From the NCBI GenBank assembly GCA_034620365.1, contig JAQGEQ010000131.1, positions 1 to 64,000 of the forward strand: 64,000 nt of DNA. Direction: 5' to 3'. A model generated the notes under the pieces. It made no database searches, was not told where the DNA came from, and worked only from the letters and a program-made list of their open reading frames with translations. The position numbers were made by a program, and so were the translations under genes. Positions 1 through 64,000 of the stretch are shown here, one piece after another. Within the stretch, counting starts at the first letter, position 1. Each line of letters begins with the position of its first letter. The DNA comes from Pegea sp. RAD2-039 (Eukaryota; Chordata; Thaliacea; Salpida; Salpidae).

Positions 1-605
1 TAGTAAACAAAAACTACTTAATATTAAATTTTTAATCATAAACTTTTCCTTTTCACTCTTTGCTCCTCAGCGGTTAGCGTATTTTGGTTACAACAACAAT
101 AATTTAATTAATATTTTATTGAACCACTTTAATGAATTGTACAATTTGCAGATTGGTGCATGTTTCTTGCTACAAAGCAAATTAATATTTTCTTCTTTTT
201 TTTATATTTAAAAAAGAATTGATTAAATTTGTCTTTCGTAAATATATTTTATACAGAGTTAAATCGTTAAAAATTCAAATTTTAGATTAACTAATAATTC
301 CAAATGCAACATAAAACCTTATTTAAAAAATAGTTTCCACAGTGAACAGAATTTCTAATGATAAGCTTGTCGCTGTTATCAATTAGGGGGTAATGATGTC
401 TTTTATAGTCTTTCTAAACTTAAATTAAATATGCTTAAAAAAATTTGACAACTTATTTTAAAAAGTTCAGTTGTTTTTTTAATTAAAAAGTAATAAAGCT
501 TATTATCTCTATATTTTAAGTGGAGTTAATTTTAGTAGTCTCATAAGCAGTTTCAATTAGAATTTTAATGATATAAAATAAGTAAGAGCAAAAAAAATTA
601 TTTGT
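1..605 (+). repeat. Arm of long-range inverted repeat
   Basis: This stretch recurs in inverted orientation at about 34470-35060, roughly nine bases in ten identical by eye. Its first 300 bases recur directly at about 37040-37320. The best shared segment contains a TAGCGG-type core followed by GTATTTTGGTTACAACAACA. No open reading frame is kept between copies. The arm ends just before the splice donor of the growth-factor exon, so it lies in that gene's intron. I cannot assign it to a known transposon class. Confidence 0.75.
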
Positions 606-670
606 TTAGATCACTACAGAGTTTACAAAAATTATCTTTATATTTTGGTAAAGTAAACATATCCACTTAC

Positions 671-1022
671 CGAGCTTAGACATACTGAAACTTTCCTTTG
701 TTTCAATTTTCATTTTTCGAGAGTTAATTTCAGAGCGTCTGTCCAAACGATCGATTCCATATATTTTCTTCATAGAAGCAATAGTAAATTGACTAGGCAA
801 ATCACTTTTGCTCACGTTCGGTGGTTATTTCATATTCAGCTTTACTAACAACTCCTTTTGAAATTGTTTGATTCTTTTGTCTTGTAAACGTTGATGTAGC
901 ATACAGGTTTTATCATTTTCCTCACATCTATCGGTCGCGATGAGGCTTGTTGAAGCAAGAGGTGCCATAATAACCAACCATAAGATACAACCAGTAAATA
1001 AAATCATACTTTTTCGATTCAT
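671..1022 (-). CDS. First coding exon of a TGF-beta-family ligand precursor, with an in-frame stop
   Basis: Reading starts at ATG 1022 with MNRKSMILFTGCILWLVIMA, a basic start followed by a hydrophobic signal-peptide core. Next come a C-x5-C pair and an amphipathic run (DKRIKQFQKELLVKLNM) leading to PPNVS and then LPSQ. Order and spacing match the start of TGF-beta/activin/myoglianin prodomains, where a helix ending in K-L-x-L/M is followed by P-P-N. The frame continues to a strong donor (G then GTAAGT) at 671/670, phase 1. A TAA at 825-827 sits in frame between NMK and PPNV, yet the frame remains open and family-like on both sides. One C-to-T change of a CAA codon would explain it. The remaining prodomain and the cystine-knot domain would lie beyond the left edge. 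A pseudogene, a null allele or a base-call error are all possible. The homology call comes from motif order only. Confidence 0.55.
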
Positions 1023-1040
1023 TTTATTTTGTCCGTTCAA

Positions 1041-1785
1041 AAAATCAGCAAATAGAAGAGGTAACTTGTCATTAAGATATCTACTTTTGTAACAAAAAAA
1101 TCACTGAAAAGAAAAAGTTTTACAGATTCTCTCGTTTCAACTAGGTGTATAAACAAAATTTGAACAGATGGCGTCATTGCTTATTGATAGGAAATTACTT
1201 GATAAATCACCACTCCCATATCATATTTCAGGGTAATTAACAAAAAGTTATTACTTCAAGCTTTTAGTCAAATCTTCGATATGAGCAATATTGTGCAACC
1301 AGTTTTCTTCGATCTTTTTTAATCACTTAAATAAACTTTCAATAAAGTCGGATGTCGACATTTTAAATTAATAAAAACAGTAAAATATCATAAATTACTT
1401 TTGTTTGATTAATTTTAGTGTTTTCAAATCTATTTATTCGAAAAATTGTTTCCACAGATATCTGAGAAAATGACAAACTGTTTTCAAAGATTTTCATAAA
1501 TTTTCTTTTAGTTTAAAACTTTTACACGGATATTAATTAGTTTAAAGTGAAATTAAAACAATCAATCAGGTTAATAAATTATTAAATTCTGGCATGATAA
1601 TTTCTAGTGCGAAAATTTTTAGAACAAAGTTTGTAGGCCTTAATTAAGATTACAAATCAATTATCAATGACATTTTCCTTCTTATTCAGAATATATTTAC
1701 GCTATCGGAAAACATCAAAGAAAACCAGTTGCTTAATTAATTTGTTGTTATCAGTTTGTTAAATAGTAAACTAAAGAGTTACTTT
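1041..1785. other. AT-rich upstream region, no gene seen
   Basis: This lies upstream of the growth-factor exon and should contain its promoter and 5' untranslated region. No convincing reading frame or repeat was found. I cannot place a transcription start. Confidence 0.4.
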
Positions 1786-3815
1786 AAGCTTTCAATCTAA
1801 AATGTAATATGGCGGCGATGAATCATCAAATGATTTCCTATCAGGGAGCGATGACATCATATAGAGAAAAATGTTTCGCTTTTATTTTTACACTTAGTGT
1901 AAATTTATTTAGTGTAATCATTATAAAAATGTAATTAAGTAGAAATTTGATCAATATCCATAACTTCTTAGTTATAAGAAATCAAGAATATAGCTAGAAT
2001 CAATTTATATTACATAAAATCAAATTTTATGTTGAGGTTTAATCATTTGTTGTGCTGATTTCTTCTTGTCCAATTTAAGTTTTAAAAATTCTAATGATTA
2101 AATAGCTTAAAATAAAACCAAATTATTCCATTAAGGAGATGATTTTAAAAATTGTCTAAAAACTGTATATTTGTTTATTTAGTTTTCCATTTAGTAAAAA
2201 CTAATTTATCTTTTAGGTACAACCTACAAATAGATATTTTAATTTAGTTTTCTAATAAGTAATCCTAGTATGCACAAAGTAATTAACTTTAGTAAGCCTG
2301 AAATCAAATCTTGTTAAACTTAGTTAAATGCAAAAATTAGATGAATCTATTTTCATAAGGTATATATTAGATTTAAAAATTGATGTAAAATGTTCAAATA
2401 TTTGAATAGATTGCAAAATGTTTCATTCTAATAAATAATAAAGTTACAGGCACCCGTACACATCACACACACCAAAGACTTAAACGCACTCATATCTTCC
2501 TGTTGTACAAAACATTACTGTGCTTAAATTTAATAGCGAGAAACGCTAGAGATATTTAATAGAGAAAAACTTTTCTACAAACGAAAGTGAGGAACCAACA
2601 CTGACTGTAATTAATCTACTATTTAGCCGTAATATATGATTTATTTGCCAATCATTCAAATCTTCACTGCTTTCAATTGAAAGGCTATTTTGTTTATTTA
2701 ATATGCTTTTCCAATATCTACTAACATTTTTAGTTTCTAAAATTCCCAATGCTATGAGATGCATTTTTTTCTGTTTTATCACTAATATTACAAATATTGT
2801 TTATCCAACATCAACTTTTTAGTTTTCAAAGATATAATTTATTAGAAGATCATAACGAATAGCTTATAACTAAAAGTTTGTATTCTAGTGTAACTCTTTT
2901 TATTTTTTCACGTTAATAGTAGCCCCTAAAAGTTTTGTAGAATGCAAATTTCTTTGTTCAGTTTATCTAAATCATATTCAAACATTTTAGTGAAAATTAA
3001 AAACTTCTTTACAAGACGTTTGAATGTATTCTCGGAAATGTTTTTTTAGTTGTTGACATAAAATTTTATTTGTTTTAACAGCTGTCAAACAATTTTTTTC
3101 CTCATACGATTTGTAGGATTTGAAAGATTATAGAACGCAAAACAACGTAGGTTCACTTATTAAATTTTTTGTCGCAATTGTTTTTTTTTTAAATTCACTG
3201 AACCATTCATACAAAAATTCCTTAAAATCATTGACAACATAATAAATTATTGTATTTAAAATCGTTTTCTATTTACTTTGGAAAACAAATACAAACATCT
3301 ATGTTATTTCAGTTATATTAGTTTATTGTAATATTCATTTATCAATTAATTTATTTAATTTTAGTATTGTTCTTTATTTTTCATATCTAAAAAGTGATGG
3401 CTGTTCATCAAATCTAACTTTATTATTGTTTTTGTTGAAGCTGATTTTAGTCATAAAGTTATTTGTTTAAAACTTAAAACAAAATTAATGCAAACAATCT
3501 TTTTTACTTTATTGAAATCAGCTGAACATTTATTTGTAGAATAAGCATTTTATAATTATAACCAATAACCTATAATTAGTAATTACTGAAATCAACTTAG
3601 GAAAGATTAGTTCAAAGCTAATTAAAAATTTATAGTTTTTTAATAATTACTCTATTTAAATATAATTTTTAAATATACATATTTAAATATACACTATGCG
3701 TAAAAATAAAAGTTAAACATTTTGCTCTATATGACGTCATCGCTTCCTGATAGTAAATCATTTGATGATTCATCGCCGCCATATGACATTTTAGATTGAA
3801 AAACCTTATCTAAAA
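1786..3815. mobile_element. Two-kilobase element with 150 bp terminal inverted repeats
   Basis: Positions 1791-1935 and 3662-3813 are inverted copies of each other. The outer tips read ttcaatctaaaatg and its complement, and the similarity stops abruptly there. Both arms carry ggcggcgatgaatcatcaaa and a TGACATCAT or TGACGTCAT site. No clear target-site duplication is visible. The interior has one minus-strand frame of 78 codons (2546-2782) followed by an acceptor-like site and another short frame near 2455-2500. I recognise no transposase motif in either. It is best described as a foldback or MITE-like DNA element, or a decayed parent of one. Confidence 0.55.
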
Positions 3816-6166
3816 TAAATCTATATATACTTTTAGTGATATAGTACTTTCAATTTAAACCATCTACTCTCGCAAAATGTATATCACTTCTAATTGTGAT
3901 TTCATTTTCATTTTTCAATTAACATTAGCGGTAAACAGCAATGACGAGTAAAACTGTCATATATACTTAAATATTAACAGTTTTCACATGAAATTTTGAG
4001 GCTTATTTAACTTTGTTTGCTTCTAACATAAAGCTAGTTGTACAAACTTTAAATAAACAAAAATAGCATGAAATAGTTGTTACCAAAAGTTTTCCTTTTT
4101 CTTATATCATATTTTTTCATTTTCCTTTAACTGCTTGCAGAAAACAGAACGCTGGTTAGAGTGATTTGCTGCAAAAACTTCCCATTTATTATTTTTAATG
4201 ATAAGTGTCTTCATATCGCAATTGGATGCATTCTTAAAACGAAAAAAAAAATAAAAGCTTTTTAAATATCTGTCAATAAATTGTCATAATTTTATAAAAG
4301 ACAAAGATTTATTAAGACGTTTCATTTATGTAGCCAAAAAAGAAAAACTAATTGATAAGCTGATAAAATTAAAACAAACAAATTTTATATTATCAGTTTT
4401 TAGATAATCTAATTTTAATAAACTCTTAGCTACATGAAAACATTTAGTTATTTCGATTGCTGAAGAAAATTGAAGTATAAAATCATTACCAATATTTCTT
4501 AAGTTTTTATCCTGTTTATCAATCATCAAAATAATTAAAATGATTTTGTATAACTATTGTATAATAATTAAAAATAATAAGATAAATAAATCAATATAAT
4601 AAATAAACTAAATACATTTATAAAATATTAAGATAAGAAATAAAAAACTTTTATAAAACGTTTTTACATTTATTTTTTAAATCAAGTAATTTTGTTATTT
4701 GGAAAATTAGTTTAACTCTTAGAATATGTAAAGATTCAAAACAATTTGACCGAAGAAAAAGATAAAAAAATTTTATAGAAAATTCCTTAAAATAAAAAAA
4801 TATATATAAAATAATAAAGATATTTTCAAGTAATAAATAACTAAGAGCATAAAAGAACTAGTACAGAAACAATATTTTCAGTTATAAGAATAGTTATTTA
4901 TTTATTAAAACTTGTTTATTTCTGTAAAATCATCATTTTGTAAAATATAAATATGTTGTAAAGTTGAAAATATTAACAATGTTATAGTGTAGTAAGAAGA
5001 AAAGTCATGAAGTCAATTACTAATGACTTTAGATAATGATTTTAGAAAATAAATAGAAATTAAAGACAATTGATAAATAACTTTTGCTTTTACCTTTAGT
5101 TATAGGTTTAAAACTAAGAATCATAAGCAGCAGTTAGAGCAAGTTATAACTTTCTCATACGAATAGAGCTACCTTTGGAATAAATTAGCTTATATGTTTA
5201 TTAGGTATTAAAAAATCTCCTTAGAAAAAAAACTAAAATTTTTTTTTTAATTTTTAAATTATAATTAATTAGCAAAGAATTAATTGATTTTTTTAATAAG
5301 AGTGTATAAATTTTTTAAATTAAACTAAAAAAATAAATTTGTAAAAAATGTTTGGAAACCCTCAATATATTTTATAAAATAATCTGCAGTGTAGGGCCAT
5401 TTGATTTTACATCTGATAGCGACTAGTCCTGGGTGAATATCTCACAAAGGAAGTTTTTTAGAGTATAGGCCTAAATAGTTTTTGATGTCTAATTGTCTTG
5501 TTACTCTGTTTTTTGGTTGGATCAAATTTTAAATTACTTTTTAGAAAATAAATTTGTTTAAATTTTATCTTATTTTTTTTAAATTATATTTAAGTTATCA
5601 TAGTTAATATAAATCAAAGTAAATTATTATTGGATTAGTAAACTTTTATTAAAATATTTTTTTATAATTTTGTTAAAATCTTTTACTGCAAACTTTCGTT
5701 AATAAACTATTAAGTGTTAAATACTTTTCTATAATTGCTATAATTATTTATAAACGTTTTTAAAATGATTTGTTTTTTTAAGACCCATTTATATTTTGAC
5801 CGTTTGAAATCACTAGTAAATTTTGAAACTTAGATATTTAATAACATAAAAAAAAGAAAATAATTCTTAATAAATTATCTGTTGGCAGATTTGTGTAAAC
5901 AAATTCTTTACTTTAACTTAAAAAAACAGTTCAAGCAAAGAAAACATTTATGGCAAAAGTAGTAGTAAAAATAAATAGTTTATAATTTGTCATCAATGTT
6001 TTTCCTTTACTTTTAGTGTAACATCATTTTTGATGAGTAAATATTTATCTTAATCAAATAAATAAATTAAAAAATTTTATAATAAGTTTTTCTGTACAAA
6101 ATTTCAACTAAGTTGTTTGACAGGACTTAAGGGAATAAGCTTGGAATACTTTTTGATTTTATCATA
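3816..6166. other. AT-rich spacer without a recognised gene
   Basis: Long A/T runs and short random frames fill this stretch. About 5385-5480 is noticeably less AT-rich, but neither strand gives a coherent frame and no second copy occurs here. The minus-strand 67-codon frame at 4326-4529 has no supporting splice or homology signal. Confidence 0.35.
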
Positions 6167-6808
6167 ATGTGGAATTCTACAAGTGAAATCTATAAGCGAC
6201 AACAAGGAGAAAAAAATTGTCAACAGGAAGAAAAACGTGTTCAGCGTGAGCAAGAAAAAATGCGTCGACAAGAAGAAAAACGCCGTCAACAAGAAGAAAA
6301 ACGTCGTCAACAAGACGAAAATAGACTTCGTAAGCAGGAACAGCAAGAAAGACTTCAACGAGAAAGAGAAGAACAGGAGAGAATAAAGCGTCTATCTGAA
6401 TATCAGCGAATGCAACAAGCGTCAGCAGATTACCACCAAAGAGAAATGATGCTTCGTCAACAAGAAGAAGAAAAACGTCGTCAACAAGAAGAAAATAGAC
6501 TTCGTAAGCAGAAACAGCAAGAAAGACTTCAACGAGAAAGAGAAGAACAGGAGAGAATAAAGCGTCTAGCTGAATATCAGCGAATGCAACAAGCGTCAGC
6601 AAATTACCACCAAAGAGATATGATGCTTCGTCAACAAGAACAGGAAAATCTTCGATTACAACAAGAAAAACGCCTTCAACAAGAAGAAAAACGCCTTCAA
6701 CAAGAAGAAAAACGTCGTCAACAAAAAGAAAAACATCGTCAACAAGAAGAAAAACGTCGTCAACAAAAAGAAAAACATCGTCAACAAGAAGAAAATAGAC
6801 TTGATTAA
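6167..6808 (+). CDS. Gln/Glu/Arg-rich coiled-coil repeat protein
   Basis: This is an uninterrupted frame of 213 codons beginning MWNSTSEIYKRQQ and ending ENRLD. It is almost wholly charged or glutamine, with heptad-like E/K/R/Q spacing, so a long single alpha-helix or coiled coil is expected. There is no signal peptide or membrane segment. A 58-residue unit is repeated nearly exactly (about residues 53-110 and 111-168). Its core is RIKRL(S/A)EYQRMQQASA, followed by YHQR and MMLRQQ. The ends are built from QQEEKRR-type 7-mers encoded by a minisatellite. The frame is open for 13 codons upstream of the ATG, so the start could instead lie in an exon; an acceptor-like tttgacag precedes it. A broken second copy lies at 23049-23560. 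Similarity to trichohyalin-like proteins is compositional only. Function is unknown. Confidence 0.55.
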   Translation: MWNSTSEIYKRQQGEKNCQQEEKRVQREQEKMRRQEEKRRQQEEKRRQQDENRLRKQEQQERLQREREEQERIKRLSEYQRMQQASADYHQREMMLRQQEEEKRRQQEENRLRKQKQQERLQREREEQERIKRLAEYQRMQQASANYHQRDMMLRQQEQENLRLQQEKRLQQEEKRLQQEEKRRQQKEKHRQQEEKRRQQKEKHRQQEENRLD

Positions 6809-7037
6809 CAAATCAATTTTTCTGCTCCGTTTTTTGTCGTTTAGTTCATATTTTAATGTAAGTTTAAATCAACAAACACAAAATAGTTTAATCACAGAAA
6901 ATAACTGTTGAAAAAATATGTTTCAACAAATTTATTTTTTAGTTAAAATTCTTCTTACGATAACACTTTTGATTAAATACGAAAATAAGTTTAGATTTTA
7001 ACGAAATCAAAACAAGTTGTTTGCGAAATGTTTACAA

Positions 7038-7151
7038 CATACAAACATTAGAGTAAATATTCATGATTAGTATGATGATTCTGTTCGACCTTCCACACCA
7101 GAAATACCGCCGAAAGGCATTTACAATTTGGAGTGTTGAACATTTTTCAAC
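7038..7151 (-). repeat. Hairpin-spacer-box module 1
   Basis: Minus orientation. The hairpin is GTTGAACATTTTTCAAC (7135-7151, 6 bp stem). The box at 7038-7046 is the diverged complement of GTTTGTATG, and the gap is 88 bp. Same class as the modules at 11005, 23791 and 44457. Confidence 0.6.
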
Positions 7152-7793
7152 ATGCTGTTTACATTAACAAAAAATTGTTATGAAAAGCAACTTGCTATCG
7201 TATAGCAGTTGAAATACTTTTCAGTTATTGTTTCAATTGCATTTCTTATTAGCACTAGATTTATTAATTTTATTTGCAGTAATACGTTTTTAAAATTTTA
7301 TATTTCTTTTTTAAAAACAAACAATTAATATAGATCAAAAACATTTTGTAAATTCAATCTAAGTCTATTAAAACTTTTAAGTAAACTAATTCTATTAAAA
7401 AAAGTAAGAGTCTCGAATGCATAAATGCTACATTATTTAAAATCTTAAATGTGACTAAAATATTTATGATTAAAATGTCGACATTCAAATAAAAACAATA
7501 AACTTTATTTTTAACAAGACTTTTGGAAAAAGCTTTGTATATCATAAAAGTTATTATGGTAGCGTTAAGTGAAAACACTTACTTCTTTATACTACTAGTA
7601 GCATGATGGCATCAATACAACGAAAAAAGAAACAATTTGTAAATATTTAAAATCTCAATCTACATATTTGCTTACTTACGACAGAATCATTCAGAGTTTA
7701 ACAAGCAAAAGAAAGACACAAAATATGAAAGAAATATACAAGTCCACAGCATTCTTCATATCGTTTTATGTCGGAGATCTTTTCGTTAAATGC

Positions 7794-7913
7794 AACTGAC
7801 AGTATCAGTTTTCAATTTTAAACAAATATTAAAAGCTATACAAGAAGCAGTTTGTTAATCTGGTATGATAGTGAATGCCTTATATGAAAACTTACTTTCT
7901 TTGTGTTTGTGAG
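7794..7913 (+). repeat. Hairpin-spacer-box module 2
   Basis: Plus orientation. The hairpin AACTGACAGTATCAGTT (7794-7810) has 6 bp arms and a 5-base loop, and GTTTGTGAG lies at 7905-7913 after a 94 bp gap. This is the commonest class; TATATGA lies about 25 bp before the box. Confidence 0.7.
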
Positions 7914-8908
7914 CTCATTTCAAACACGTTTTTAATGCTTTTCACACAAGTGTTAAGCTATAAACATTTGAAAGACATCTTAATAAAAGAATATTTCTTG
8001 TTTAAAATTAATTGTTTAGTTTATATGCTTAAATTAGAACTTTGAAAAGAGTAAAAACAAACTTCTTGAAACAATTTACTTTATTTAAACTACATTTAAT
8101 CTTGATCTTGCTTCAAAAAAAGATCTGCTATTGGCAGATTATCTATGGAGGCCAACTACAAATACGCAAATGAAATGATTTCAAATCTTCTGAATCTTAT
8201 GCTGAGCTAAATTTGTTAGTGATTACTATAAGTCTAATTCATAAATATGATGTCATCAGCCTCTCAAAGATTAACATGACTTTTTGATTTATACATGAAA
8301 TCGTTTACACCGTGTCAGCTTTACTGAGAACCAAATCAAGAATGTTGGATTAAATATTAAATCAAGAGAGTTTAATAATATCTTTACTAACATCTATAAG
8401 TGAAGAATAATTTATATCATTGATATATAATAGCATTAGCTTATTAGGACTAACTTCAGATATTTAACAAAAGTAAAATGACGACAATTACACAACAAAC
8501 CATTAGATTTATGAAAAAGAAGTATGTTAATTATGATTTATTTATACCAGCGTCGTGTAAAAGTGATAACCAACTTAATAATGAAGCCAATAATTTCGGA
8601 TAACATAAATTGTTGTTACTATAGATTGCAAACAGTTTGTAGTTTTTCAGTGTTAATACAATTATTCATAATATATTATGATATTATATAAATTAGTTGT
8701 TTCTCTAAATAAAGATAATGACATCAACATGACAAAAGCACAAAAATTTAGAATTTGCAAATGATTCAATGAAGATTAAGATTATAGATACTTGTTTACT
8801 TTTGATATTGTCTTTTAGAATTAAACAAATTTAAATGAAAAATTTTAGAAAAAGTTTTATGACATTGGTACGTTCTATTAAATAAAAGATAGTTTTAGGA
8901 TTAAACGC

Positions 8909-8925
8909 AACTGACAATATCAGTT
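8909..8925. repeat. Orphan module hairpin in block A
   Basis: AACTGACAATATCAGTT keeps both hairpin arms. No GTTTGTG box follows within 120 bp. The same site is found in block B (25666) and block C (54194), so the box was absent before the blocks duplicated. Confidence 0.55.
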
Positions 8926-9288
8926 TCCAAAGTTTCATGTTATCTTTTTTTTTTAATGATTCAATAAAATTTTAAAATCAGGATTTGATTTATATCATTA
9001 GTACTATATTAATCACTTGTCTAATTTGTACTAAAACAGTTGAACATTTCTTTGTTTTCTATAGACGAAAACAAATTAAGGTTAGTTTTTTTGATCTCAT
9101 AGAAATGATTTTTACAAGTGAATTCTTATCTTAGTTTATTGCTGTTTTTAAATTACTTATCAAATTGTTTGCTGCTGTAATTATTTTCTATATTTAAGAA
9201 CAGTAGTTTTGTTTTCTATTGAAAGTATTTAATTATACTTTAATGTCTATATTCAATGGTCTATTAGTTTTGCCAAGCAGCTATGATA

Positions 9289-9325
9289 CCTGCCTAGCAA
9301 GAAGGGGGCGTTGTTCCGGTTGCAA
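9289..9325 (+). repeat. G-rich segment shared by four repeat copies
   Basis: gggggcgttgttccggttgc followed by aaataaac is far richer in G than its surroundings. It is repeated near 26040, 54570 and 29755. It could be the remnant of a small retroposon head, but no complete tRNA-type A and B boxes are visible. Confidence 0.4.
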
Positions 9326-9400
9326 ATAAACACGTATTACTTACTAAGAAAACTCAAAATTTACAAACAGGCTATTGATTCCTGCAAAATGACAAAACTC

Positions 9401-9706
9401 CTACGTTATATGTTTGTAGAGAGATTTGGTGAAAGGGTCTACTTTAGTTTGTTTGTATAGGAGACTTTTTAATTGTCGTTTATTCTTCAAATATTTGGGC
9501 AAATGCAGTTTTTTGTTGACTTTATAAAAAAATATGAAATTTTTGATTAGCTCTGTAAATGATAATAAACCTTGACTAAATAGTATCGATGTCTTCGAAG
9601 AGTTGAAAACCGAAAACCAGTCAAGACCTGATAGAAACTTGTTTATACCATTATAATTTTCACAAAAGCAATTCCCTTTGCTTAAAGCTTTAAGACTTTT
9701 TTTCAT
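9401..9706 (-). mobile_element. LINE ORF2 fragment, old insertion
   Basis: An open frame of 101 codons includes NKFLSGLDWFSVFNS, FFYKVNKKLHLPKYLKN and LLYKQTKVDP. These align residue for residue with ORF2 of the LINE at 59.4-63.4 kb (LSGVDWISVFNS, LYRVNKKPHLPRYLRN, LLYKQTKADP), in the linker between endonuclease and reverse transcriptase. Orthologous but more damaged copies sit at 26130-26480 and 54660-55010, so this insertion predates the block duplications. Confidence 0.8.
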
Positions 9707-9947
9707 AAAAATTTTTGCTAAGTCAAATAAGATTAAGTACTTCTTTAAAGTAGTATGATGGCATCAACACAACGAAAACAGAAAAAAAGTGGAAATTTTT
9801 AAATGAATCATTCTACATATTTGTTGACTGAAGACAGTGTCATTTAGAATTTACGTAACAAAAGAATGATACAACCTATGAAAGAAAGGAACAAGCTCAC
9901 CGCATTTTTTTATATCATTGAATACAATAAATTTTTTTGTTAAATGC

Positions 9948-10066
9948 AACTGACAGTATCAGTTTTCAAAATTCTCTCTGACCATTATCTATTTTGTTGA
10001 TAGACTGATAGGATCGTAATAAATTAGATACTTTATATAACAACGTGTTTGCCTTGTGTTTGTGAG
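9948..10066 (+). repeat. Hairpin-spacer-box module 3
   Basis: Plus orientation, AACTGACAGTATCAGTT class. The hairpin is at 9948-9964, the box GTTTGTGAG at 10058-10066 and the gap 93 bp. Confidence 0.7.
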
Positions 10067-11004
10067 TTCATTTCAAATAGTTTCTTTATGCTTTAAACGC
10101 AGATGTTAAATTATAAATATGTTTAAAACCTTTTTCACTCAAACTTGATGCCTTGAAAGTAAATATAATGTTTCATGGATTTATGTTTTAGTGTTTCTTT
10201 TGTTTTTTTCAGATTTATTTTATTTTTGTTTCAAAAATAGTTTTATGTTTCTGAATGTAAGTTTTTAATCGTTGCAAAAGTTCAATAGTTTTGAATCAGT
10301 GATTTTTAACTGATTGATTTTTTCACTTTTGTTAAATATTCATAATATAACATCTTAAGTTTATTTTTCAAAGCATTTTTAAAATCTTGAAACTTAACTG
10401 ATTTCAATTCTTAATAAATTTATTTTAATAAATATTTATTTAATATTTAAAGTGATAAAATTAAAAACTATAAAATGCTTACAGATTTAGATAAACCTTT
10501 AACTAAATATTAATGTACCATAACCAATAGAATATTTTTACTCTGATTTTAATTTATTTTTATAACTTTTCTTTTTAACTTTATCATAAACAAGTTAATA
10601 AAATTATTTTTGATTAGGAATATTTAAATTTATATTATTAAATTTAATAAAATTGTTTGATAGAATACAAAAACGATATTTGAAATTTTTTTAATTATCT
10701 CTATAATTAGTTTTACTATAAAATTACACTTATTTAATAGCTGGATAACAATTTTATTAGAACATTTTTGTTAAGAAGTCTATTTTCTGCTGCATTTTAT
10801 ATCGTTTATTAGTTCATATTTTTATGGAAGTTTAAATCAAAAAAATAAAATTGTTTAATCACAGAGATTAACTGTCGAAAAAAAATGTTTCAACAAATTT
10901 ATGTCTTAGTTAAAATTTTTCGTAAGTTAATACTTTTGATTAAATACGAAAATAAATTTAGATTTTAATAAATTCAAAACAGGTTGTCTGTGAAAACTCT
11001 ACAA

Positions 11005-11118
11005 CCCACGAACATTAGAGTAAGAAGTCATGATTATAATACTTATTCTGTACGACCTTTTACACCAAAGATACCGCCGTAAGGCATTTACAATTTGGAG
11101 TGTTGAAAATTTTTCAAC
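11005..11118 (-). repeat. Hairpin-spacer-box module 4
   Basis: Minus orientation, same class as module 1. The hairpin GTTGAAAATTTTTCAAC lies at 11102-11118, the box complement cccacgaac at 11005-11013 and the gap is 88 bp. The interior is more diverged than in its sister copies. Confidence 0.65.
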
Positions 11119-11932
11119 ATGGTATTTTCTCTGGCAAAAATTTGTTTTCAAATTCAACTGTTACTTTCTAGCAGTGGGAATATTATTCAATTAATATTTG
11201 AATTGTATTTATTATTAACACTAGATTTATTTATTTTATTATTCTTATTTTAGTGATAAGTTTTTAAATTTTTACAAATCTATTGTAAACTCAAACTAAT
11301 TCTAATGAAAAATTAAAAGTTTCGAACGCAAGAATGATAAACTAAAAAAATTCTTTTATTAAATGATATTGCTTCCAAATAAGATCCGTTATTGGTAGGC
11401 TATGTATGAATGTCATTTACAAATTCTCTAAATTTTATTTAAAGGTAGATTTGTTATGATTTACTGTAAGTCTGACTGATAAATAAATAACTTCACATAG
11501 CTTTTTATAACTTAAGAAACTACTTTAATTAGCAAATTTAAAATCGTTAATATTAATCTTCTATCGTTTGCCAAGTAAATTCAAATCAATATTTTTGCTG
11601 CATTTTTTTTGAACAGTGTTTGAACATTACAAACACTAAATGTTTAAAACATTTTTAACTGCAACATCTATTCTATAACATTAGAACAAAACTTATTTTC
11701 CTAGAATAGAATTTAGAGAGAAATGAGATACCTAAATACTTAAATTTGAAATGAAATTTTAAGAAATTTTTATATAATGGTTCTCTTTCGTATCAATCAA
11801 AATAATCAGAAATTTTATTTTAATTATTAGAAGTACATTAAATCTTTTTGAAAATCTAGTAAAATTAATTAATTTTATGTGAATGACAGAAAACTCGACG
11901 TAATTGAAAATAAATGCTTAAAAATTGTTCAA
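11119..11932. other. Diverged repeat tail, no gene
   Basis: Fragments near 11390-11490 resemble the sub-repeat at 8120-8260 and 32080-32230, but they are badly diverged. No reading frame is supported. Confidence 0.4.
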
Positions 11933-12037
11933 CCCACAAGCACAAGATGAGTAGTTAGTTATATAAAGTAACATTGTTGATTTTAACTAGCGAGCTTGCT
12001 AGCGATCATTTTATTTTTGAAACTGACAGAATCAGTT
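11933..12037 (-). repeat. Hairpin-spacer-box module 5 (singleton)
   Basis: Minus orientation. The hairpin AACTGACAGAATCAGTT lies at 12021-12037, the box complement cccacaagc at 11933-11941 and the gap is only 79 bp. The interior contains a second hairpin, ctagcgagcttgctag (5 bp stem). The surrounding sequence is not part of blocks A-C. Confidence 0.6.
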
Positions 12038-13619
12038 GATATCGACAAGTAGAATGCAATCATCTTTTATAAAGTTGAGATTCAACAAAATGTAACAATA
12101 TGATTATTTGGATTTCTTACATAAATTTCAAGGAAACCATTTTTATACCAACTTCACTCATTCAACAGTTCTTTCCGTACATCTGTATTAACTTTATAAT
12201 ATTATTACTTTTTTCTACTGTTTTAAAGTGTTTTGAGAAAGTGTAACAAAAATACTAATTTTTTTTTTAAATGGGTACACATTAAATCTTGATACAAATC
12301 AAACATTACCTATTCGTGCGTAAAAATTTCTAACAAATTCATTGAAATTATTTTGATTGTTTATTAAAAATTATTACAAAATTAACATTAAATTTTGATT
12401 TTTTAAATACTAAATAAATGAAAAATGTTTGTAGATTGAATGATTTGACTGGAAAATTAAGAGATTGATTTCAAATTAACTAAATTAAATTTATTCAATT
12501 TTTTGTTTTCAATTTTAATTTTTAATTCAAAGTTAATACAAAAGAACAAACACAATTATTCTTTAAGGATAATAAATATAGCAATTATTAAAATGGAAAA
12601 CAGAAATAAATAAATACAAACTTAAGCTTAAATTTTACTTCTTGTATGATTATAATAAACTAAATATTCAAGTAGTTTTAAATACTTATAATAGTAACTA
12701 GTTCTTAATTGTTTCATTTTCCTCTTAAATTTAAATCCATTTTAAACAGTTATTTGATTATAGCTTAATTTGTTATTTAATTGTCATCTAATTTCAAATA
12801 ATTTCACAACTATTAATCAACATAAAAATAAAAGAGATTTCAAAAACAAATAAATCACTGGTTGACGTTAAAAGGAGATTTTGTTTCTTGGTTAAATTTT
12901 GATTATTTGTATTTATAACATAAATCTTTTCGTTAATTTTTTAATTTTATTTTGATTTATTTCTCAGTAAAATTGTTTAACTAAAAAAATGTAAAATATT
13001 TTTTATAGATCTTCACCAAATTATTTTTAGAAATATATAAGCAAAGCACAAATTTGGAAATACAATAAACTTTAGTTTTCTTGTTTTATATAAATGAAGT
13101 TGTCTTATATAATTATTAAATATTATAAAAATATTCATATTATATCAGTGTTTAAATGTGAATACTAGTACATAACCATCAACATTTTTATTGTTTTAAA
13201 TAGCTGCAATCACATAAAAAGTATAATAACAATAACAGAATGTACTATCAAATAACAACCATAACTATATTATAATTCAAAAATTGAAAATATATAAAAA
13301 TAGTTTCATATATTCTCTTTTTTATAAATAATTTTTTTCAAATAGTTTTATGCCTAAAAGGTCATCACAGTCTCATGTAAAAAAATAAAATTGTTTAATG
13401 AAATTCTATACAAAAGATCTTGTGCATCTAATATATTGTAAATTGTAAACAATAATTTCAAATAATAAAATAAGTTTGTACTATAAGTACTAAAAGTAAT
13501 AAGACAGGATTGACTGAAAATACATCTTAACTGTTTTGTGTTTTCTTGATTTTGTAATTTATCGTCTAAAACTAAACTTTTCAAAAAAAATTGAATTTAT
13601 TTTTAACAAATTTGTATAA
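12038..13619. other. AT-rich spacer
   Basis: I see no gene, RNA gene or strong repeat here. The 76-codon minus frame at 13354-13584 overlaps sequence that recurs near 30730 without a conserved frame. Confidence 0.35.
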
Positions 13620-14110
13620 ATGGATTTTTTATCATAAATTTCGTCATGTTAGCGTTAAGTGAAAAAAATAAGATTACGTGCTTCTTTAAAATATTATAAT
13701 GACATCAACACAACGAAAACTGAAAAAAAAATAATATGTAAATGAATCATTCTACATATTTTTTACTGTGAAGACAACAGTGTCACTTAGAGTTTAATAA
13801 ACAACCGAATGACACAACATATAGAAGAAAAGAACAAGTTTACCGCTTTCTTTTGTACTATTGAATAACGGAGATCTTTTTGTTAAATCCAACTGAAAGT
13901 ATCAGTTTTCAAATTTCCCAAGATAACCACTTCAAAACGAAGAGTTGATAAGATCGTAATAAAATAGATGCTTTATATAACAACATGTTTACCTTATGTT
14001 TGTGAGCCCACTTAAGACAATTTTATAATGCATTTAACGAAAATGTTAAACCATAAATATGTTTAAAACCATGTTCACTCCAACTTGATGCTTTGAAAGT
14101 AAATGTAATG
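13620..14110 (+). repeat. Partial copy of the block A module unit
   Basis: Segments such as cttctttaaa, gacatcaacacaacgaaaac and the module at 13891 follow the order seen at 9740-10130. The copy is clearly older than A, B and C. Confidence 0.65.
13891..14006 (+). repeat. Hairpin-spacer-box module 6
   Basis: Plus orientation. The hairpin AACTGAAAGTATCAGTT lies at 13891-13907, the box GTTTGTGAG at 13998-14006 and the gap is 90 bp. The one changed base falls in the loop, so the stem is intact. Confidence 0.7.
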
Positions 14111-14229
14111 TTCCATGGATTTATGTTTTACTGTTTTAAAATCATTTAAAATCAATCTGTTGTGTCAGTTTAAAAACTTGAGTTTTCTAGATCTTTGACA
14201 TCAACAGATAAAGAAATTTTTGATGTTTT

Positions 14230-14760
14230 TGAAAACATAATAATTTAAAATATAATTTCTAGCCACAAAAATGTTAATATCAATAGAAAAAAAAACAGCT
14301 AAGCTTCGGAATAGGAGATTTAAATTGATGACAAAATTGAATGTCAAAACTGCCCAGGTCAACATTAATATTATTCTATTATTTGTTGAAATTTATCCAA
14401 CTCCAAAATGTATTCTATTTTTGCAGATTTTATTTGTATCGAAAAGCAAATGCTCATTGGTTTAATCAGTATTTGTAAAGTAGTTTCAGTATAAAGTTTA
14501 AGGCGTACAGATTAACTTTAAATTACAAACATATGACAATATGGCCGGCATTTTTTTATTAATAAAAAAGAAATCAAAACAAATTAGTTTTGTTTTTGGT
14601 TTGACGCAAAAAAATTTTTAGTTAAGAAGTATTTAAGAGGCTTCATTAGTTAAAGAAAAATAGATTTACCCGAAACATTTTGACCTAACCTATTTATTAT
14701 AAAATACATTTTATTACACAGTTTACCTGAAAGCTAAATTTTCTATTAATGTTTAGTTTG
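14230..14760 (+). repeat. Interspersed repeat shared with 46.0-46.6 kb
   Basis: This aligns directly with 46010-46560. Its 3' part (aggcttcattag, then gacctaacctatttatta) also occurs at 42830-42930, and its 5' part occurs inverted near 50940-51030. A decayed module hairpin (14385-14401) and box (14496) are present. A 64-codon frame at 14271-14465 is only partly kept in the other copies. Confidence 0.6.
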
Positions 14761-15345
14761 TGAAAGATTCAGGCAAAAAATGTAAAGAGTTAAAAATATT
14801 TAGTCTGCTGACTAGTTGTATAATTTTCTTTCTTATTCATCTAATATTATTTGTGAGAATGTGTGTTGGTAGAAGGTGCTTACTCTGGCATCTTACTTCA
14901 AAATTATTGAAACAATTAAAAAGAAAAGATTCAAACTATTTCGAAAATGTAAATTCTATATCTTCATTTTATCATTGAAGGGAATTTATTAAAAATTAAG
15001 AATAAAGAATTTTTGTAATAAGAATAAATAAAAATGTCAATTCAAGCCACTGACGAACCAAATTGAAAATATGTTTAAACTATTTTTAAATTAGTTAGAA
15101 TTTGTTTAAACCAAATTTTAAACTTTTGGTTTCTGTAACAACTTCGTTGCAAAACCATCAAAGCAACAAAAAATGAGTGCTTTCCTAACAAATAATTTTT
15201 ATCTAAATATATTATGAGAATCATAAGAAGTTAATGAAAACGCAAAAAGTAAACGATGGTATTTACCAGAATCAAACGAAATCTTGTATGATATTTTCTA
15301 AGAAGAAAAATTACTGAATTGTTGTATTATGAGAGAGATTATAAA
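14761..15345. other. AT-rich spacer
   Basis: The only long frame (14760-14978) begins at a non-ATG codon and has no counterpart in the related repeat at 46.5 kb. No feature is supported. Confidence 0.35.
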
Positions 15346-16010
15346 AATATTAGCAAAATGTTTCGAAACAAGTTTTCGAATTTCTAATCAAAAATAAATT
15401 GCTCTAATCTAGCATTGCAGAACCTACCAGAATGACACTGAATACAATGATGAACATCCTACTCCGGCTTCAACTCCGGCATCAAATTAGGAGTTTTAAA
15501 TCTACAAATCTCGTATTAAAATGTCATTTTTGAGAATGTAGTTTAACGAGAGGTGCTCTCTGCACCCTCCTTTGCGTTTATTGCAATAAGTAAATAAATA
15601 AATATAACTCAGCCATTAGTTAACTTGTGCAATAAAAAATAATAATAACAATAAACTTTCTACCTCTTTTTTGTTACTGCATTTTTTCTGCATGTTTTGT
15701 TAACTAAATTTATTTCAAAAATCAATTCTTAACCATGATTTTGTTGCTACTAAAAAGGGCATTTTTGTCTTTATTGTTTTAAGGACATAATTACTTATAC
15801 ACCTGAACAAAATAATTCCTATCTTGTTAAGCTTTCCATCTGTTTTACAGTACTGCTTCTTAAACATGTCTTTAATATTTTTTTATCCATTAGTTATGCA
15901 TAGTCTTATTGAAAGAGTTTTTTTTAGGTCCCAACACAGCAAATGAAAAAAATCTCCTAATCTGACGACGAACTCTTCCTATTTATAGCTTCTGTTTTAT
16001 TTTCAAAATA
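15346..16010 (+). repeat. Interspersed repeat shared with 63705-64000
   Basis: 15346-15440 and about 15820-16005 match 63705-64000 in order and orientation. A 370-380 bp segment lies between them here and is missing in the other copy. The repeat begins with tgtttcgaaacaag. On the minus strand both copies keep a short frame containing RVRRQ, FSFAVLGPKK with few changes, hinting at an old coding element. Confidence 0.65.
15530..15605 (+). mobile_element. LINE 3' tail, plus orientation
   Basis: gagaatgta, cgagaggtgctctc, caccctcctt and a terminal AATA-type run reproduce, in the opposite direction, the 3' end of the LINEs at 56770 and 59385. It is a severely 5'-truncated copy lying in the insert of the repeat at 15346-16010. 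Confidence 0.8.
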
Positions 16011-16473
16011 AACAATTTGAAAAGACTTTTTATTCCTAACTTACACAAAAGTTTATTTTTTTAATATAAATTAAATTATTTAGTGCTTATTCAGCTAATC
16101 TACAATATTCATTGGATTCTACTACTTAAGCTATAAACAAACTTTTAAGCTTGTTAATAAATAATATAAATAATAATATATATATATTTCTAGAATAGTC
16201 AAGAAAATAATGTTTATATAAACTTTTCTATACTAAAATTGAACTAATAAGAATATTTATTTGAATATAAATACAATTTTCAATAAAAAAAAACTTATTT
16301 ATTCACAATTTTAAAAAAAAGTTCCATTTTGATGTTTAACAAGAGAAGTTACAATCAAAAACTCTAACCAAAACATATTCTTTCTTCATAATATTTGATG
16401 ACTAAATCAGGAAAAAACAACTTTGCTTCTTTGATTGGAACTATATACAAACCATTTGATTCATTGCTGAAGA
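16011..16473. other. AT-rich spacer downstream of the small-exon gene
   Basis: It would hold the 3' untranslated region if the gene ends at the stop at 16474-16476. A short TA run lies near 16175. Nothing else is supported. Confidence 0.35.
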
Positions 16474-18273
16474 TTATGTAAACAAATTAAATTTAAAATT
16501 TGTAAAAACAATAACAAACCAAGAAAATAGCATATCAGTGATTGTATTCTTATCCCCAACCATAGATTCAATCTGCTTAGCTGAAAAGTTTTCAGGAAAA
16601 ACTCTCCCATTTTCACCATTCTCATAAACTATAAACTCAGCTTCATCAAGGACAGATTTTAGAGATCTGTAACAAGTTTAGTAAATATGATTTTATTTTA
16701 TAAAAAGGAACCATGGTAGATCCATAATTTATAATCTAGAATATATAAATTTTTATAATATATTCTCAATTTTTACTTTTTATTTATCTTTTTTGTTTTT
16801 TCAGAAAGTTTGCCTGAAGTAGATTCTGAGAATTTTTCTTTTTTAGCTTTTTTCAACTTCCTAGATGAATGTTCTTTTTTTGAAGTGTTAGCTGCAAACT
16901 AAATGTAATATATTTAAATAATAACAATTATATACAAAGTAATATAAAAAACTATTAAAATTAAATATTGAAAAATATAATTCTAACACTTATGATTTGT
17001 GAATATTTTATAATTTATTAAAAAGAATCAAATATTATTGTTCATCTTAAAATTAATTAGACTAGAAAAATTAAAAAACTATATTAAAATAAAATATACC
17101 TTCAAAAATAAAGTCCTTGGCCTTAAGTTTCTCATAATAAATAGTTAAATTTGTAGAAAGTAACCAAATATTAAAAGCTTCATGAAAATTTTATAGAACA
17201 CTAGTTGTGACATAAATATTAAATAAACTTAACCAACTAATACTATTTGTACAAATATGGCTTTTTATTATAAAAACAAAATGCATAAAATAAGGTTTTT
17301 TACAGGTTTAAAATATATGTTTATGAATGTTTATATAAACATATCAATTTTTCACTGTAATATTTTTTCCAAATAAAATTACTTAATTGTTAATATAAAA
17401 AAAAACTAATCGAATGTCAAAATTCAGAATATTTCTTCTCTTTAAACTTTTTAAACAAAACTTTAAGTTTTTATTAAGGTAACGACTGAATAATCTTTAT
17501 TCTTAAATTACAAAAATATATTTTTGGGATAATTTTGTTCTGCTGAATTTAATATTATCACTGCTATTCACAACATTAAGAGTAAATTAACCAGTAAGCC
17601 TGAAACATCTTCTTCTTATTCCATTAAAAGATCTTTCTCTTCTATGATAAAACCTGTTTTGCAAATCATAAAATCCACAATATCTTCTAGTTACATGTCT
17701 TCAGTTATCCCTCAGATACATACTTTTTTGTTTTTAGTTAAGTGGAATTACTAATAATGATTATAACTATGTTATGATTGTCTAATATATTTCTATAATG
17801 CCATGACTGAAAATGTTATGTACCTTGGCAATAATTATTTTTAGTCTTAATTTTCTAATGGCTGAATTTAATTAAGTAAAAATTAACTAAACAAGAAGAT
17901 AATAACGTTCCACTTTAAATATATTTCAGAACTAAATTTGAAAATCTAAATCAAAGAAATTTATATAATACAATAATTTTATAAATAATTAACACATTAT
18001 TTAAATAGTTAGTAATAAAACATTATTTCAGTAAAACAATTTATTATTTAATAATAGTTTTTTTATCCAAAAAAAATTTTCTTTTCAAAATAAAAAAGAG
18101 ATTAATAATTCTATTCGATATTTTATATGAAAAAATTAATTATGTAATCTTTTCATTATTAAAGGTTTTAAGAAATGAACAACTTACTGTTTATTTTCAT
18201 TTTTATTGTTCAAAATATCCCCTAAACCAAAATCTTCATAAGTTTTCAACATACTTGTTTTTCTTACTTTCAT
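16474..18273 (-). CDS. Unrecognised spliced gene with small exons
   Basis: Coding pieces on the minus strand fit together in phase. Exon 1 (18273-18188) begins MKVRKTSMLKTYEDFGLGDI and ends at a perfect GTAAGT donor. A tentative exon is 17854-17824. A 31 bp exon is 17130-17100 (KLKAKDFIFE). A lysine-rich exon is 16891-16777 (RKLKKAKKEKFSES), with acceptor tttgcag and donor GTAAAA. The last is 16666-16520 (VLDEAEFIVYENGENGRVFP, then NFSAKQIESMVGDKN), with acceptor gttacag. The last exon may splice at a GTTTGT donor or read on to a stop at 16474-16476. Splice phases agree across every proposed junction, and the last exon has ordinary protein composition amid AT-rich noise. The lysine-rich stretch suggests a nuclear protein. 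I do not recognise the family. The two smallest exons are the weakest part of the model. Confidence 0.5.
17530..17755 (+). mobile_element. Degenerate LINE reverse-transcriptase fragment in an intron
   Basis: A plus-strand frame without its own start reads NIITAIHNIKSKLTS, then SSMIKPVLQIIKSTISS and SVIPQIHTF. This pattern resembles the region before RT motif A in LINEs (alternating helix, then IP-I). It lies opposite the intron between the second and third exons of the small-exon gene and is not the same family as the LINE at 59.4 kb. Confidence 0.35.
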
Positions 18274-19029
18274 GTTATAATTTATCTTATAAAAAATTCG
18301 TTATTTTAATAAGTAAAGATTTTAATATAAAAAAAGTTTTTTTTATAAAATGAGGACTTTAAAAAATAAAAGTTTATATATAAATGTATTTAAAAAATTT
18401 TTTCATATTTTTCAATATATTCAAATTGTTTTAGTCATTTTTATTTCAGAACTAATTTTTTGTAAACTTTGAATGATCATTTAGATGATTTAAACATATT
18501 AAAAAATATTAGTTCTGAAATACATTGGATTTCAATGTAAAACCAATTAGTTACAAAAAGAAAACTTTGAAAAGCTATTTATGATATTATAATTCTGAAA
18601 TATATTCAATCATAGCAAAATTTTCATACAACTACTTATAATGAATACAAATCCATTTTTAAGAAGTCTATTAAAGATCTCTTTTTCAGAAAAACTTTGA
18701 TTTTTAACTTTATTCTATGTATTTTGATAAAGTAAGTCTTATATTCTTGAAAAATTTTCATTTTTATAAGAACTGCTATTAGGTTTAAAATAAAATACTG
18801 TTTAATTTTTTTGTTTCATTAGAAACACATTTTTTAACATATCAACAATTACATTGTTATAAACAAAATCATCTGATATAGCTGTCACCAATATTCGGCA
18901 AAACTAGTTAGATTTGAAAAAAATATCTCGTTTGGAAAACAAATGATTGTTTTATTTGAGGAAAATTTAGTCTTAGTTTTAGTCTATTTGAAAGAAATCA
19001 TACTGCTGAGAGGACATATAAATTTACTA
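18274..19029. other. AT-rich upstream region
   Basis: This is expected to carry the promoter of the minus-strand gene. A short inverted pair based on ttcagaacta occurs near 18450 and 18510. No other feature is supported. Confidence 0.35.
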
Positions 19030-19092
19030 TGTGGAAGAAAATTCACTCATAATTCCAATCTTTTAACTCATGAATGAACTCATACAAACGAT
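19030..19092 (+). pseudogene. C2H2 zinc-finger remnant
   Basis: The frame reads CGRKFTHNSNLLTHE, a stop, then THTND. This is the second half of a C2H2 finger and its linker, very like the fingers at 58.98-59.28 kb. Upstream finger residues are no longer recognisable. It is a fossil of the same zinc-finger family. Confidence 0.65.
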
Positions 19093-19099
19093 AATTAAG

Positions 19100-19740
19100 C
19101 ATAATTAAAGAAGGTTATTAGAAAAAAGATAAAAAGCTGAGCTAAAAAGATTGCTTAAGTCTGTAATACAAAATATGCATCATGAAAGAGAAATAAAAAG
19201 GTATGAAAATATATGCATAAGTTAATTTGGCAATATTAAACAAGGAAAGATTAAAAGAAACCAAAAATTAGTTATGTCAAGAAAAAAATACACAAGGAAA
19301 CGTATAAGAGACGGAAAGAAAGAATAAACCCAGCTACTAAAGAGGTAAAAGTAAAATAAAAGGAAGTTATGTCAAAAGTATAAATGGGGTAATTAAAGAA
19401 AGTTGATTAAGAAGAGATGGAAAAAATAATAAAGCTAATAAGATTGCTATAACCTATAAAGTAAGACAAAATATGCATCATTAAAAGAAAAACAAATATA
19501 AAAAATTAGGCAAAAATTTACTTAAGTAATGGCAAATTTCGAGTGAATGAAAGAAAAAAAAATTGAAAAGAAAAGAAAGTAGGAAACATAAACGAGACCA
19601 CAAGAAACAATTAACCGAGCAACTAAAGAAGTAAACTTAAAATAGCAGAAAATAAAGTCGGAAATATAAAAGGTATAATTAAAGATGATTAATCGAGGAA
19701 CGATAAACAAAAATGAGCTCAGCAGATTGTTAAAATGATA
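19100..19740. repeat. Degenerate 280 bp purine-rich tandem repeat
   Basis: The plus strand is strongly A+G-rich. Similar landmarks (gattaagaagagatg or gattaatcgaggaacg, then agctcagcaagattg) return about every 280 bp, near 19115, 19395 and 19675. No protein-coding frame is shared between units. Confidence 0.5.
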
Positions 19741-19769
19741 TATAATAATAGTAATATTTTATTTGATGG

Positions 19770-19870
19770 TGCAAACGGAGCCACTATGACCTTGGCACTG
19801 GCTGCAGTAGCTACCTTGCACAGTTTCTTTAGGTTATCGGGGGGCTTATATGGGTTATGTTAAGTTTTGA
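19770..19870. other. GC-rich islet of unknown origin
   Basis: About 80 bp is markedly richer in G and C than its surroundings. It begins gtgcaaacggagccac and is closed by ttgcac, so the ends can pair. On the minus strand one frame reads CKVATAASAKVIVAPFAPSN and another PKETVQGSYCSQCQGHSG. I cannot tell whether either is real. It may be an exon or a retroposon end. Confidence 0.35.
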
Positions 19871-20841
19871 ATATGCGGTTTACTCAACAACTTTTTTAAA
19901 AACAAATAGATTTATTTTAGTAATAAAAGTTTTCACCATTATTTTCTTTACATTATTTGTTATCAGTTTATTTTTAGACTTTGTTTTCTAAAGTTAAAAT
20001 TTACTAAACAAACTATTTCAATGAAATTTTAAAATAGGTATAAATTTTGAACATTTTCAGTTTGAAAAGTTTAATAAATGTTAAAGAAAAAAGTAAAATG
20101 TAGTAAGGAAACTTACAGATGCATAATTAAAGTATTAAATGATTGTTGTTGCTTTTGAAAATATCATTGGCTGGAACAGCTGTAGAAAAGGATTACAACA
20201 ATTATTTTCTGGATTTTAAAAAATAAAAGGTTTTTGTTAGCTTGAAAATCTAAACTGTTATCAATATAGTAACTAACATTATCTGTCTAAGCTTTTGTTT
20301 CATGATAATTTCTTCCTACATTTATACTGCTTTTTTTTTAATAATGTTTGAAATCTAAGAAAATATGAAAATATGTATTATTTAATAACAATTTGAAAAA
20401 ACAAAAAAATTGTTTTTTACTTTAATTGTAACTTTTCAACTAAACTTGTAATATATTTTATTCCTGTTGTAAGCTTTTGAATCTGTCATTTTACTTCAGC
20501 ATTTTTTTTCAATCGCTAAGATAATAAATTCTTACTTCTTGAAAAGTTTTATAATTTCTTATGCTGCTTTCATGCAGGAAATTCTGCAGATCTTTTTAAT
20601 CTGCTAAAGTTTAACAGATAATAGACAATTAACCAAATTATGTGGAAAAATCGATCTATGTGACTACTTGTGTCATTACAGAATGCGTTTTTGCATCAGA
20701 TGATCAGATGATGTAACATAACAATATTTTATTTGATTGAGTACTTATACTTTGAGATAAAGTTATTTCTAGGAAGTGATTTGTGTATTATATATCTATT
20801 ATATATTGTGGTTGGTGAAAGTAAAAATCTTCTATAAAACT
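19871..20841. other. AT-rich spacer with small hairpins
   Basis: GCAGATCTTTTTAATCTGC near 20588 and an ATGCG/TGCAT hairpin near 20684 are the only notable structures. Neither is followed by the usual GTTTGTG box. Confidence 0.35.
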
Positions 20842-21030
20842 ATGGTGGATACACATAAAACTACCATGAACTTACGATCAAACATAAAGAAAAATTCTGA
20901 CACACAAACTTCATCAAAGCAAGATAGCAATGGCAGTTGCCAATCCTGCAATAAAATTTGCTCTGGTGAAGATCCGGTAATAAAATACTTTAAATATCTC
21001 TCCTGCTTTCATCTGAACTTTCCTGCTTTG
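20842..21030 (+). mobile_element. LINE 5' fragment (ORF1 zinc-finger region)
   Basis: MVDTHKTTMNLRSN, SSKQDSNGSCQSCNKICSGED and YFKYLSCFHLNF align with the start of ORF1 in the LINE at 63.3 kb (MVDTNGRTLRSK, NGNCQACNKICFGED, CIKCLSRFHLTC). The second C-x2-C pair and the last zinc ligands are lost. It is a diverged, 3'-truncated plus-strand copy of the same or a sister family. Confidence 0.75.
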
Positions 21031-21125
21031 ACCATTAAATTGTTTGTAATTTGGTGTTGTCATAAAACTACTGGTTGCGTCATCATCAATATAAAATCAT
21101 AAACGTCTAACTCACAAACTTATCA

Positions 21126-21574
21126 TGACGTCATCAGCATCATGTAGTTAAACAATGTTGAAAGCAATAATGAAGTCGCCAGTTCAAGAGTTGATGACGT
21201 CACTAAATTTGGTTATACCATGACGTCACATGATCATTGTTTTCTGAGAAAATCATTTATAGTAGTGAAGTCCTTTGATCTGGTGGTATTGTTACTTGTA
21301 GTGACGTCATCAATTAGTAGTTTAGAGAAGCTAAAGAAAGATTTTAGGATTATAAATTATGATGTTAACAAATTTTACGTCATCAGCTTTGATAGAAAAG
21401 ATGTAAAAGCCAATTTTGAATCAACAACTGATACACTGATAAACGGGTAGGATTGAGTAACGTCATCATTATCTATGTGATGATAAAGTTGATTAGGACA
21501 TTATGATAATAATAATGACGTCATTAGTTTATCTTCATATAACATTTGATGCGGTAATAGCACTGATGACATCA
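21126..21574. promoter_or_regulatory. Homotypic cluster of CRE-like TGACGTCA sites
   Basis: Perfect palindromes TGACGTCA occur at 21126, 21195, 21221, 21302 and 21516. Near matches are at 21375 (TTACGTCA), 21458 (TAACGTCA) and 21567 (TGACATCA). This octamer is the binding site of CREB/ATF bZIP factors. Five exact copies in 400 bp is far above chance, especially in AT-rich DNA. Spacing is irregular. The sites are followed by C/T-A rather than a fixed long flank, so a simple tandem repeat is unlikely to be the whole explanation. Confidence 0.6.
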
Positions 21575-21714
21575 TTAATAACTAGTCGTAAGTGAGTGAG
21601 TTTACTTTAAAAACTACTGGAATTAGTCTTAGTGAATTCTAATTTTCGTTATCAGTTAAACCACAACTCATTTTGTTTATTGTGATTAAAATAAATTCTG
21701 AAACTTTTTTATTT

Positions 21715-23040
21715 TAAACTAGTTCTAAAAAAACATCGAATAAGTTTTTTAATTTTTCATAAAAATCTTTTCATTTCCTGCCACCAGGCAGGACAATTCC
21801 GTCATAATAAGACTTAAATAAGATGTTATCATCTGGCTTAAATTTTGTATAATACCAGTATCTATTTAGATTTATTTTAACACATTTATCTAACTATAGT
21901 GTGATTAAAAATACTGTTCTTTTATGTTATTTGAAAATTTATATTTATAAACAGTATGAAGTTATTATAAATTTTCTTATTCTCACAATTGAGATCTTTA
22001 GAGGTTAAGCTGAATCAGATGAATCTCATTAATTTTTGGATGATATTTCTTGTGCTTCCACAACTACTAAAAATTGTCCGTTTGCTTCTTGGTTTGAATG
22101 TTAGTTATCTTATTAAAAGGTTGCATATGAACTCTTATATTTTATGCATTCTTGTTCATAATCAAGCAACTCAAAATTTTATGAGATATAAATGATAAAT
22201 AAATTATCAATTAATTAAACCTAAGATCTTTTCTTGACTCGTTCAGTACGTAAAAATTTGTTACATTTCTTAAAATGTGATAGAAAATACAAGTTTAGTA
22301 ATTTCGTTTTAAAATGTTATTTATTGCTGCCACTTACATCAAAATACTCGCTTATTTGCTTTTTTCAATTTTAATTTAAAATGTTTTCTTTTAAACTAGT
22401 TGTTGAAAAATATCGAAAAATTTTTCAATTTTTCAAAAAACTTTTTCATTTTCTCATTATAAGACTAAAATAAAATAATATCATCGCGTTTACATGTTGT
22501 ATAATACCAATATCTATTTAGGTTTATTTATTTAAACACATTTATTTAACTATAGTGTGATTAAAAATACTATTCTTTTATTCTATTTGAAAGTTTATTT
22601 TTCCAAACAGTATGAAGTTATTTTAAATTTTCTTATTCTCATAATTGAGATCTTTAGAGGTTAAGCTGTATCACATATATCTCATTAATTTTTAGGATGA
22701 TATTCCTTGTGCATCCATAATTACTAAAAATTGTTCCTTTGCTTCTTGGTTTGAATGTTAGTTATCTTATTAAAAGGTTACATATGAACTCTTATATTTT
22801 ATGCATTCTATTTCAAAATCAAGCAACTCAAAATTTTATAAGATATAAATGATTAATAAATTATCAATAAATTAAACCTAAGATCTTTTCTCAACTTGTT
22901 CACTACGTAAAAATTTGTTACGTTTCTTAAAATTGTGATAGAAAATACAAGTTTAGTAATTTTGTTTTAAAATAATGTTTATTGCTGCCACTTACATCAA
23001 AATACTCGCTTGTTTGCTTTTTTCAATTTTAATTTATTAT
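21715..23040 (+). repeat. Direct tandem duplication of about 0.66 kb
   Basis: 21715-22376 is repeated at about 22385-23040, ending in both cases with attgctgccacttacatcaa. The copies differ by small indels. The first keeps a 68-codon frame (21989-22195) that the second has lost, so it is probably chance. The second copy abuts the start of block B. Confidence 0.75.
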
Positions 23041-23048
23041 AAGCCAAA

Positions 23049-23560
23049 CGAGAAAATAGACTTCGTAAGCAGGAACAGCAAGAAAGACTTCAACGAGAAA
23101 GAGAAGAACAGGAGAGAATAAAGCGTCTAGCTGAATATCAGCGAATGCAACAAGCGTCAGCAAATTACTACCAAAGAGATATGATGTTTCGTCAACAAGA
23201 ACAAGAAAATCGTCGAGTACAAGAAGAAAAACGCCTTCAACAAGAAGAAAACGCCATCAACAAGAAGAAAAACGTCAACAAGAAGAAAATAGACTTCTTA
23301 AGCAGGAACAGCAAGAAAGACTTCAACGAGAAAGAGAAGAACAGGAGAGAATAAAGCGTCTAGCTGAATATCATCGAATGCAACAAGCGTCAGCAAATTA
23401 CCACCAAAAAGAAATGATGCTTCGTCAACAAAAACAAGAAAATCGTCGATTACAAGAAGAAAAATGCCTTCAACAAGAAGAAAAACGTCGTCAACAAGAA
23501 GAAAAACATCGTCAACAAGAAGAAAAACGTCGTCAACAAGAAGAAAATAGACTTGATTAA
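23049..23560 (+). pseudogene. Broken copy of the coiled-coil repeat gene
   Basis: It begins inside the 58-residue unit (ENRLRKQEQQERLQ) with no upstream start, and holds two units. A one-base deletion in the poly-A part of gaagaaaacgcc near 23250 shifts the frame, which then stops at 23352-23354. The original frame resumes from about 23378 and ends with the same ENRLD stop as the copy at 6167. Truncation plus frameshift mark it as a pseudogene made when block A/B duplicated. Confidence 0.75.
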
Positions 23561-23790
23561 CAAATCAATTTTTCTGCTGCGTTTTTTTGTCGTTTAGTTC
23601 ATATTTTAATGTAAGTTTAAATCAACAAAAACAAAATAGTTTAATCACAGAAAATAACTGTTCAAAAAATATGTTTCAACAAATTTATTTTTTAATTAAA
23701 ATTCTTCTTACGATAACACTTTTGATTAAATACGAAAATAAGTTTAGATTTTAACGAAATCAAAACAAGTTGTTTGCGAAATGTTTACAA

Positions 23791-23904
23791 CCCACAAACA
23801 TTAGAGTAAATACTTAGGACTAGTATGATGATTCTGTTCGACCGTCCACACCAGAAATACCGCCGAAAGGCATTTACAATTTGGAGTGTTGAACATTTTT
23901 CAAC
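23791..23904 (-). repeat. Hairpin-spacer-box module 7
   Basis: Minus orientation, module 1 class. The hairpin GTTGAACATTTTTCAAC lies at 23888-23904, the perfect box complement cccacaaac at 23791-23799 and the gap is 88 bp. Confidence 0.7.
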
Positions 23905-24551
23905 ATGCAGTTTACATTAACAAAAAATTGTTATGAAAAGCAACTGCTACCGTATAGCAGTTGAAATACTATTCAGTTATTGTTTGAATTGCATTTATTA
24001 TTAGCACTAGGTTTATTAATTTTATTTGCAGTAATACCTTTTTAAAATTTTACATTTCTTTTTTAAAAACAAACAATTAATATAGATAAAAAACATTTTG
24101 TAAATTTAATCTAAATTTATTAAAACTTTTAAGTAAACTAATTCTATTAAAAAAAGTAAAAGTCTCGAGAGCTTGAATACTGCATTATTTAAAATCTTAA
24201 ATGAGACTAAAATATTTATGATTAAAATGTCGACGTTCAAATAAAAACAATTAACTTTATTTTTAACAAGACTTTTGGAAAAAGCTTTGTATATCATAAA
24301 AGTTATTATGGCATCGTTAAGTGAAAACAAAAAGGATTACTTCTTTATACTACTAGTAGCATGATGGCATCAATACAACGAAAAAAGTAACAATTTGTAA
24401 ATATTTAAAATCTCAGTCTACATATTTGCTTACTTACGACAGAATTATTCAGAGTTTAACAAGCAAAAGAAAGACACAAAATATGAAAGAAATATACAAG
24501 TCCACAGCAATCTTCATATCGTTATATATCGGAGATCTTTTCGTTAAATGC

Positions 24552-24671
24552 AACTGACAGTATCAGTTTTCAAATTTAAAGTAAAATTAAAAGCTATACA
24601 AGCAACAGTTTGTTAATCTGGTATAAAATTGAATGCCTTATATGACAACATACTTTCTTTTTGTTTGTGAG
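24552..24671 (+). repeat. Hairpin-spacer-box module 8
   Basis: Plus orientation, AACTGACAGTATCAGTT class. The hairpin is at 24552-24568, the box GTTTGTGAG at 24663-24671 and the gap 94 bp. Confidence 0.7.
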
Positions 24672-26129
24672 CTCATTTCAAACACTTTTTTAAAGCTTTT
24701 TACACAAGTGTTAAACTATAAACATGTGTGAGACATCTTAATAAAAGATTATTTCTTGTTTGAAATTAATTGTTTACTTTATATGTTTAAATTAGAACTT
24801 TGAAAATAGTAAAAACAAACTTCTTGAAACAATTTACTTTATTTAAACTACATTTAATCCTGATCTTGCTTCAAAAACATATCTGCTATTGTCAGATTAC
24901 CTATGAAGGCCAACTACAAATACTCAAAGGAAATGACTTCATATCTTCTGAATATTATGCTGAGCTAAATTTGTTATTGATTACTATAAGTCTAATTCAT
25001 AAAGATGATGTCATCAGCCTTTTATAGATAACCATGTCTTTTTGATTTATACATGAAATCGTTTATACCGTGTCAGCTTTACTGAGAACCAAATCAAGAA
25101 TGTTGGATTAAATATTAAATCAAGAGAGTTTAATAATATCTTTACTATCATCTATAAGTGAAGAATAATTTGTATCATTGATATATAGTAGCGTTAGCTT
25201 ATCAATACAAGCTTCATACATTCATCAAAAGTGAAATGACGACAATTACACAACAAACCATTAGATTTATAAAAAATAAGTATGTTAGTTATGATTTATT
25301 TAAACCAGCGTCGTTTAAAAGTGATAAGCAACTGAATAATGAGGCCAATAAACTGGGATAACATAAATTGTTGTTACTAAAGATTGCAAGCAGTTTGTAG
25401 TTTATCAGTGTTAATACAATATTCATAATATATTATGATATTATATAAATTAGTTGTTTCTCTAAATAAAGATAATGACATCAACATAACAAAAGCACAA
25501 AAGTTTAGAATTTGCAAATGATTCAATGAAGATTAAGATTATAGATACTTGTTTACTTTTGATATTGTCTTTTAGAATTAAACAAATTTAAATGAAAAAT
25601 TCTAGAAAAAATTTTATGACATTGGTACGTTCTATTAAATAAAAGATAGTTTTAGGATCAAACGCAACTGAAAATATCAGTTTTCAAATTTTCATGTTAT
25701 CTTTTTTGTTTAATGATTCAATAAAATTTTAAAATAAGGATTTGAATTATATCATTGGTACTATATTAATCACTTGTCTAATTTGTACTAAAACAGTTGA
25801 ACATTTCTTTGTTTTCTATAGACGAAAACAAATTAAGGTTAGTTTTTTTGATCTCATAGAAATGATTTTTACAAGTGAATTTTGATCTTAGTTTATTGCT
25901 GTTTTTAAATTACTTATCAAGTTGTTTGCTGCAGTAATTATTTTCTATATTTAAGAACAGTAGTTTTGTTTTCATTTGAAAGTATTTAGTTATACTTCAA
26001 TGGTCTATTAGTTTTGCCAAGCAGTGATGATACCTGCCTAGCAAGCAAGGGGGCGTTGTTGCGGTTGCAAATAAACACATATTACTAACTAAGAAAACTC
26101 AAAATATACAAACAGGTAAAGGGTTATTA

Positions 26130-26480
26130 ATTCCTGCAAAATGACAAAATTCCTACGTTATATGTTTGTAGAGAAATTTGGTGGATGGGTCTGCTTTAGT
26201 TTGTTTGTATAGGAGACTTTCTAAATGTCGTTAAATCTTTAAATATTTGGGCAAATGCAGTTTTTTGTTGAGTTTATAAAAAGATATGAAATTCTTGATT
26301 AGCTGTGTAAATGTTATTAAACATTAACTAAATAGTATCGATGTCTTCGAAGAGTTGAAAACAGAAAACCAGTCAAAACCTGATAGAAACTTGTTTATAC
26401 AATTATAATTTTCACAGTAACAATTCCCTTTGCTTAAAGCTTTAAAACTTTTTTTCATAAAAATCTTTGCTAAGTCAAAT
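26130..26480 (-). mobile_element. LINE ORF2 fragment in block B
   Basis: Nucleotide-level counterpart of the fragment at 9401-9706, still ending with the same cagttttttgttgag and tcgatgtcttcgaagagttg landmarks. The reading frame is interrupted by several small changes. Confidence 0.7.
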
Positions 26481-26700
26481 AAGATTAAGTACTTCTTTAA
26501 AGTAGTATGATGGCATCAACACAACGAAAACAGAAAAAATTATGGAAATTTTTAAATGAATCATTCTGCATATTTGTTTACTGAAGACAGTGTCATTTAG
26601 AATTTACGTAACAAAAGAATGACACAAAATATGAAAGAAAAGATCAAGCTCACTGCATTCTTTTCTATCATTGAATACAATAAATCTTGTTGTTAAGTGC

Positions 26701-26820
26701 AACTGACAGTATCAGTTTTCAAAATTCTCAATATTATTTCTACTGTTAAAATCATAGACTGATAAGATTGTAATAAATTATATGCTTTATATAACAACGT
26801 GTTTGCCTTGTGTTTGTGAG
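26701..26820 (+). repeat. Hairpin-spacer-box module 9
   Basis: Plus orientation, AACTGACAGTATCAGTT class. The hairpin is at 26701-26717, the box at 26812-26820 and the gap 94 bp. Confidence 0.7.
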
Positions 26821-29010
26821 CTCATTTTATATAAATTTTTTCTAACTATGGTTCTAATGCAAATCTTAAATTATAAAAATGTTTAAGACCTTTTTCACTC
26901 AAACTTGATGCTTTGAAAGTAAATATAATTTTTCAGGGAATTATGTATTAGTGTTTTTTTGAGTTTATGTCAGATTTATTTTGTTTTTTGTTTTAAAAAT
27001 AGTTTTATTTTTCTGAATGTAAGTTTTTTTATCGTTTCAAAAGTTCAATAGTTTTGAATCAGTGATTTTTAACTGATTGATTTTCTCACATTTGTTAAAC
27101 GTTTTTAATATAACATCTTAACTTTATTTTTAAAACCATTTCAAAAATCATGGAACTAAACTAATTTTATTTCTTAATAAACTAATTATACTTAAATTGA
27201 TAAAATTAAAAACTATGAAATGCTTACAGATTTAAAAAAAATCTGCAACTAAATATCTAGATACCATAACAAATTGAATGTTTTTTCTCTGATTTTAATT
27301 TATTTTAATAATTTTTCTTTTTAACTTTATCATAAACAAGTTTATATCATTATTTTTGATTAAAAATATTTAAATTTAAATTTTTTAATTTAATTAAATT
27401 GTTTTATAGAATACAAAAACAAGATTTGAATATTTATAAATTATCTTTATAATTAGTTTTACTTTAAAATTAAACTTATTTATAAGCTGGATAACAATTT
27501 TATTAAAACATTTTTGTTAAGAAGTCTATTTTCTGCTGCATTTTATGTCGTTTATTAGTTCATAACTTATGTATGTTTAAATAAACAAAAATAAAATTGG
27601 TTAATCACAGAGATTAACTGTCGAAAAAATATGTTTCAACAAATTTATGTTTTAGTTAAAATTTTTCGTAAGATAACCCTTTTGATCAAATAAGAAAATA
27701 AAATTAGATTTTAATAAATTCAAAACAAGTGAATCAGTGACTTTTAACTGGTTGATATTTTCAGTTTTATTAAATATCCGTATTATAACATTTAACTTTA
27801 TATTTAAAAGCATTATTAAAATTTTGAAATTAAACTGATTTTGATTCTTAATAAAATTATAATATTTAAAGTTATAAAATTGAAAATTAATAAAATTATA
27901 AAATCATTTCTATAATAAATTTGAAAAAAAAGATTTTCTTTATTAATTTATAATTTTGTAAAATTATTATTGAAACAATACTACATTAATAAAGTTTAAA
28001 ATGAAATTGAAATGTTTATACTTGTAATGTCGACTTTTAAACAAATACAATTGAGCTACTAACAGGTTATCTATGGAAGCAAACTAAGAATACGCAGAAG
28101 AATTGATTTCAAATAAACTTCTATTATTTTTTTGTGGGTAAGTATGTAGGATATGTTAACGATGTATTAAAAAAAGTCGTAGAAAACAATAGTAAAATAT
28201 CAACTTATTTTAGCTTTTTATTTTCATAAGTATGTTATTACAGGCTTTGCATAGAAAAGTAGCAAAATAATACCCTATAAATTTTTCTAATATTATTGTG
28301 CTACTTATTTCCACAAACTAAACTTTAAAATAGAAGTAAAACAAAAGAAAATTACGATTTTATTGATCTTTGTTGCCCTACTGGTATCTAGCAATACGAT
28401 TTTTAATTAGTTAGTTACTATTAAATTACAAAACTTGTTTATATTATTCAACTGAACCATCTTTTCTAAACGACAGTAATAAACTCAAATTAATTTTGTT
28501 CAGTCGAAGTAATATCTATTATTAAATAACAGTTTTGTGTAAAATATTATATTCAATTAAAAAGAAAATAACAATTTAATTTTGAAATATAATTATAATT
28601 GAGATAATTTCAAATCATTAATAATTTAAAATTTTCATAATAATTGAAAAAAATGATTAATTTTAATATATACTAACCTAAATTCCTAATTGTAAAATTT
28701 GTTTTTAAGCTAATTCTTTAAAATTTTATAATAAATTTGACAAATATAATCAACTTTTTGATACTTCACTGCTGATAAACTTATTTTAAAACTTAGCATT
28801 GCTTAATACTATGATTTCTACCAACTGCTTAAAATCACTGATTTCTATAGAGAGTCTTAAGATCATATATGTATCTAAAATATTTACACAACTAAATTTT
28901 CTGTATCAACTTTAACCTTATCAATTTGTTTGATATTTTGTTTCGCTTTTATTTAAGTAAGGATAAAATAATTTAAACTAAAAAGGAAAAACTGTCACCT
29001 GAAGAAAAAT

Positions 29011-29339
29011 GTTAATGATTTTGTTTATTTTGATTACTTTCCTGTTTCATTAAAAAACAAATTTGCATTTTTTTAGATACTTGTAATCGTATTTTTCTTT
29101 AAAGAATTCGACACTGTAAAATTAATCTAATTATTTTTAACACGATTGCTTTGAAAACTTTCATTACTTAAGCCTGAAACTTTATTTTTACAATTTTATT
29201 TTTATGTTAGATTTATAATTTTAGTTTTACGGCTTAAAATTATTAATTTGAATAATCTTTAAAATAATTTTAACTTTGAACTGACTAAAATTATATTTTT
29301 TTACTCGCTGTAACACTTTATATTTTACAAATTTTACAA
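29011..29339. other. AT-rich junction
   Basis: Sequence between the end of block B and the next repeat mosaic. Nothing is supported here. Confidence 0.3.
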
Positions 29340-30075
29340 ATCTTTAGTAAACATAAACAGTTAATATAGATGAAAAACTTTTCGCAAAATCAATGTAAAT
29401 CTATTAAACCTTTTATGTAAACTAATTCGATTAAAAAAAGTAAAAGTCTCGAATGCTTGAATGAAATACAAAAAATAACTGAGCTATAATTTAAATCGAA
29501 ATTATTACAAAAAAATAATACATTATTTAAAATTTTAAAAATGACTAAATTATTTACGATTGAAATGTCGACGTTCAAACAAAACCATTTTACTTTATTT
29601 TTAACAACACTTTTATAAAAAGCTTTTCAAATTATAAAAGTTATTATGGCATTGTTAAGTGAAGACAAATAAGATTACGTACTTCTTTAAAGTAGCATGA
29701 TGACATCAACACAAGGAAAATAGTAAAAATTTGGAAATATGTACAACAAGCAGGGGGCTCTGTTCCGGTTGCAAATGAACACATTTTACTTTCAAAGAAA
29801 ATTCAAAATTTACAAACAGGTTAAGGGCCATTGAGTCGTGTAAAATGACAACAATCATAAGAGATCCAAATCTAGGAATTCGAAGACATAATGAGATCTG
29901 ATAAACAATTAAAAATGTTTTAATTATTTTAAAGCCACAATTGCTTAATTAAGTTTGTTAACTTATAATAGCGTCATTTAGACTTTAGTAAACAACAGTT
30001 GGCGCAACAAATAAAAGAAAAAGTTTACAGTATTCTTTTATATCATTGAATGATGCAGATTTTTTCGTTAAATGC

Positions 30076-30195
30076 AACTGACAGTGTCAGTTTTCAAATT
30101 TGTCAATTAACAAGGCGATTACCAGAAAGGATAATTTTGATATCGTACAAAATTAAATCTTTTTTGTAACAATATTTTTGCCTTATGTTTGTGAG
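30076..30195 (+). repeat. Hairpin-spacer-box module 10
   Basis: Plus orientation. The hairpin AACTGACAGTGTCAGTT lies at 30076-30092; a loop change extends the palindrome to 8 bp arms. The box GTTTGTGAG is at 30187-30195 and the gap 94 bp. Confidence 0.7.
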
Positions 30196-31740
30196 TTTAA
30201 CTAAAGCACTTTTTTAATGCTTTTTACGCAAGTGTTCAACTGTAAATAAGTTTAAAACATCTTAGTAGAAGAAAGTTTTTTCTTTGAAATTAAATAATAA
30301 ATAATAATGACACGGATAATGATTAGTAATTACTTTTCTCATTAGTTAATATAAAACCAGAATTCTAATTTGTTTAGATAATATAGGCAATATGTAGAAA
30401 TTTAAATTCATTTCTATGCGATTACTTCCGACCACAAACATTAAACTGAATACAATGCATATGGCATAATTTGTCCCGATGTAATCTGTACTATATTGCG
30501 TTTCTTGCTATAAAGTGCAGATTTTAGCAGGCAAAATATTCAATTTCAAGCGTTATGTATGCTGTCGGTTAGATTCTCTTACAGTCAGATGACGAGCAAT
30601 TTGTAAGAACATTTGTAAGAGGAACTTTTAAATAAATAGAATCCTACTTTTTTAAACAAAAAGTTCTTTAGTCCTATAAAATAGTACGTAATATTTCAGG
30701 ATTGAAATAATAATTTATTTTAACTTTTTTGTATTTCCTTAATTTTCTAATTTATCGTCTACAAAAAGTTTAAAAATTGCATGGGGAAACTTGTTATAGA
30801 CATCTAACACTTACTTGTCTACATTCAGTTTACTAAATAAAATATACTGTTTGGGAATAAGTTACTCTACTGTAGATAGCTAGCTTATACTTTTAAATCA
30901 TCAGTTAAAACATAAAAAGAAATTATTTTATTGGAGCTAAAAGCATTTAAAAGAATAAAATTTATAGATAACTTATCAAAACTGCAGTTGGAATTATTCT
31001 ATTGTTACAAACAAAAGCTGATCATGTTCTCATCTAACTGAAACTAATGGTTTTTATATTTCAAAAACTGTATAAGCTGTTGAAACAGATTCATTTAATT
31101 TATTTAAAAAGACAAATTCTATATAAACTGATATCATATTATGGTTTTATAAATGAATAAAGATGCTTTTAAAATAAATTGTACAACCTTTTAGGATGAA
31201 CAAAAAAAACTTCTATTTCTACATGAATACACGCTCTTCTTCTTATAATTTAAAAAATCAAATAATTTACTTTAGTAGCATTAAGATTAAGAACCTGCAG
31301 TTTTATAAACTTGGTTAGTTCGAACTGTAAATTATATTTAAAATAGAATTAAATTTGTTACAGAAACAATACTGCATTAAAAAAGTTCAAAATACAAGAA
31401 AATGTTATTATTTGATACGTCGTCTTTTAAACAAAAACAAATGAATTTAATTTCAAAAATACTGTTATAAACAGATTGTTTATCATAACTGTTATCTTGG
31501 TAGGGTTAATTAAAAACAAATAAGAATACGTACTTCTTTAAAGTAAAATGATGACATCAACAAAACTAAAACAAAAAAAATTTGGAAATTTTTAAATGAA
31601 ACATTCTACATATTTTTTTAAATACGAAAACGTCATTTAAAAGTTTAATAAACAAAAAAATGACACAAAATATGAAAAAATTAAACAAGTCCACAGCGTT
31701 CTTTATATCGTTAAACAACGTAGATCTTTTTGTTAAATGC

Positions 31741-31861
31741 AACTGACAGTATCAGTTTTCAAAATTAGTAAAATTGAAGGAATTTTACAATAAAATTAAA
31801 TGATAATTAGATGATAAACTAAAGGCCTTAAATGACAACATACTTTCTTTGTGTTTGTGAG
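31741..31861 (+). repeat. Hairpin-spacer-box module 11
   Basis: Plus orientation, AACTGACAGTATCAGTT class. The hairpin is at 31741-31757, the box at 31853-31861 and the gap 95 bp. Confidence 0.7.
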
Positions 31862-32269
31862 CTCATTTCAAACACTTTTTTAATGCTTTTCACAGAAAGG
31901 TTAAATTATAAACACGATTAAAACATCTTAACAGATGAGTATTTTTTCTTTGAAAATACATGTTTACATTATACGTTTAAATAAAAACTTTGAAAACAAT
32001 AAAAAAATTATTGAAATTTTCTACTTTAACCAAATTGCTTTTGATAAATTATTGCTTTAAAATAAGATTCGATATTGGCAGATTACCTATGAAGGCCAAC
32101 TACAAATACTCAAATGAAATGATTTCAAATCTTTTTAATCTTATGCTGAGATAAATTTGTTATTGATTACTATAAGTCTAATCCATAAAAATGACGTCAT
32201 CAGCATCTTATAGATTAACATGTTTTTTTGAATTTTACAAGAAATAGTTTAAACTGTGTCAGCTTTCAC

Positions 32270-32745
32270 TGTTTATTGTTCTGTTACTAACATTTTTTAA
32301 AAGTTCAGATGTTTATATTTTAAATCTTTAAGCTTAATAAATCTTCATCTACAATTGTTCTAGTAATAGTTAATAATTTACACTCTAAAATGAATTTTTT
32401 ATAGCAAAAATAAACAATAAATACTATTTTTTTAAATAAAACACCTTTAAATATAATTTGGATGATGTTTTTCTATTTTTTGAATAGTTTTATATATTTT
32501 GTCCAAGATAATAAATTTTGGAAAAAGTTTATATCATAACATTTAAAATAATAATTTTAACCTAAAATAGCCTAATTAAATTTGTTTTTCTACTGTAGAT
32601 TAAAAAAGGAGTAAAAATTAAAAAATCTTAATTTTTTTGTGTTAAAATTATTTTCTAATTTAAAATAATATTTAAAAAATTTTTTTCATTGTTAAGAACT
32701 AATAAGAAAATTTTAAGATTATTATTTATAAAATAAAGATTTCCA
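32270..32745 (+). repeat. Inverted-repeat arm (partner 41915-42395)
   Basis: The arm aligns with the reverse complement of 41915-42395. Landmarks such as taacctaaaatagcctaatt and ttaaaagttcagatg appear in both. The arms are about 475 bp long and 9.2 kb apart, with several modules between them. No coding frame is conserved. Confidence 0.7.
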
Positions 32746-33126
32746 TTTTATATTCAATCTTAGCAAAGTAATTTTGATAAATTTGAAAATTAAACTTCTA
32801 AATTCACTTTGCCCATATTCTTATTCTAGTTTGTTTTATAAAATTTGATTTGATTTAGAATTGATTTTATTCTACTATTAGAGTAGTTCTGTTCTTTCTA
32901 AAACAATTCTGAATTTTGATTTTTTTCTGTCATTCACAGATACAATTAATTAATGAAATCAAAGACTGTTGTTGTGAATAATAATGAAGTTTTGGCTTGA
33001 TAAGATTATACTTTCAAATAACTAAAGTAAAAGATTATTAATAAATGAAACATAATCTAGCAAAAGTTAATTTACGATTTACAGACTACCATAATTTTAA
33101 ATACTTCAATATTTGTAAAGGTTTTA

Positions 33127-33242
33127 TCGACACGTAGTCGACTTCAAATTAAGTTATATAGAATTTTATATTTACACGCAATGTTGCTAGAATAAAATTA
33201 GAATTGCTTATTAAAAAGGATTTTTATTCTAGTGTTTGTGGG
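33127..33242 (+). repeat. Hairpin-spacer-box module 12 (singleton)
   Basis: Plus orientation. The hairpin TCGACACGTAGTCGA lies at 33127-33141 with a stem unrelated to the other classes, followed by CTTCAAATT. The box GTTTGTGGG is at 33234-33242 and the gap 92 bp. A second 11 bp stem (CTAGAATAAAA with TTTTATTCTAG) closes just before the box. Confidence 0.65.
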
Positions 33243-33603
33243 TTAAACACTGATTTATCACTGTTAGAAGAAACCCACTAAGCCAGGATTAAAATTATTT
33301 TTTTTAGGTTAAAAAAAAAATTAAAAACTCTTTCTCTATGTATTGTATTTCTAAAGATTATCCCAAACTAAAAAGTTTCAAATTTTATATTAGTTCTGTC
33401 AAAAACTCGTACAAATCTCCACAGTGTTTAAAAAACAAATAACACTTATTTGAATAATATTAAATTAGCTTTTATGAGCTAAGAAAAGTAAGATAATTAT
33501 TTTACTGATATCTGATTTTAAAGCAAACCAATAATATCCTTATCAAAACAATATTTTCAATAAAATTAAAAATGTATTTAAAAACTGAGCAACATTTAAC
33601 GAT

Positions 33604-33706
33604 ACCACAAACATCAGATTTTATCCCGATATTATATAAGTGTATAAATGAAGAGTGAAATAACCAGCAAATAATTTTTCCTATTTAATAAAATGCATAT
33701 TTGCAT
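33604..33706 (-). repeat. Hairpin-spacer-box module 13
   Basis: Minus orientation. The hairpin ATGCATATTTGCAT lies at 33693-33706, the box complement accacaaac at 33604-33612 and the gap is 80 bp. Its flank resembles those at 38.6, 39.8 and 50.5 kb. Confidence 0.6.
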
Positions 33707-34469
33707 CTGTTTATCAAACAAGTTTTATTCATCGGGAGAATTGACACGATTTTCATCTTTCTTAAGATTACTCGATATTTTACAATTCCGTTTGCTAGGA
33801 GAAATTCTCTGTTAAACTTTATTCATTTTACATTTTCGGCAATTCAATACAATTTTTTATACAAATAAAAATTAAGTTAAAAGATTTCTACAAATAACAA
33901 AAGTTTGTATTTCAGTTACTCAATCAAATTAATGATGTAATTAGCTTTAGTTGTTGTTTCATACATTCATCAAAATTCTGACAATTCTATTGAAACTGAA
34001 AATTTTATGCGTAATTACAGATACTAAGTCAAGGGAAAATATTCAACAAAAAACTCAATAAAATCATCTTAATTATCTGTTGGCTTGCCACATACGCAAA
34101 AAGTGAAAAATATTTCAATCAGTATTTTTGGTTTTAGCTGCTTAAAAATTTAGAGTTAAACTACCTTTCAACAAAACTTCATTTATTAAATAAGTTGAAT
34201 ATCTTGAGTTTTTATTCTGTACAAAAGTTGACATACAACAAATTCATACTTAGAGGTTTATTTTATTGATGTTAACCTTTTAATATAATTGTATTTAATA
34301 ATTACGAATAAAAACTTCTTATTTGAACAAACTAAGTATTTCTACTCAGAATTTTAGTTAAAACAGAAACCTAAGCGGCAGAATTAATAAATTAATTACA
34401 CGTTTAAAATGCCAGATAAAGTGTTTCTGTGATTATTGATTAGAATAAATTTAAAACAATGTTGTAATC

Positions 34470-35060
34470 TACAAATAGAATTATGTTATTTAACCAACTA
34501 ATTTTTTTGCTTTTACTTTTTTTATATGATTAAAATTCTAATTGAAATTGCTTATGAGATTACTAAAATTAACTCCATTTGAAATATACAAATAATAAGA
34601 TTTCTTACTTTTTCAATTAAAAAAACAACTGAATTTTTAAAAATAAGTTTACTAGTTTTTTTTAAGCATACTTAATTTAAGTTTAAAAAGACTATAAAAG
34701 ACATCATTACCCTCTAATTGATAACAGCGACAAGCTTATCATTAGAAATTCTGTTCACTGTGGAAACTATTTTTTAAATAATGTTTTATGTTGCATTTGT
34801 AATGATGGGATAATTTGAAGTTTAATTTTTAACGATTTAACTCTGTATAAAAATTATTTACAAAAAAAGCCTTATCAATTAATTTTTAACAATAAGAAAA
34901 ACAAAGAAAAATTTATTTTGCTTTGTTGTACAATACATGCACAAATCTACAAATTGTACAATTCATTAAAGTAGTTCAATAAAATACTAATTATGTTTCT
35001 GAATATTGTTGTTGTAACCAAAATACACTATCCGCTAGGTGGCGGACAGAGTTAAAAGAT
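34470..35060 (-). repeat. Inverted-repeat arm (partner 1-605)
   Basis: Reverse complement of the first 605 bases of the window at about 90 percent identity by eye. Shared landmarks include aatgataagcttgtcgctgt and the GTATTTTGGTTACAACAACA segment. The two arms are 34 kb apart. Confidence 0.75.
35032..35045 (+). promoter_or_regulatory. CTCF-like motif
   Basis: CCGCTAGGTGGCGG matches 13 of 14 positions of the usual CTCF core consensus CCASYAGRKGGCRS. It sits at the outer edge of the inverted-repeat arm. The corresponding places in the copies at 65 and 37125 are degraded. This is a single-motif match, so it is only suggestive. Confidence 0.3.
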
Positions 35061-35424
35061 TAATATGATTTCGAAACATTATATTGTTAATCTTGAAAAT
35101 AGATTAAACAACTGAAATTAGTTATTATTATAAAAACTGAGTTGCTTTTTAGTTTTTGATAAACTAAAAATATAAATTTGATGAGTATGTAAACAATGAT
35201 TATATAGTCTATAATTGTTATAAGCAGTTTAAGAACAAAAAATAACATTGCTTTAGACTGATTTCGTTCGTATAAAAAATTGGTTCCCTTTATATTTTTT
35301 AATAATTTAGGTTTCAGTTTTAATGTCAAAATTATTATTTGAACATTCCTTGTCAACAAAAAGATTATTTTTATATGAAGAAAAAAATAATTTCTCAAAG
35401 CTGGGTAATTCGTTTAAACTTGAT

Positions 35425-35544
35425 CCCACAAACTCTAGGTTGTAATAAAGTTATATGAAATGAAAATTACATTTACATGACCAGACCTTAAATAATTACT
35501 ATATTAGATATTTGATACAATTTTGGATTTGAAATACTTTTCAA
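35425..35544 (-). repeat. Hairpin-spacer-box module 14
   Basis: Minus orientation. The hairpin TTGAAATACTTTTCAA lies at 35529-35544, the perfect box complement cccacaaac at 35425-35433 and the gap is 95 bp. The class shares gatcccacaaactctag with 40.9, 41.7 and 50.2 kb. Confidence 0.7.
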
Positions 35545-35545
35545 C

Positions 35546-37039
35546 GAAACTTCATATAATAAATATTTTCTTTGCAAAAAATTATAGAAAAAAAAAATTA
35601 GGTTAAATGTTTATTCCATTACTACAAAGATGATACTGAAAATGTGACAGAATATTTTCTAATAGAAAACCATACTTTCAGTAATTTAAGTATTTTTAAT
35701 TTAAAATATCTTTATAATTTCGTTTGATACAACTTCTTTCAAATTTTGAATCAAAAAAATTTCAAGCACATTATAAAAATATGAAAAATTATATTATTAA
35801 AAAATTAATATTTATACAAAAATAGAAAAAGCTTACGCAAAAGAGTATTTTTTTTAATTGTTTGTAAAGTATTTTGATATTTAGTTTTTATAAATAAAAA
35901 AAAGTATCTAGAGTAAAACTCAATTTTTAGAAAATAGTCTTATTTAGATAGTGAAAAGCCTGATTCAGCCACTTTTAATTTATATTTTGTTAAATTATCT
36001 AACTAAATATACTTTTTCTCTGTATTTATCTGCAATTAAATTGAAGATGAAACGAGAGAAAAAACAGTTTTCAGTAATCCAGAACTCAGTATTATTTACT
36101 AAATTACTATATTATTTATAAAATATATTACTATAACTTAATTACTTTTATTTCACTAATTTTAACGTAAAAAACATTTGTCACTCTAAAATGAGATGAT
36201 AGTATACATAATTGTAATAAAATTAAACAAAACAATATAAAATTTAAATACAACTATTCAAAATTACTTTTCGGTACTGGACACTACTTCTTATAAAATC
36301 AACATTTAAAATTATAATTCAATTTCAATTGATTTTTCATAAGAATATTTCTATCATTAAAATTTTACTGTTGATGTGAGATAATGAATATGAAAATTAC
36401 ATTATGTAAGTTTGAAGAATTAAAGAAAAAATTATAAATGCAATAGAAAACTAAAAATAAACTTTTATATAATTCTTATATTATGTTAGAATAACTTTAT
36501 TTGCAAAATATAACTAAGGTTTCTAACAAATGATTCTCAATCTTTTTGCATTTAACCAATTTAATTGAAAAAAAAGACTTCATAACTGACGTCATAATTG
36601 TTTGTATAAATTCATAACATCAAATATTTTAAAGGAAAGTTTGGTAGTAATTTTAAAAAGAATGTTGCTATAACTGTTATGTTCGTACATTTTACGAATT
36701 TAAATTTATAGTATTTTAAAAAATAAATTGTTTTAAAATATATTTTATTAAACAAATTTTTACAAAGTAATAAAATAAAATTTTAACTTTTGAAAGAAGA
36801 TAATTTCGAATCGACTAAATGTCGATGACACCTTTTACTATTTGTTAAATATCTAAATATTAATGCATTTCACATTTCCTAGACAACAACTTTGATATGT
36901 TTTCTTAAATGAATAATTTGTTTCTTAATTTGATATGGTAAGTTATATAATATAATTATTTATTTTGTTGCTTGTACAAAACTGTTTTCAATTTTAGTGA
37001 CATTTTTGAATTCATATCAACAAAATTAAAGTTGCTTCA
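35546..37039. other. AT-rich spacer
   Basis: Only short random frames are present; a single TGACGTCA lies at about 36589. Nothing else is supported. Confidence 0.3.
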
Positions 37040-37320
37040 AAATAAATAAGCTTAGATAGTTACCTAAAAATTCTTATCATCTATTTCCTAATCAAAAAAT
37101 TAAAAATTTTTCTTTTTACTCTTTGCGTTACCTAGCGGTTATCGTATTTTGGTTACAACAACAAATATTCTGAAACTTAATTAGTATTTAATCGAACCAC
37201 TTTAATGTATTGTAGAATTTATAGGTTGGTTCATGTTTTTTGCAACGAAGCAAATTAATATTTTTTCATTCTTGATTGTTAAAAAAGATTTGATTAAACT
37301 TTTTTTGTAAAAATTTTTCT
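37040..37320 (+). repeat. Partial third copy of the 1-605 repeat
   Basis: Directly repeated with positions about 40-300, including tagcggttatcgtattttgg and cgaaccactttaatg. A decayed minus module (box 37398, damaged hairpin near 37490) follows it. Confidence 0.65.
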
Positions 37321-38349
37321 ACATTTAAAAAAAATTTTTGTAAATATTTTGTTGAATTTCATTTTAAAAGAATAAATTATACTTAATTTTCGCTGAAGCC
37401 ACAAACATAAGGTTATGCAGCTTATATTTAATATTTAGAAAAATCCCTTTTCACTGAAATACCAAACTCATTTATAAGTGCAAAATATGGAAGGTTCACT
37501 TTTGCCTCTGTTTATCAACTAAATATTTTTCATAAGTAAGAATTACAGATATTGTATTTTCTTTAAAATAAAGTTTACTTAAATCTCATCATCAAATAAT
37601 CTACATTTAATTTCACCATTAAATATCATGAAGTTGGTTAAAGTTGTAAATTAATTCTGAGGAATACAAAAGTTCCTAGTTCATTGTAAACGATTTAATC
37701 GTAAATAAATAAATCGTAATACAGCAACTATAAACACAAATTTAACAAATATATATATAAAATTCGAGCTAATAATTACTAAGATCAATTTTAACAGTTA
37801 AAGAATATATTTTCCTATAGTTAAAACCAAATGTAGTTTTGATAAAATCACTAGTGTACGCAGGTTAAATTAATTCTTTCAAAATAGTTAAAAACCCATT
37901 AATTTTAACTTTTTGCTTCTATTGTTTGCGTTCTCTAGAAAATATAATATTTTGGCTATTAATAAATATCTAATAATTTGATATTCTCTGGATGATTTAC
38001 TTTAATGAATTGTATGATTTCTAAATTTGTAATTCATTTTGAAGATCAAACGAATATAATCTCTGAGTCTTATAGTACTTTCAATTAAAAAAAAGTCACA
38101 TGACTTTTGATTTTAGTTTTCATCATCGTTTTTTAACGACTGATGGTTTTTAATTTTAATCATCATAGGAATGACTTTAAATCTTAATTTAATACAACTA
38201 GATAAGAAAAATGAACTAATTTGGTTTTTATAATAGTAAACTTATAATAAATTTTCTTATCAACTTTAAATCAAATTTTCTAATATAACAATTTTTGTCA
38301 ACAAAATGCTTATCAATAAAATTATAAAATTAATTTCATTTGAACTTGA

Positions 38350-38459
38350 TCCCATACACTTCAGATTGCAACAACGTTTATAAGAAATGAAAAGTAAAAT
38401 AAACCTCAATCTTTCGTAAAGGATTGCAAAGTTTTTTAATTTGGAGCTAAAGTACTTTA
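38350..38459 (-). repeat. Hairpin-spacer-box module 16
   Basis: Minus orientation. The stem is the perfect palindrome TAAAGTACTTTA (38448-38459), the box complement is the variant cccatacac (38350-38358) and the gap is 89 bp. Confidence 0.55.
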
Positions 38460-38606
38460 CAACTAAACTTTAAATAATAAATAAGTTAATTATAGTTTAT
38501 ATTAGTTAAAAACACGATAATAAAGTTATATATAACAGTATCTTTATAACATTAATATCAACAATAACTTTATCGATTTAATAAAGCCGTCGAAAAATTT
38601 AACGAT

Positions 38607-38722
38607 ACCACAAACCTAAGATTGAATGAAAATAATATATAACCGTAAAGCTTACGAAGAAGTTATATCATTTTATTACTTGTCTGGATAACAATACTAA
38701 TTTGGAAGATGCAGTTTTGCAT
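38607..38722 (-). repeat. Hairpin-spacer-box module 17
   Basis: Minus orientation. The hairpin ATGCAGTTTTGCAT lies at 38709-38722, the box complement accacaaac at 38607-38615 and the gap is 93 bp. Confidence 0.65.
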
Positions 38723-38900
38723 TTGATTATCTTAATGAAATACAATTGGATAAGAAAAATTCACTTAATTTGGTTTGTATAATAGTAAACTTAAAATAAA
38801 TTAAAAGTTATCAACTTTAAATCAAATTTTTTATTATAACAATTTTGTCAACAAAATGCTTATCAATAAAATTATAAAATTAATTTCATTTGAACCTTAT

Positions 38901-39017
38901 CCCATACACTTCAGATTGCAACAACGTTTATAAGAAATGAAAAGTAAAATAAAGCTCATTCTTTCGTAAAGGATTGCAAAGTTTGTAAATTTGGAGTTAA
39001 ATTCAAAGTTTTACTTT
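38901..39017 (-). repeat. Hairpin-spacer-box module 18
   Basis: Minus orientation. The hairpin AAAGTTTTACTTT lies at 39005-39017, the box complement cccatacac at 38901-38909 and the gap is 95 bp. It is the duplicated partner of module 16, with a small insertion next to the hairpin. Confidence 0.5.
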
Positions 39018-39793
39018 ACAAGGAAACTTTAAATAATGAAAAAGTTTAATAACTTGAGTTATTATTTATCACAAAATTTTTTTGTAAACATGTTATTAGT
39101 AATATGACAGATTTTTTACTAATTGAAAGCTTTTCATTCAAAAAAACTAGTATTTTGCTTTTATTATCATTTAATTGAAATCATTAAATATCAGCTTGGC
39201 AATGCTGTTCTTTTTACTATCATGAGATAAAGTATCAAACAATATAATTTTGATTCTGATGTTTTAAAAATTGTAATTTTTGCCGTTGATATATCAATTT
39301 ACAAAAGGTAAAATTAACTTTTAAGAATGGAAATTATATGACTTACTAACCTTTTCCAGATTCCAAAAAAAAAACAAATATGTCTAAATATGTTATATAA
39401 TATTTTCTTTAAACTGAAAGTAATATTAAAAAATATTATAATTATAATAAATGACGTTTATTTTTAAGTGTTTTTTGAAAACAAACCGTCTAGCGCCAAG
39501 TAGCGGAAAAGGAAACAGTCGACTTGTTTTTTGTATGTTTATCTTTTTTTTCCTGATTTGTTTACATTATCTAAAACATTAAAGATTTTAAATAGTCCTA
39601 GTAACCAATGTACTATTAATTTTTAATTTATAAAATACTTAATTATTTAGTTGAACTAAGAAATAAAATAACTGTTTTTGATGGAAGCTCAGTTTAATGA
39701 TACTTAAATTTAATTTGAACTAATGTATCTTTATAAAAATAATATGAACAATAACCTTATCGATTGATTACAGCAATCGAAAAATTTACCAAT

Positions 39794-39913
39794 ACCACAA
39801 ACATAAGATTAAATGAAGATAATATATAACCGTAAAGCTTACGTAGAAATGAAATCGTTTTATCTCGTAATTTGACTTTAAGACATCAATTTGGAAGATG
39901 CACTTTTGCATCT
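39794..39913 (-). repeat. Hairpin-spacer-box module 19
   Basis: Minus orientation. The perfect 7 bp hairpin AGATGCACTTTTGCATCT lies at 39896-39913, the box complement accacaaac at 39794-39802 and the gap is 93 bp. It shares long flanks with module 17 (taaccgtaaagcttacg). Confidence 0.7.
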
Positions 39914-39959
39914 GGTTGTCAAGTAAGTTATTTCCAGGGTAAAATAAGATTTTGTGTAT

Positions 39960-40825
39960 TTTGAGATTGTTTGATGTTTACATATTTTTTCTAAGAAAGT
40001 ATAACTTAAATTTTCTTGTAATCTTTTTTTTATGCATTTATGTCAACATTTTTTAACAAACAACAGTTTTTTTTTTTGCCCAAGATCTATCGAACAAACT
40101 AATATTGTTTTTCATAAGAACATCAGGATTGAGCGTTTTTTCTAAATTGCTCGAAGGTTTCTAAATTCTGTTTGCTGTTAGTAATTTTCTTTTCAATTTC
40201 TTTTAAATATTTTAGGATTCATCACATATTAAATTCCTTACTTTCTTCATTGAGTATTTTATGCTATCTAAACAATTTTTATACAAACAATATGTTTTAA
40301 ATTCTTCATGATCAGTAAGAAACAACTAGAATCTTAATTTGACGTTTTTAAAGACTGTTTCATCATAAATCTTTTCTTTGAATCAAAAATGAAAAATTGA
40401 AAATGCGAGTTATAATTTCAACAACTCTTTAATCTCTCTATAATAATAAATAAATCTAAAATCTGTGAACTACATTAAAACTACTGCGTGTCGGTCAAAA
40501 ATAATCAAAATATTCTTCCATTTATTCCAAAAATATAAAATTAGTTCCCTAATGACTTTTAAGTTCCTTAATATTTTGATCAGAAGATGTTTTTATATCA
40601 ATATATGTGTTATCTCACGATACCATCTTATAAGTCCAATCTTATTGTAAAGAATGAATACTGAAGATATTAAACTTTTTGATAAATGGAGCTTGTCGAA
40701 GAAATATAATGATTTTGATTAAACGATATGAAAAGGAAATAACTTTAAACTAATCAAGTGTTTTGTCAATTCTTTTAGAAAATAGGAACTTAAAATTTTC
40801 TACTGATTCACTGAATGAAGTTTCT
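39960..40825. other. AT-rich spacer at the module orientation switch
   Basis: Part of 40110-40190 resembles 33750-33820. Modules to the left of this stretch (33.6-39.9 kb) are all minus and those to the right (40.8-43.4 kb) all plus. No gene is supported. Confidence 0.35.
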
Positions 40826-40937
40826 TTGAAAAGTATTTCAACACAAAATTATGTATACGATTTGTTGTCATGAAGAAATGATTGAAAGATATACTTTTCA
40901 TTATTTATAAACGTTGTTGCCATCTAGAGTTTGTGGG
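40826..40937 (+). repeat. Hairpin-spacer-box module 20
   Basis: Plus orientation. The hairpin TTGAAAAGTATTTCAA lies at 40826-40841, the perfect box GTTTGTGGG at 40929-40937 and the gap is 87 bp. Confidence 0.7.
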
Positions 40938-41542
40938 ATCTAAAATACGATATTTTTTCCTAATTTTAATAATAAACTATTTGTTCAAAAATACTACTTA
41001 TACAGAAAATTTGAATTAAATGTAAAAAACAATTTTTAAGATGCTTGTATATCTCTATTAAATAACGAAAAACTGCTGTTAGAACTCCAAAAGCGTTTTA
41101 CTAATTTTTATAAAAAGTTGAATCTTCATGATACCTCCAAAGTCAAAACAAGTGGAGAAAAAAATGTCATTTAGATAAAATAAAAAATATATTAAGATAG
41201 AAAGAATAAATTGAAACAACTTTCGAAAAAGTCATATTTGCTGTGCACTCAAATGGAACATTTCAACACGGAGTTTTTAAAACTTACCCGATGTAATAAT
41301 TGTTATAAAATTATCGAAATGTAAATGTTATATTAAGAAACTTTGTTTTTAGTGATGCTGTAAATAATTTTACTTAATTATTTGAAAGTTAGATACTTTT
41401 TCAAATAATATGTCATTTATCAGTAAGGTTTTAAAAAAATGAAATAAACTTTTTACCTAATTAGTTTTACTTCATTTTCTGTATAAAAAGTAAATCAAGT
41501 GACTTAACTCAGTTATTCAACTTTTTTTTAAATAAAAGATTC

Positions 41543-41673
41543 GTTGAAAAATTATTTCAACTCCAAAATTCCAAACTAGGTTTGCTGTTTGACTAGTCTA
41601 CTAGAAGTAGTAGTCGAAATTATTTATTTACTTTTGACTATTTATAACTTTGTAGTAATCTAGAATTTGTGGG
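41543..41673 (+). repeat. Hairpin-spacer-box module 21
   Basis: Plus orientation. The 7 bp hairpin GTTGAAAAATTATTTCAAC lies at 41543-41561, the box ATTTGTGGG at 41665-41673 and the gap is 103 bp. An internal stem (gactagtc, tagtagtc) accounts for the longer gap. Confidence 0.65.
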
Positions 41674-41914
41674 ATCAAATTCAAATTTCAATGGTAATTT
41701 TTGTTTATAAATAATGCTCTCTTTGTCAAGGTTAAAATAAAACTATGTATATCAATTATTTGTTTATTTATTAAAAATTTATAAGTTGAAACTGTTAAAA
41801 AATTCTTTAATAGTTACTTTTAATTGAATTTTATTTTTTAATTTTTTAATTAGTTTAAAAACCTTTAACTAGTTAGATTTGTAGCACCACAAACAACAGA
41901 CTTTAAGCATTTTT

Positions 41915-42395
41915 ACAAATTTATTTTATAAATAATAACCTTAAAATTTCCTTATTAGTTTTTAACAAATAAGAAGTTTTAAAAATGTCATTATAAATTA
42001 AAAATAATTTTAACGCAAACGAATAAAGTTTTTTTTCATTTTTACTCCGTTTTTTAATCTGCATTAGAAAAACATATTTAATTAGGTTATTTTAGGTTAA
42101 AATGATTATTTTTATGGGTTTGATAAAAACTTTTTCCAAAATTTATTATTTTGCAGAAAATATATAAAACTATTTAAAATAATGAAAAATATCACCCAAA
42201 TTATATTTAATAGTGCTTTTCTTAAAAAATAGTATTTAATGCTTTTTTTTGCTATAAAAAAGCTCATTTTAAATTGTAAATTATAAACTATTAGTATTAC
42301 GATTGTAGATGAGGATTTATTAAGCTAAAAGATAAGCATCTGAACTTTTAAAAAATATTACTAATAGAACAATAAAAATGAAAAATGAATATTAA
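41915..42395 (-). repeat. Inverted-repeat arm (partner 32270-32745)
   Basis: See the partner entry. The arm runs into a decayed box (accacaaac at about 41886) for which no clear hairpin can be found. Confidence 0.7.
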
Positions 42396-42799
42396 AATTT
42401 TTCTGTGAAGTAGAAAGTTCAATATTGTGGTAAAACAACAAGATTAAAATATAAAAGTTAAAAATATTTAGTCAAAAATTTTCTCTTGGTGTTATAAATT
42501 GTTATTGTTATACAATTTTAATAAGAAAAATCTATAATTAGTTTATTTTTTTACCTTTTAATAATTCATTTTGCTGTCATTTAATTGCTTTTAATATTAT
42601 AGATTATTTAGTTATTATATAGAATAAATTTAATGTTCATAATAGTTATAAATTTAAAAATTATTTATTTATATTTTTATTAAATAAAGTTTCAGATGAA
42701 ACTGCATATGAAACAGATCTTAGTGATACTCTATATAATTGTATTTAATGATTTGAAAACTAGAAAACTTTTTTTTAGAAAAATTTTTTATTAATGAAA

Positions 42800-42935
42800 G
42801 AAAAATCAAAACAAACTAGTTTTGTTTTTGGTTTGACGCAAAAAATTTTTAGTTAAGAAGTATTTAAGAGGCTTCATTAGTTTAAGAAAAATAGATCTAC
42901 TCGAAGCACTTTGACCTAGCCTATTTATTATAAAA
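42800..42935 (+). repeat. Fragment of the 14.2/46.0 kb repeat
   Basis: Carries the AAAACAAACTAGTTTTGTTTT palindrome in slightly broken form and the aggcttcattagtttaag segment in the same order as at 14575-14700 and 46270-46410. Confidence 0.65.
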
Positions 42936-43402
42936 AATAACTTTTTATACACCTTATAAACAAATTTACAAAAAATAAAATTTAAACTGTGGTTAGTTTC
43001 AAATGTAAGTTTAAAAAAAAGTTTAGTAAAGGAATATTCTTAAAGTGATAAATGCAAATAAAATGTTTCTGACTAAAATGTCAACGTTCAAACAAAAACA
43101 ATTGAATTTATTGTTAACTTTATTTTTATATAAAGCTTTTTATGTCATAAATGTCGTCATGGTATTGTTAAGTGAAAACAAATCAGATTACGTACTTCTT
43201 TAAAGTAGTATGATGACATCAACACAACTAAAAAATTAAAAAAGTTGAAATATGTAAATGAATCATTGTAAATATTTGTTTACTGAAGACAGTGTCATTT
43301 AGATATTAATTAACAAAAGAATGACATAGCATGTGAAAGAAAAGATCAAGCTCACCGCATTCTTTTATATCATTGAATACAATAAATCTTGTTGTTAAAT
43401 GC

Positions 43403-43518
43403 AACTGACAGTATCAATTTTTAAAATTCTCAACAGTTAAAACTTTTCAAACAAAAAAAGACTGATCGTAATAAATTCGATGCTTTTTAAAACAAAGTTT
43501 TCGCCTCATGTTTGTGAG
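43403..43518 (+). repeat. Hairpin-spacer-box module 22
   Basis: Plus orientation. AACTGACAGTATCAATT (43403-43419) has one mismatched pair, the box GTTTGTGAG is at 43510-43518 and the gap 90 bp. Confidence 0.6.
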
Positions 43519-44456
43519 CTCATAAAATAAATTTTCATGCTTTTAACGAAAATATTAAATTATAAATATGTTTAAAACCTTTTTCACTCAAGCTTGATGC
43601 TTTGAAAGTAAATATAATGTTTTAGGAACTTTTGTTGTAGTTTTTCTTTTGGATCTTTTTCGGAAGTATTTTGTTTTTTGTTTCAAAAATAGTTTTATGT
43701 TTCTGAATGTAAGTTTTTTTATCGTTTCAAAAGTTCAATAGTTTTGAATCAGTGATTTTTAACTGATTGATTTTCTCACATTTGTTAAACGTTTTTAATA
43801 TAACATCTTAACTTTATTTTTCAAAGCATTTTTAAAATCTTGAAACTAAACTGATTTTAATTCTTAATAAATTTAGTTTAATAAATATTTATTTAATATT
43901 TAAAGTGATAAAATTAAAAACTATAAAATTCTTACAGATTTTAAAAAAATATGCAACTAAATATTTAGATACCATAACAAATTGAATGTTTTTACTCTGA
44001 TTTTGTTTCATTTTTTTAAATTGTTTTTTTAACTATATTATAAGCAAGTTAATAACATTATTTTTGATTAGGAATATTTTACTTTAAATTGTTAAATTTA
44101 ATAAAATTGTTTGATAGATTACAAAACAAAATTTCGAGATTATGTTAATTATCTCTAGAATTAGTTTTACTTTAAAATTACACTTACTTATAAGCTGGAT
44201 AACAATTTACTTAGAACAATTTTATTAACAAGTCTATTTTTCTGCTGCGCTTTATTTCGTCTAGTTTATATTTTCAATTAAGTTTAAATCAACAAAAATA
44301 AAATAATATAATCACAGAGATGGACTGTCGAAAAAATATGTTTCAACAAATTTATGTTTTAGTTAAAATTTTTCGTAGGATAACGCTTTTGATCAAATAG
44401 GAAAATAAATTTAAATTTTAACGAAATCAAAACAAGTTGTTTGCGAAATGTTACAA

Positions 44457-44570
44457 CCCACAAACATTAGAGTAAATATTCATGATTAGTATGATGATTC
44501 TGTTCGACCCTCCACACCAGAAATACCTCCGAAAGGCATTTACAATTTGGAGTGTTGAAAATTTCCCAAC
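44457..44570 (-). repeat. Hairpin-spacer-box module 23
   Basis: Minus orientation, module 1 class. The box complement cccacaaac is at 44457-44465 and the gap 88 bp. The hairpin at 44554-44570 is reduced to a 4 bp stem by two changes. Confidence 0.55.
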
Positions 44571-45719
44571 ATGCTGCGTGCATTAGCAAATTTTTTTTTT
44601 TAAATCCACTGCTACTTTAGAGCAGTTGGTATACTTTTCACTTTTTTTTAATTGCATTTATTAGTAGCACTAGATTAAATAATTTTATTTGCAAAAAAAT
44701 GTTTTAAAAATTTTACAAATCTTTTGGAAACAAAAACATTAATATAAATAAAAAAATTTAAGTAAACTCAAATTAAATTCTAATAAAGATTAGCATTTTC
44801 AGATGCTCGAATGAAGAACTAAAAATAACTGAGCTATAATTTTAATTGAAATTATTACAGAAAAAATACTACATTATTTAAAATTTTAGATATGACTAAA
44901 TTATTTACGATTGAAATATTGACGTTCAAACAAAAACAACTTATTTTATTTTTAATAACACTTTTATAAAAAGCTATTTATATTATAAAAGTTATTATGG
45001 CATCGTTAAGTGAAAACAAATAATATTACTTACTACTTTAAAGTAGCATGATGACATAAACACAAAGAAAATAGAAAAAATGTAAAAATATGTAAATGAA
45101 TCATTCTACATATTTGTTTACTTAATACATTAGCACTTTTTAAATATTATTTCACACAAAATATATAATTTTCTGTGTATACAATCACTTTAAACAAATA
45201 ATTTTGATTAAAGTCCTTCGAATTTGAAGTAAAATAAAAATTATATCTAATAAGCAAAATGAAAAACATTAAAGAAAATTAAATTTAAACCTGAGGTTAG
45301 TTTCAAATGTAAATGCTTAATAGAATGAATGACATTTTAACAGAAGAAATGCTAGAAATTTTACAATTCTGAATGTGACTAAATTGATTATGATTAAAAT
45401 GTTCAAAGAAAAATAATTTAGTTTATTTTTAACAAAACTTTTATAAAAAGCTTTTTATATCATAAATGTTGTCATAGTAGCATTAAGTGAAAACAAATAA
45501 GATATAAACTCGACGGCGTTATTTAGAATTTAAAAAGCAAAAGAATGACACAGTAGTTTCTTAAATAATTAAATAATTTAATAGTTTCAACACTAAACTA
45601 AAACCAAATTATAAAATAATTGTTTGAAAAAGATTGTTAAAATGCAACTGCAAGTTTCTTAAAACATTGTGAAGAGTTCTACCGGAAATAAAATTAAAAA
45701 AAAAATTTTTCTTAAATAA

Positions 45720-46090
45720 AAATAAAAAGAAAATCAAAAAATCTTTAATGTAAAACTATGAATAAGAATAAATAATAAATATAAAATCATCAAGTTCTAA
45801 AAAGTTTTGACAACTTGTTTTGCTTTTTCAAAACATGAATAAATAATTTTATTAAGTAATAACATTACGAAATATAGAAGCTCAAAAATTGAAAGATTTC
45901 AAAAATATTTGTGTTGAATATATAACCTTTCATTGAAAATTGAATATAAATTTGTAAACTGTATTCCAGTTTTAAGCTTCAAAATTATAGACTTCATTAG
46001 TAAAATACTAGTAGCTTCGGAATAAGAGATTTAAATTGACGACTAAAATGAAAGTCAAAAATGCCGACGTCTACATTAATGATAAAGTAT
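45720..46090 (+). repeat. Inverted-repeat arm (partner 50940-51290)
   Basis: About 350 bp match the reverse complement of 50940-51290 (ctcttattccgtagc, ttgacgtcagcag and cttccatatttcgtaat in the partner). The arms are 4.9 kb apart. Module 24 begins at the inner end. Confidence 0.65.
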
Positions 46091-46095
46091 TATTT

Positions 46096-46211
46096 GTTGA
46101 AATTTATTCAACTCCAAAATGTATTCTACAAAGATATATCACTTATTGGACCACGAAATGCTAATGGTTTCATCAGTATTTATAAAGTTGTTTCAATCTT
46201 AAGTTTGTGGC
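46096..46211 (+). repeat. Hairpin-spacer-box module 24
   Basis: Plus orientation. The hairpin GTTGAAATTTATTCAAC lies at 46096-46112 and is followed by TCCAAAATG. The box GTTTGTGGC is at 46203-46211 and the gap 90 bp. A decayed version is at 14385-14503. Confidence 0.6.
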
Positions 46212-46639
46212 GTACAGAATAAGTTCAAATTACAAACGTATGCCACAATGCCCGGCATTTATTTATTAATGAAAAAAAATCAAAACAAATTACTCTTGAT
46301 TTTGGTTTGACACATAAAACTGTTTAGTTAAGAAATATTTATGAGGCTTCATTAGTTTAAGAAAAATAGATCTACTCGAAACACTTTGACCTAGCCTATT
46401 TATTATGAAAATGCATTTTTTATACACTTTACCTGAATGTTAAAATTTAATTTTTTATGTTGTTTTTTGGTTAAGTTGTAAATTTAATATAGTTTGTAAA
46501 GGTTCCTGGCATAAAATGTAAATAGTTAGAAAATAAATCATTCCCGCTGACTGACTGCATAACTTTCTTCAGATTCAACAGATATTATTTGTGAGATTGT
46601 TTGTTAGCGAAATCGGTAACTACAACTTTCTCATTATCA

Positions 46640-49600
46640 ATCATTTCAAACTCATGAAATTTTGTTAAATTTTATACAAACGAATATTGAATTTTAAACG
46701 AAAGATTTAATATTACTGAAGTTGTTATTTATTTAAAGGATTACTTCCTGAAATATTTAAAAAGTTGTTTATAAATTCCTTTTTAATCTCTCTTATAAAT
46801 AATTCGTAGAATAAGTATCCCTTCCATTTTTCAATATTTGTTTTTTAATTTAGAACAAAGAAACAAAATTATACTTTTAAAGTACAAAAGAAAAATGTTC
46901 AAAATACTTAAGCTTCAAGAGATCAAAAAAAATTATAATTTTTTTATAGATAAATTTGCAAAAGTATAAATGTAATAATTAGTATTTGATTTTTGTTTAT
47001 TAACATTTATTCAAATGGTTATAAAATCAAATTTGAAACTGAACTTTTTGTTGCTTAAAATATCAGTTTAAACAACTTTCCACAGATTACTAATCTTAGT
47101 TGACAACAAAATGTCTTTATTACTGTCATAACTTTTATGAATAGAAATTCGTCATTTCGACAACATTTATTGTTTTTTTTAGGTTAAGTTGTTTTGAGAA
47201 AATATTAAATTTTATCTAAAATAAAATAAACTTTACTATAAAATAAAATTAATTTATTGTGTAACTAAAAACGTTTTTATATAAAATTAGGAAAATGTAT
47301 TTATAAATTTTTGATTTCTTGCTTTTTTAGTCGAAAAAGTTGACGTTAGATGTCGCTGATGATAAATGATTTTTAAAACCTTACATTGCTTCAGGCTATG
47401 TCTTTGTAAACTTTTCCAACTCAGTAAATTTACTAAACTCAAAAAGAAAGTATTAAGATGAGATCTGTATCTAAGATGTTTGCAGAAGTAAAAGTTCTAT
47501 ACTAGATATTACATCATCAGTATCTTTGATATTCAAATACTTTTTTATTTTAGTTCTGATAAACAATTTAAACTGATCAAAATTAGCGGATAATGTTTTC
47601 CACTGAATTAAAAAACCTTATAAAATGAATAATTTGTTTTCAGATTAGTTTCTTAACTATGTGAATAGTGGGGAAAAAAATTATAAAACCTTCTAATCAA
47701 GTCTATAAGATCAAATGAGTCCTTATCTAAACATAAACAAAATTTGTTGTTAAAAAATAATAAAACAACTTTTCAAGTCATTGAACAGAAAAACATTTTT
47801 TTTAATTATTTGATTATTGCATGTTCTCATAATGAATACATTTAAGTGATTTTAAACTGAATTTTTTTGTTTCAACTTATAGCTTCTAAGATAGAAATAT
47901 TGTGGTTTCTTTTTTTATACTTAAAGACAATTCTCCATTACTAAAATTTAAAGCTTGATCAAGTTTCATAAAACGATTACTAAAAAATCTGTATTTGAAA
48001 CGTTATGTGTGAAGTAATGAAACAAACATTATATTCCGAATTAACCAAATAATGCGAAGTATAATTCACTAATAGTATATAATTATGCAAATATTATTTA
48101 ATATATAGATATATAATAATATGTAATAACTATAAAACTAATTTTAACCAATTGTTTTCTTTCAATACCTAAATAAGGTTAGAATAACATTAGTCAGAAT
48201 AAAAAGACAAATGTTTCAACAATTTCTACCATGTCAATTCATTAAGAGTCACAACAAAACTTTCATTGGAATTTATTTTAATAGACTCTAAATTATGAAT
48301 CTTTTTTAGAATATTATTGCATTTTGATATTTATTTTCCAGCCACAAGATATAACTAATAATAACTAACCATAATAGTTTTATTTTCATATTTTGCAAAA
48401 TTGTAAAAGTTGTATCCTTATATCTGTTAAATAAATAGTCTAGATCAGAGTCTAGTTTTCAAACTCATACAACTAGCTTCATATAAAAAGTATTCTTATT
48501 ATGTTTAGTTTTAAAGAATTACTTGAAAAATTTAAACTAAAACGTATTTTGCACCTAGAAGTAAGATATGATCTTCTTTAAGACTGATGTAAAAGAAATA
48601 AAAAATGTCTCACAGTTTTCGATAAATGAAACTAACAGAGAAAATAAAATTTAAAAAATACTTTCCTCCGGACAAACACTAGATCGAAAGAAATTGATAA
48701 AACAAAGAAATAATTATTGAATCACCAGATCCTTAAACAACTACTTTAATAATATTTATTAATTTTGAAATCGACAATCTGTCGATTAATTTTATCAAAA
48801 AATTGACGTACTGCAAATATCTTATTTTCAACTCTTGTTATTAATATTAACATTTGAAAATATATTCAATAACACAACATATTTAATAAATAAAATGTAT
48901 CATATTTTCTTATTTTAAACGGTGGTTTCTTTTCCGAATAAACTGAAGAGGAGAGAAACTAGCTTCAAAAAAAAAGAGAAACTGCATCAGCTTTTTATTT
49001 TGCATTTCACTGTGTATTGCTCGATTAGTTTCTTTACGTCTCACTTTCTCTTACTTTATCTTTAATATCATTACTCATAGCAAATCCTATATGACAGTTT
49101 TCGGCCGAGCTTTTACAATGAAAATTTACCATTCGTAATCTTGTAATAAATTTATTATTTCAATTAGTTGTTTTATAAAATTTTTCATTTCTATTCTTCT
49201 ATAAACTTTTTGTAAAAAATAAATTAATGTTTATTTTGCATTAAATTAAAAGCTATTTTTAAAAACGAATAGAAACTAAATTTAATGATTTGTTTTTACA
49301 ATACTTCACTACGTTTCGATTAAAATTATTCAGAATTCAAAAATATATTCAAAGCATCTCTCGACCTTGTCTTTTGAAAATTTTTTGAAAATTTTAATTA
49401 AAAAAGAAACAAGTAATAAAAGGAAAAAAATAATTTCAAATTGTTTTCAAAGGAAAACATTTTATGACAGTTCTTACCAAACCTTATAAAGGAGAATGTA
49501 ATTATTAAAGTTGACTTTTGTTTTGACAATTATTAGATCAAAAGAGATGATAGTCAAAGAATTATCATGGAACATTTGACATATTAGTTCTTGAAAACGC

Positions 49601-50040
49601 GCAAAATTTAGAAATAAACAATTTGTAGATATATATTGATTAACAAAATTAAATTAATAGATAAAATAATTAACTTCATTTTATTTTTTGATTAATGCCA
49701 CCGAAGAAAGTATCATCTTTGATTAGTTAGTTTTTAATATTGGTTACTATCAGAAAATGAAAATTTTAAAATAATGTTTTGTAAAGTTGTTTTTAAAACT
49801 CATTTCTACTGAAACTATCCAAAGAAAAAAGTTTTTAATTATTCAGACTTAAGAATGCATTTAAAAATTCTATTTTAAAAATATTAAATTCGTTAAAACT
49901 TTTTTTTCTAGTTATAAAGATTTTGTCAAATTATCAGTTATTTGTTTACATGAATAAAATAAATTTTCAACTTAAATCAATTTTATGTTGCTACTTTCAG
50001 AGAATTGAAACTCAAGGTAGTCCTGTTAGTCGCTTAATCG
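46640..50040. other. Mostly unique AT-rich sequence
   Basis: Enclosed by the 45.7/50.9 kb inverted arms. Apart from a possible exon at 49055-49132, I see no gene or repeat. Confidence 0.35.
49055..49132 (-). CDS. Possible short first exon
   Basis: ATG at 49132 opens MVNFHCKSSAENCHIGFAMS, then NDIKDK, followed at once by a good donor (AAA then GTAAGA), phase 0. Without splicing the frame stops seven codons later. It is less AT-rich than its surroundings. No partner exon was found and no family is recognised, so it may be chance. Confidence 0.2.
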
Positions 50041-50046
50041 ATTTCT

Positions 50047-50159
50047 GTTGAAAGTATTTCAACTTCAAATTGGGCTTCTAATGTATTGTTTACAATCATC
50101 TGAGAACTTCTCAGAATTTTTTGGTCATAACAACTTTGTTACAATCTACAGTTTGTGGG
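50047..50159 (+). repeat. Hairpin-spacer-box module 25
   Basis: Plus orientation. The 7 bp hairpin GTTGAAAGTATTTCAAC lies at 50047-50063, the perfect box GTTTGTGGG at 50151-50159 and the gap is 87 bp. Inside, TCTGAGAACTTCTCAGA forms a second 7 bp hairpin. Confidence 0.75.
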
Positions 50160-50439
50160 ATCAATTTTAAACGAAAAAGTATCCGTAATTTTGATTTTGT
50201 ATTTTTTATGTTAAACCCTTTTTTGACAAAGAAAAGTAAAAGATAATATTTATTATTTTGTATTATCTATTAGTTTATTTAGTTTAAATATTTAATTTTG
50301 AAGTTGGGTTGACTATAAAAGTAATATTTTAGAACTATGATTCATCTTACTGATCTTGATATTATTAATAAGTAATCCCATGAAGAAGTTTTAATTTTTT
50401 AGAACTACAAAAACCTAAAGTAATGTTTTTAATGATACT

Positions 50440-50670
50440 TGATTTTAAATTGAACCAATAATATTATTATAATAATAATATTTTCATTAATGTTATAAAT
50501 TGATTAAAGTACTCGTAATACTTAACGATACAACAAACCTAAGATAATAAGTAGAAGTTGTATAACCTTGTAGATAACGATAAAGCAAGCATTCATCTCT
50601 GAAATATTTTCTGATAATAAATATATGTGATTTACAAGATGCATATTTCAATCTTATGATCAGTTAATAT
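50440..50670 (+). repeat. Decayed relative of the 38.6 and 39.8 kb repeat
   Basis: Contains cttaacgata with acaacaaacctaagat in place of the box complement and a damaged hairpin near 50638. The overall order follows 39690-39920. Confidence 0.5.
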
Positions 50671-50939
50671 CTTGGGTTATAATTTGCTTGAAGTTATAAT
50701 TTGAACTTGGATAACTTTTCATGGAAAATACAATTAGTGAGTAAGTTGAATAAAGTGAACTTCTATTATTTACAGATAATACGATCAAATTGAAATATTT
50801 TTCAACGAAATTTTAATTAATAAATCAGTTAAATAAACTGTTTCCATTTTTCATGAGAAATGTCATAACAACTTTAAGTAAAAATTTTATTTCGATTTTA
50901 AGCACGTTACTTGTATTATTTAGTAACGTGTAAGAATAG

Positions 50940-51290
50940 AATACATTTCGGAGTTGATTAAATTTCAACAAATAATATTAATGTTGACGTCAGCAGTTTT
51001 GACATTCAATTTTGTCGTCAATTTAAATCTCTTATTCCGTAGCTACTTGTATTTTACTAATGAAATCTATGATTTTATAGATTAAAACTGGATTAAAGTT
51101 TTCAAATTTCTATTAATTTTTAATGACAGGTTATATATTCAACACAAAGGTTTTTGACATCTATAAATTTTTGAGCTTCCATATTTCGTAATATTATTAC
51201 TTAATAAAAATATTCATTTAAGTTTTGAACAAATAAAACAAGTTGTAAAAATTTTTTAGAGTCTGATGATTTTATATTTATTATTAATTT
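50940..51290 (-). repeat. Inverted-repeat arm (partner 45720-46090)
   Basis: See the partner entry. Near 50900 it also holds an 8 bp hairpin, cacgttac with gtaacgtg, not present in the other arm. Confidence 0.6.
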
Positions 51291-51299
51291 ATATTATAG

Positions 51300-52006
51300 T
51301 ATAAAAACATTAATTAAAGTATCATGTTCTATGTAAGAATTCATCAGATGAATATTTGGGACCGATGTGTTCACTGATAATTTTTAACAGTGTCTGAAAA
51401 CTTCTGATCTTAAAACAGTTGAGAAATTGGTTTAAAGTAAATGAATAATACTGAACAAGTAATTATTTTCGGTGAACTTCTTTTAAATTGTGAAAGATAA
51501 AGATGTCTTTGATGACCGGACATCGGGAAATTTAATTTGTTTAGATAAAATTTCAGATAATATTTGATTAATATTTTCAGTTTATTTATTGACAGTTGGA
51601 AATAATTTGTTGATACTAACTTCTATTTGGCGAAAAATGCAAATAAGTCGGGTACTTATAAAACATTAGAAATAATTTACTCTGAATTTTCTTAGATAAA
51701 AATCAATTTTACAGATAGCAAAAAACAAACTGTTTGTAAACGAGTGAAGTTTTGAGCATTCAAAAGATGGAATTTGTTTAAACCAAATAACTTAAAAAAA
51801 GTAACTGGAATAAAACAATTGAAATATTGTTTATTAATTTAGTCAATATAATTAAAAAAAGAATTTTATCAACATAATTAAACAACTGTAAAATCTCAAT
51901 AAATTGGCGCTACAGAAATTAATAATTGAATTTTTAAAGTTATTATCTTAAAATAGTTTTAATTAAAAGTTTAAGGTTATGTCTAGCTAATATGACGCTT
52001 GCTCTC
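51300..52006. other. AT-rich sequence upstream of the tRNA pair
   Basis: No gene or repeat seen. The short GC-richer stretch gacgcttgctctc lies directly before the tRNA. Confidence 0.35.
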
Positions 52007-52077
52007 AGCAGAGTGGCGCAGCGGAAGCGTGTAGGCCCATAACCCAGAGGTCGATGGATCAAAACCATCCTCTGCTA
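52007..52077 (+). tRNA. tRNA-Met initiator (CAT), damaged
   Basis: AGCAGAG and CTCTGCT form a perfect acceptor stem, and TGGCGCAGCGGAAGCGTG is the standard initiator D-arm with A box. The anticodon CAT is at 52038-52040 in CCCATAA. Compared with the nearly invariant animal sequence, one base is missing and one changed on the 5' side of the anticodon stem (GTAGG instead of CTGGG). That breaks the three G:C pairs typical of initiators. The T-loop reads ATCAAAA instead of ATCGAAA, a CpG decay inside the B box. It is probably a pseudogene, or at best a poorly expressed copy. It ends 5 bp before tRNA-His with no T-run between. Confidence 0.85.
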
Positions 52078-52082
52078 CATGC

Positions 52083-52154
52083 GCTGTAATCGTATAGTGG
52101 TTAGTACTTCACGTTGTGGCCGTGACAACCCAGGTTCGAAAACTGGTTACAGCA
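52083..52154 (+). tRNA. tRNA-His (GTG)
   Basis: The acceptor stem GCTGTAA/TTACAGC is perfect, the D-arm has TATAGTGGTTAGTA, and the anticodon GTG is at 52116-52118 on a perfect 5 bp stem TCACG/CGTGA. The T-arm is CCAGG-TTCGAAA-ACTGG, with one mismatch at the G53-C61 position. The B box is otherwise good and a T6 terminator follows. It is likely functional or only recently damaged. It may be co-transcribed with the upstream tRNA-Met, since nothing between them would stop RNA polymerase III. Confidence 0.9.
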
Positions 52155-52156
52155 GA

Positions 52157-52162
52157 TTTTTT
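52157..52162 (+). terminator. RNA polymerase III T-run terminator
   Basis: Six T residues begin two bases after the discriminator base of tRNA-His. No comparable run follows tRNA-Met. Confidence 0.75.
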
Positions 52163-52944
52163 AATTTCAGTTTATCTTTTCTCCTTACTTTTAATTCGTA
52201 TCTTCTACTACAGGCTGTTTCTATCCATCAAAACTTATATCTAACAAACTATCTTTCATTAAAACTAAAACGATTTATGCTGTAGCCAGAATTCAAACTC
52301 TTAGTTTATTTAAAAACGTTTTTACTCCCTTCAAATATAATTAATTTAAATTAAAATTATTAGTTGATTTTAACAGAATAAACACCAACGAAATTACCTT
52401 AAAAAGTACCTCGCGCTACGAGAAGTTCGTTTGTATTTTGTAAAATTTTGTAAGAAATCACTTTCACTATAAATTTCAAACATTTTTCAATTACAAAACG
52501 CTTATGGTAAGTTATAAAAAATGTACTAGAAGTGAAAACATGTTTCTAATTTATTCAAAAAAAACTTTATCAGGAAAACCAAAACAATAAACTTTGGTAA
52601 AGTGTTGGAAGCAAAAAAACATACTTTATCATTTGGTTGATAAAATCTAATTTTGTTAATATATTTCTTACTAAATAAAGTTACAAAAACTGAAATTTAA
52701 ATAAACGATTATTGATATAAAGTGACACTTTTCAGAATAATTTTTTTATTTGTTTATTTCTTTTATTTTTGTTTTTAGTTTATTGTATTTAACGCATGTC
52801 TGCAAATAGAAAACTATTCATCTCTTATCACGAGAAAGAAGCAACATGACTGCAGAAATATAATATAAAGATACAAAGTATCCTATTTTACGAAACTTAA
52901 CACAGACAAATAAGTACACTGCAGAAGCATAAGTAAATATAACT
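52163..52944. other. AT-rich spacer
   Basis: The frame running from 52079 to 52285 is a shadow of the tRNA-His gene. No other feature is seen before block C. Confidence 0.35.
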
Positions 52945-53089
52945 TATACATATTTGCTCACTTACGACAGAATCATTCAGAGTTTAACAAGCAAAAGAAA
53001 GACACAAAATATGAAAGAAGTATACAAGTCCACAGCATTCTTCATATTGTTATATATCGGCGATCTTTTCGTTAAATGCAACTGACAGT

Positions 53090-53198
53090 ATCAGTTTTCA
53101 AATTTAATCTATTACAAAAGCTATTCAAGGAGCAATTGGTTAAACTGGTATAAAATTGAATGCCTTATATGACAACTTACTTTCCTTGTATTTGTGAG
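53090..53198 (+). repeat. Hairpin-spacer-box module 27
   Basis: Plus orientation, AACTGACAGTATCAGTT class. The hairpin is at 53090-53106, the box variant ATTTGTGAG at 53190-53198 and the gap 83 bp. Confidence 0.65.
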
Positions 53199-54659
53199 CT
53201 CATTTCAAACACTTTTTTAATGCTTTTCACACAAGTGATAAACTATAAACATGTGTAAGACATCTTAATAAAAGATTGTTTCTTGTTTGAAATAAATTGT
53301 TTACTTTATATGTTTAAATTAGAACTTTGAAAAGAGTAAAAACAAACTTCTTGAAACTATTTACTTTATTTAAACTACATTTGACTAATGATCTTGCTTC
53401 AAAAACAGATCTGCTGCTGGCAGATTATCTATGGAGGCCAAATACAAATACGCAAAGGAAATGACTTCATATCTTCTGAATCTTATGCTGAGCTAAATTT
53501 GTTATTGATTACTATAAGTCTAATTCATAAAGATGATGTCATCAGCCTCTCAAAGATTAACATGTCTTTTTGATTTATACATGAAATTGTTTATACCGTG
53601 TCAGCTTTACTGAGAACCAAATCAAGAATGTTGGATTAAATATTAAATCAAGAGAGTTTAATAATATCTCTACTAACATCTATAAGTGAAGAATAATTTA
53701 TAACATTGATATATAGTAGCATTAGCTTATAAATACTAACTTCAGATATTTAACAAAAGTAAAATGACGACAATTACACAACAAACCATTAGATTTATGA
53801 AAAAGAAGTATGTTAGTTATGATTTATTTATACCAGCGTCGTTTAAAAGTGATAACCAACTGAATAATGAAGCCAATAAATTCGGATAACATAAATTGTT
53901 GTTACTAAAGATTGCAAACAGTTTGTAGATTATCAGTGTTAATACAATTATTCATAATACATTATGATATTATATAAATTAGTTGTTTCTCTAAATAAAG
54001 ATAATGACATCAACATAACAAAAGCACAAAAATTTAGAATTTGCAAATGATTCAATGAAGATTAAGATTATAGATGCTTGTTTACTTTCTATATTGTCTT
54101 TTAGAATTAAACAAATTAAATGAAAAATTTTAGAAAAAGTTTTATGACATTGGTACGTTCTATTAAATAAAAGATAGTTTTAGGATTAAACGCAACTGAC
54201 AATATCAGTTTCCAAATTTTCATGTTATCTTTTTTTTTTAATGATTCAATAAAATTTTAAAATCAGGATTTGAATTATATCATTAGTACTATATTAATCA
54301 CTTGTCTAATTTGTACTAAAACAGTTGAAAATTTCTTAGTTTTCTATAGACCCAAACAAATTAAGGTTAGTTTTTCTGATCTCATAGAAATGATTTTTAC
54401 AAGTGAATTTTTATCTTAGTTTATTGCTGTTTTTAAATTACTTATCAAATTTTATGCTGCATTAATTATTTTCTATATTTAAGAACAGTAGTTTTGTTTT
54501 CTATTGAAAGTATTTAGTTATACTTCAATGGTCTATTAGTTTTGCCAAGCAGTGATGATACCTACCTAGCAAGCAGGAGGCCAAGTTGCAGTTGCAAATA
54601 AACAAATATTACTTACTAAGAAAACTCAAAATATACAAACAGGTAAAGGGCTATTGATT

Positions 54660-55010
54660 CCTGCAAAATGACAAAATTCCTACGTTATATGTTTGTAGAG
54701 AGATTTGGTGGAAGGGTCTACTTTAGTTTGTTTGTATAGGAGACTTTTTAAATGTCGTTAATTCTTCAAATATTTGGGCAAATGCAGTTTTTTGTTGACT
54801 TTATAAAAAATATGAAATTTTTGATTAGCTCTGTAAATGATTATAAACGGTTGACTAAATAGTATCGATATCTTCGAAGAGTTGAAAACAGAAAACCAGT
54901 CAAAACCTGATAGAAACTTATTTATACCATTATAATTTTCACAGTAACAATTCCCTTTGCTTAAAGCTTTAAAACTTTTTTTCGTAAAAATCTTTGCTAA
55001 GTCAAATAAG
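54660..55010 (-). mobile_element. LINE ORF2 fragment in block C
   Basis: Third copy of the fragment at 9401-9706, with the same end points relative to block landmarks, and therefore inherited with the block rather than inserted independently. Confidence 0.7.
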
Positions 55011-55227
55011 ATTAAGTACTTCTTTAAAGTAGTATGATGGCATCAACACAACAAAAACAGAAAAAATTATGGAAATTTTTAAATGAATCATTCTGCATAT
55101 TTGTTTACTGAAGACAGTGTCGTTTAGAATTTACGTAACAAAAGAATGACACAAAATATGAAAGAAAAGATCAAGCTCACTGCATTCTTTTATATCATTG
55201 AATACAATAAATCTTGTTGTTAAGTGC

Positions 55228-55347
55228 AACTGACAGTATCAGTTTTAAAAATTCTCAATATTATTTCTACTGTTGAAATCATAGACAGATAAGATTGTAA
55301 TAAATTATATGCTTTATATAACAACGTGCTTGCCTCGTGTTTGTGAG
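55228..55347 (+). repeat. Hairpin-spacer-box module 28
   Basis: Plus orientation, AACTGACAGTATCAGTT class. The hairpin is at 55228-55244, the box GTTTGTGAG at 55339-55347 and the gap 94 bp. Confidence 0.7.
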
Positions 55348-56761
55348 CTCATTTTATATAATTTTTTATGGTTCTAACGCAAATCTTAAATTATAATAAT
55401 GTTTAAGACCCTTTTCACTCAAACTTGATGCTTTGAAAGTAAATATAATTTTTCAGGGAATTATGTTTTAGTGTTTTTTTGAGCTTATGTCAGATTTATT
55501 TTGTTTTTTACTTCAAAAATAGTTTTATTTTTCTGAATGTAAGTTTTTTTATCGTTTCAAAAGTTCAATAGTTTTGAATCAGTGATTTTTAACTGATTGA
55601 TTTTCTCACATTTGTTAAACGTTTTTAATATAACATCTTAACTTTATTTTTAAAACCATTTCAAAAATCATGAAACTAAACTAATTTTATTTCTTAATAA
55701 AATAATTATATTTAAATTGATAAAATTAAAAACTATAAAATGCTTACAGATTTTAAAAAAATCTGCAACTAAATATCTAGATACCATAACAAATTGAATG
55801 TTTTTTCTCTGATTTTAATTTATTTTAATAATTTTTCTTTTTAACTTTATCATAAACAAGTTTATATCATTAATTTTGATTAAAAATATTTAAATTTAAA
55901 TTTTTTAATTTAATAAAATTGTTTGATAGAATACAAAAACGATATTTGAATATTTTTAAATTATCTTTATAATTAGTTTTACTTTAAAATTAAACTTATT
56001 TATAAGCTGGATAACAATTTTATTAAAACATTTTTGTTAAGAAGTCTATTTTCTGCTGCATTTTATGTCGTTTATTAGTTCATAACTTATGTAAGTCTAA
56101 ATCAACAAAAATAAAATTGTTTAATCACAGAGATTAACTGTTGAAAAAATATGTTTCAACAAATTTATGTCTTAGTTAAAATTTTTCGTAAGATAACGCT
56201 TTTGATTAAATAAGAAAATAAAATTAGATTTTAATAAATTCAAAACAAGTGAATCAGTGACTTTTAACTGGTTGATATTTTCAGTTTTATTAAATATCCG
56301 TAATATAACATTTAACTTTATATTTAAAAGCATTTTTAAAATTTTGAAATTAAACTGATTTTAATTCTTATTAAAATTATAATATTTAAAGTTATAAAAT
56401 TTAAAATTAATAAAATTATAAAATCATTTTTATAATAAATTTGAAAGAGAAAAGATTATCTTTATTAAATTATAATTTTGTAAAATTTTTATTGAAACAA
56501 TACTACATTAATAAAGTTTAAAATGAAATTAAATTGTTTATACTTTGTAATGTCGACTTTTAAACAAAAACAATTAAACTATTGACAGATTATCTATAGA
56601 GGCTGACTAAAAATATGAAATAAAAATGATTTCAAATAAACTTCTATTATTTTTTGTAGGTAGGTACTGAGGATATGTTAAAGATATATTAAAAAAAGTC
56701 GTTTAAACTAAGTAAAATAGCAACTCATTTTATCTTTCAGCTTTTTATTTTCAATAGTAAG

Positions 56762-57297
56762 TTATTTATTTATTTATTACAATAAATGTGAAGGAGGGTG
56801 CCTAAAGAGAGCACCTCTCGCTAACACACATTCTCACAAATTAGATCTATTTGACGTGTAAACAAAAAGCATATGACAATGAAGAATTGCAGAGAATCAT
56901 AGTATTGTAAAAGAGAAAAATTCACAGTTTAGAAATGGCAATGTTGGCGATATTATTACAATTCAGCTTTTTCTTGAACAGCATAAGTGATTTTGACATG
57001 ACAATCTCTGATGGCAGATTGTTTCATGTACTGATTGTGCGGTATGAGAAAAAACTTAATCTGGTTAACGTAGCTGGTGGAGTGGGCTTTTTAAGATGTA
57101 ATTTATGTCTTCTAAGTTGATATAACTTGAGGGAGGGACTAATGGAGAAAAAGTCATCAAACTGAAGATCAATTAGGTTGTGAATAATTTTAAAAATCAG
57201 AATAAGGTCGTATTTAATTCTTCGGATTTCCAAAGTATCTAGATTGAAGATATTAAGTTTCCTGCAAACCAATCTCGTAAATGTTGCCTGAACAGAT
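56762..57297 (-). mobile_element. 5'-truncated young LINE insertion
   Basis: A 3' end with the TTTA-type tail at the left is followed (on the minus strand, reading back) by the last part of ORF2 (CRKLNI, FNLDTLEIRR, ISPSLKLYQLRRHKLHL, FFSYRTIST). It is nearly identical to the end of the LINE at 59.4 kb, except for an in-frame loss of about 33 bp after CRKLNI and small indels. Block B preserves the target before insertion (gttattacaggctttgc), and a short duplicated ttatt/attatt flanks the element. The 5' end lies within ORF2, as expected from incomplete reverse transcription. Confidence 0.85.
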
Positions 57298-58070
57298 TAT
57301 TACAAGCTTTGCATAGAAAAGTTGCAAAATAATACCCTATAGACTTTTCTAATATTATTGTGCTACTTATTTCCACAAACTAAACTTCAAAATAGAAGTA
57401 AAACAGAAGAAAATTACTATTTTATTGACCTTTGTTGCCTTACTGGTATCTAGCAATACGATTTTTAATTAGTTAGTTACTATTAAATTACAAAACTTGT
57501 TTATATTATTCAACTGAACCATCTTTTCTAAACGACAGTAATAAACTCAAATTAATTTTGTTCAGTCGAAGTAATATCTATTATTAAATAACATTTTTGT
57601 CTAAACTATTATATTTAATTAAAAAAAATACAATTTAATTTTGAATTATAATTTTAATTGAGGCAATTTCAAATCATTAATAGTCTAAAATTTTCATTAT
57701 AATTGAAAGAAAATGATTAATTTTAATATATACTAACCTAAATTCCTAATTGTAAAATATGTTTCTAAGCTAATTCTTTAAAATTTTATAATAAATTTGA
57801 CAAATATAATCAATTTTTTGATACTTCACTGTTGATAAACATATTTTAAAACTTAGCATTGCTTAATACTATGATTTCTACCAACTGCTTAAAATCACTG
57901 ATTTCTATAGAGAGTTTTAAGATCATATATGTATCTAAAATATTTACATAACTAAATTTTCTGTATCAGCTTTAACCTTATCAATTTGTTTGATAGTTTG
58001 TTTCGCTTTTATTTAAGTTAGGATAAAAAATGTAAACTGAAAAGGAAAAATTGTCACTTGAAGAAAAATG

Positions 58071-58700
58071 TTAAAATGTTAAAAATATTTTGAAAGTTTT
58101 AGTTTTAAAAAACTTTTCTTTAAATAATACATTTTAAAAAGAAAACAACGTTTTTAGCTCAGAAAGGAATTTTCTGGTATTGTATTATTAAAACATCAAT
58201 TTTTGGTTTTCCTAAAAACGCTAGTAGCTAAATTCTGATCAACTTCGTTAAGAATATAGTTTAGAAATTTAAGAGCTGTATTTTTCACTTTTTTCATGAT
58301 TCAACAAGAATAAATCATCCAGCTCAAAGTTTTATAAAAGGCGAAGCACTTAAACAAATGACAAAAAGGTCAGCAGCTCAAGAGAAACTACAATAAATTC
58401 TTAAGGAAGAAAGTTTTTGATGAAGCTTCAATAAGTTTTTTTTCGTTGAATTTATATTGCAGATTTGGACGAAGAAACAGTTTTTTTAAATTTTCTAAAA
58501 CTATTTTTTCTGTTGAAAATTATATAAGGAACTGCTTTTGATTAAAACCTAAATTCTTTCTTCATTAAAATTAAAATCATATTTTTAGTTGATTTAAATT
58601 TATAATAAAAACTGATTTTACAAAATAATTAATGTTTTCATCATTATTAAAAGTGAAACGTTTTGTTTACATGTACCTAATAAGATTAAAACTAAATTTG
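58071..58700. other. AT-rich region before the zinc-finger gene
   Basis: No repeat or frame of note. It would hold the promoter and 5' leader of the broken C2H2 gene. Confidence 0.35.
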
Positions 58701-59375
58701 ATGGACAACAAACAAATTAATCGAAAGCGAAAGTTGTTATCAACCGAAAGTAACATCGACAATGTAACATCAAAAAAGAAACAATCAAATGAATTATTTA
58801 GTGGAGAGGATGGTTGACACGAAAGTATCGTTGATGAAATTACTTGTAACAATGAAAGAGAAAATATAACAAAGACGAGTAATTCGTCAACCAAAAGTAT
58901 AAAAATCAGCAGAAGTAGTAAATGAAAAAAAAAAAACGTTTGCTGAAAAAAGTCTGATATTGCAAAAATAAATCGGAATGTTTGATTTGTTGTAGACAAT
59001 TTAATTACAAATCTCAACTTTTCAATCATGAAAGAACTCACACTGGTGAGAAATCATATGAATGTATTGTTTGTGAAAGAAAATTTCGTCAAAGATCACA
59101 TCTTGCAAGTCATGAAAAAACACATACTGGAGAGAAATCATTTGAATGTATTGTTTGTGAAATAAATTTTAGTCAAAATTCAAGCCTTTTATCGCATGAA
59201 AGAACTCATAATGGAAAGAAACCATATCAGTGTATTGTTTGTGGAAGAAAGTTTAGAGTAAATCAAACCTTCTAACATATGAAATAATGCATACTGGTGA
59301 GAAACCATTTGATTGAAATGTTTGTGGGAAGCAATTTTGTCATCATGCAAGTCTTTCATACAACGAAACAACTTA
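58701..59375 (+). pseudogene. C2H2 zinc-finger gene, broken
   Basis: ATG 58701 opens MDNKQINRKRKLLSTESN, with a basic nuclear-localisation-like stretch and KKK later. The frame meets a stop at 58815-58817, stays recognisable, meets another near 58923 and shifts at an A-run. From 58978 three good fingers follow (C-x2-C-x12-H-x3-H), each with an HTGEK-type linker: RQFNYKSQLFNHERTH, RKFRQRSHLASHEKTH and INFSQNSSLLSHERTH. A fourth begins (CGRKFRVNQ) and stops at about 59272. After a further frameshift a fifth survives only as HTGEKPF and CGKQFCHHASLS, with its histidines lost. Several independent lesions make it a pseudogene of a DNA-binding protein. The LINE lies immediately downstream. Confidence 0.75.
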
Positions 59376-59545
59376 TAATAATTTTTATTTATTTATTTAT
59401 TACAATATATGTGAAGGAGGGTATCTAAAGAGAGCACCTCTCGCTAACACACATTCTCACAAATTAGATCTCATTGACGTGTAACCGAAAAAGGATATGA
59501 CAATGAAGAATTGCACAGAATCATAGTATTGTAAAAGAGAAAAAT

Positions 59546-62404
59546 TCACAGTTTAGAAATGGCAATGTTGGCGATATTATAACAATTCAGCTTTTTTTTG
59601 AACAACACAAGTGATTTTGACATGAGTGGCAGATTGTTCCATGTACTGATTGTGCGGTACGAGAAAAAACTTAATCTGGCTAACGTAGCTGGTGGAGTGG
59701 GCTTATTAAGATGTAATTTATGTCTTCTAAGTTGATATAACTTGAGGGAGGGACTAATGGAGAAAAAGTCATCAAACTGAAGATCAATTAGGTTGTGAAT
59801 AATTTTAAAAATCAGAATAAGGTAGTATTTTATTCTTCGGATTTCCAAAGTATCTAGATTGAAGAAGCTGAGACTATGCTTATAACTCTCGTATTTGATA
59901 TTAAGTTTCCTGCAAATCAATCTCGTAAATATTGCCTGAACAGATTCGATTTTTCTGATATCACCAACTTGATATGGGATCCATGCACTGACATTGTATT
60001 CAAGAATAGGGCGTATGTACAGTTTGAAAAGGTTGACGAAAAACCATGGATCTTTAGAATTAAAAGTCCTTATGATGAGGTGAACAAGCTTGATAGATTT
60101 TCCAAAGATTCTGGAAACATAACTGTGCCATTTGAAGTCAGATGTCAGAGTAATGCCGAGGTCTATGACTGAGGATACTCGCTCAAGAATAGATCCATTG
60201 ATGTAGTATTGGTTGCTGAAGTTGGCAGCTGGCTTACGGGAGAATGTTATAACTTCAGACTTTGTTGGCTGGATTTTAAGTTGCCAATTCGCAGACCAGT
60301 TTTCTACAATATTTAGTGCAGTTTGGAGTTTTGAGTGAGAACCAGATAATAGCTTGATGTCGTCTGCATACACAAACACACTGACATTGTCTACTGTTAT
60401 TAGTCTTCTGATGAGGTCTTCAATGAAAATCAAAAAGAGAAGTGGACCCAGGACGGAACCTCGAGGAACGCCACTGGTGACTTTACTAGGAGTACATAAA
60501 GATCTTTCTACACAGGTTCGTTGGGTTCTACCTGAGAAGAAATCTTTAATCCATTTTAAGATAGAGTTGCTGATTTTTATGTTTTTCAATACAGTAATGA
60601 GCCTGTTGTGTGGAACAGAATCAAAAGCTTTAGCAAAATCAAGGTATATGATGTCACATGGAGTATTACTTTCGTAATGAGCTGTAAGCTCATTGAAAAA
60701 AGTGAGATGTTGAGTCTAAGAAGATCTTTGCTTAACAAAACCATGCTGGACATCAGATATTAGATGATGCTCCGTCAAATGGCTAGATATATGGTTGTGA
60801 ATGATATGTTCTTGAGTTCTGCAGATAACCGAAGTCAGCAAAACTGGTCTGTAGTTAAGTGCAGTGTTTCTGGGACCCTTCTTATAAATTGGAGTAATAA
60901 TAGCATTCTTCCAAATTAGTGGAAGTCTTCCCCGCTTAAGAGTCATGTTAAAGAGTAACGATAAGGGTTGCGCTAAAGAAGAAGTGCTTTTTCTTAAAAA
61001 TAAAGCTGGGATTTGATCTGGGGTGTTGGAAACTGTTGATTTTAGAGAAGAAATAGCCTTAGATACTATATCAACTGTTATGTCTAGATCTACCATCTCA
61101 GAGATATTTGAAAGGATGTTGGAGTAGGAAATAGTAGGAGTATTGCCATCATTGGTTATAAAAACCTTTTCAAATTGTTTGTTTAGCAATTCAGCTTTAT
61201 TCTTTGGTTCCATCACCAGCTGATTAGCGTTATCAAGCAAGGGAGGTAGATGAGATCTCGCCTTAAGCTTGTGATTAATGAAGCCAAAAAACGTTTTCTT
61301 GCTAGGTGAAGATAAGATTGCACTTTCTTTTCCTAAAAAGAAGCTACAAACTGATTTCTTGTAGACTAGACAAAGATCTTTGTATAGAGGTTTGATGGAA
61401 GGATCTGCTTTAGTTTGTTTGTATAAGAGGTTTTTCAAATGCTGTAAATTCCTTAAATATCTTGGTAAGTGTGGTTTTTTGTTGACTCTATATAAAGGTA
61501 TAAACTTTATGATTGACTCATTAACAGTGTTAGTAAACCTCGAGTAGATATCATTGATGTCTTCGGTAGAGTTGAAAACAGAAATCCAGTCAACACCTGA
61601 TAAAAACAAATGTTTATACTGTTATAATTTCCATGATAAAAGTTCCGTATGCTTGGAGTTCTAACGTTCGAGGAAGTTTACAAAGACATGACTCAGATTG
61701 GCTAAATTAGTTTTGTCTCCATTCAAATTAAACATTTTTCCATTGAATGCTAAATTTGGGTTATTCCAATCAATTCTACTAAAATTAAAATCCCCGAGAA
61801 TATACATCTCAGGACAAACAAGGCTTTTCAGAACCTTCAATAAGGCCTTAATAGTAACCTCAACTTTAGACGGTGGTAGGTAGGTACATATAAAGCGGGA
61901 AAACTTAGACTTTGTGTAATGAAAATTGAAAGCAATAATCTCAAATCCTGGGCAATCAATGGTATTTATCTTAATTCTTGAAATCATGGGTGCCAGTGAT
62001 GTTTTATAGATTACACAAACACCGCCGCCTCTATCAAACAGTCTATCACAGCGCAAAGCACGAAAAAGATCACTGTCGTCCTGAAAGGAGTCAGGATAAA
62101 AGGGTTTCAACCAAGTTTCGGTAATGAAAACAAATGTAAAATCTTGAGAAAGCAAAAGAGCTTTCAATTCGAAAATTTTGTTAACGATTGACCGTGCGTT
62201 GAAAAACATACCTAATATAATAGAAAAATTGTCTTTTTGACACTTGTAAGATTTGGTGGTAGGCTTCCGTGTACTGGTATCTTGGGCTGGAAGCATAGTA
62301 TTAATAATTTTGTGCGAAGAGAGGTTGAATAAGGATGATGTGGGTCCAGTGGTTATTTTGCACTTCCGTTTTTTGAAAAGACCTTCACAATCTTTAAAGC
62401 CCAT
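59546..62404 (-). CDS. LINE ORF2: endonuclease and reverse transcriptase
   Basis: One frame runs the whole way with three in-frame stops: two between about 61610 and 61662, and one at 60716-60718. The endonuclease shows FFNARS (Asn about 69), TETW (Glu 96), GGGV (126-129) and ILGDFN (about 210). The expected final S-D-H motif is absent. The protein jumps from FVNFLER to the SGVDWISVFNS linker, so some 60-80 residues appear to be deleted. The reverse transcriptase shows TPIYKKG, LNYRPV, HGFVKQRSS, YLDFAKAFDSVPHNRL with its catalytic Asp, GVPRGSVLGPLLFLIF and the YADD box. It ends with a C-terminal domain finishing TISTWNNLP. The start overlaps the end of ORF1 by about 50 bp. The copy cannot encode an active enzyme as it stands. 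Confidence 0.85.
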
Positions 62405-63347
62405 GGTGAACCTCGAACTTTGTATTTGAAATCAGTTGGTTGCTCTTTCTGATTTCGGCTGTACGCCTCGTTTAGAAGACGCTTATTTTCTAAGCGATCA
62501 TCTTCACACATATCATATGCTACTCTGACGCCCTGGAACTTTTCTTCCTGCTTAAGCTTATACAGCTTAGCAAGAAACTTACGTTTGTCCCATCTTTCCT
62601 GAAAGGAGACGTTTAACGGTCTTTTATGATTTGATCTTTTTGCCCCGAGTCTGGTTATTGAAACTTTTGAAGCGTCCACAAAACCAAGGCTTTGAGTGCA
62701 CATTTGATTAAAAGTCTTGATGTCATCGTCTCTATCAGTCTCAGAGACACCAAAGATGATGACATTGTTTTCTCTATCCTCCCGGTCCAGAGTAAGTTTT
62801 TTGTGCGTGTCTGTAACCTTCTTGGCAAGAAGTTGCACCACGCTAGTATTTTTTAGGATCCAGAATTACCAACAACTGAGGCCCATGTGAGAGGCTTCTT
62901 TGTGGAGGCATCCAGTTCATCCATAGATTTGGATAAGATAGAAATCTTTTCATTGTTTTTGGCAACATCGTTGCCAATTTCGGATTTAAATTTGGCCAAT
63001 TCAGTGGATATGGTGTTGCTGATGTTGGACAATAGGCTTTTATTAGTGTTAGACGAGGTAGTTGTTTTGTCCATAGATCTACATTTAATGCAGGACCAAG
63101 AAAATCCCACTTGCTGCATTTTATTATTTTCAAATATATCATAAAATTTTTTACTCACATCACTACAAGTAAGGTGAAACCTAGAGAGGCATTTGATGCA
63201 ATCTATTGCCAGATCTTCACCAAAGCAAATTTTGTTACAAGCTTGGCAATTGCCATTGCAAGCTTGTTTTGAAGAACTTGGTTTGCTTGGGTTTTTTGGA
63301 GCTTTTGACCGCAAGGTCCTGCCATTTGTATCTACCATAGTTTCCAT
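62353..63347 (-). CDS. LINE ORF1: PHD-like zinc finger and nucleic-acid-binding region
   Basis: METMVDTNGRTLRSK opens at 63347. Cysteines at 34/37, 50/53, 61 and 86/89 with His 58 give the C4-H-C3 order of a PHD-type zinc finger (CQACNKICFGED, CIKCLSRFHLTC, CIKC). The first frame ends at 62853; one base of slippage in an A6 run at about 62845 separates it from the second half. That half contains REDRENNVIIFGVSETDRDD and RLGAKRSNHKRPLNVSF, typical of the central and C-terminal domain of this ORF1 class, which binds RNA with the reverse transcriptase. The finger recurs as a fragment at 20842. Confidence 0.8.
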
Positions 63348-63358
63348 GATAGATTTTT

Positions 63359-63704
63359 AGTAACACCCACCAAAGTATAAAATTTATAAGTCAGATAAAT
63401 GTATGTGATATGTATGTAAATAAATATATAAATAAATATACGAAGTTAACTATATACAATAAATAATAATAAGTAAATATATAAATAAATACACCACAAA
63501 AGTTAATCACAACTTATTAGCAGTTATTCAAATAGAGTATATAGAAATTGAAGATGATAAAAAGTCCAAATTGATTTCTAATCCAGATATAATCACAAAA
63601 AATATACAAATCATTTACTGAAAACAGTTTTATCAAAGCTTAAAAGTAATATCAGAATAAATTTGTTATTCTGATAACCTATAACCTTATTCAGAAACCT
63701 TATT
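63359..63704. other. AT-rich flank upstream of the LINE
   Basis: AAATAAATATATAAATA-type short repeats lie close to the LINE 5' end. No zinc-finger sequence continuing the gene at 58.7-59.4 kb can be found here. Confidence 0.4.
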
Positions 63705-64000
63705 CAAAAACATTAGCATAATGTTTCGAAACAAGTTTTCGAATTTCTAATCAAAGATTAATTGCTCTAATCTAGCATTGCAGAAGCTACCAGAATGCTA
63801 CCTAAAATATTTCTTATCTTGTTAAGCTTTCCATCTATTTTACAAAACTACTTCTTAAACATGTCTTTAATATTTCTTTATCCATTAGTTATGCATATTC
63901 TTATTAAAAAAGTTTTTTTAGGTCCTAATACAGCAAATGAAAAAACTCTCCTAAGCTGACGACGAACTCTTCCTATTTATAGCTTCTGTTTTATTTCAAC
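63705..64000 (+). repeat. Interspersed repeat shared with 15346-16010
   Basis: Matches the two outer parts of the 15.3-16.0 kb copy without the 370-380 bp middle segment. It continues past the right edge. Confidence 0.7.

Follow-up and report, generated by a model that had tools for sequence, protein, structure and literature searches.

What is the short hairpin that is followed, across a gap, by a box GTTTGTG[AG][GT] at many places of the window (the whole stretch of 64,000 nucleotides analysed)? The first-pass annotation counted 26 such units and offered three readings: a small structured RNA, the end of a mobile element, or a protein-binding or cruciform DNA unit. The units are very probably a large, clustered, diversifying family of predicted snRNA-type, Sm-class RNA genes. 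This high confidence concerns the gene type only, not the guide role considered below.

Occurrence of the unit

The hairpin-gap-box module is real; counts of boxes and of hairpin-gap-box units are both far above shuffles. Boxes number 22 in the window against 1.85 per dinucleotide shuffle (maximum 6, 100 shuffles). Hairpin-gap-box units at a gap of 75–105 number 14 against 0.18 (maximum 3) when the stem must have 6 bp or more, and 18 against 0.51 (maximum 3) when 5 bp suffice. Shuffling at the same composition, named beforehand as the refuting test, thus did not reproduce the unit count. By gap, 6-bp hairpins number 14 at 75–105, 1 at 45–75 and 4 at 15–45. From 46 near-boxes, 26 units were retained by eye on geometry, with the same strand split as first reported (15 plus, 11 minus on the strand then read). 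A degenerate extra unit lies at 7038.

Good copies in the window are confined to 7.9–55.3 kb, much as annotated, but the family goes on along the contig and on other contigs. Genome-wide abundance, taken from pattern counts with reversed controls, is 659 against 134 for TTCAA-gap-GTTTGTGRG and 200 against 14 for the strict PSE-TATA-Sm pattern. Units number hundreds in the genome, many clustered. Duplication accounts for part of the copy number (6.3–11.0, 23.1–28.2 and 52.9–56.8 kb are 90–94% alike). The constant geometry, which the annotation had held to exceed what recent duplication explains, is accounted for otherwise, by a fixed PSE-TATA-start spacing and a body of similar length.

Promoter

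On the opposite strand the box reads CYCACAAAC and resembles the proximal sequence element (PSE) found in the genome's U1, U2, U5 and U6 genes, with which the units share the PSE plus TATA layout. The box is promoter and not part of the RNA as first proposed; roughly half of the gap, up to the predicted start, belongs to the promoter, the rest is variable 5' body, and the hairpin is the 3' end of the predicted RNA. The box as a protein-gene promoter or start site on the strand first read was rejected: only short reading frames lie downstream, and read from the opposite strand the box resembles a PSE.

The snRNA promoter set comprised 33 distinct anchor matches, of which 30 were used; one without a PSE (second U5-anchor match, L017) and two L011 U1 rows with misplaced PSE were left out. 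At a threshold of 7 bits, a matrix built from these U1/U2/U5/U6 promoters only matches the window 17 times (shuffles: mean 4.4, maximum 9 of 60). Thirteen of them are boxes of the 26 units, half of which thus score at least 7 bits. Scores of unit PSEs (−3.4 to 18.5 bits) all lie below those of the snRNA promoters behind the matrix (20.9–32.8), so unit PSEs are weaker or of variant type.

The strict finder, whose unit pattern required a TATA-like word at 23–38, a range taking in the U6 offset, returned 15 places in the window (shuffles: mean 0.15, maximum 1 of 60); the TATA offset from the PSE is 26–29 in 51 of 65 finder units, with none found in 14 and 0 at 32–34. TATA played no part in the choice of the class 1 set (57 matches, 56 used after the false one, L073:102, was dropped), where the offset is 26–28 in 44 and none was found in 12. 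Among the 26 units a TATA-like word occurs at 25–31 in 18, none in 8. The offset is 26–29 in all 22 U1/U2/U5 promoters used, and 32–34 in 7 of 8 U6 promoters. In a local spacing control the normal gap yielded 5 matches in the window, 2 in L041–L043 and 0 in the snRNA loci, whereas shifted gaps yielded 0. TTTT occurs in 18 of 40 body clusters, which suits pol II better than pol III. As a separate observation, this genome sets U6 apart from U1/U2/U5 promoters by PSE-TATA distance, a rule stated for plants in the accessible text of PMC9652321.

Predicted RNA

Each unit, taken on the strand not read at first, would be a small gene in which a pol II-type snRNA promoter precedes a predicted RNA some 60 nt long. 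The start of this RNA is predicted about 57 nt after the first base of the PSE. Its 5' body of 20–49 nt, mostly unstructured, leads to an Sm-like site, AAUUU(U)GR, and the hairpin forms a stem-loop at its 3' end. A small structured RNA was the best of the three original guesses, though the RNA lies on the other strand and its predicted length is 48–74 nt (55–64 nt in 20 of 22 units) rather than 115 nt. From established snRNA biology, SNAPc and pol II would transcribe each unit, and Sm proteins would bind AAUUU(U)GR to give a stable nuclear snRNP.

The Sm-site consensus is RAU3-6GR. It adjoins the hairpin in 16 of the 26 units; in six the Sm-like site is one base off (7905, AAAATTGA; 11941, TATTTTTGA; 40929, AATTTTGT; 43510, AATTTTAA; 46203, CATTTTGG; 55339, AATTTTTAA). 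Stems that differ in sequence still pair: among modules all preselected for having a hairpin, covariation is 0.912 against 0.338 shuffled (0 of 500) and at most 0.149 when slid.

The predicted RNA has no second hairpin, and no 3' box was recognised by eye. No long motif is shared among the 40 body clusters, which include an 18-nt fragment of a class 4 body cut short by the finder; TTGA occurs in 19 of the clusters against 7.3 expected. A structured 5' body is on average unsupported: in 45 class 1 bodies, folding does not exceed that of shuffled sequences (mean z −0.26). Single bodies do fold, e.g. that of unit 31853 (z −3.3).

Description of the units

Coordinates are those of the window, strands those of the predicted RNA; predicted RNA limits are approximate. 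Class 1 lies on the minus strand. Unit 7905 (7794..7913) has the 5' end of its PSE at 7913, a start at ~7856 and an RNA to ~7794 (63 nt). PSE and TATA are present in units 10058 (9948..10066; RNA ~10009–9948, 62 nt), 13998 (13891..14006; ~13949–13891, 59 nt), 24663 (24552..24671; ~24614–24552, 63 nt), 26812 (26701..26820; ~26763–26701, 63 nt), 53190 (53080..53198; ~53141–53080, 62 nt) and 55339 (55228..55347; ~55290–55228, 63 nt). The PSE is present and TATA not found in units 30187 (30076..30195; ~30138–30076, 63 nt), 31853 (31741..31861; TTTAA; ~31804–31741, 64 nt) and the decayed 43510 (43403..43518; ~43461–43403, 59 nt).

Class 2 lies on the plus strand: unit 11013 (11005..11119; PSE with one change, TATA; RNA ~11062–11119, 58 nt), units 23799 (23791..23905; ~23848–23905, 58 nt) and 44465 (44457..44571; ~44514–44571, 58 nt), both with PSE and TATA not found, and the copy at 7038 (7038..7152), whose PSE is decayed (CATACAAAC). 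Class 3 comprises unit 35433 on the plus strand (35425..35544; PSE, TATA; ~35482–35544, 63 nt) and, on the minus strand, 40929 (40826..40937; PSE, TATA; ~40880–40826, 55 nt), 41665 (41543..41673; PSE, TATA; ~41616–41543, 74 nt) and 50151 (50047..50159; PSE, TATA not found; ~50102–50047, 56 nt). Unit 46203 is class 3-like (46096..46211, minus; PSE-like with low matrix score, TATA; ~46154–46096, 59 nt). Class 4 units 38615 (38607..38724; ~38664–38724, 61 nt) and 39802 (39794..39913; ~39851–39913, 63 nt) lie on the plus strand with PSE and TATA. Unit 11941 forms its own class (11933..12037, plus; PSE with one change, TATA; ~11990–12037, 48 nt), and unit 33234 has the stem GTCGAC/GTCGAT (33126..33242, minus; PSE, TATA-like; ~33185–33126, 60 nt).

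Four units, all on the plus strand, have no Sm-like site. Unit 30439 (30431..30487) is the PSE of a different snRNA-type gene (18.5 bits), without RAU3-6GR by the stem and with similar sequences in L041–L043. By eye, 33612 (33604..33661; PSE and TATA, no site by the hairpin) and 37406 (37398..37455; weak PSE) are decayed class 4. Unit 41894 (41886..41943) has a PSE of 17.6 bits resembling that of L101, which has an Sm-like site.

Divergence of the 5' body

Among recent duplicates (21 disjoint pairs; divergence pairs are not independent of one another) bodies differ by 9.1%, flanks by 3.3% and Sm site plus stem by 0.7%, low stem divergence being built in for class 1 loci, which were fetched by exact hairpin pattern. 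The body difference is 2.7 times that of flanks, and the body rate exceeds the flank rate in 13 of the 21 pairs. The excess shrinks at larger flank divergence (flanks 12.6%, body 22.4%; flanks 20.4%, body 34.0%). In other families the body diverges above both flanks in 7 of 7, although body differences are few in C91 (about 4 of 81 sites) and C102 (about 2 of 21). Whole-module divergence is above the flanks in C91 (2.8% against 0.9 and 1.7%) and between the two flanks in L100/L102. Within class 1, closely similar pairs keep TATA (7.1%) no better than the flanks (4.5–9.4%) and the PSE (3.7%) slightly better.

Proposed mechanism and alternatives

The likeliest mechanism, in the authors' view, although put forward tentatively and at less than even confidence, is that the 5' body may be a recognition tail on an Sm-core carrier. 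The Sm core would act as the carrier, on the model of U7 or of engineered U7 SmOPT antisense RNAs; the single-stranded 5' tail would contact short, fast-changing RNA or protein partners. For two body sequences, no long antisense target was found in the genome outside units within 2–3 mismatches. Of the 12 matches of the first body, 8 are in loci already seen as units and the other 4, when fetched, all have a PSE; the 26 matches of the second are all on contig 22, 14 inspected and the remaining 12 coinciding with TTCAA-gap-GTTTGTGRG places. Duplex energy of bodies with U1, U5 and U6 is not stronger than in shuffles; with U2 it is 2.5 SD stronger, in one of four tests. A natural, diversifying U7-SmOPT-like repertoire in an animal-type genome, with hundreds of snRNA-promoter genes, a fixed Sm plus 3' stem carrier and rapidly changing short guide tails directed at changing partners, e.g. 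transcripts of transposons or viruses, or RNAs in competition, would be a nuclear counterpart of piRNA loci; as a specific proposal it is doubtful.

Rapid body change could also reflect mutation. The transcribed body may be a mutation hot spot, or subject to unequal exchange, in snRNA-like clusters of which many members decay, with no function past the Sm core. The divergence profile (145 pairs) climbs gradually, from 7% at TATA and 12% around the start to 24% in mid body, before falling to 2% at the Sm site, the transition share is 0.36 in bodies against 0.47 in flanks, and several units are decayed, all of which suits such a hot spot. Against it, many families, spread over many contigs, show an Sm site and a pairing stem, so selection on the RNAs seems likely; mutation as the whole account is somewhat unlikely. 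Dispersed units in both orientations, lying within long repeats in a self-alignment of the window, would suit the end of a mobile element or a cruciform DNA unit, but the block matches the snRNA promoter layout and pol II spacing, no observation pointed to an element end, and such an origin is extremely improbable.

Spliced-leader RNAs with many leaders would donate the body as an exon to mRNAs, ahead of Sm site and hairpin. Polymorphic SL families exist; size, Sm-like site and 3' stem suit short SL RNAs, and GGTAAGC, GTAAGG or GGTACAA occurs in a few bodies. A 5' splice site after the leader is, however, not borne out by counts: GT[AG]AG occurs in 2 of 40 body clusters against 1.4 in shuffles, GTATG in 0 of 40 against 1.1, and some bodies lack any GT (e.g. 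units 23799 and 44465). An EST study of B. plicatilis detected no trans-spliced leader (PMC1925144), which would bear on the units if, as a guess, the species were a Brachionus. SL RNA was rejected as highly improbable. An accessory snRNP of SmY type, with interchangeable members, no guide role and a freely drifting 5' body, agrees with SmY in multi-copy Sm-class RNAs and in having the Sm site followed by a 3' stem; any one SmY gene of C. elegans is able to replace the others, according to the accessible part of PMC11229312. It is unlikely here: the units have no consistent first stem and no long conserved 5' motif, and pure drift would not push body change above flanks.

Comparison with known systems

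In U-snRNAs the Sm site is followed by a 3' stem-loop. The units agree with U1/U2/U5 genes in PSE, TATA offset, start distance and Sm-like site followed by 3' stem-loop. They differ in being about half the size or less, in lacking a conserved 5' part, in having hundreds of diverging members, and in weaker PSE scores and no Rfam match. At gathering score Rfam gave two tRNAs only in the window; with the limit relaxed to E 5, none of the listed matches fell inside a unit.

U7 is about 60 nt long, and the Sm site of the units presumably resembles SmOPT. The predicted RNAs share the exposed 5' end, Sm site and 3' hairpin of U7 and U7 SmOPT; natural U7, as far as covered in the accessible text of PMC5333040, binds Lsm10/11 and has a single tail for histone pre-mRNA, whereas the units have very many tails. 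U7 itself was rejected: RF00066 gave 3 weak matches in the genome, the best at E 0.40 and none past the cut-off (65 candidates scored). Nematode SmY RNAs are likewise multi-copy and of Sm class. In SmY the Sm site lies between two stem-loops, and the sequence of the first is conserved (PMC11229312, in part); no such first stem-loop was seen before the Sm site in the units, and by the tests run they are not SmY RNAs.

Nematode 21U-RNA (piRNA) loci likewise use an snRNA-derived promoter for very many short pol II transcripts, and to our knowledge 21U-RNAs have no Sm site and no 3' stem. In C. elegans these transcripts come from clusters, as stated in the accessible text of PMC6436959, and, in similarly partial source text, their precursors measure about 28 nt. 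If expressed, the units would form one of the most numerous Sm-class RNA families that the authors know of, a conserved carrier bearing a 5' end that changes fast, and the snRNA machinery would serve a diversifying RNA repertoire, as it came to do for piRNAs in nematodes.

Units of the window

The window comprises bases 1–64000 of contig 275 (assembly 105.7 Mb, 387 contigs) and has a G + C content of 24%. The first-pass annotation described 26 units of hairpin, gap and conserved box, 15 plus and 11 minus, and this strand split was reproduced (46 near-boxes, 26 kept by eye on geometry). The arrangement stands well over dinucleotide-shuffle level: 14 units with a stem of ≥6 bp against a shuffle mean of 0.18, and 18 with a stem of ≥5 bp against 0.51 (100 shuffles each). 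Antisense order of elements is CYCACAAAC box, TATA-like block, class-specific stretch, AATTT(T)GR and hairpin.

Predicted promoter

Read on the opposite strand, the box is, to judge by its sequence, an snRNA-type proximal sequence element (PSE). The snRNA genes of the same genome were fetched with Rfam models (U1 19, U5 15, U2 19 and U6 15 matches). A PSE of type YCCACAAAYNNNAAACTT lies 57–58 bases upstream of the start in U1/U2/U5 and 60–61 bases upstream in U6 (30 distinct promoters used, U6 included). A weight matrix built solely from these U1/U2/U5/U6 promoters finds 17 places of ≥7 bits in the window, 13 of them among the 26 units first listed, against a mean of 4.4 and a maximum of 9 in 60 shuffles. 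Unit PSEs are weaker (–3.4 to 18.5 bits) than those of the matrix's own source promoters (20.9–32.8 bits).

The TATA offset is 26–29 in all 22 U1/U2/U5 promoters used and 32–34 in seven of eight U6 promoters, the eighth being without TATA found. Units accepted by a strict finder, which requires a hairpin and an Sm-like site as well as the PSE and a TATA-like word, have it at 26–29 in 51 of 65, with no match in the remaining 14. In class 1, a set fetched by its exact hairpin and in whose selection TATA played no part, it is 26–28 in 44 of 56 and lacking in 12. The offset of the units matches U1/U2/U5, not U6, which gives the predicted unit promoters a pol II-type layout. TTTT is present in 18 of 40 body clusters (the body being the variable 5' part of the predicted RNA), where pol III would be expected to terminate.

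At the snRNA loci fetched (L009–L040), U1/U2/U5 and U6 promoters all have a TATA, and the PSE–TATA distance differs by about 5 bases. A distance rule of comparable kind is stated for plants in the excerpt of PMC9652321; the rule here is plant-like, though the genome looks animal.

Predicted RNA

The RNA is predicted to start 57 bases past the first PSE base and to end with the hairpin. Length is 48–74 nt in 22 window units, 55–64 nt in 20 of them, and the layout is body, then Sm-like site, then stem-loop. The Sm-site consensus is RAU3-6GR, and the AATTT(T)GR of the units fits it as a candidate site; the consensus adjoins the hairpin at 16 of the 26 boxes, is one base off at six and is absent at four. 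The strict finder gives 15 units in the window against a shuffle mean of 0.15 (maximum 1, 60 shuffles), and 65 distinct units over the window and fetched sequence.

Stems are unlike in sequence yet pair (AACTGA/TCAGTT, GTTGAA/TTCAAC, ACTTGC/GCAAGT, GATGCA/TGCATC, GTCGAC/GTCGAT). In a gap-free alignment of 11 natural modules, two-sided changes occur in 6/6 stem pairs, and covariation is 0.912 against 0.338 shuffled (0/500) and ≤0.149 slid; having a hairpin was a criterion in choosing the modules, which in part predetermines how many cells are paired. Among 31 loci (L082–L112) chosen from the matches listed for the hairpin-free pattern CACAAAC-gap-TATAWA-gap-AATTTKRA, the strict finder accepts 16; by eye, a stem follows the Sm-like site in another seven, is weak in four (L096, L097, L101, L107) and is not seen in four (L089, L105, L111, L112).

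Across 45 class 1 bodies, folding is no stronger than in shuffled sequence (mean z –0.26). No long motif common to the bodies was found over the 40 clusters; TTGA occurs in 19 of these against 7.3 expected.

Distribution

Genome-wide, TTCAA-gap-GTTTGTGRG has 659 matches (134 in the reversed control) and the hairpin-free pattern 200 (control 14), counts that are incomplete and partly made up of false matches. The hairpin-free pattern has only five matches within the window and therefore overlooks most units. The matches listed for it lie on at least 20 contigs and include local families, e.g. on contigs 92/134, 107/211 and 64/104/136/261. An array on contig 22, located via body sequence, holds at least 26 units in a single orientation over 113 kb (14 of these places checked).

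Divergence

In class 1 (56 units), body divergence is 9.7, 24.8, 22.4 and 34.0% where mean flank divergence is 3.2, 7.0, 12.6 and 20.4%, respectively (61, 111, 46 and 256 pairs); Sm-like site plus stem differ by 0.7, 1.1, 2.4 and 5.5%, the stem value being biased by the fetching of loci with the exact hairpin. Across 21 disjoint class 1 pairs, 70/772 body sites differ against 415/12556 flank sites (odds ratio 2.9, Fisher p 1e-12), and the body rate exceeds the flank rate in 13 pairs.

Body divergence exceeds that of both flanks in all seven further families measured, and module divergence is below both flanks in five. Values for body, flanks and module are 47, 25–26 and 0% in contigs 92/134 type b; 34, 17–19 and 10% in type a of the same contigs; 25, 1–12 and 0% in contigs 107/211; 37, 5–13 and 8% in loci L100/L102; 26, 15–20 and 1% on contig 22; 10 (2/21 sites), 1–2 and 0% in contigs 102/247; and 5 (about 4/81 sites), 1–2 and 3% in contigs 91/254. 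Divergence climbs from the TATA to mid body and falls at the Sm-like site, a profile compatible with diversifying selection and also with a mutation hot spot linked to transcription, combined with selection on the carrier part (Sm-like site and stem).

Neighbouring features

A second conserved gene type with an snRNA promoter lies at 30431–30690 (+) and in fetched loci (L041:5108, L042:4023, L043:2323). PSE ACCACAAACATTAAACTG, RNA ..CTATACTATATTGTTTTTCTTGCTATAAAGTACAG.., without an evident Sm site adjoining a stem. It has no Rfam match in L041, and on contigs 273, 286 and 287 it sits next to units of class 1. A possible degenerate unit at 48669 (+) has CGGACAAACACTAGA, the Sm-like AATTTTGA and an 8-bp stem AATCGACA/TGTCGATT. 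At 54317 (–), with related copies at about 8.9 kb and 25.6 kb, a Sm-like site and class 1-like stem-loop occur with no recognisable promoter, which suggests promoterless or decayed copies.

Non-LTR retrotransposon remains in several frames occupy 59546–63356 (–), with an RVT_1 match and endonuclease matches just under the Pfam cut-off. An 84-bp tandem repeat at 58976–59338 (+) resembles, by eye, C2H2 zinc-finger units with stops (six in the range examined). This repeat and the retrotransposon remains make the genome look animal. Duplicated unit blocks are adjoined by two copies, 6131–6808 and 23051–23560 (+), of a repeat frame rich in glutamine, glutamate and arginine. The stretch 28244–28319 (–), duplicated at about 57.3 kb, weakly resembles the mir-15 precursor family (E 0.004, under the gathering score).

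Comparison with known RNAs

No Rfam family matches a unit, and U7 has no match over cut-off among the 65 genome candidates scored. The donor splice site required by SL RNAs is near chance (2/40 body clusters). SmY RNA requires a conserved first stem-loop (PMC11229312), which the units do not show. The open-licence literature entries listed (rotifer spliced leader/snRNA/Sm-class, SmY) hold, in their excerpts, no description of such an RNA family.

From promoter layout, Sm-like site and stem, SNAPc, pol II and a Sm ring would be expected to produce and carry the RNA, with the body as its predicted single-stranded front end. Two bodies, searched at 2 and 3 mismatches, have no site outside such units in the assembly, which excludes near-perfect targets of 22–25 nt for those two in this assembly, not shorter contacts. 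The body may be likened to the antisense tail of U7 or of engineered U7 SmOPT, as these appear in the excerpt of PMC5333040. That snRNA promoters can supply a large, variable set of RNAs has a precedent in nematode piRNA loci (PMC6436959).
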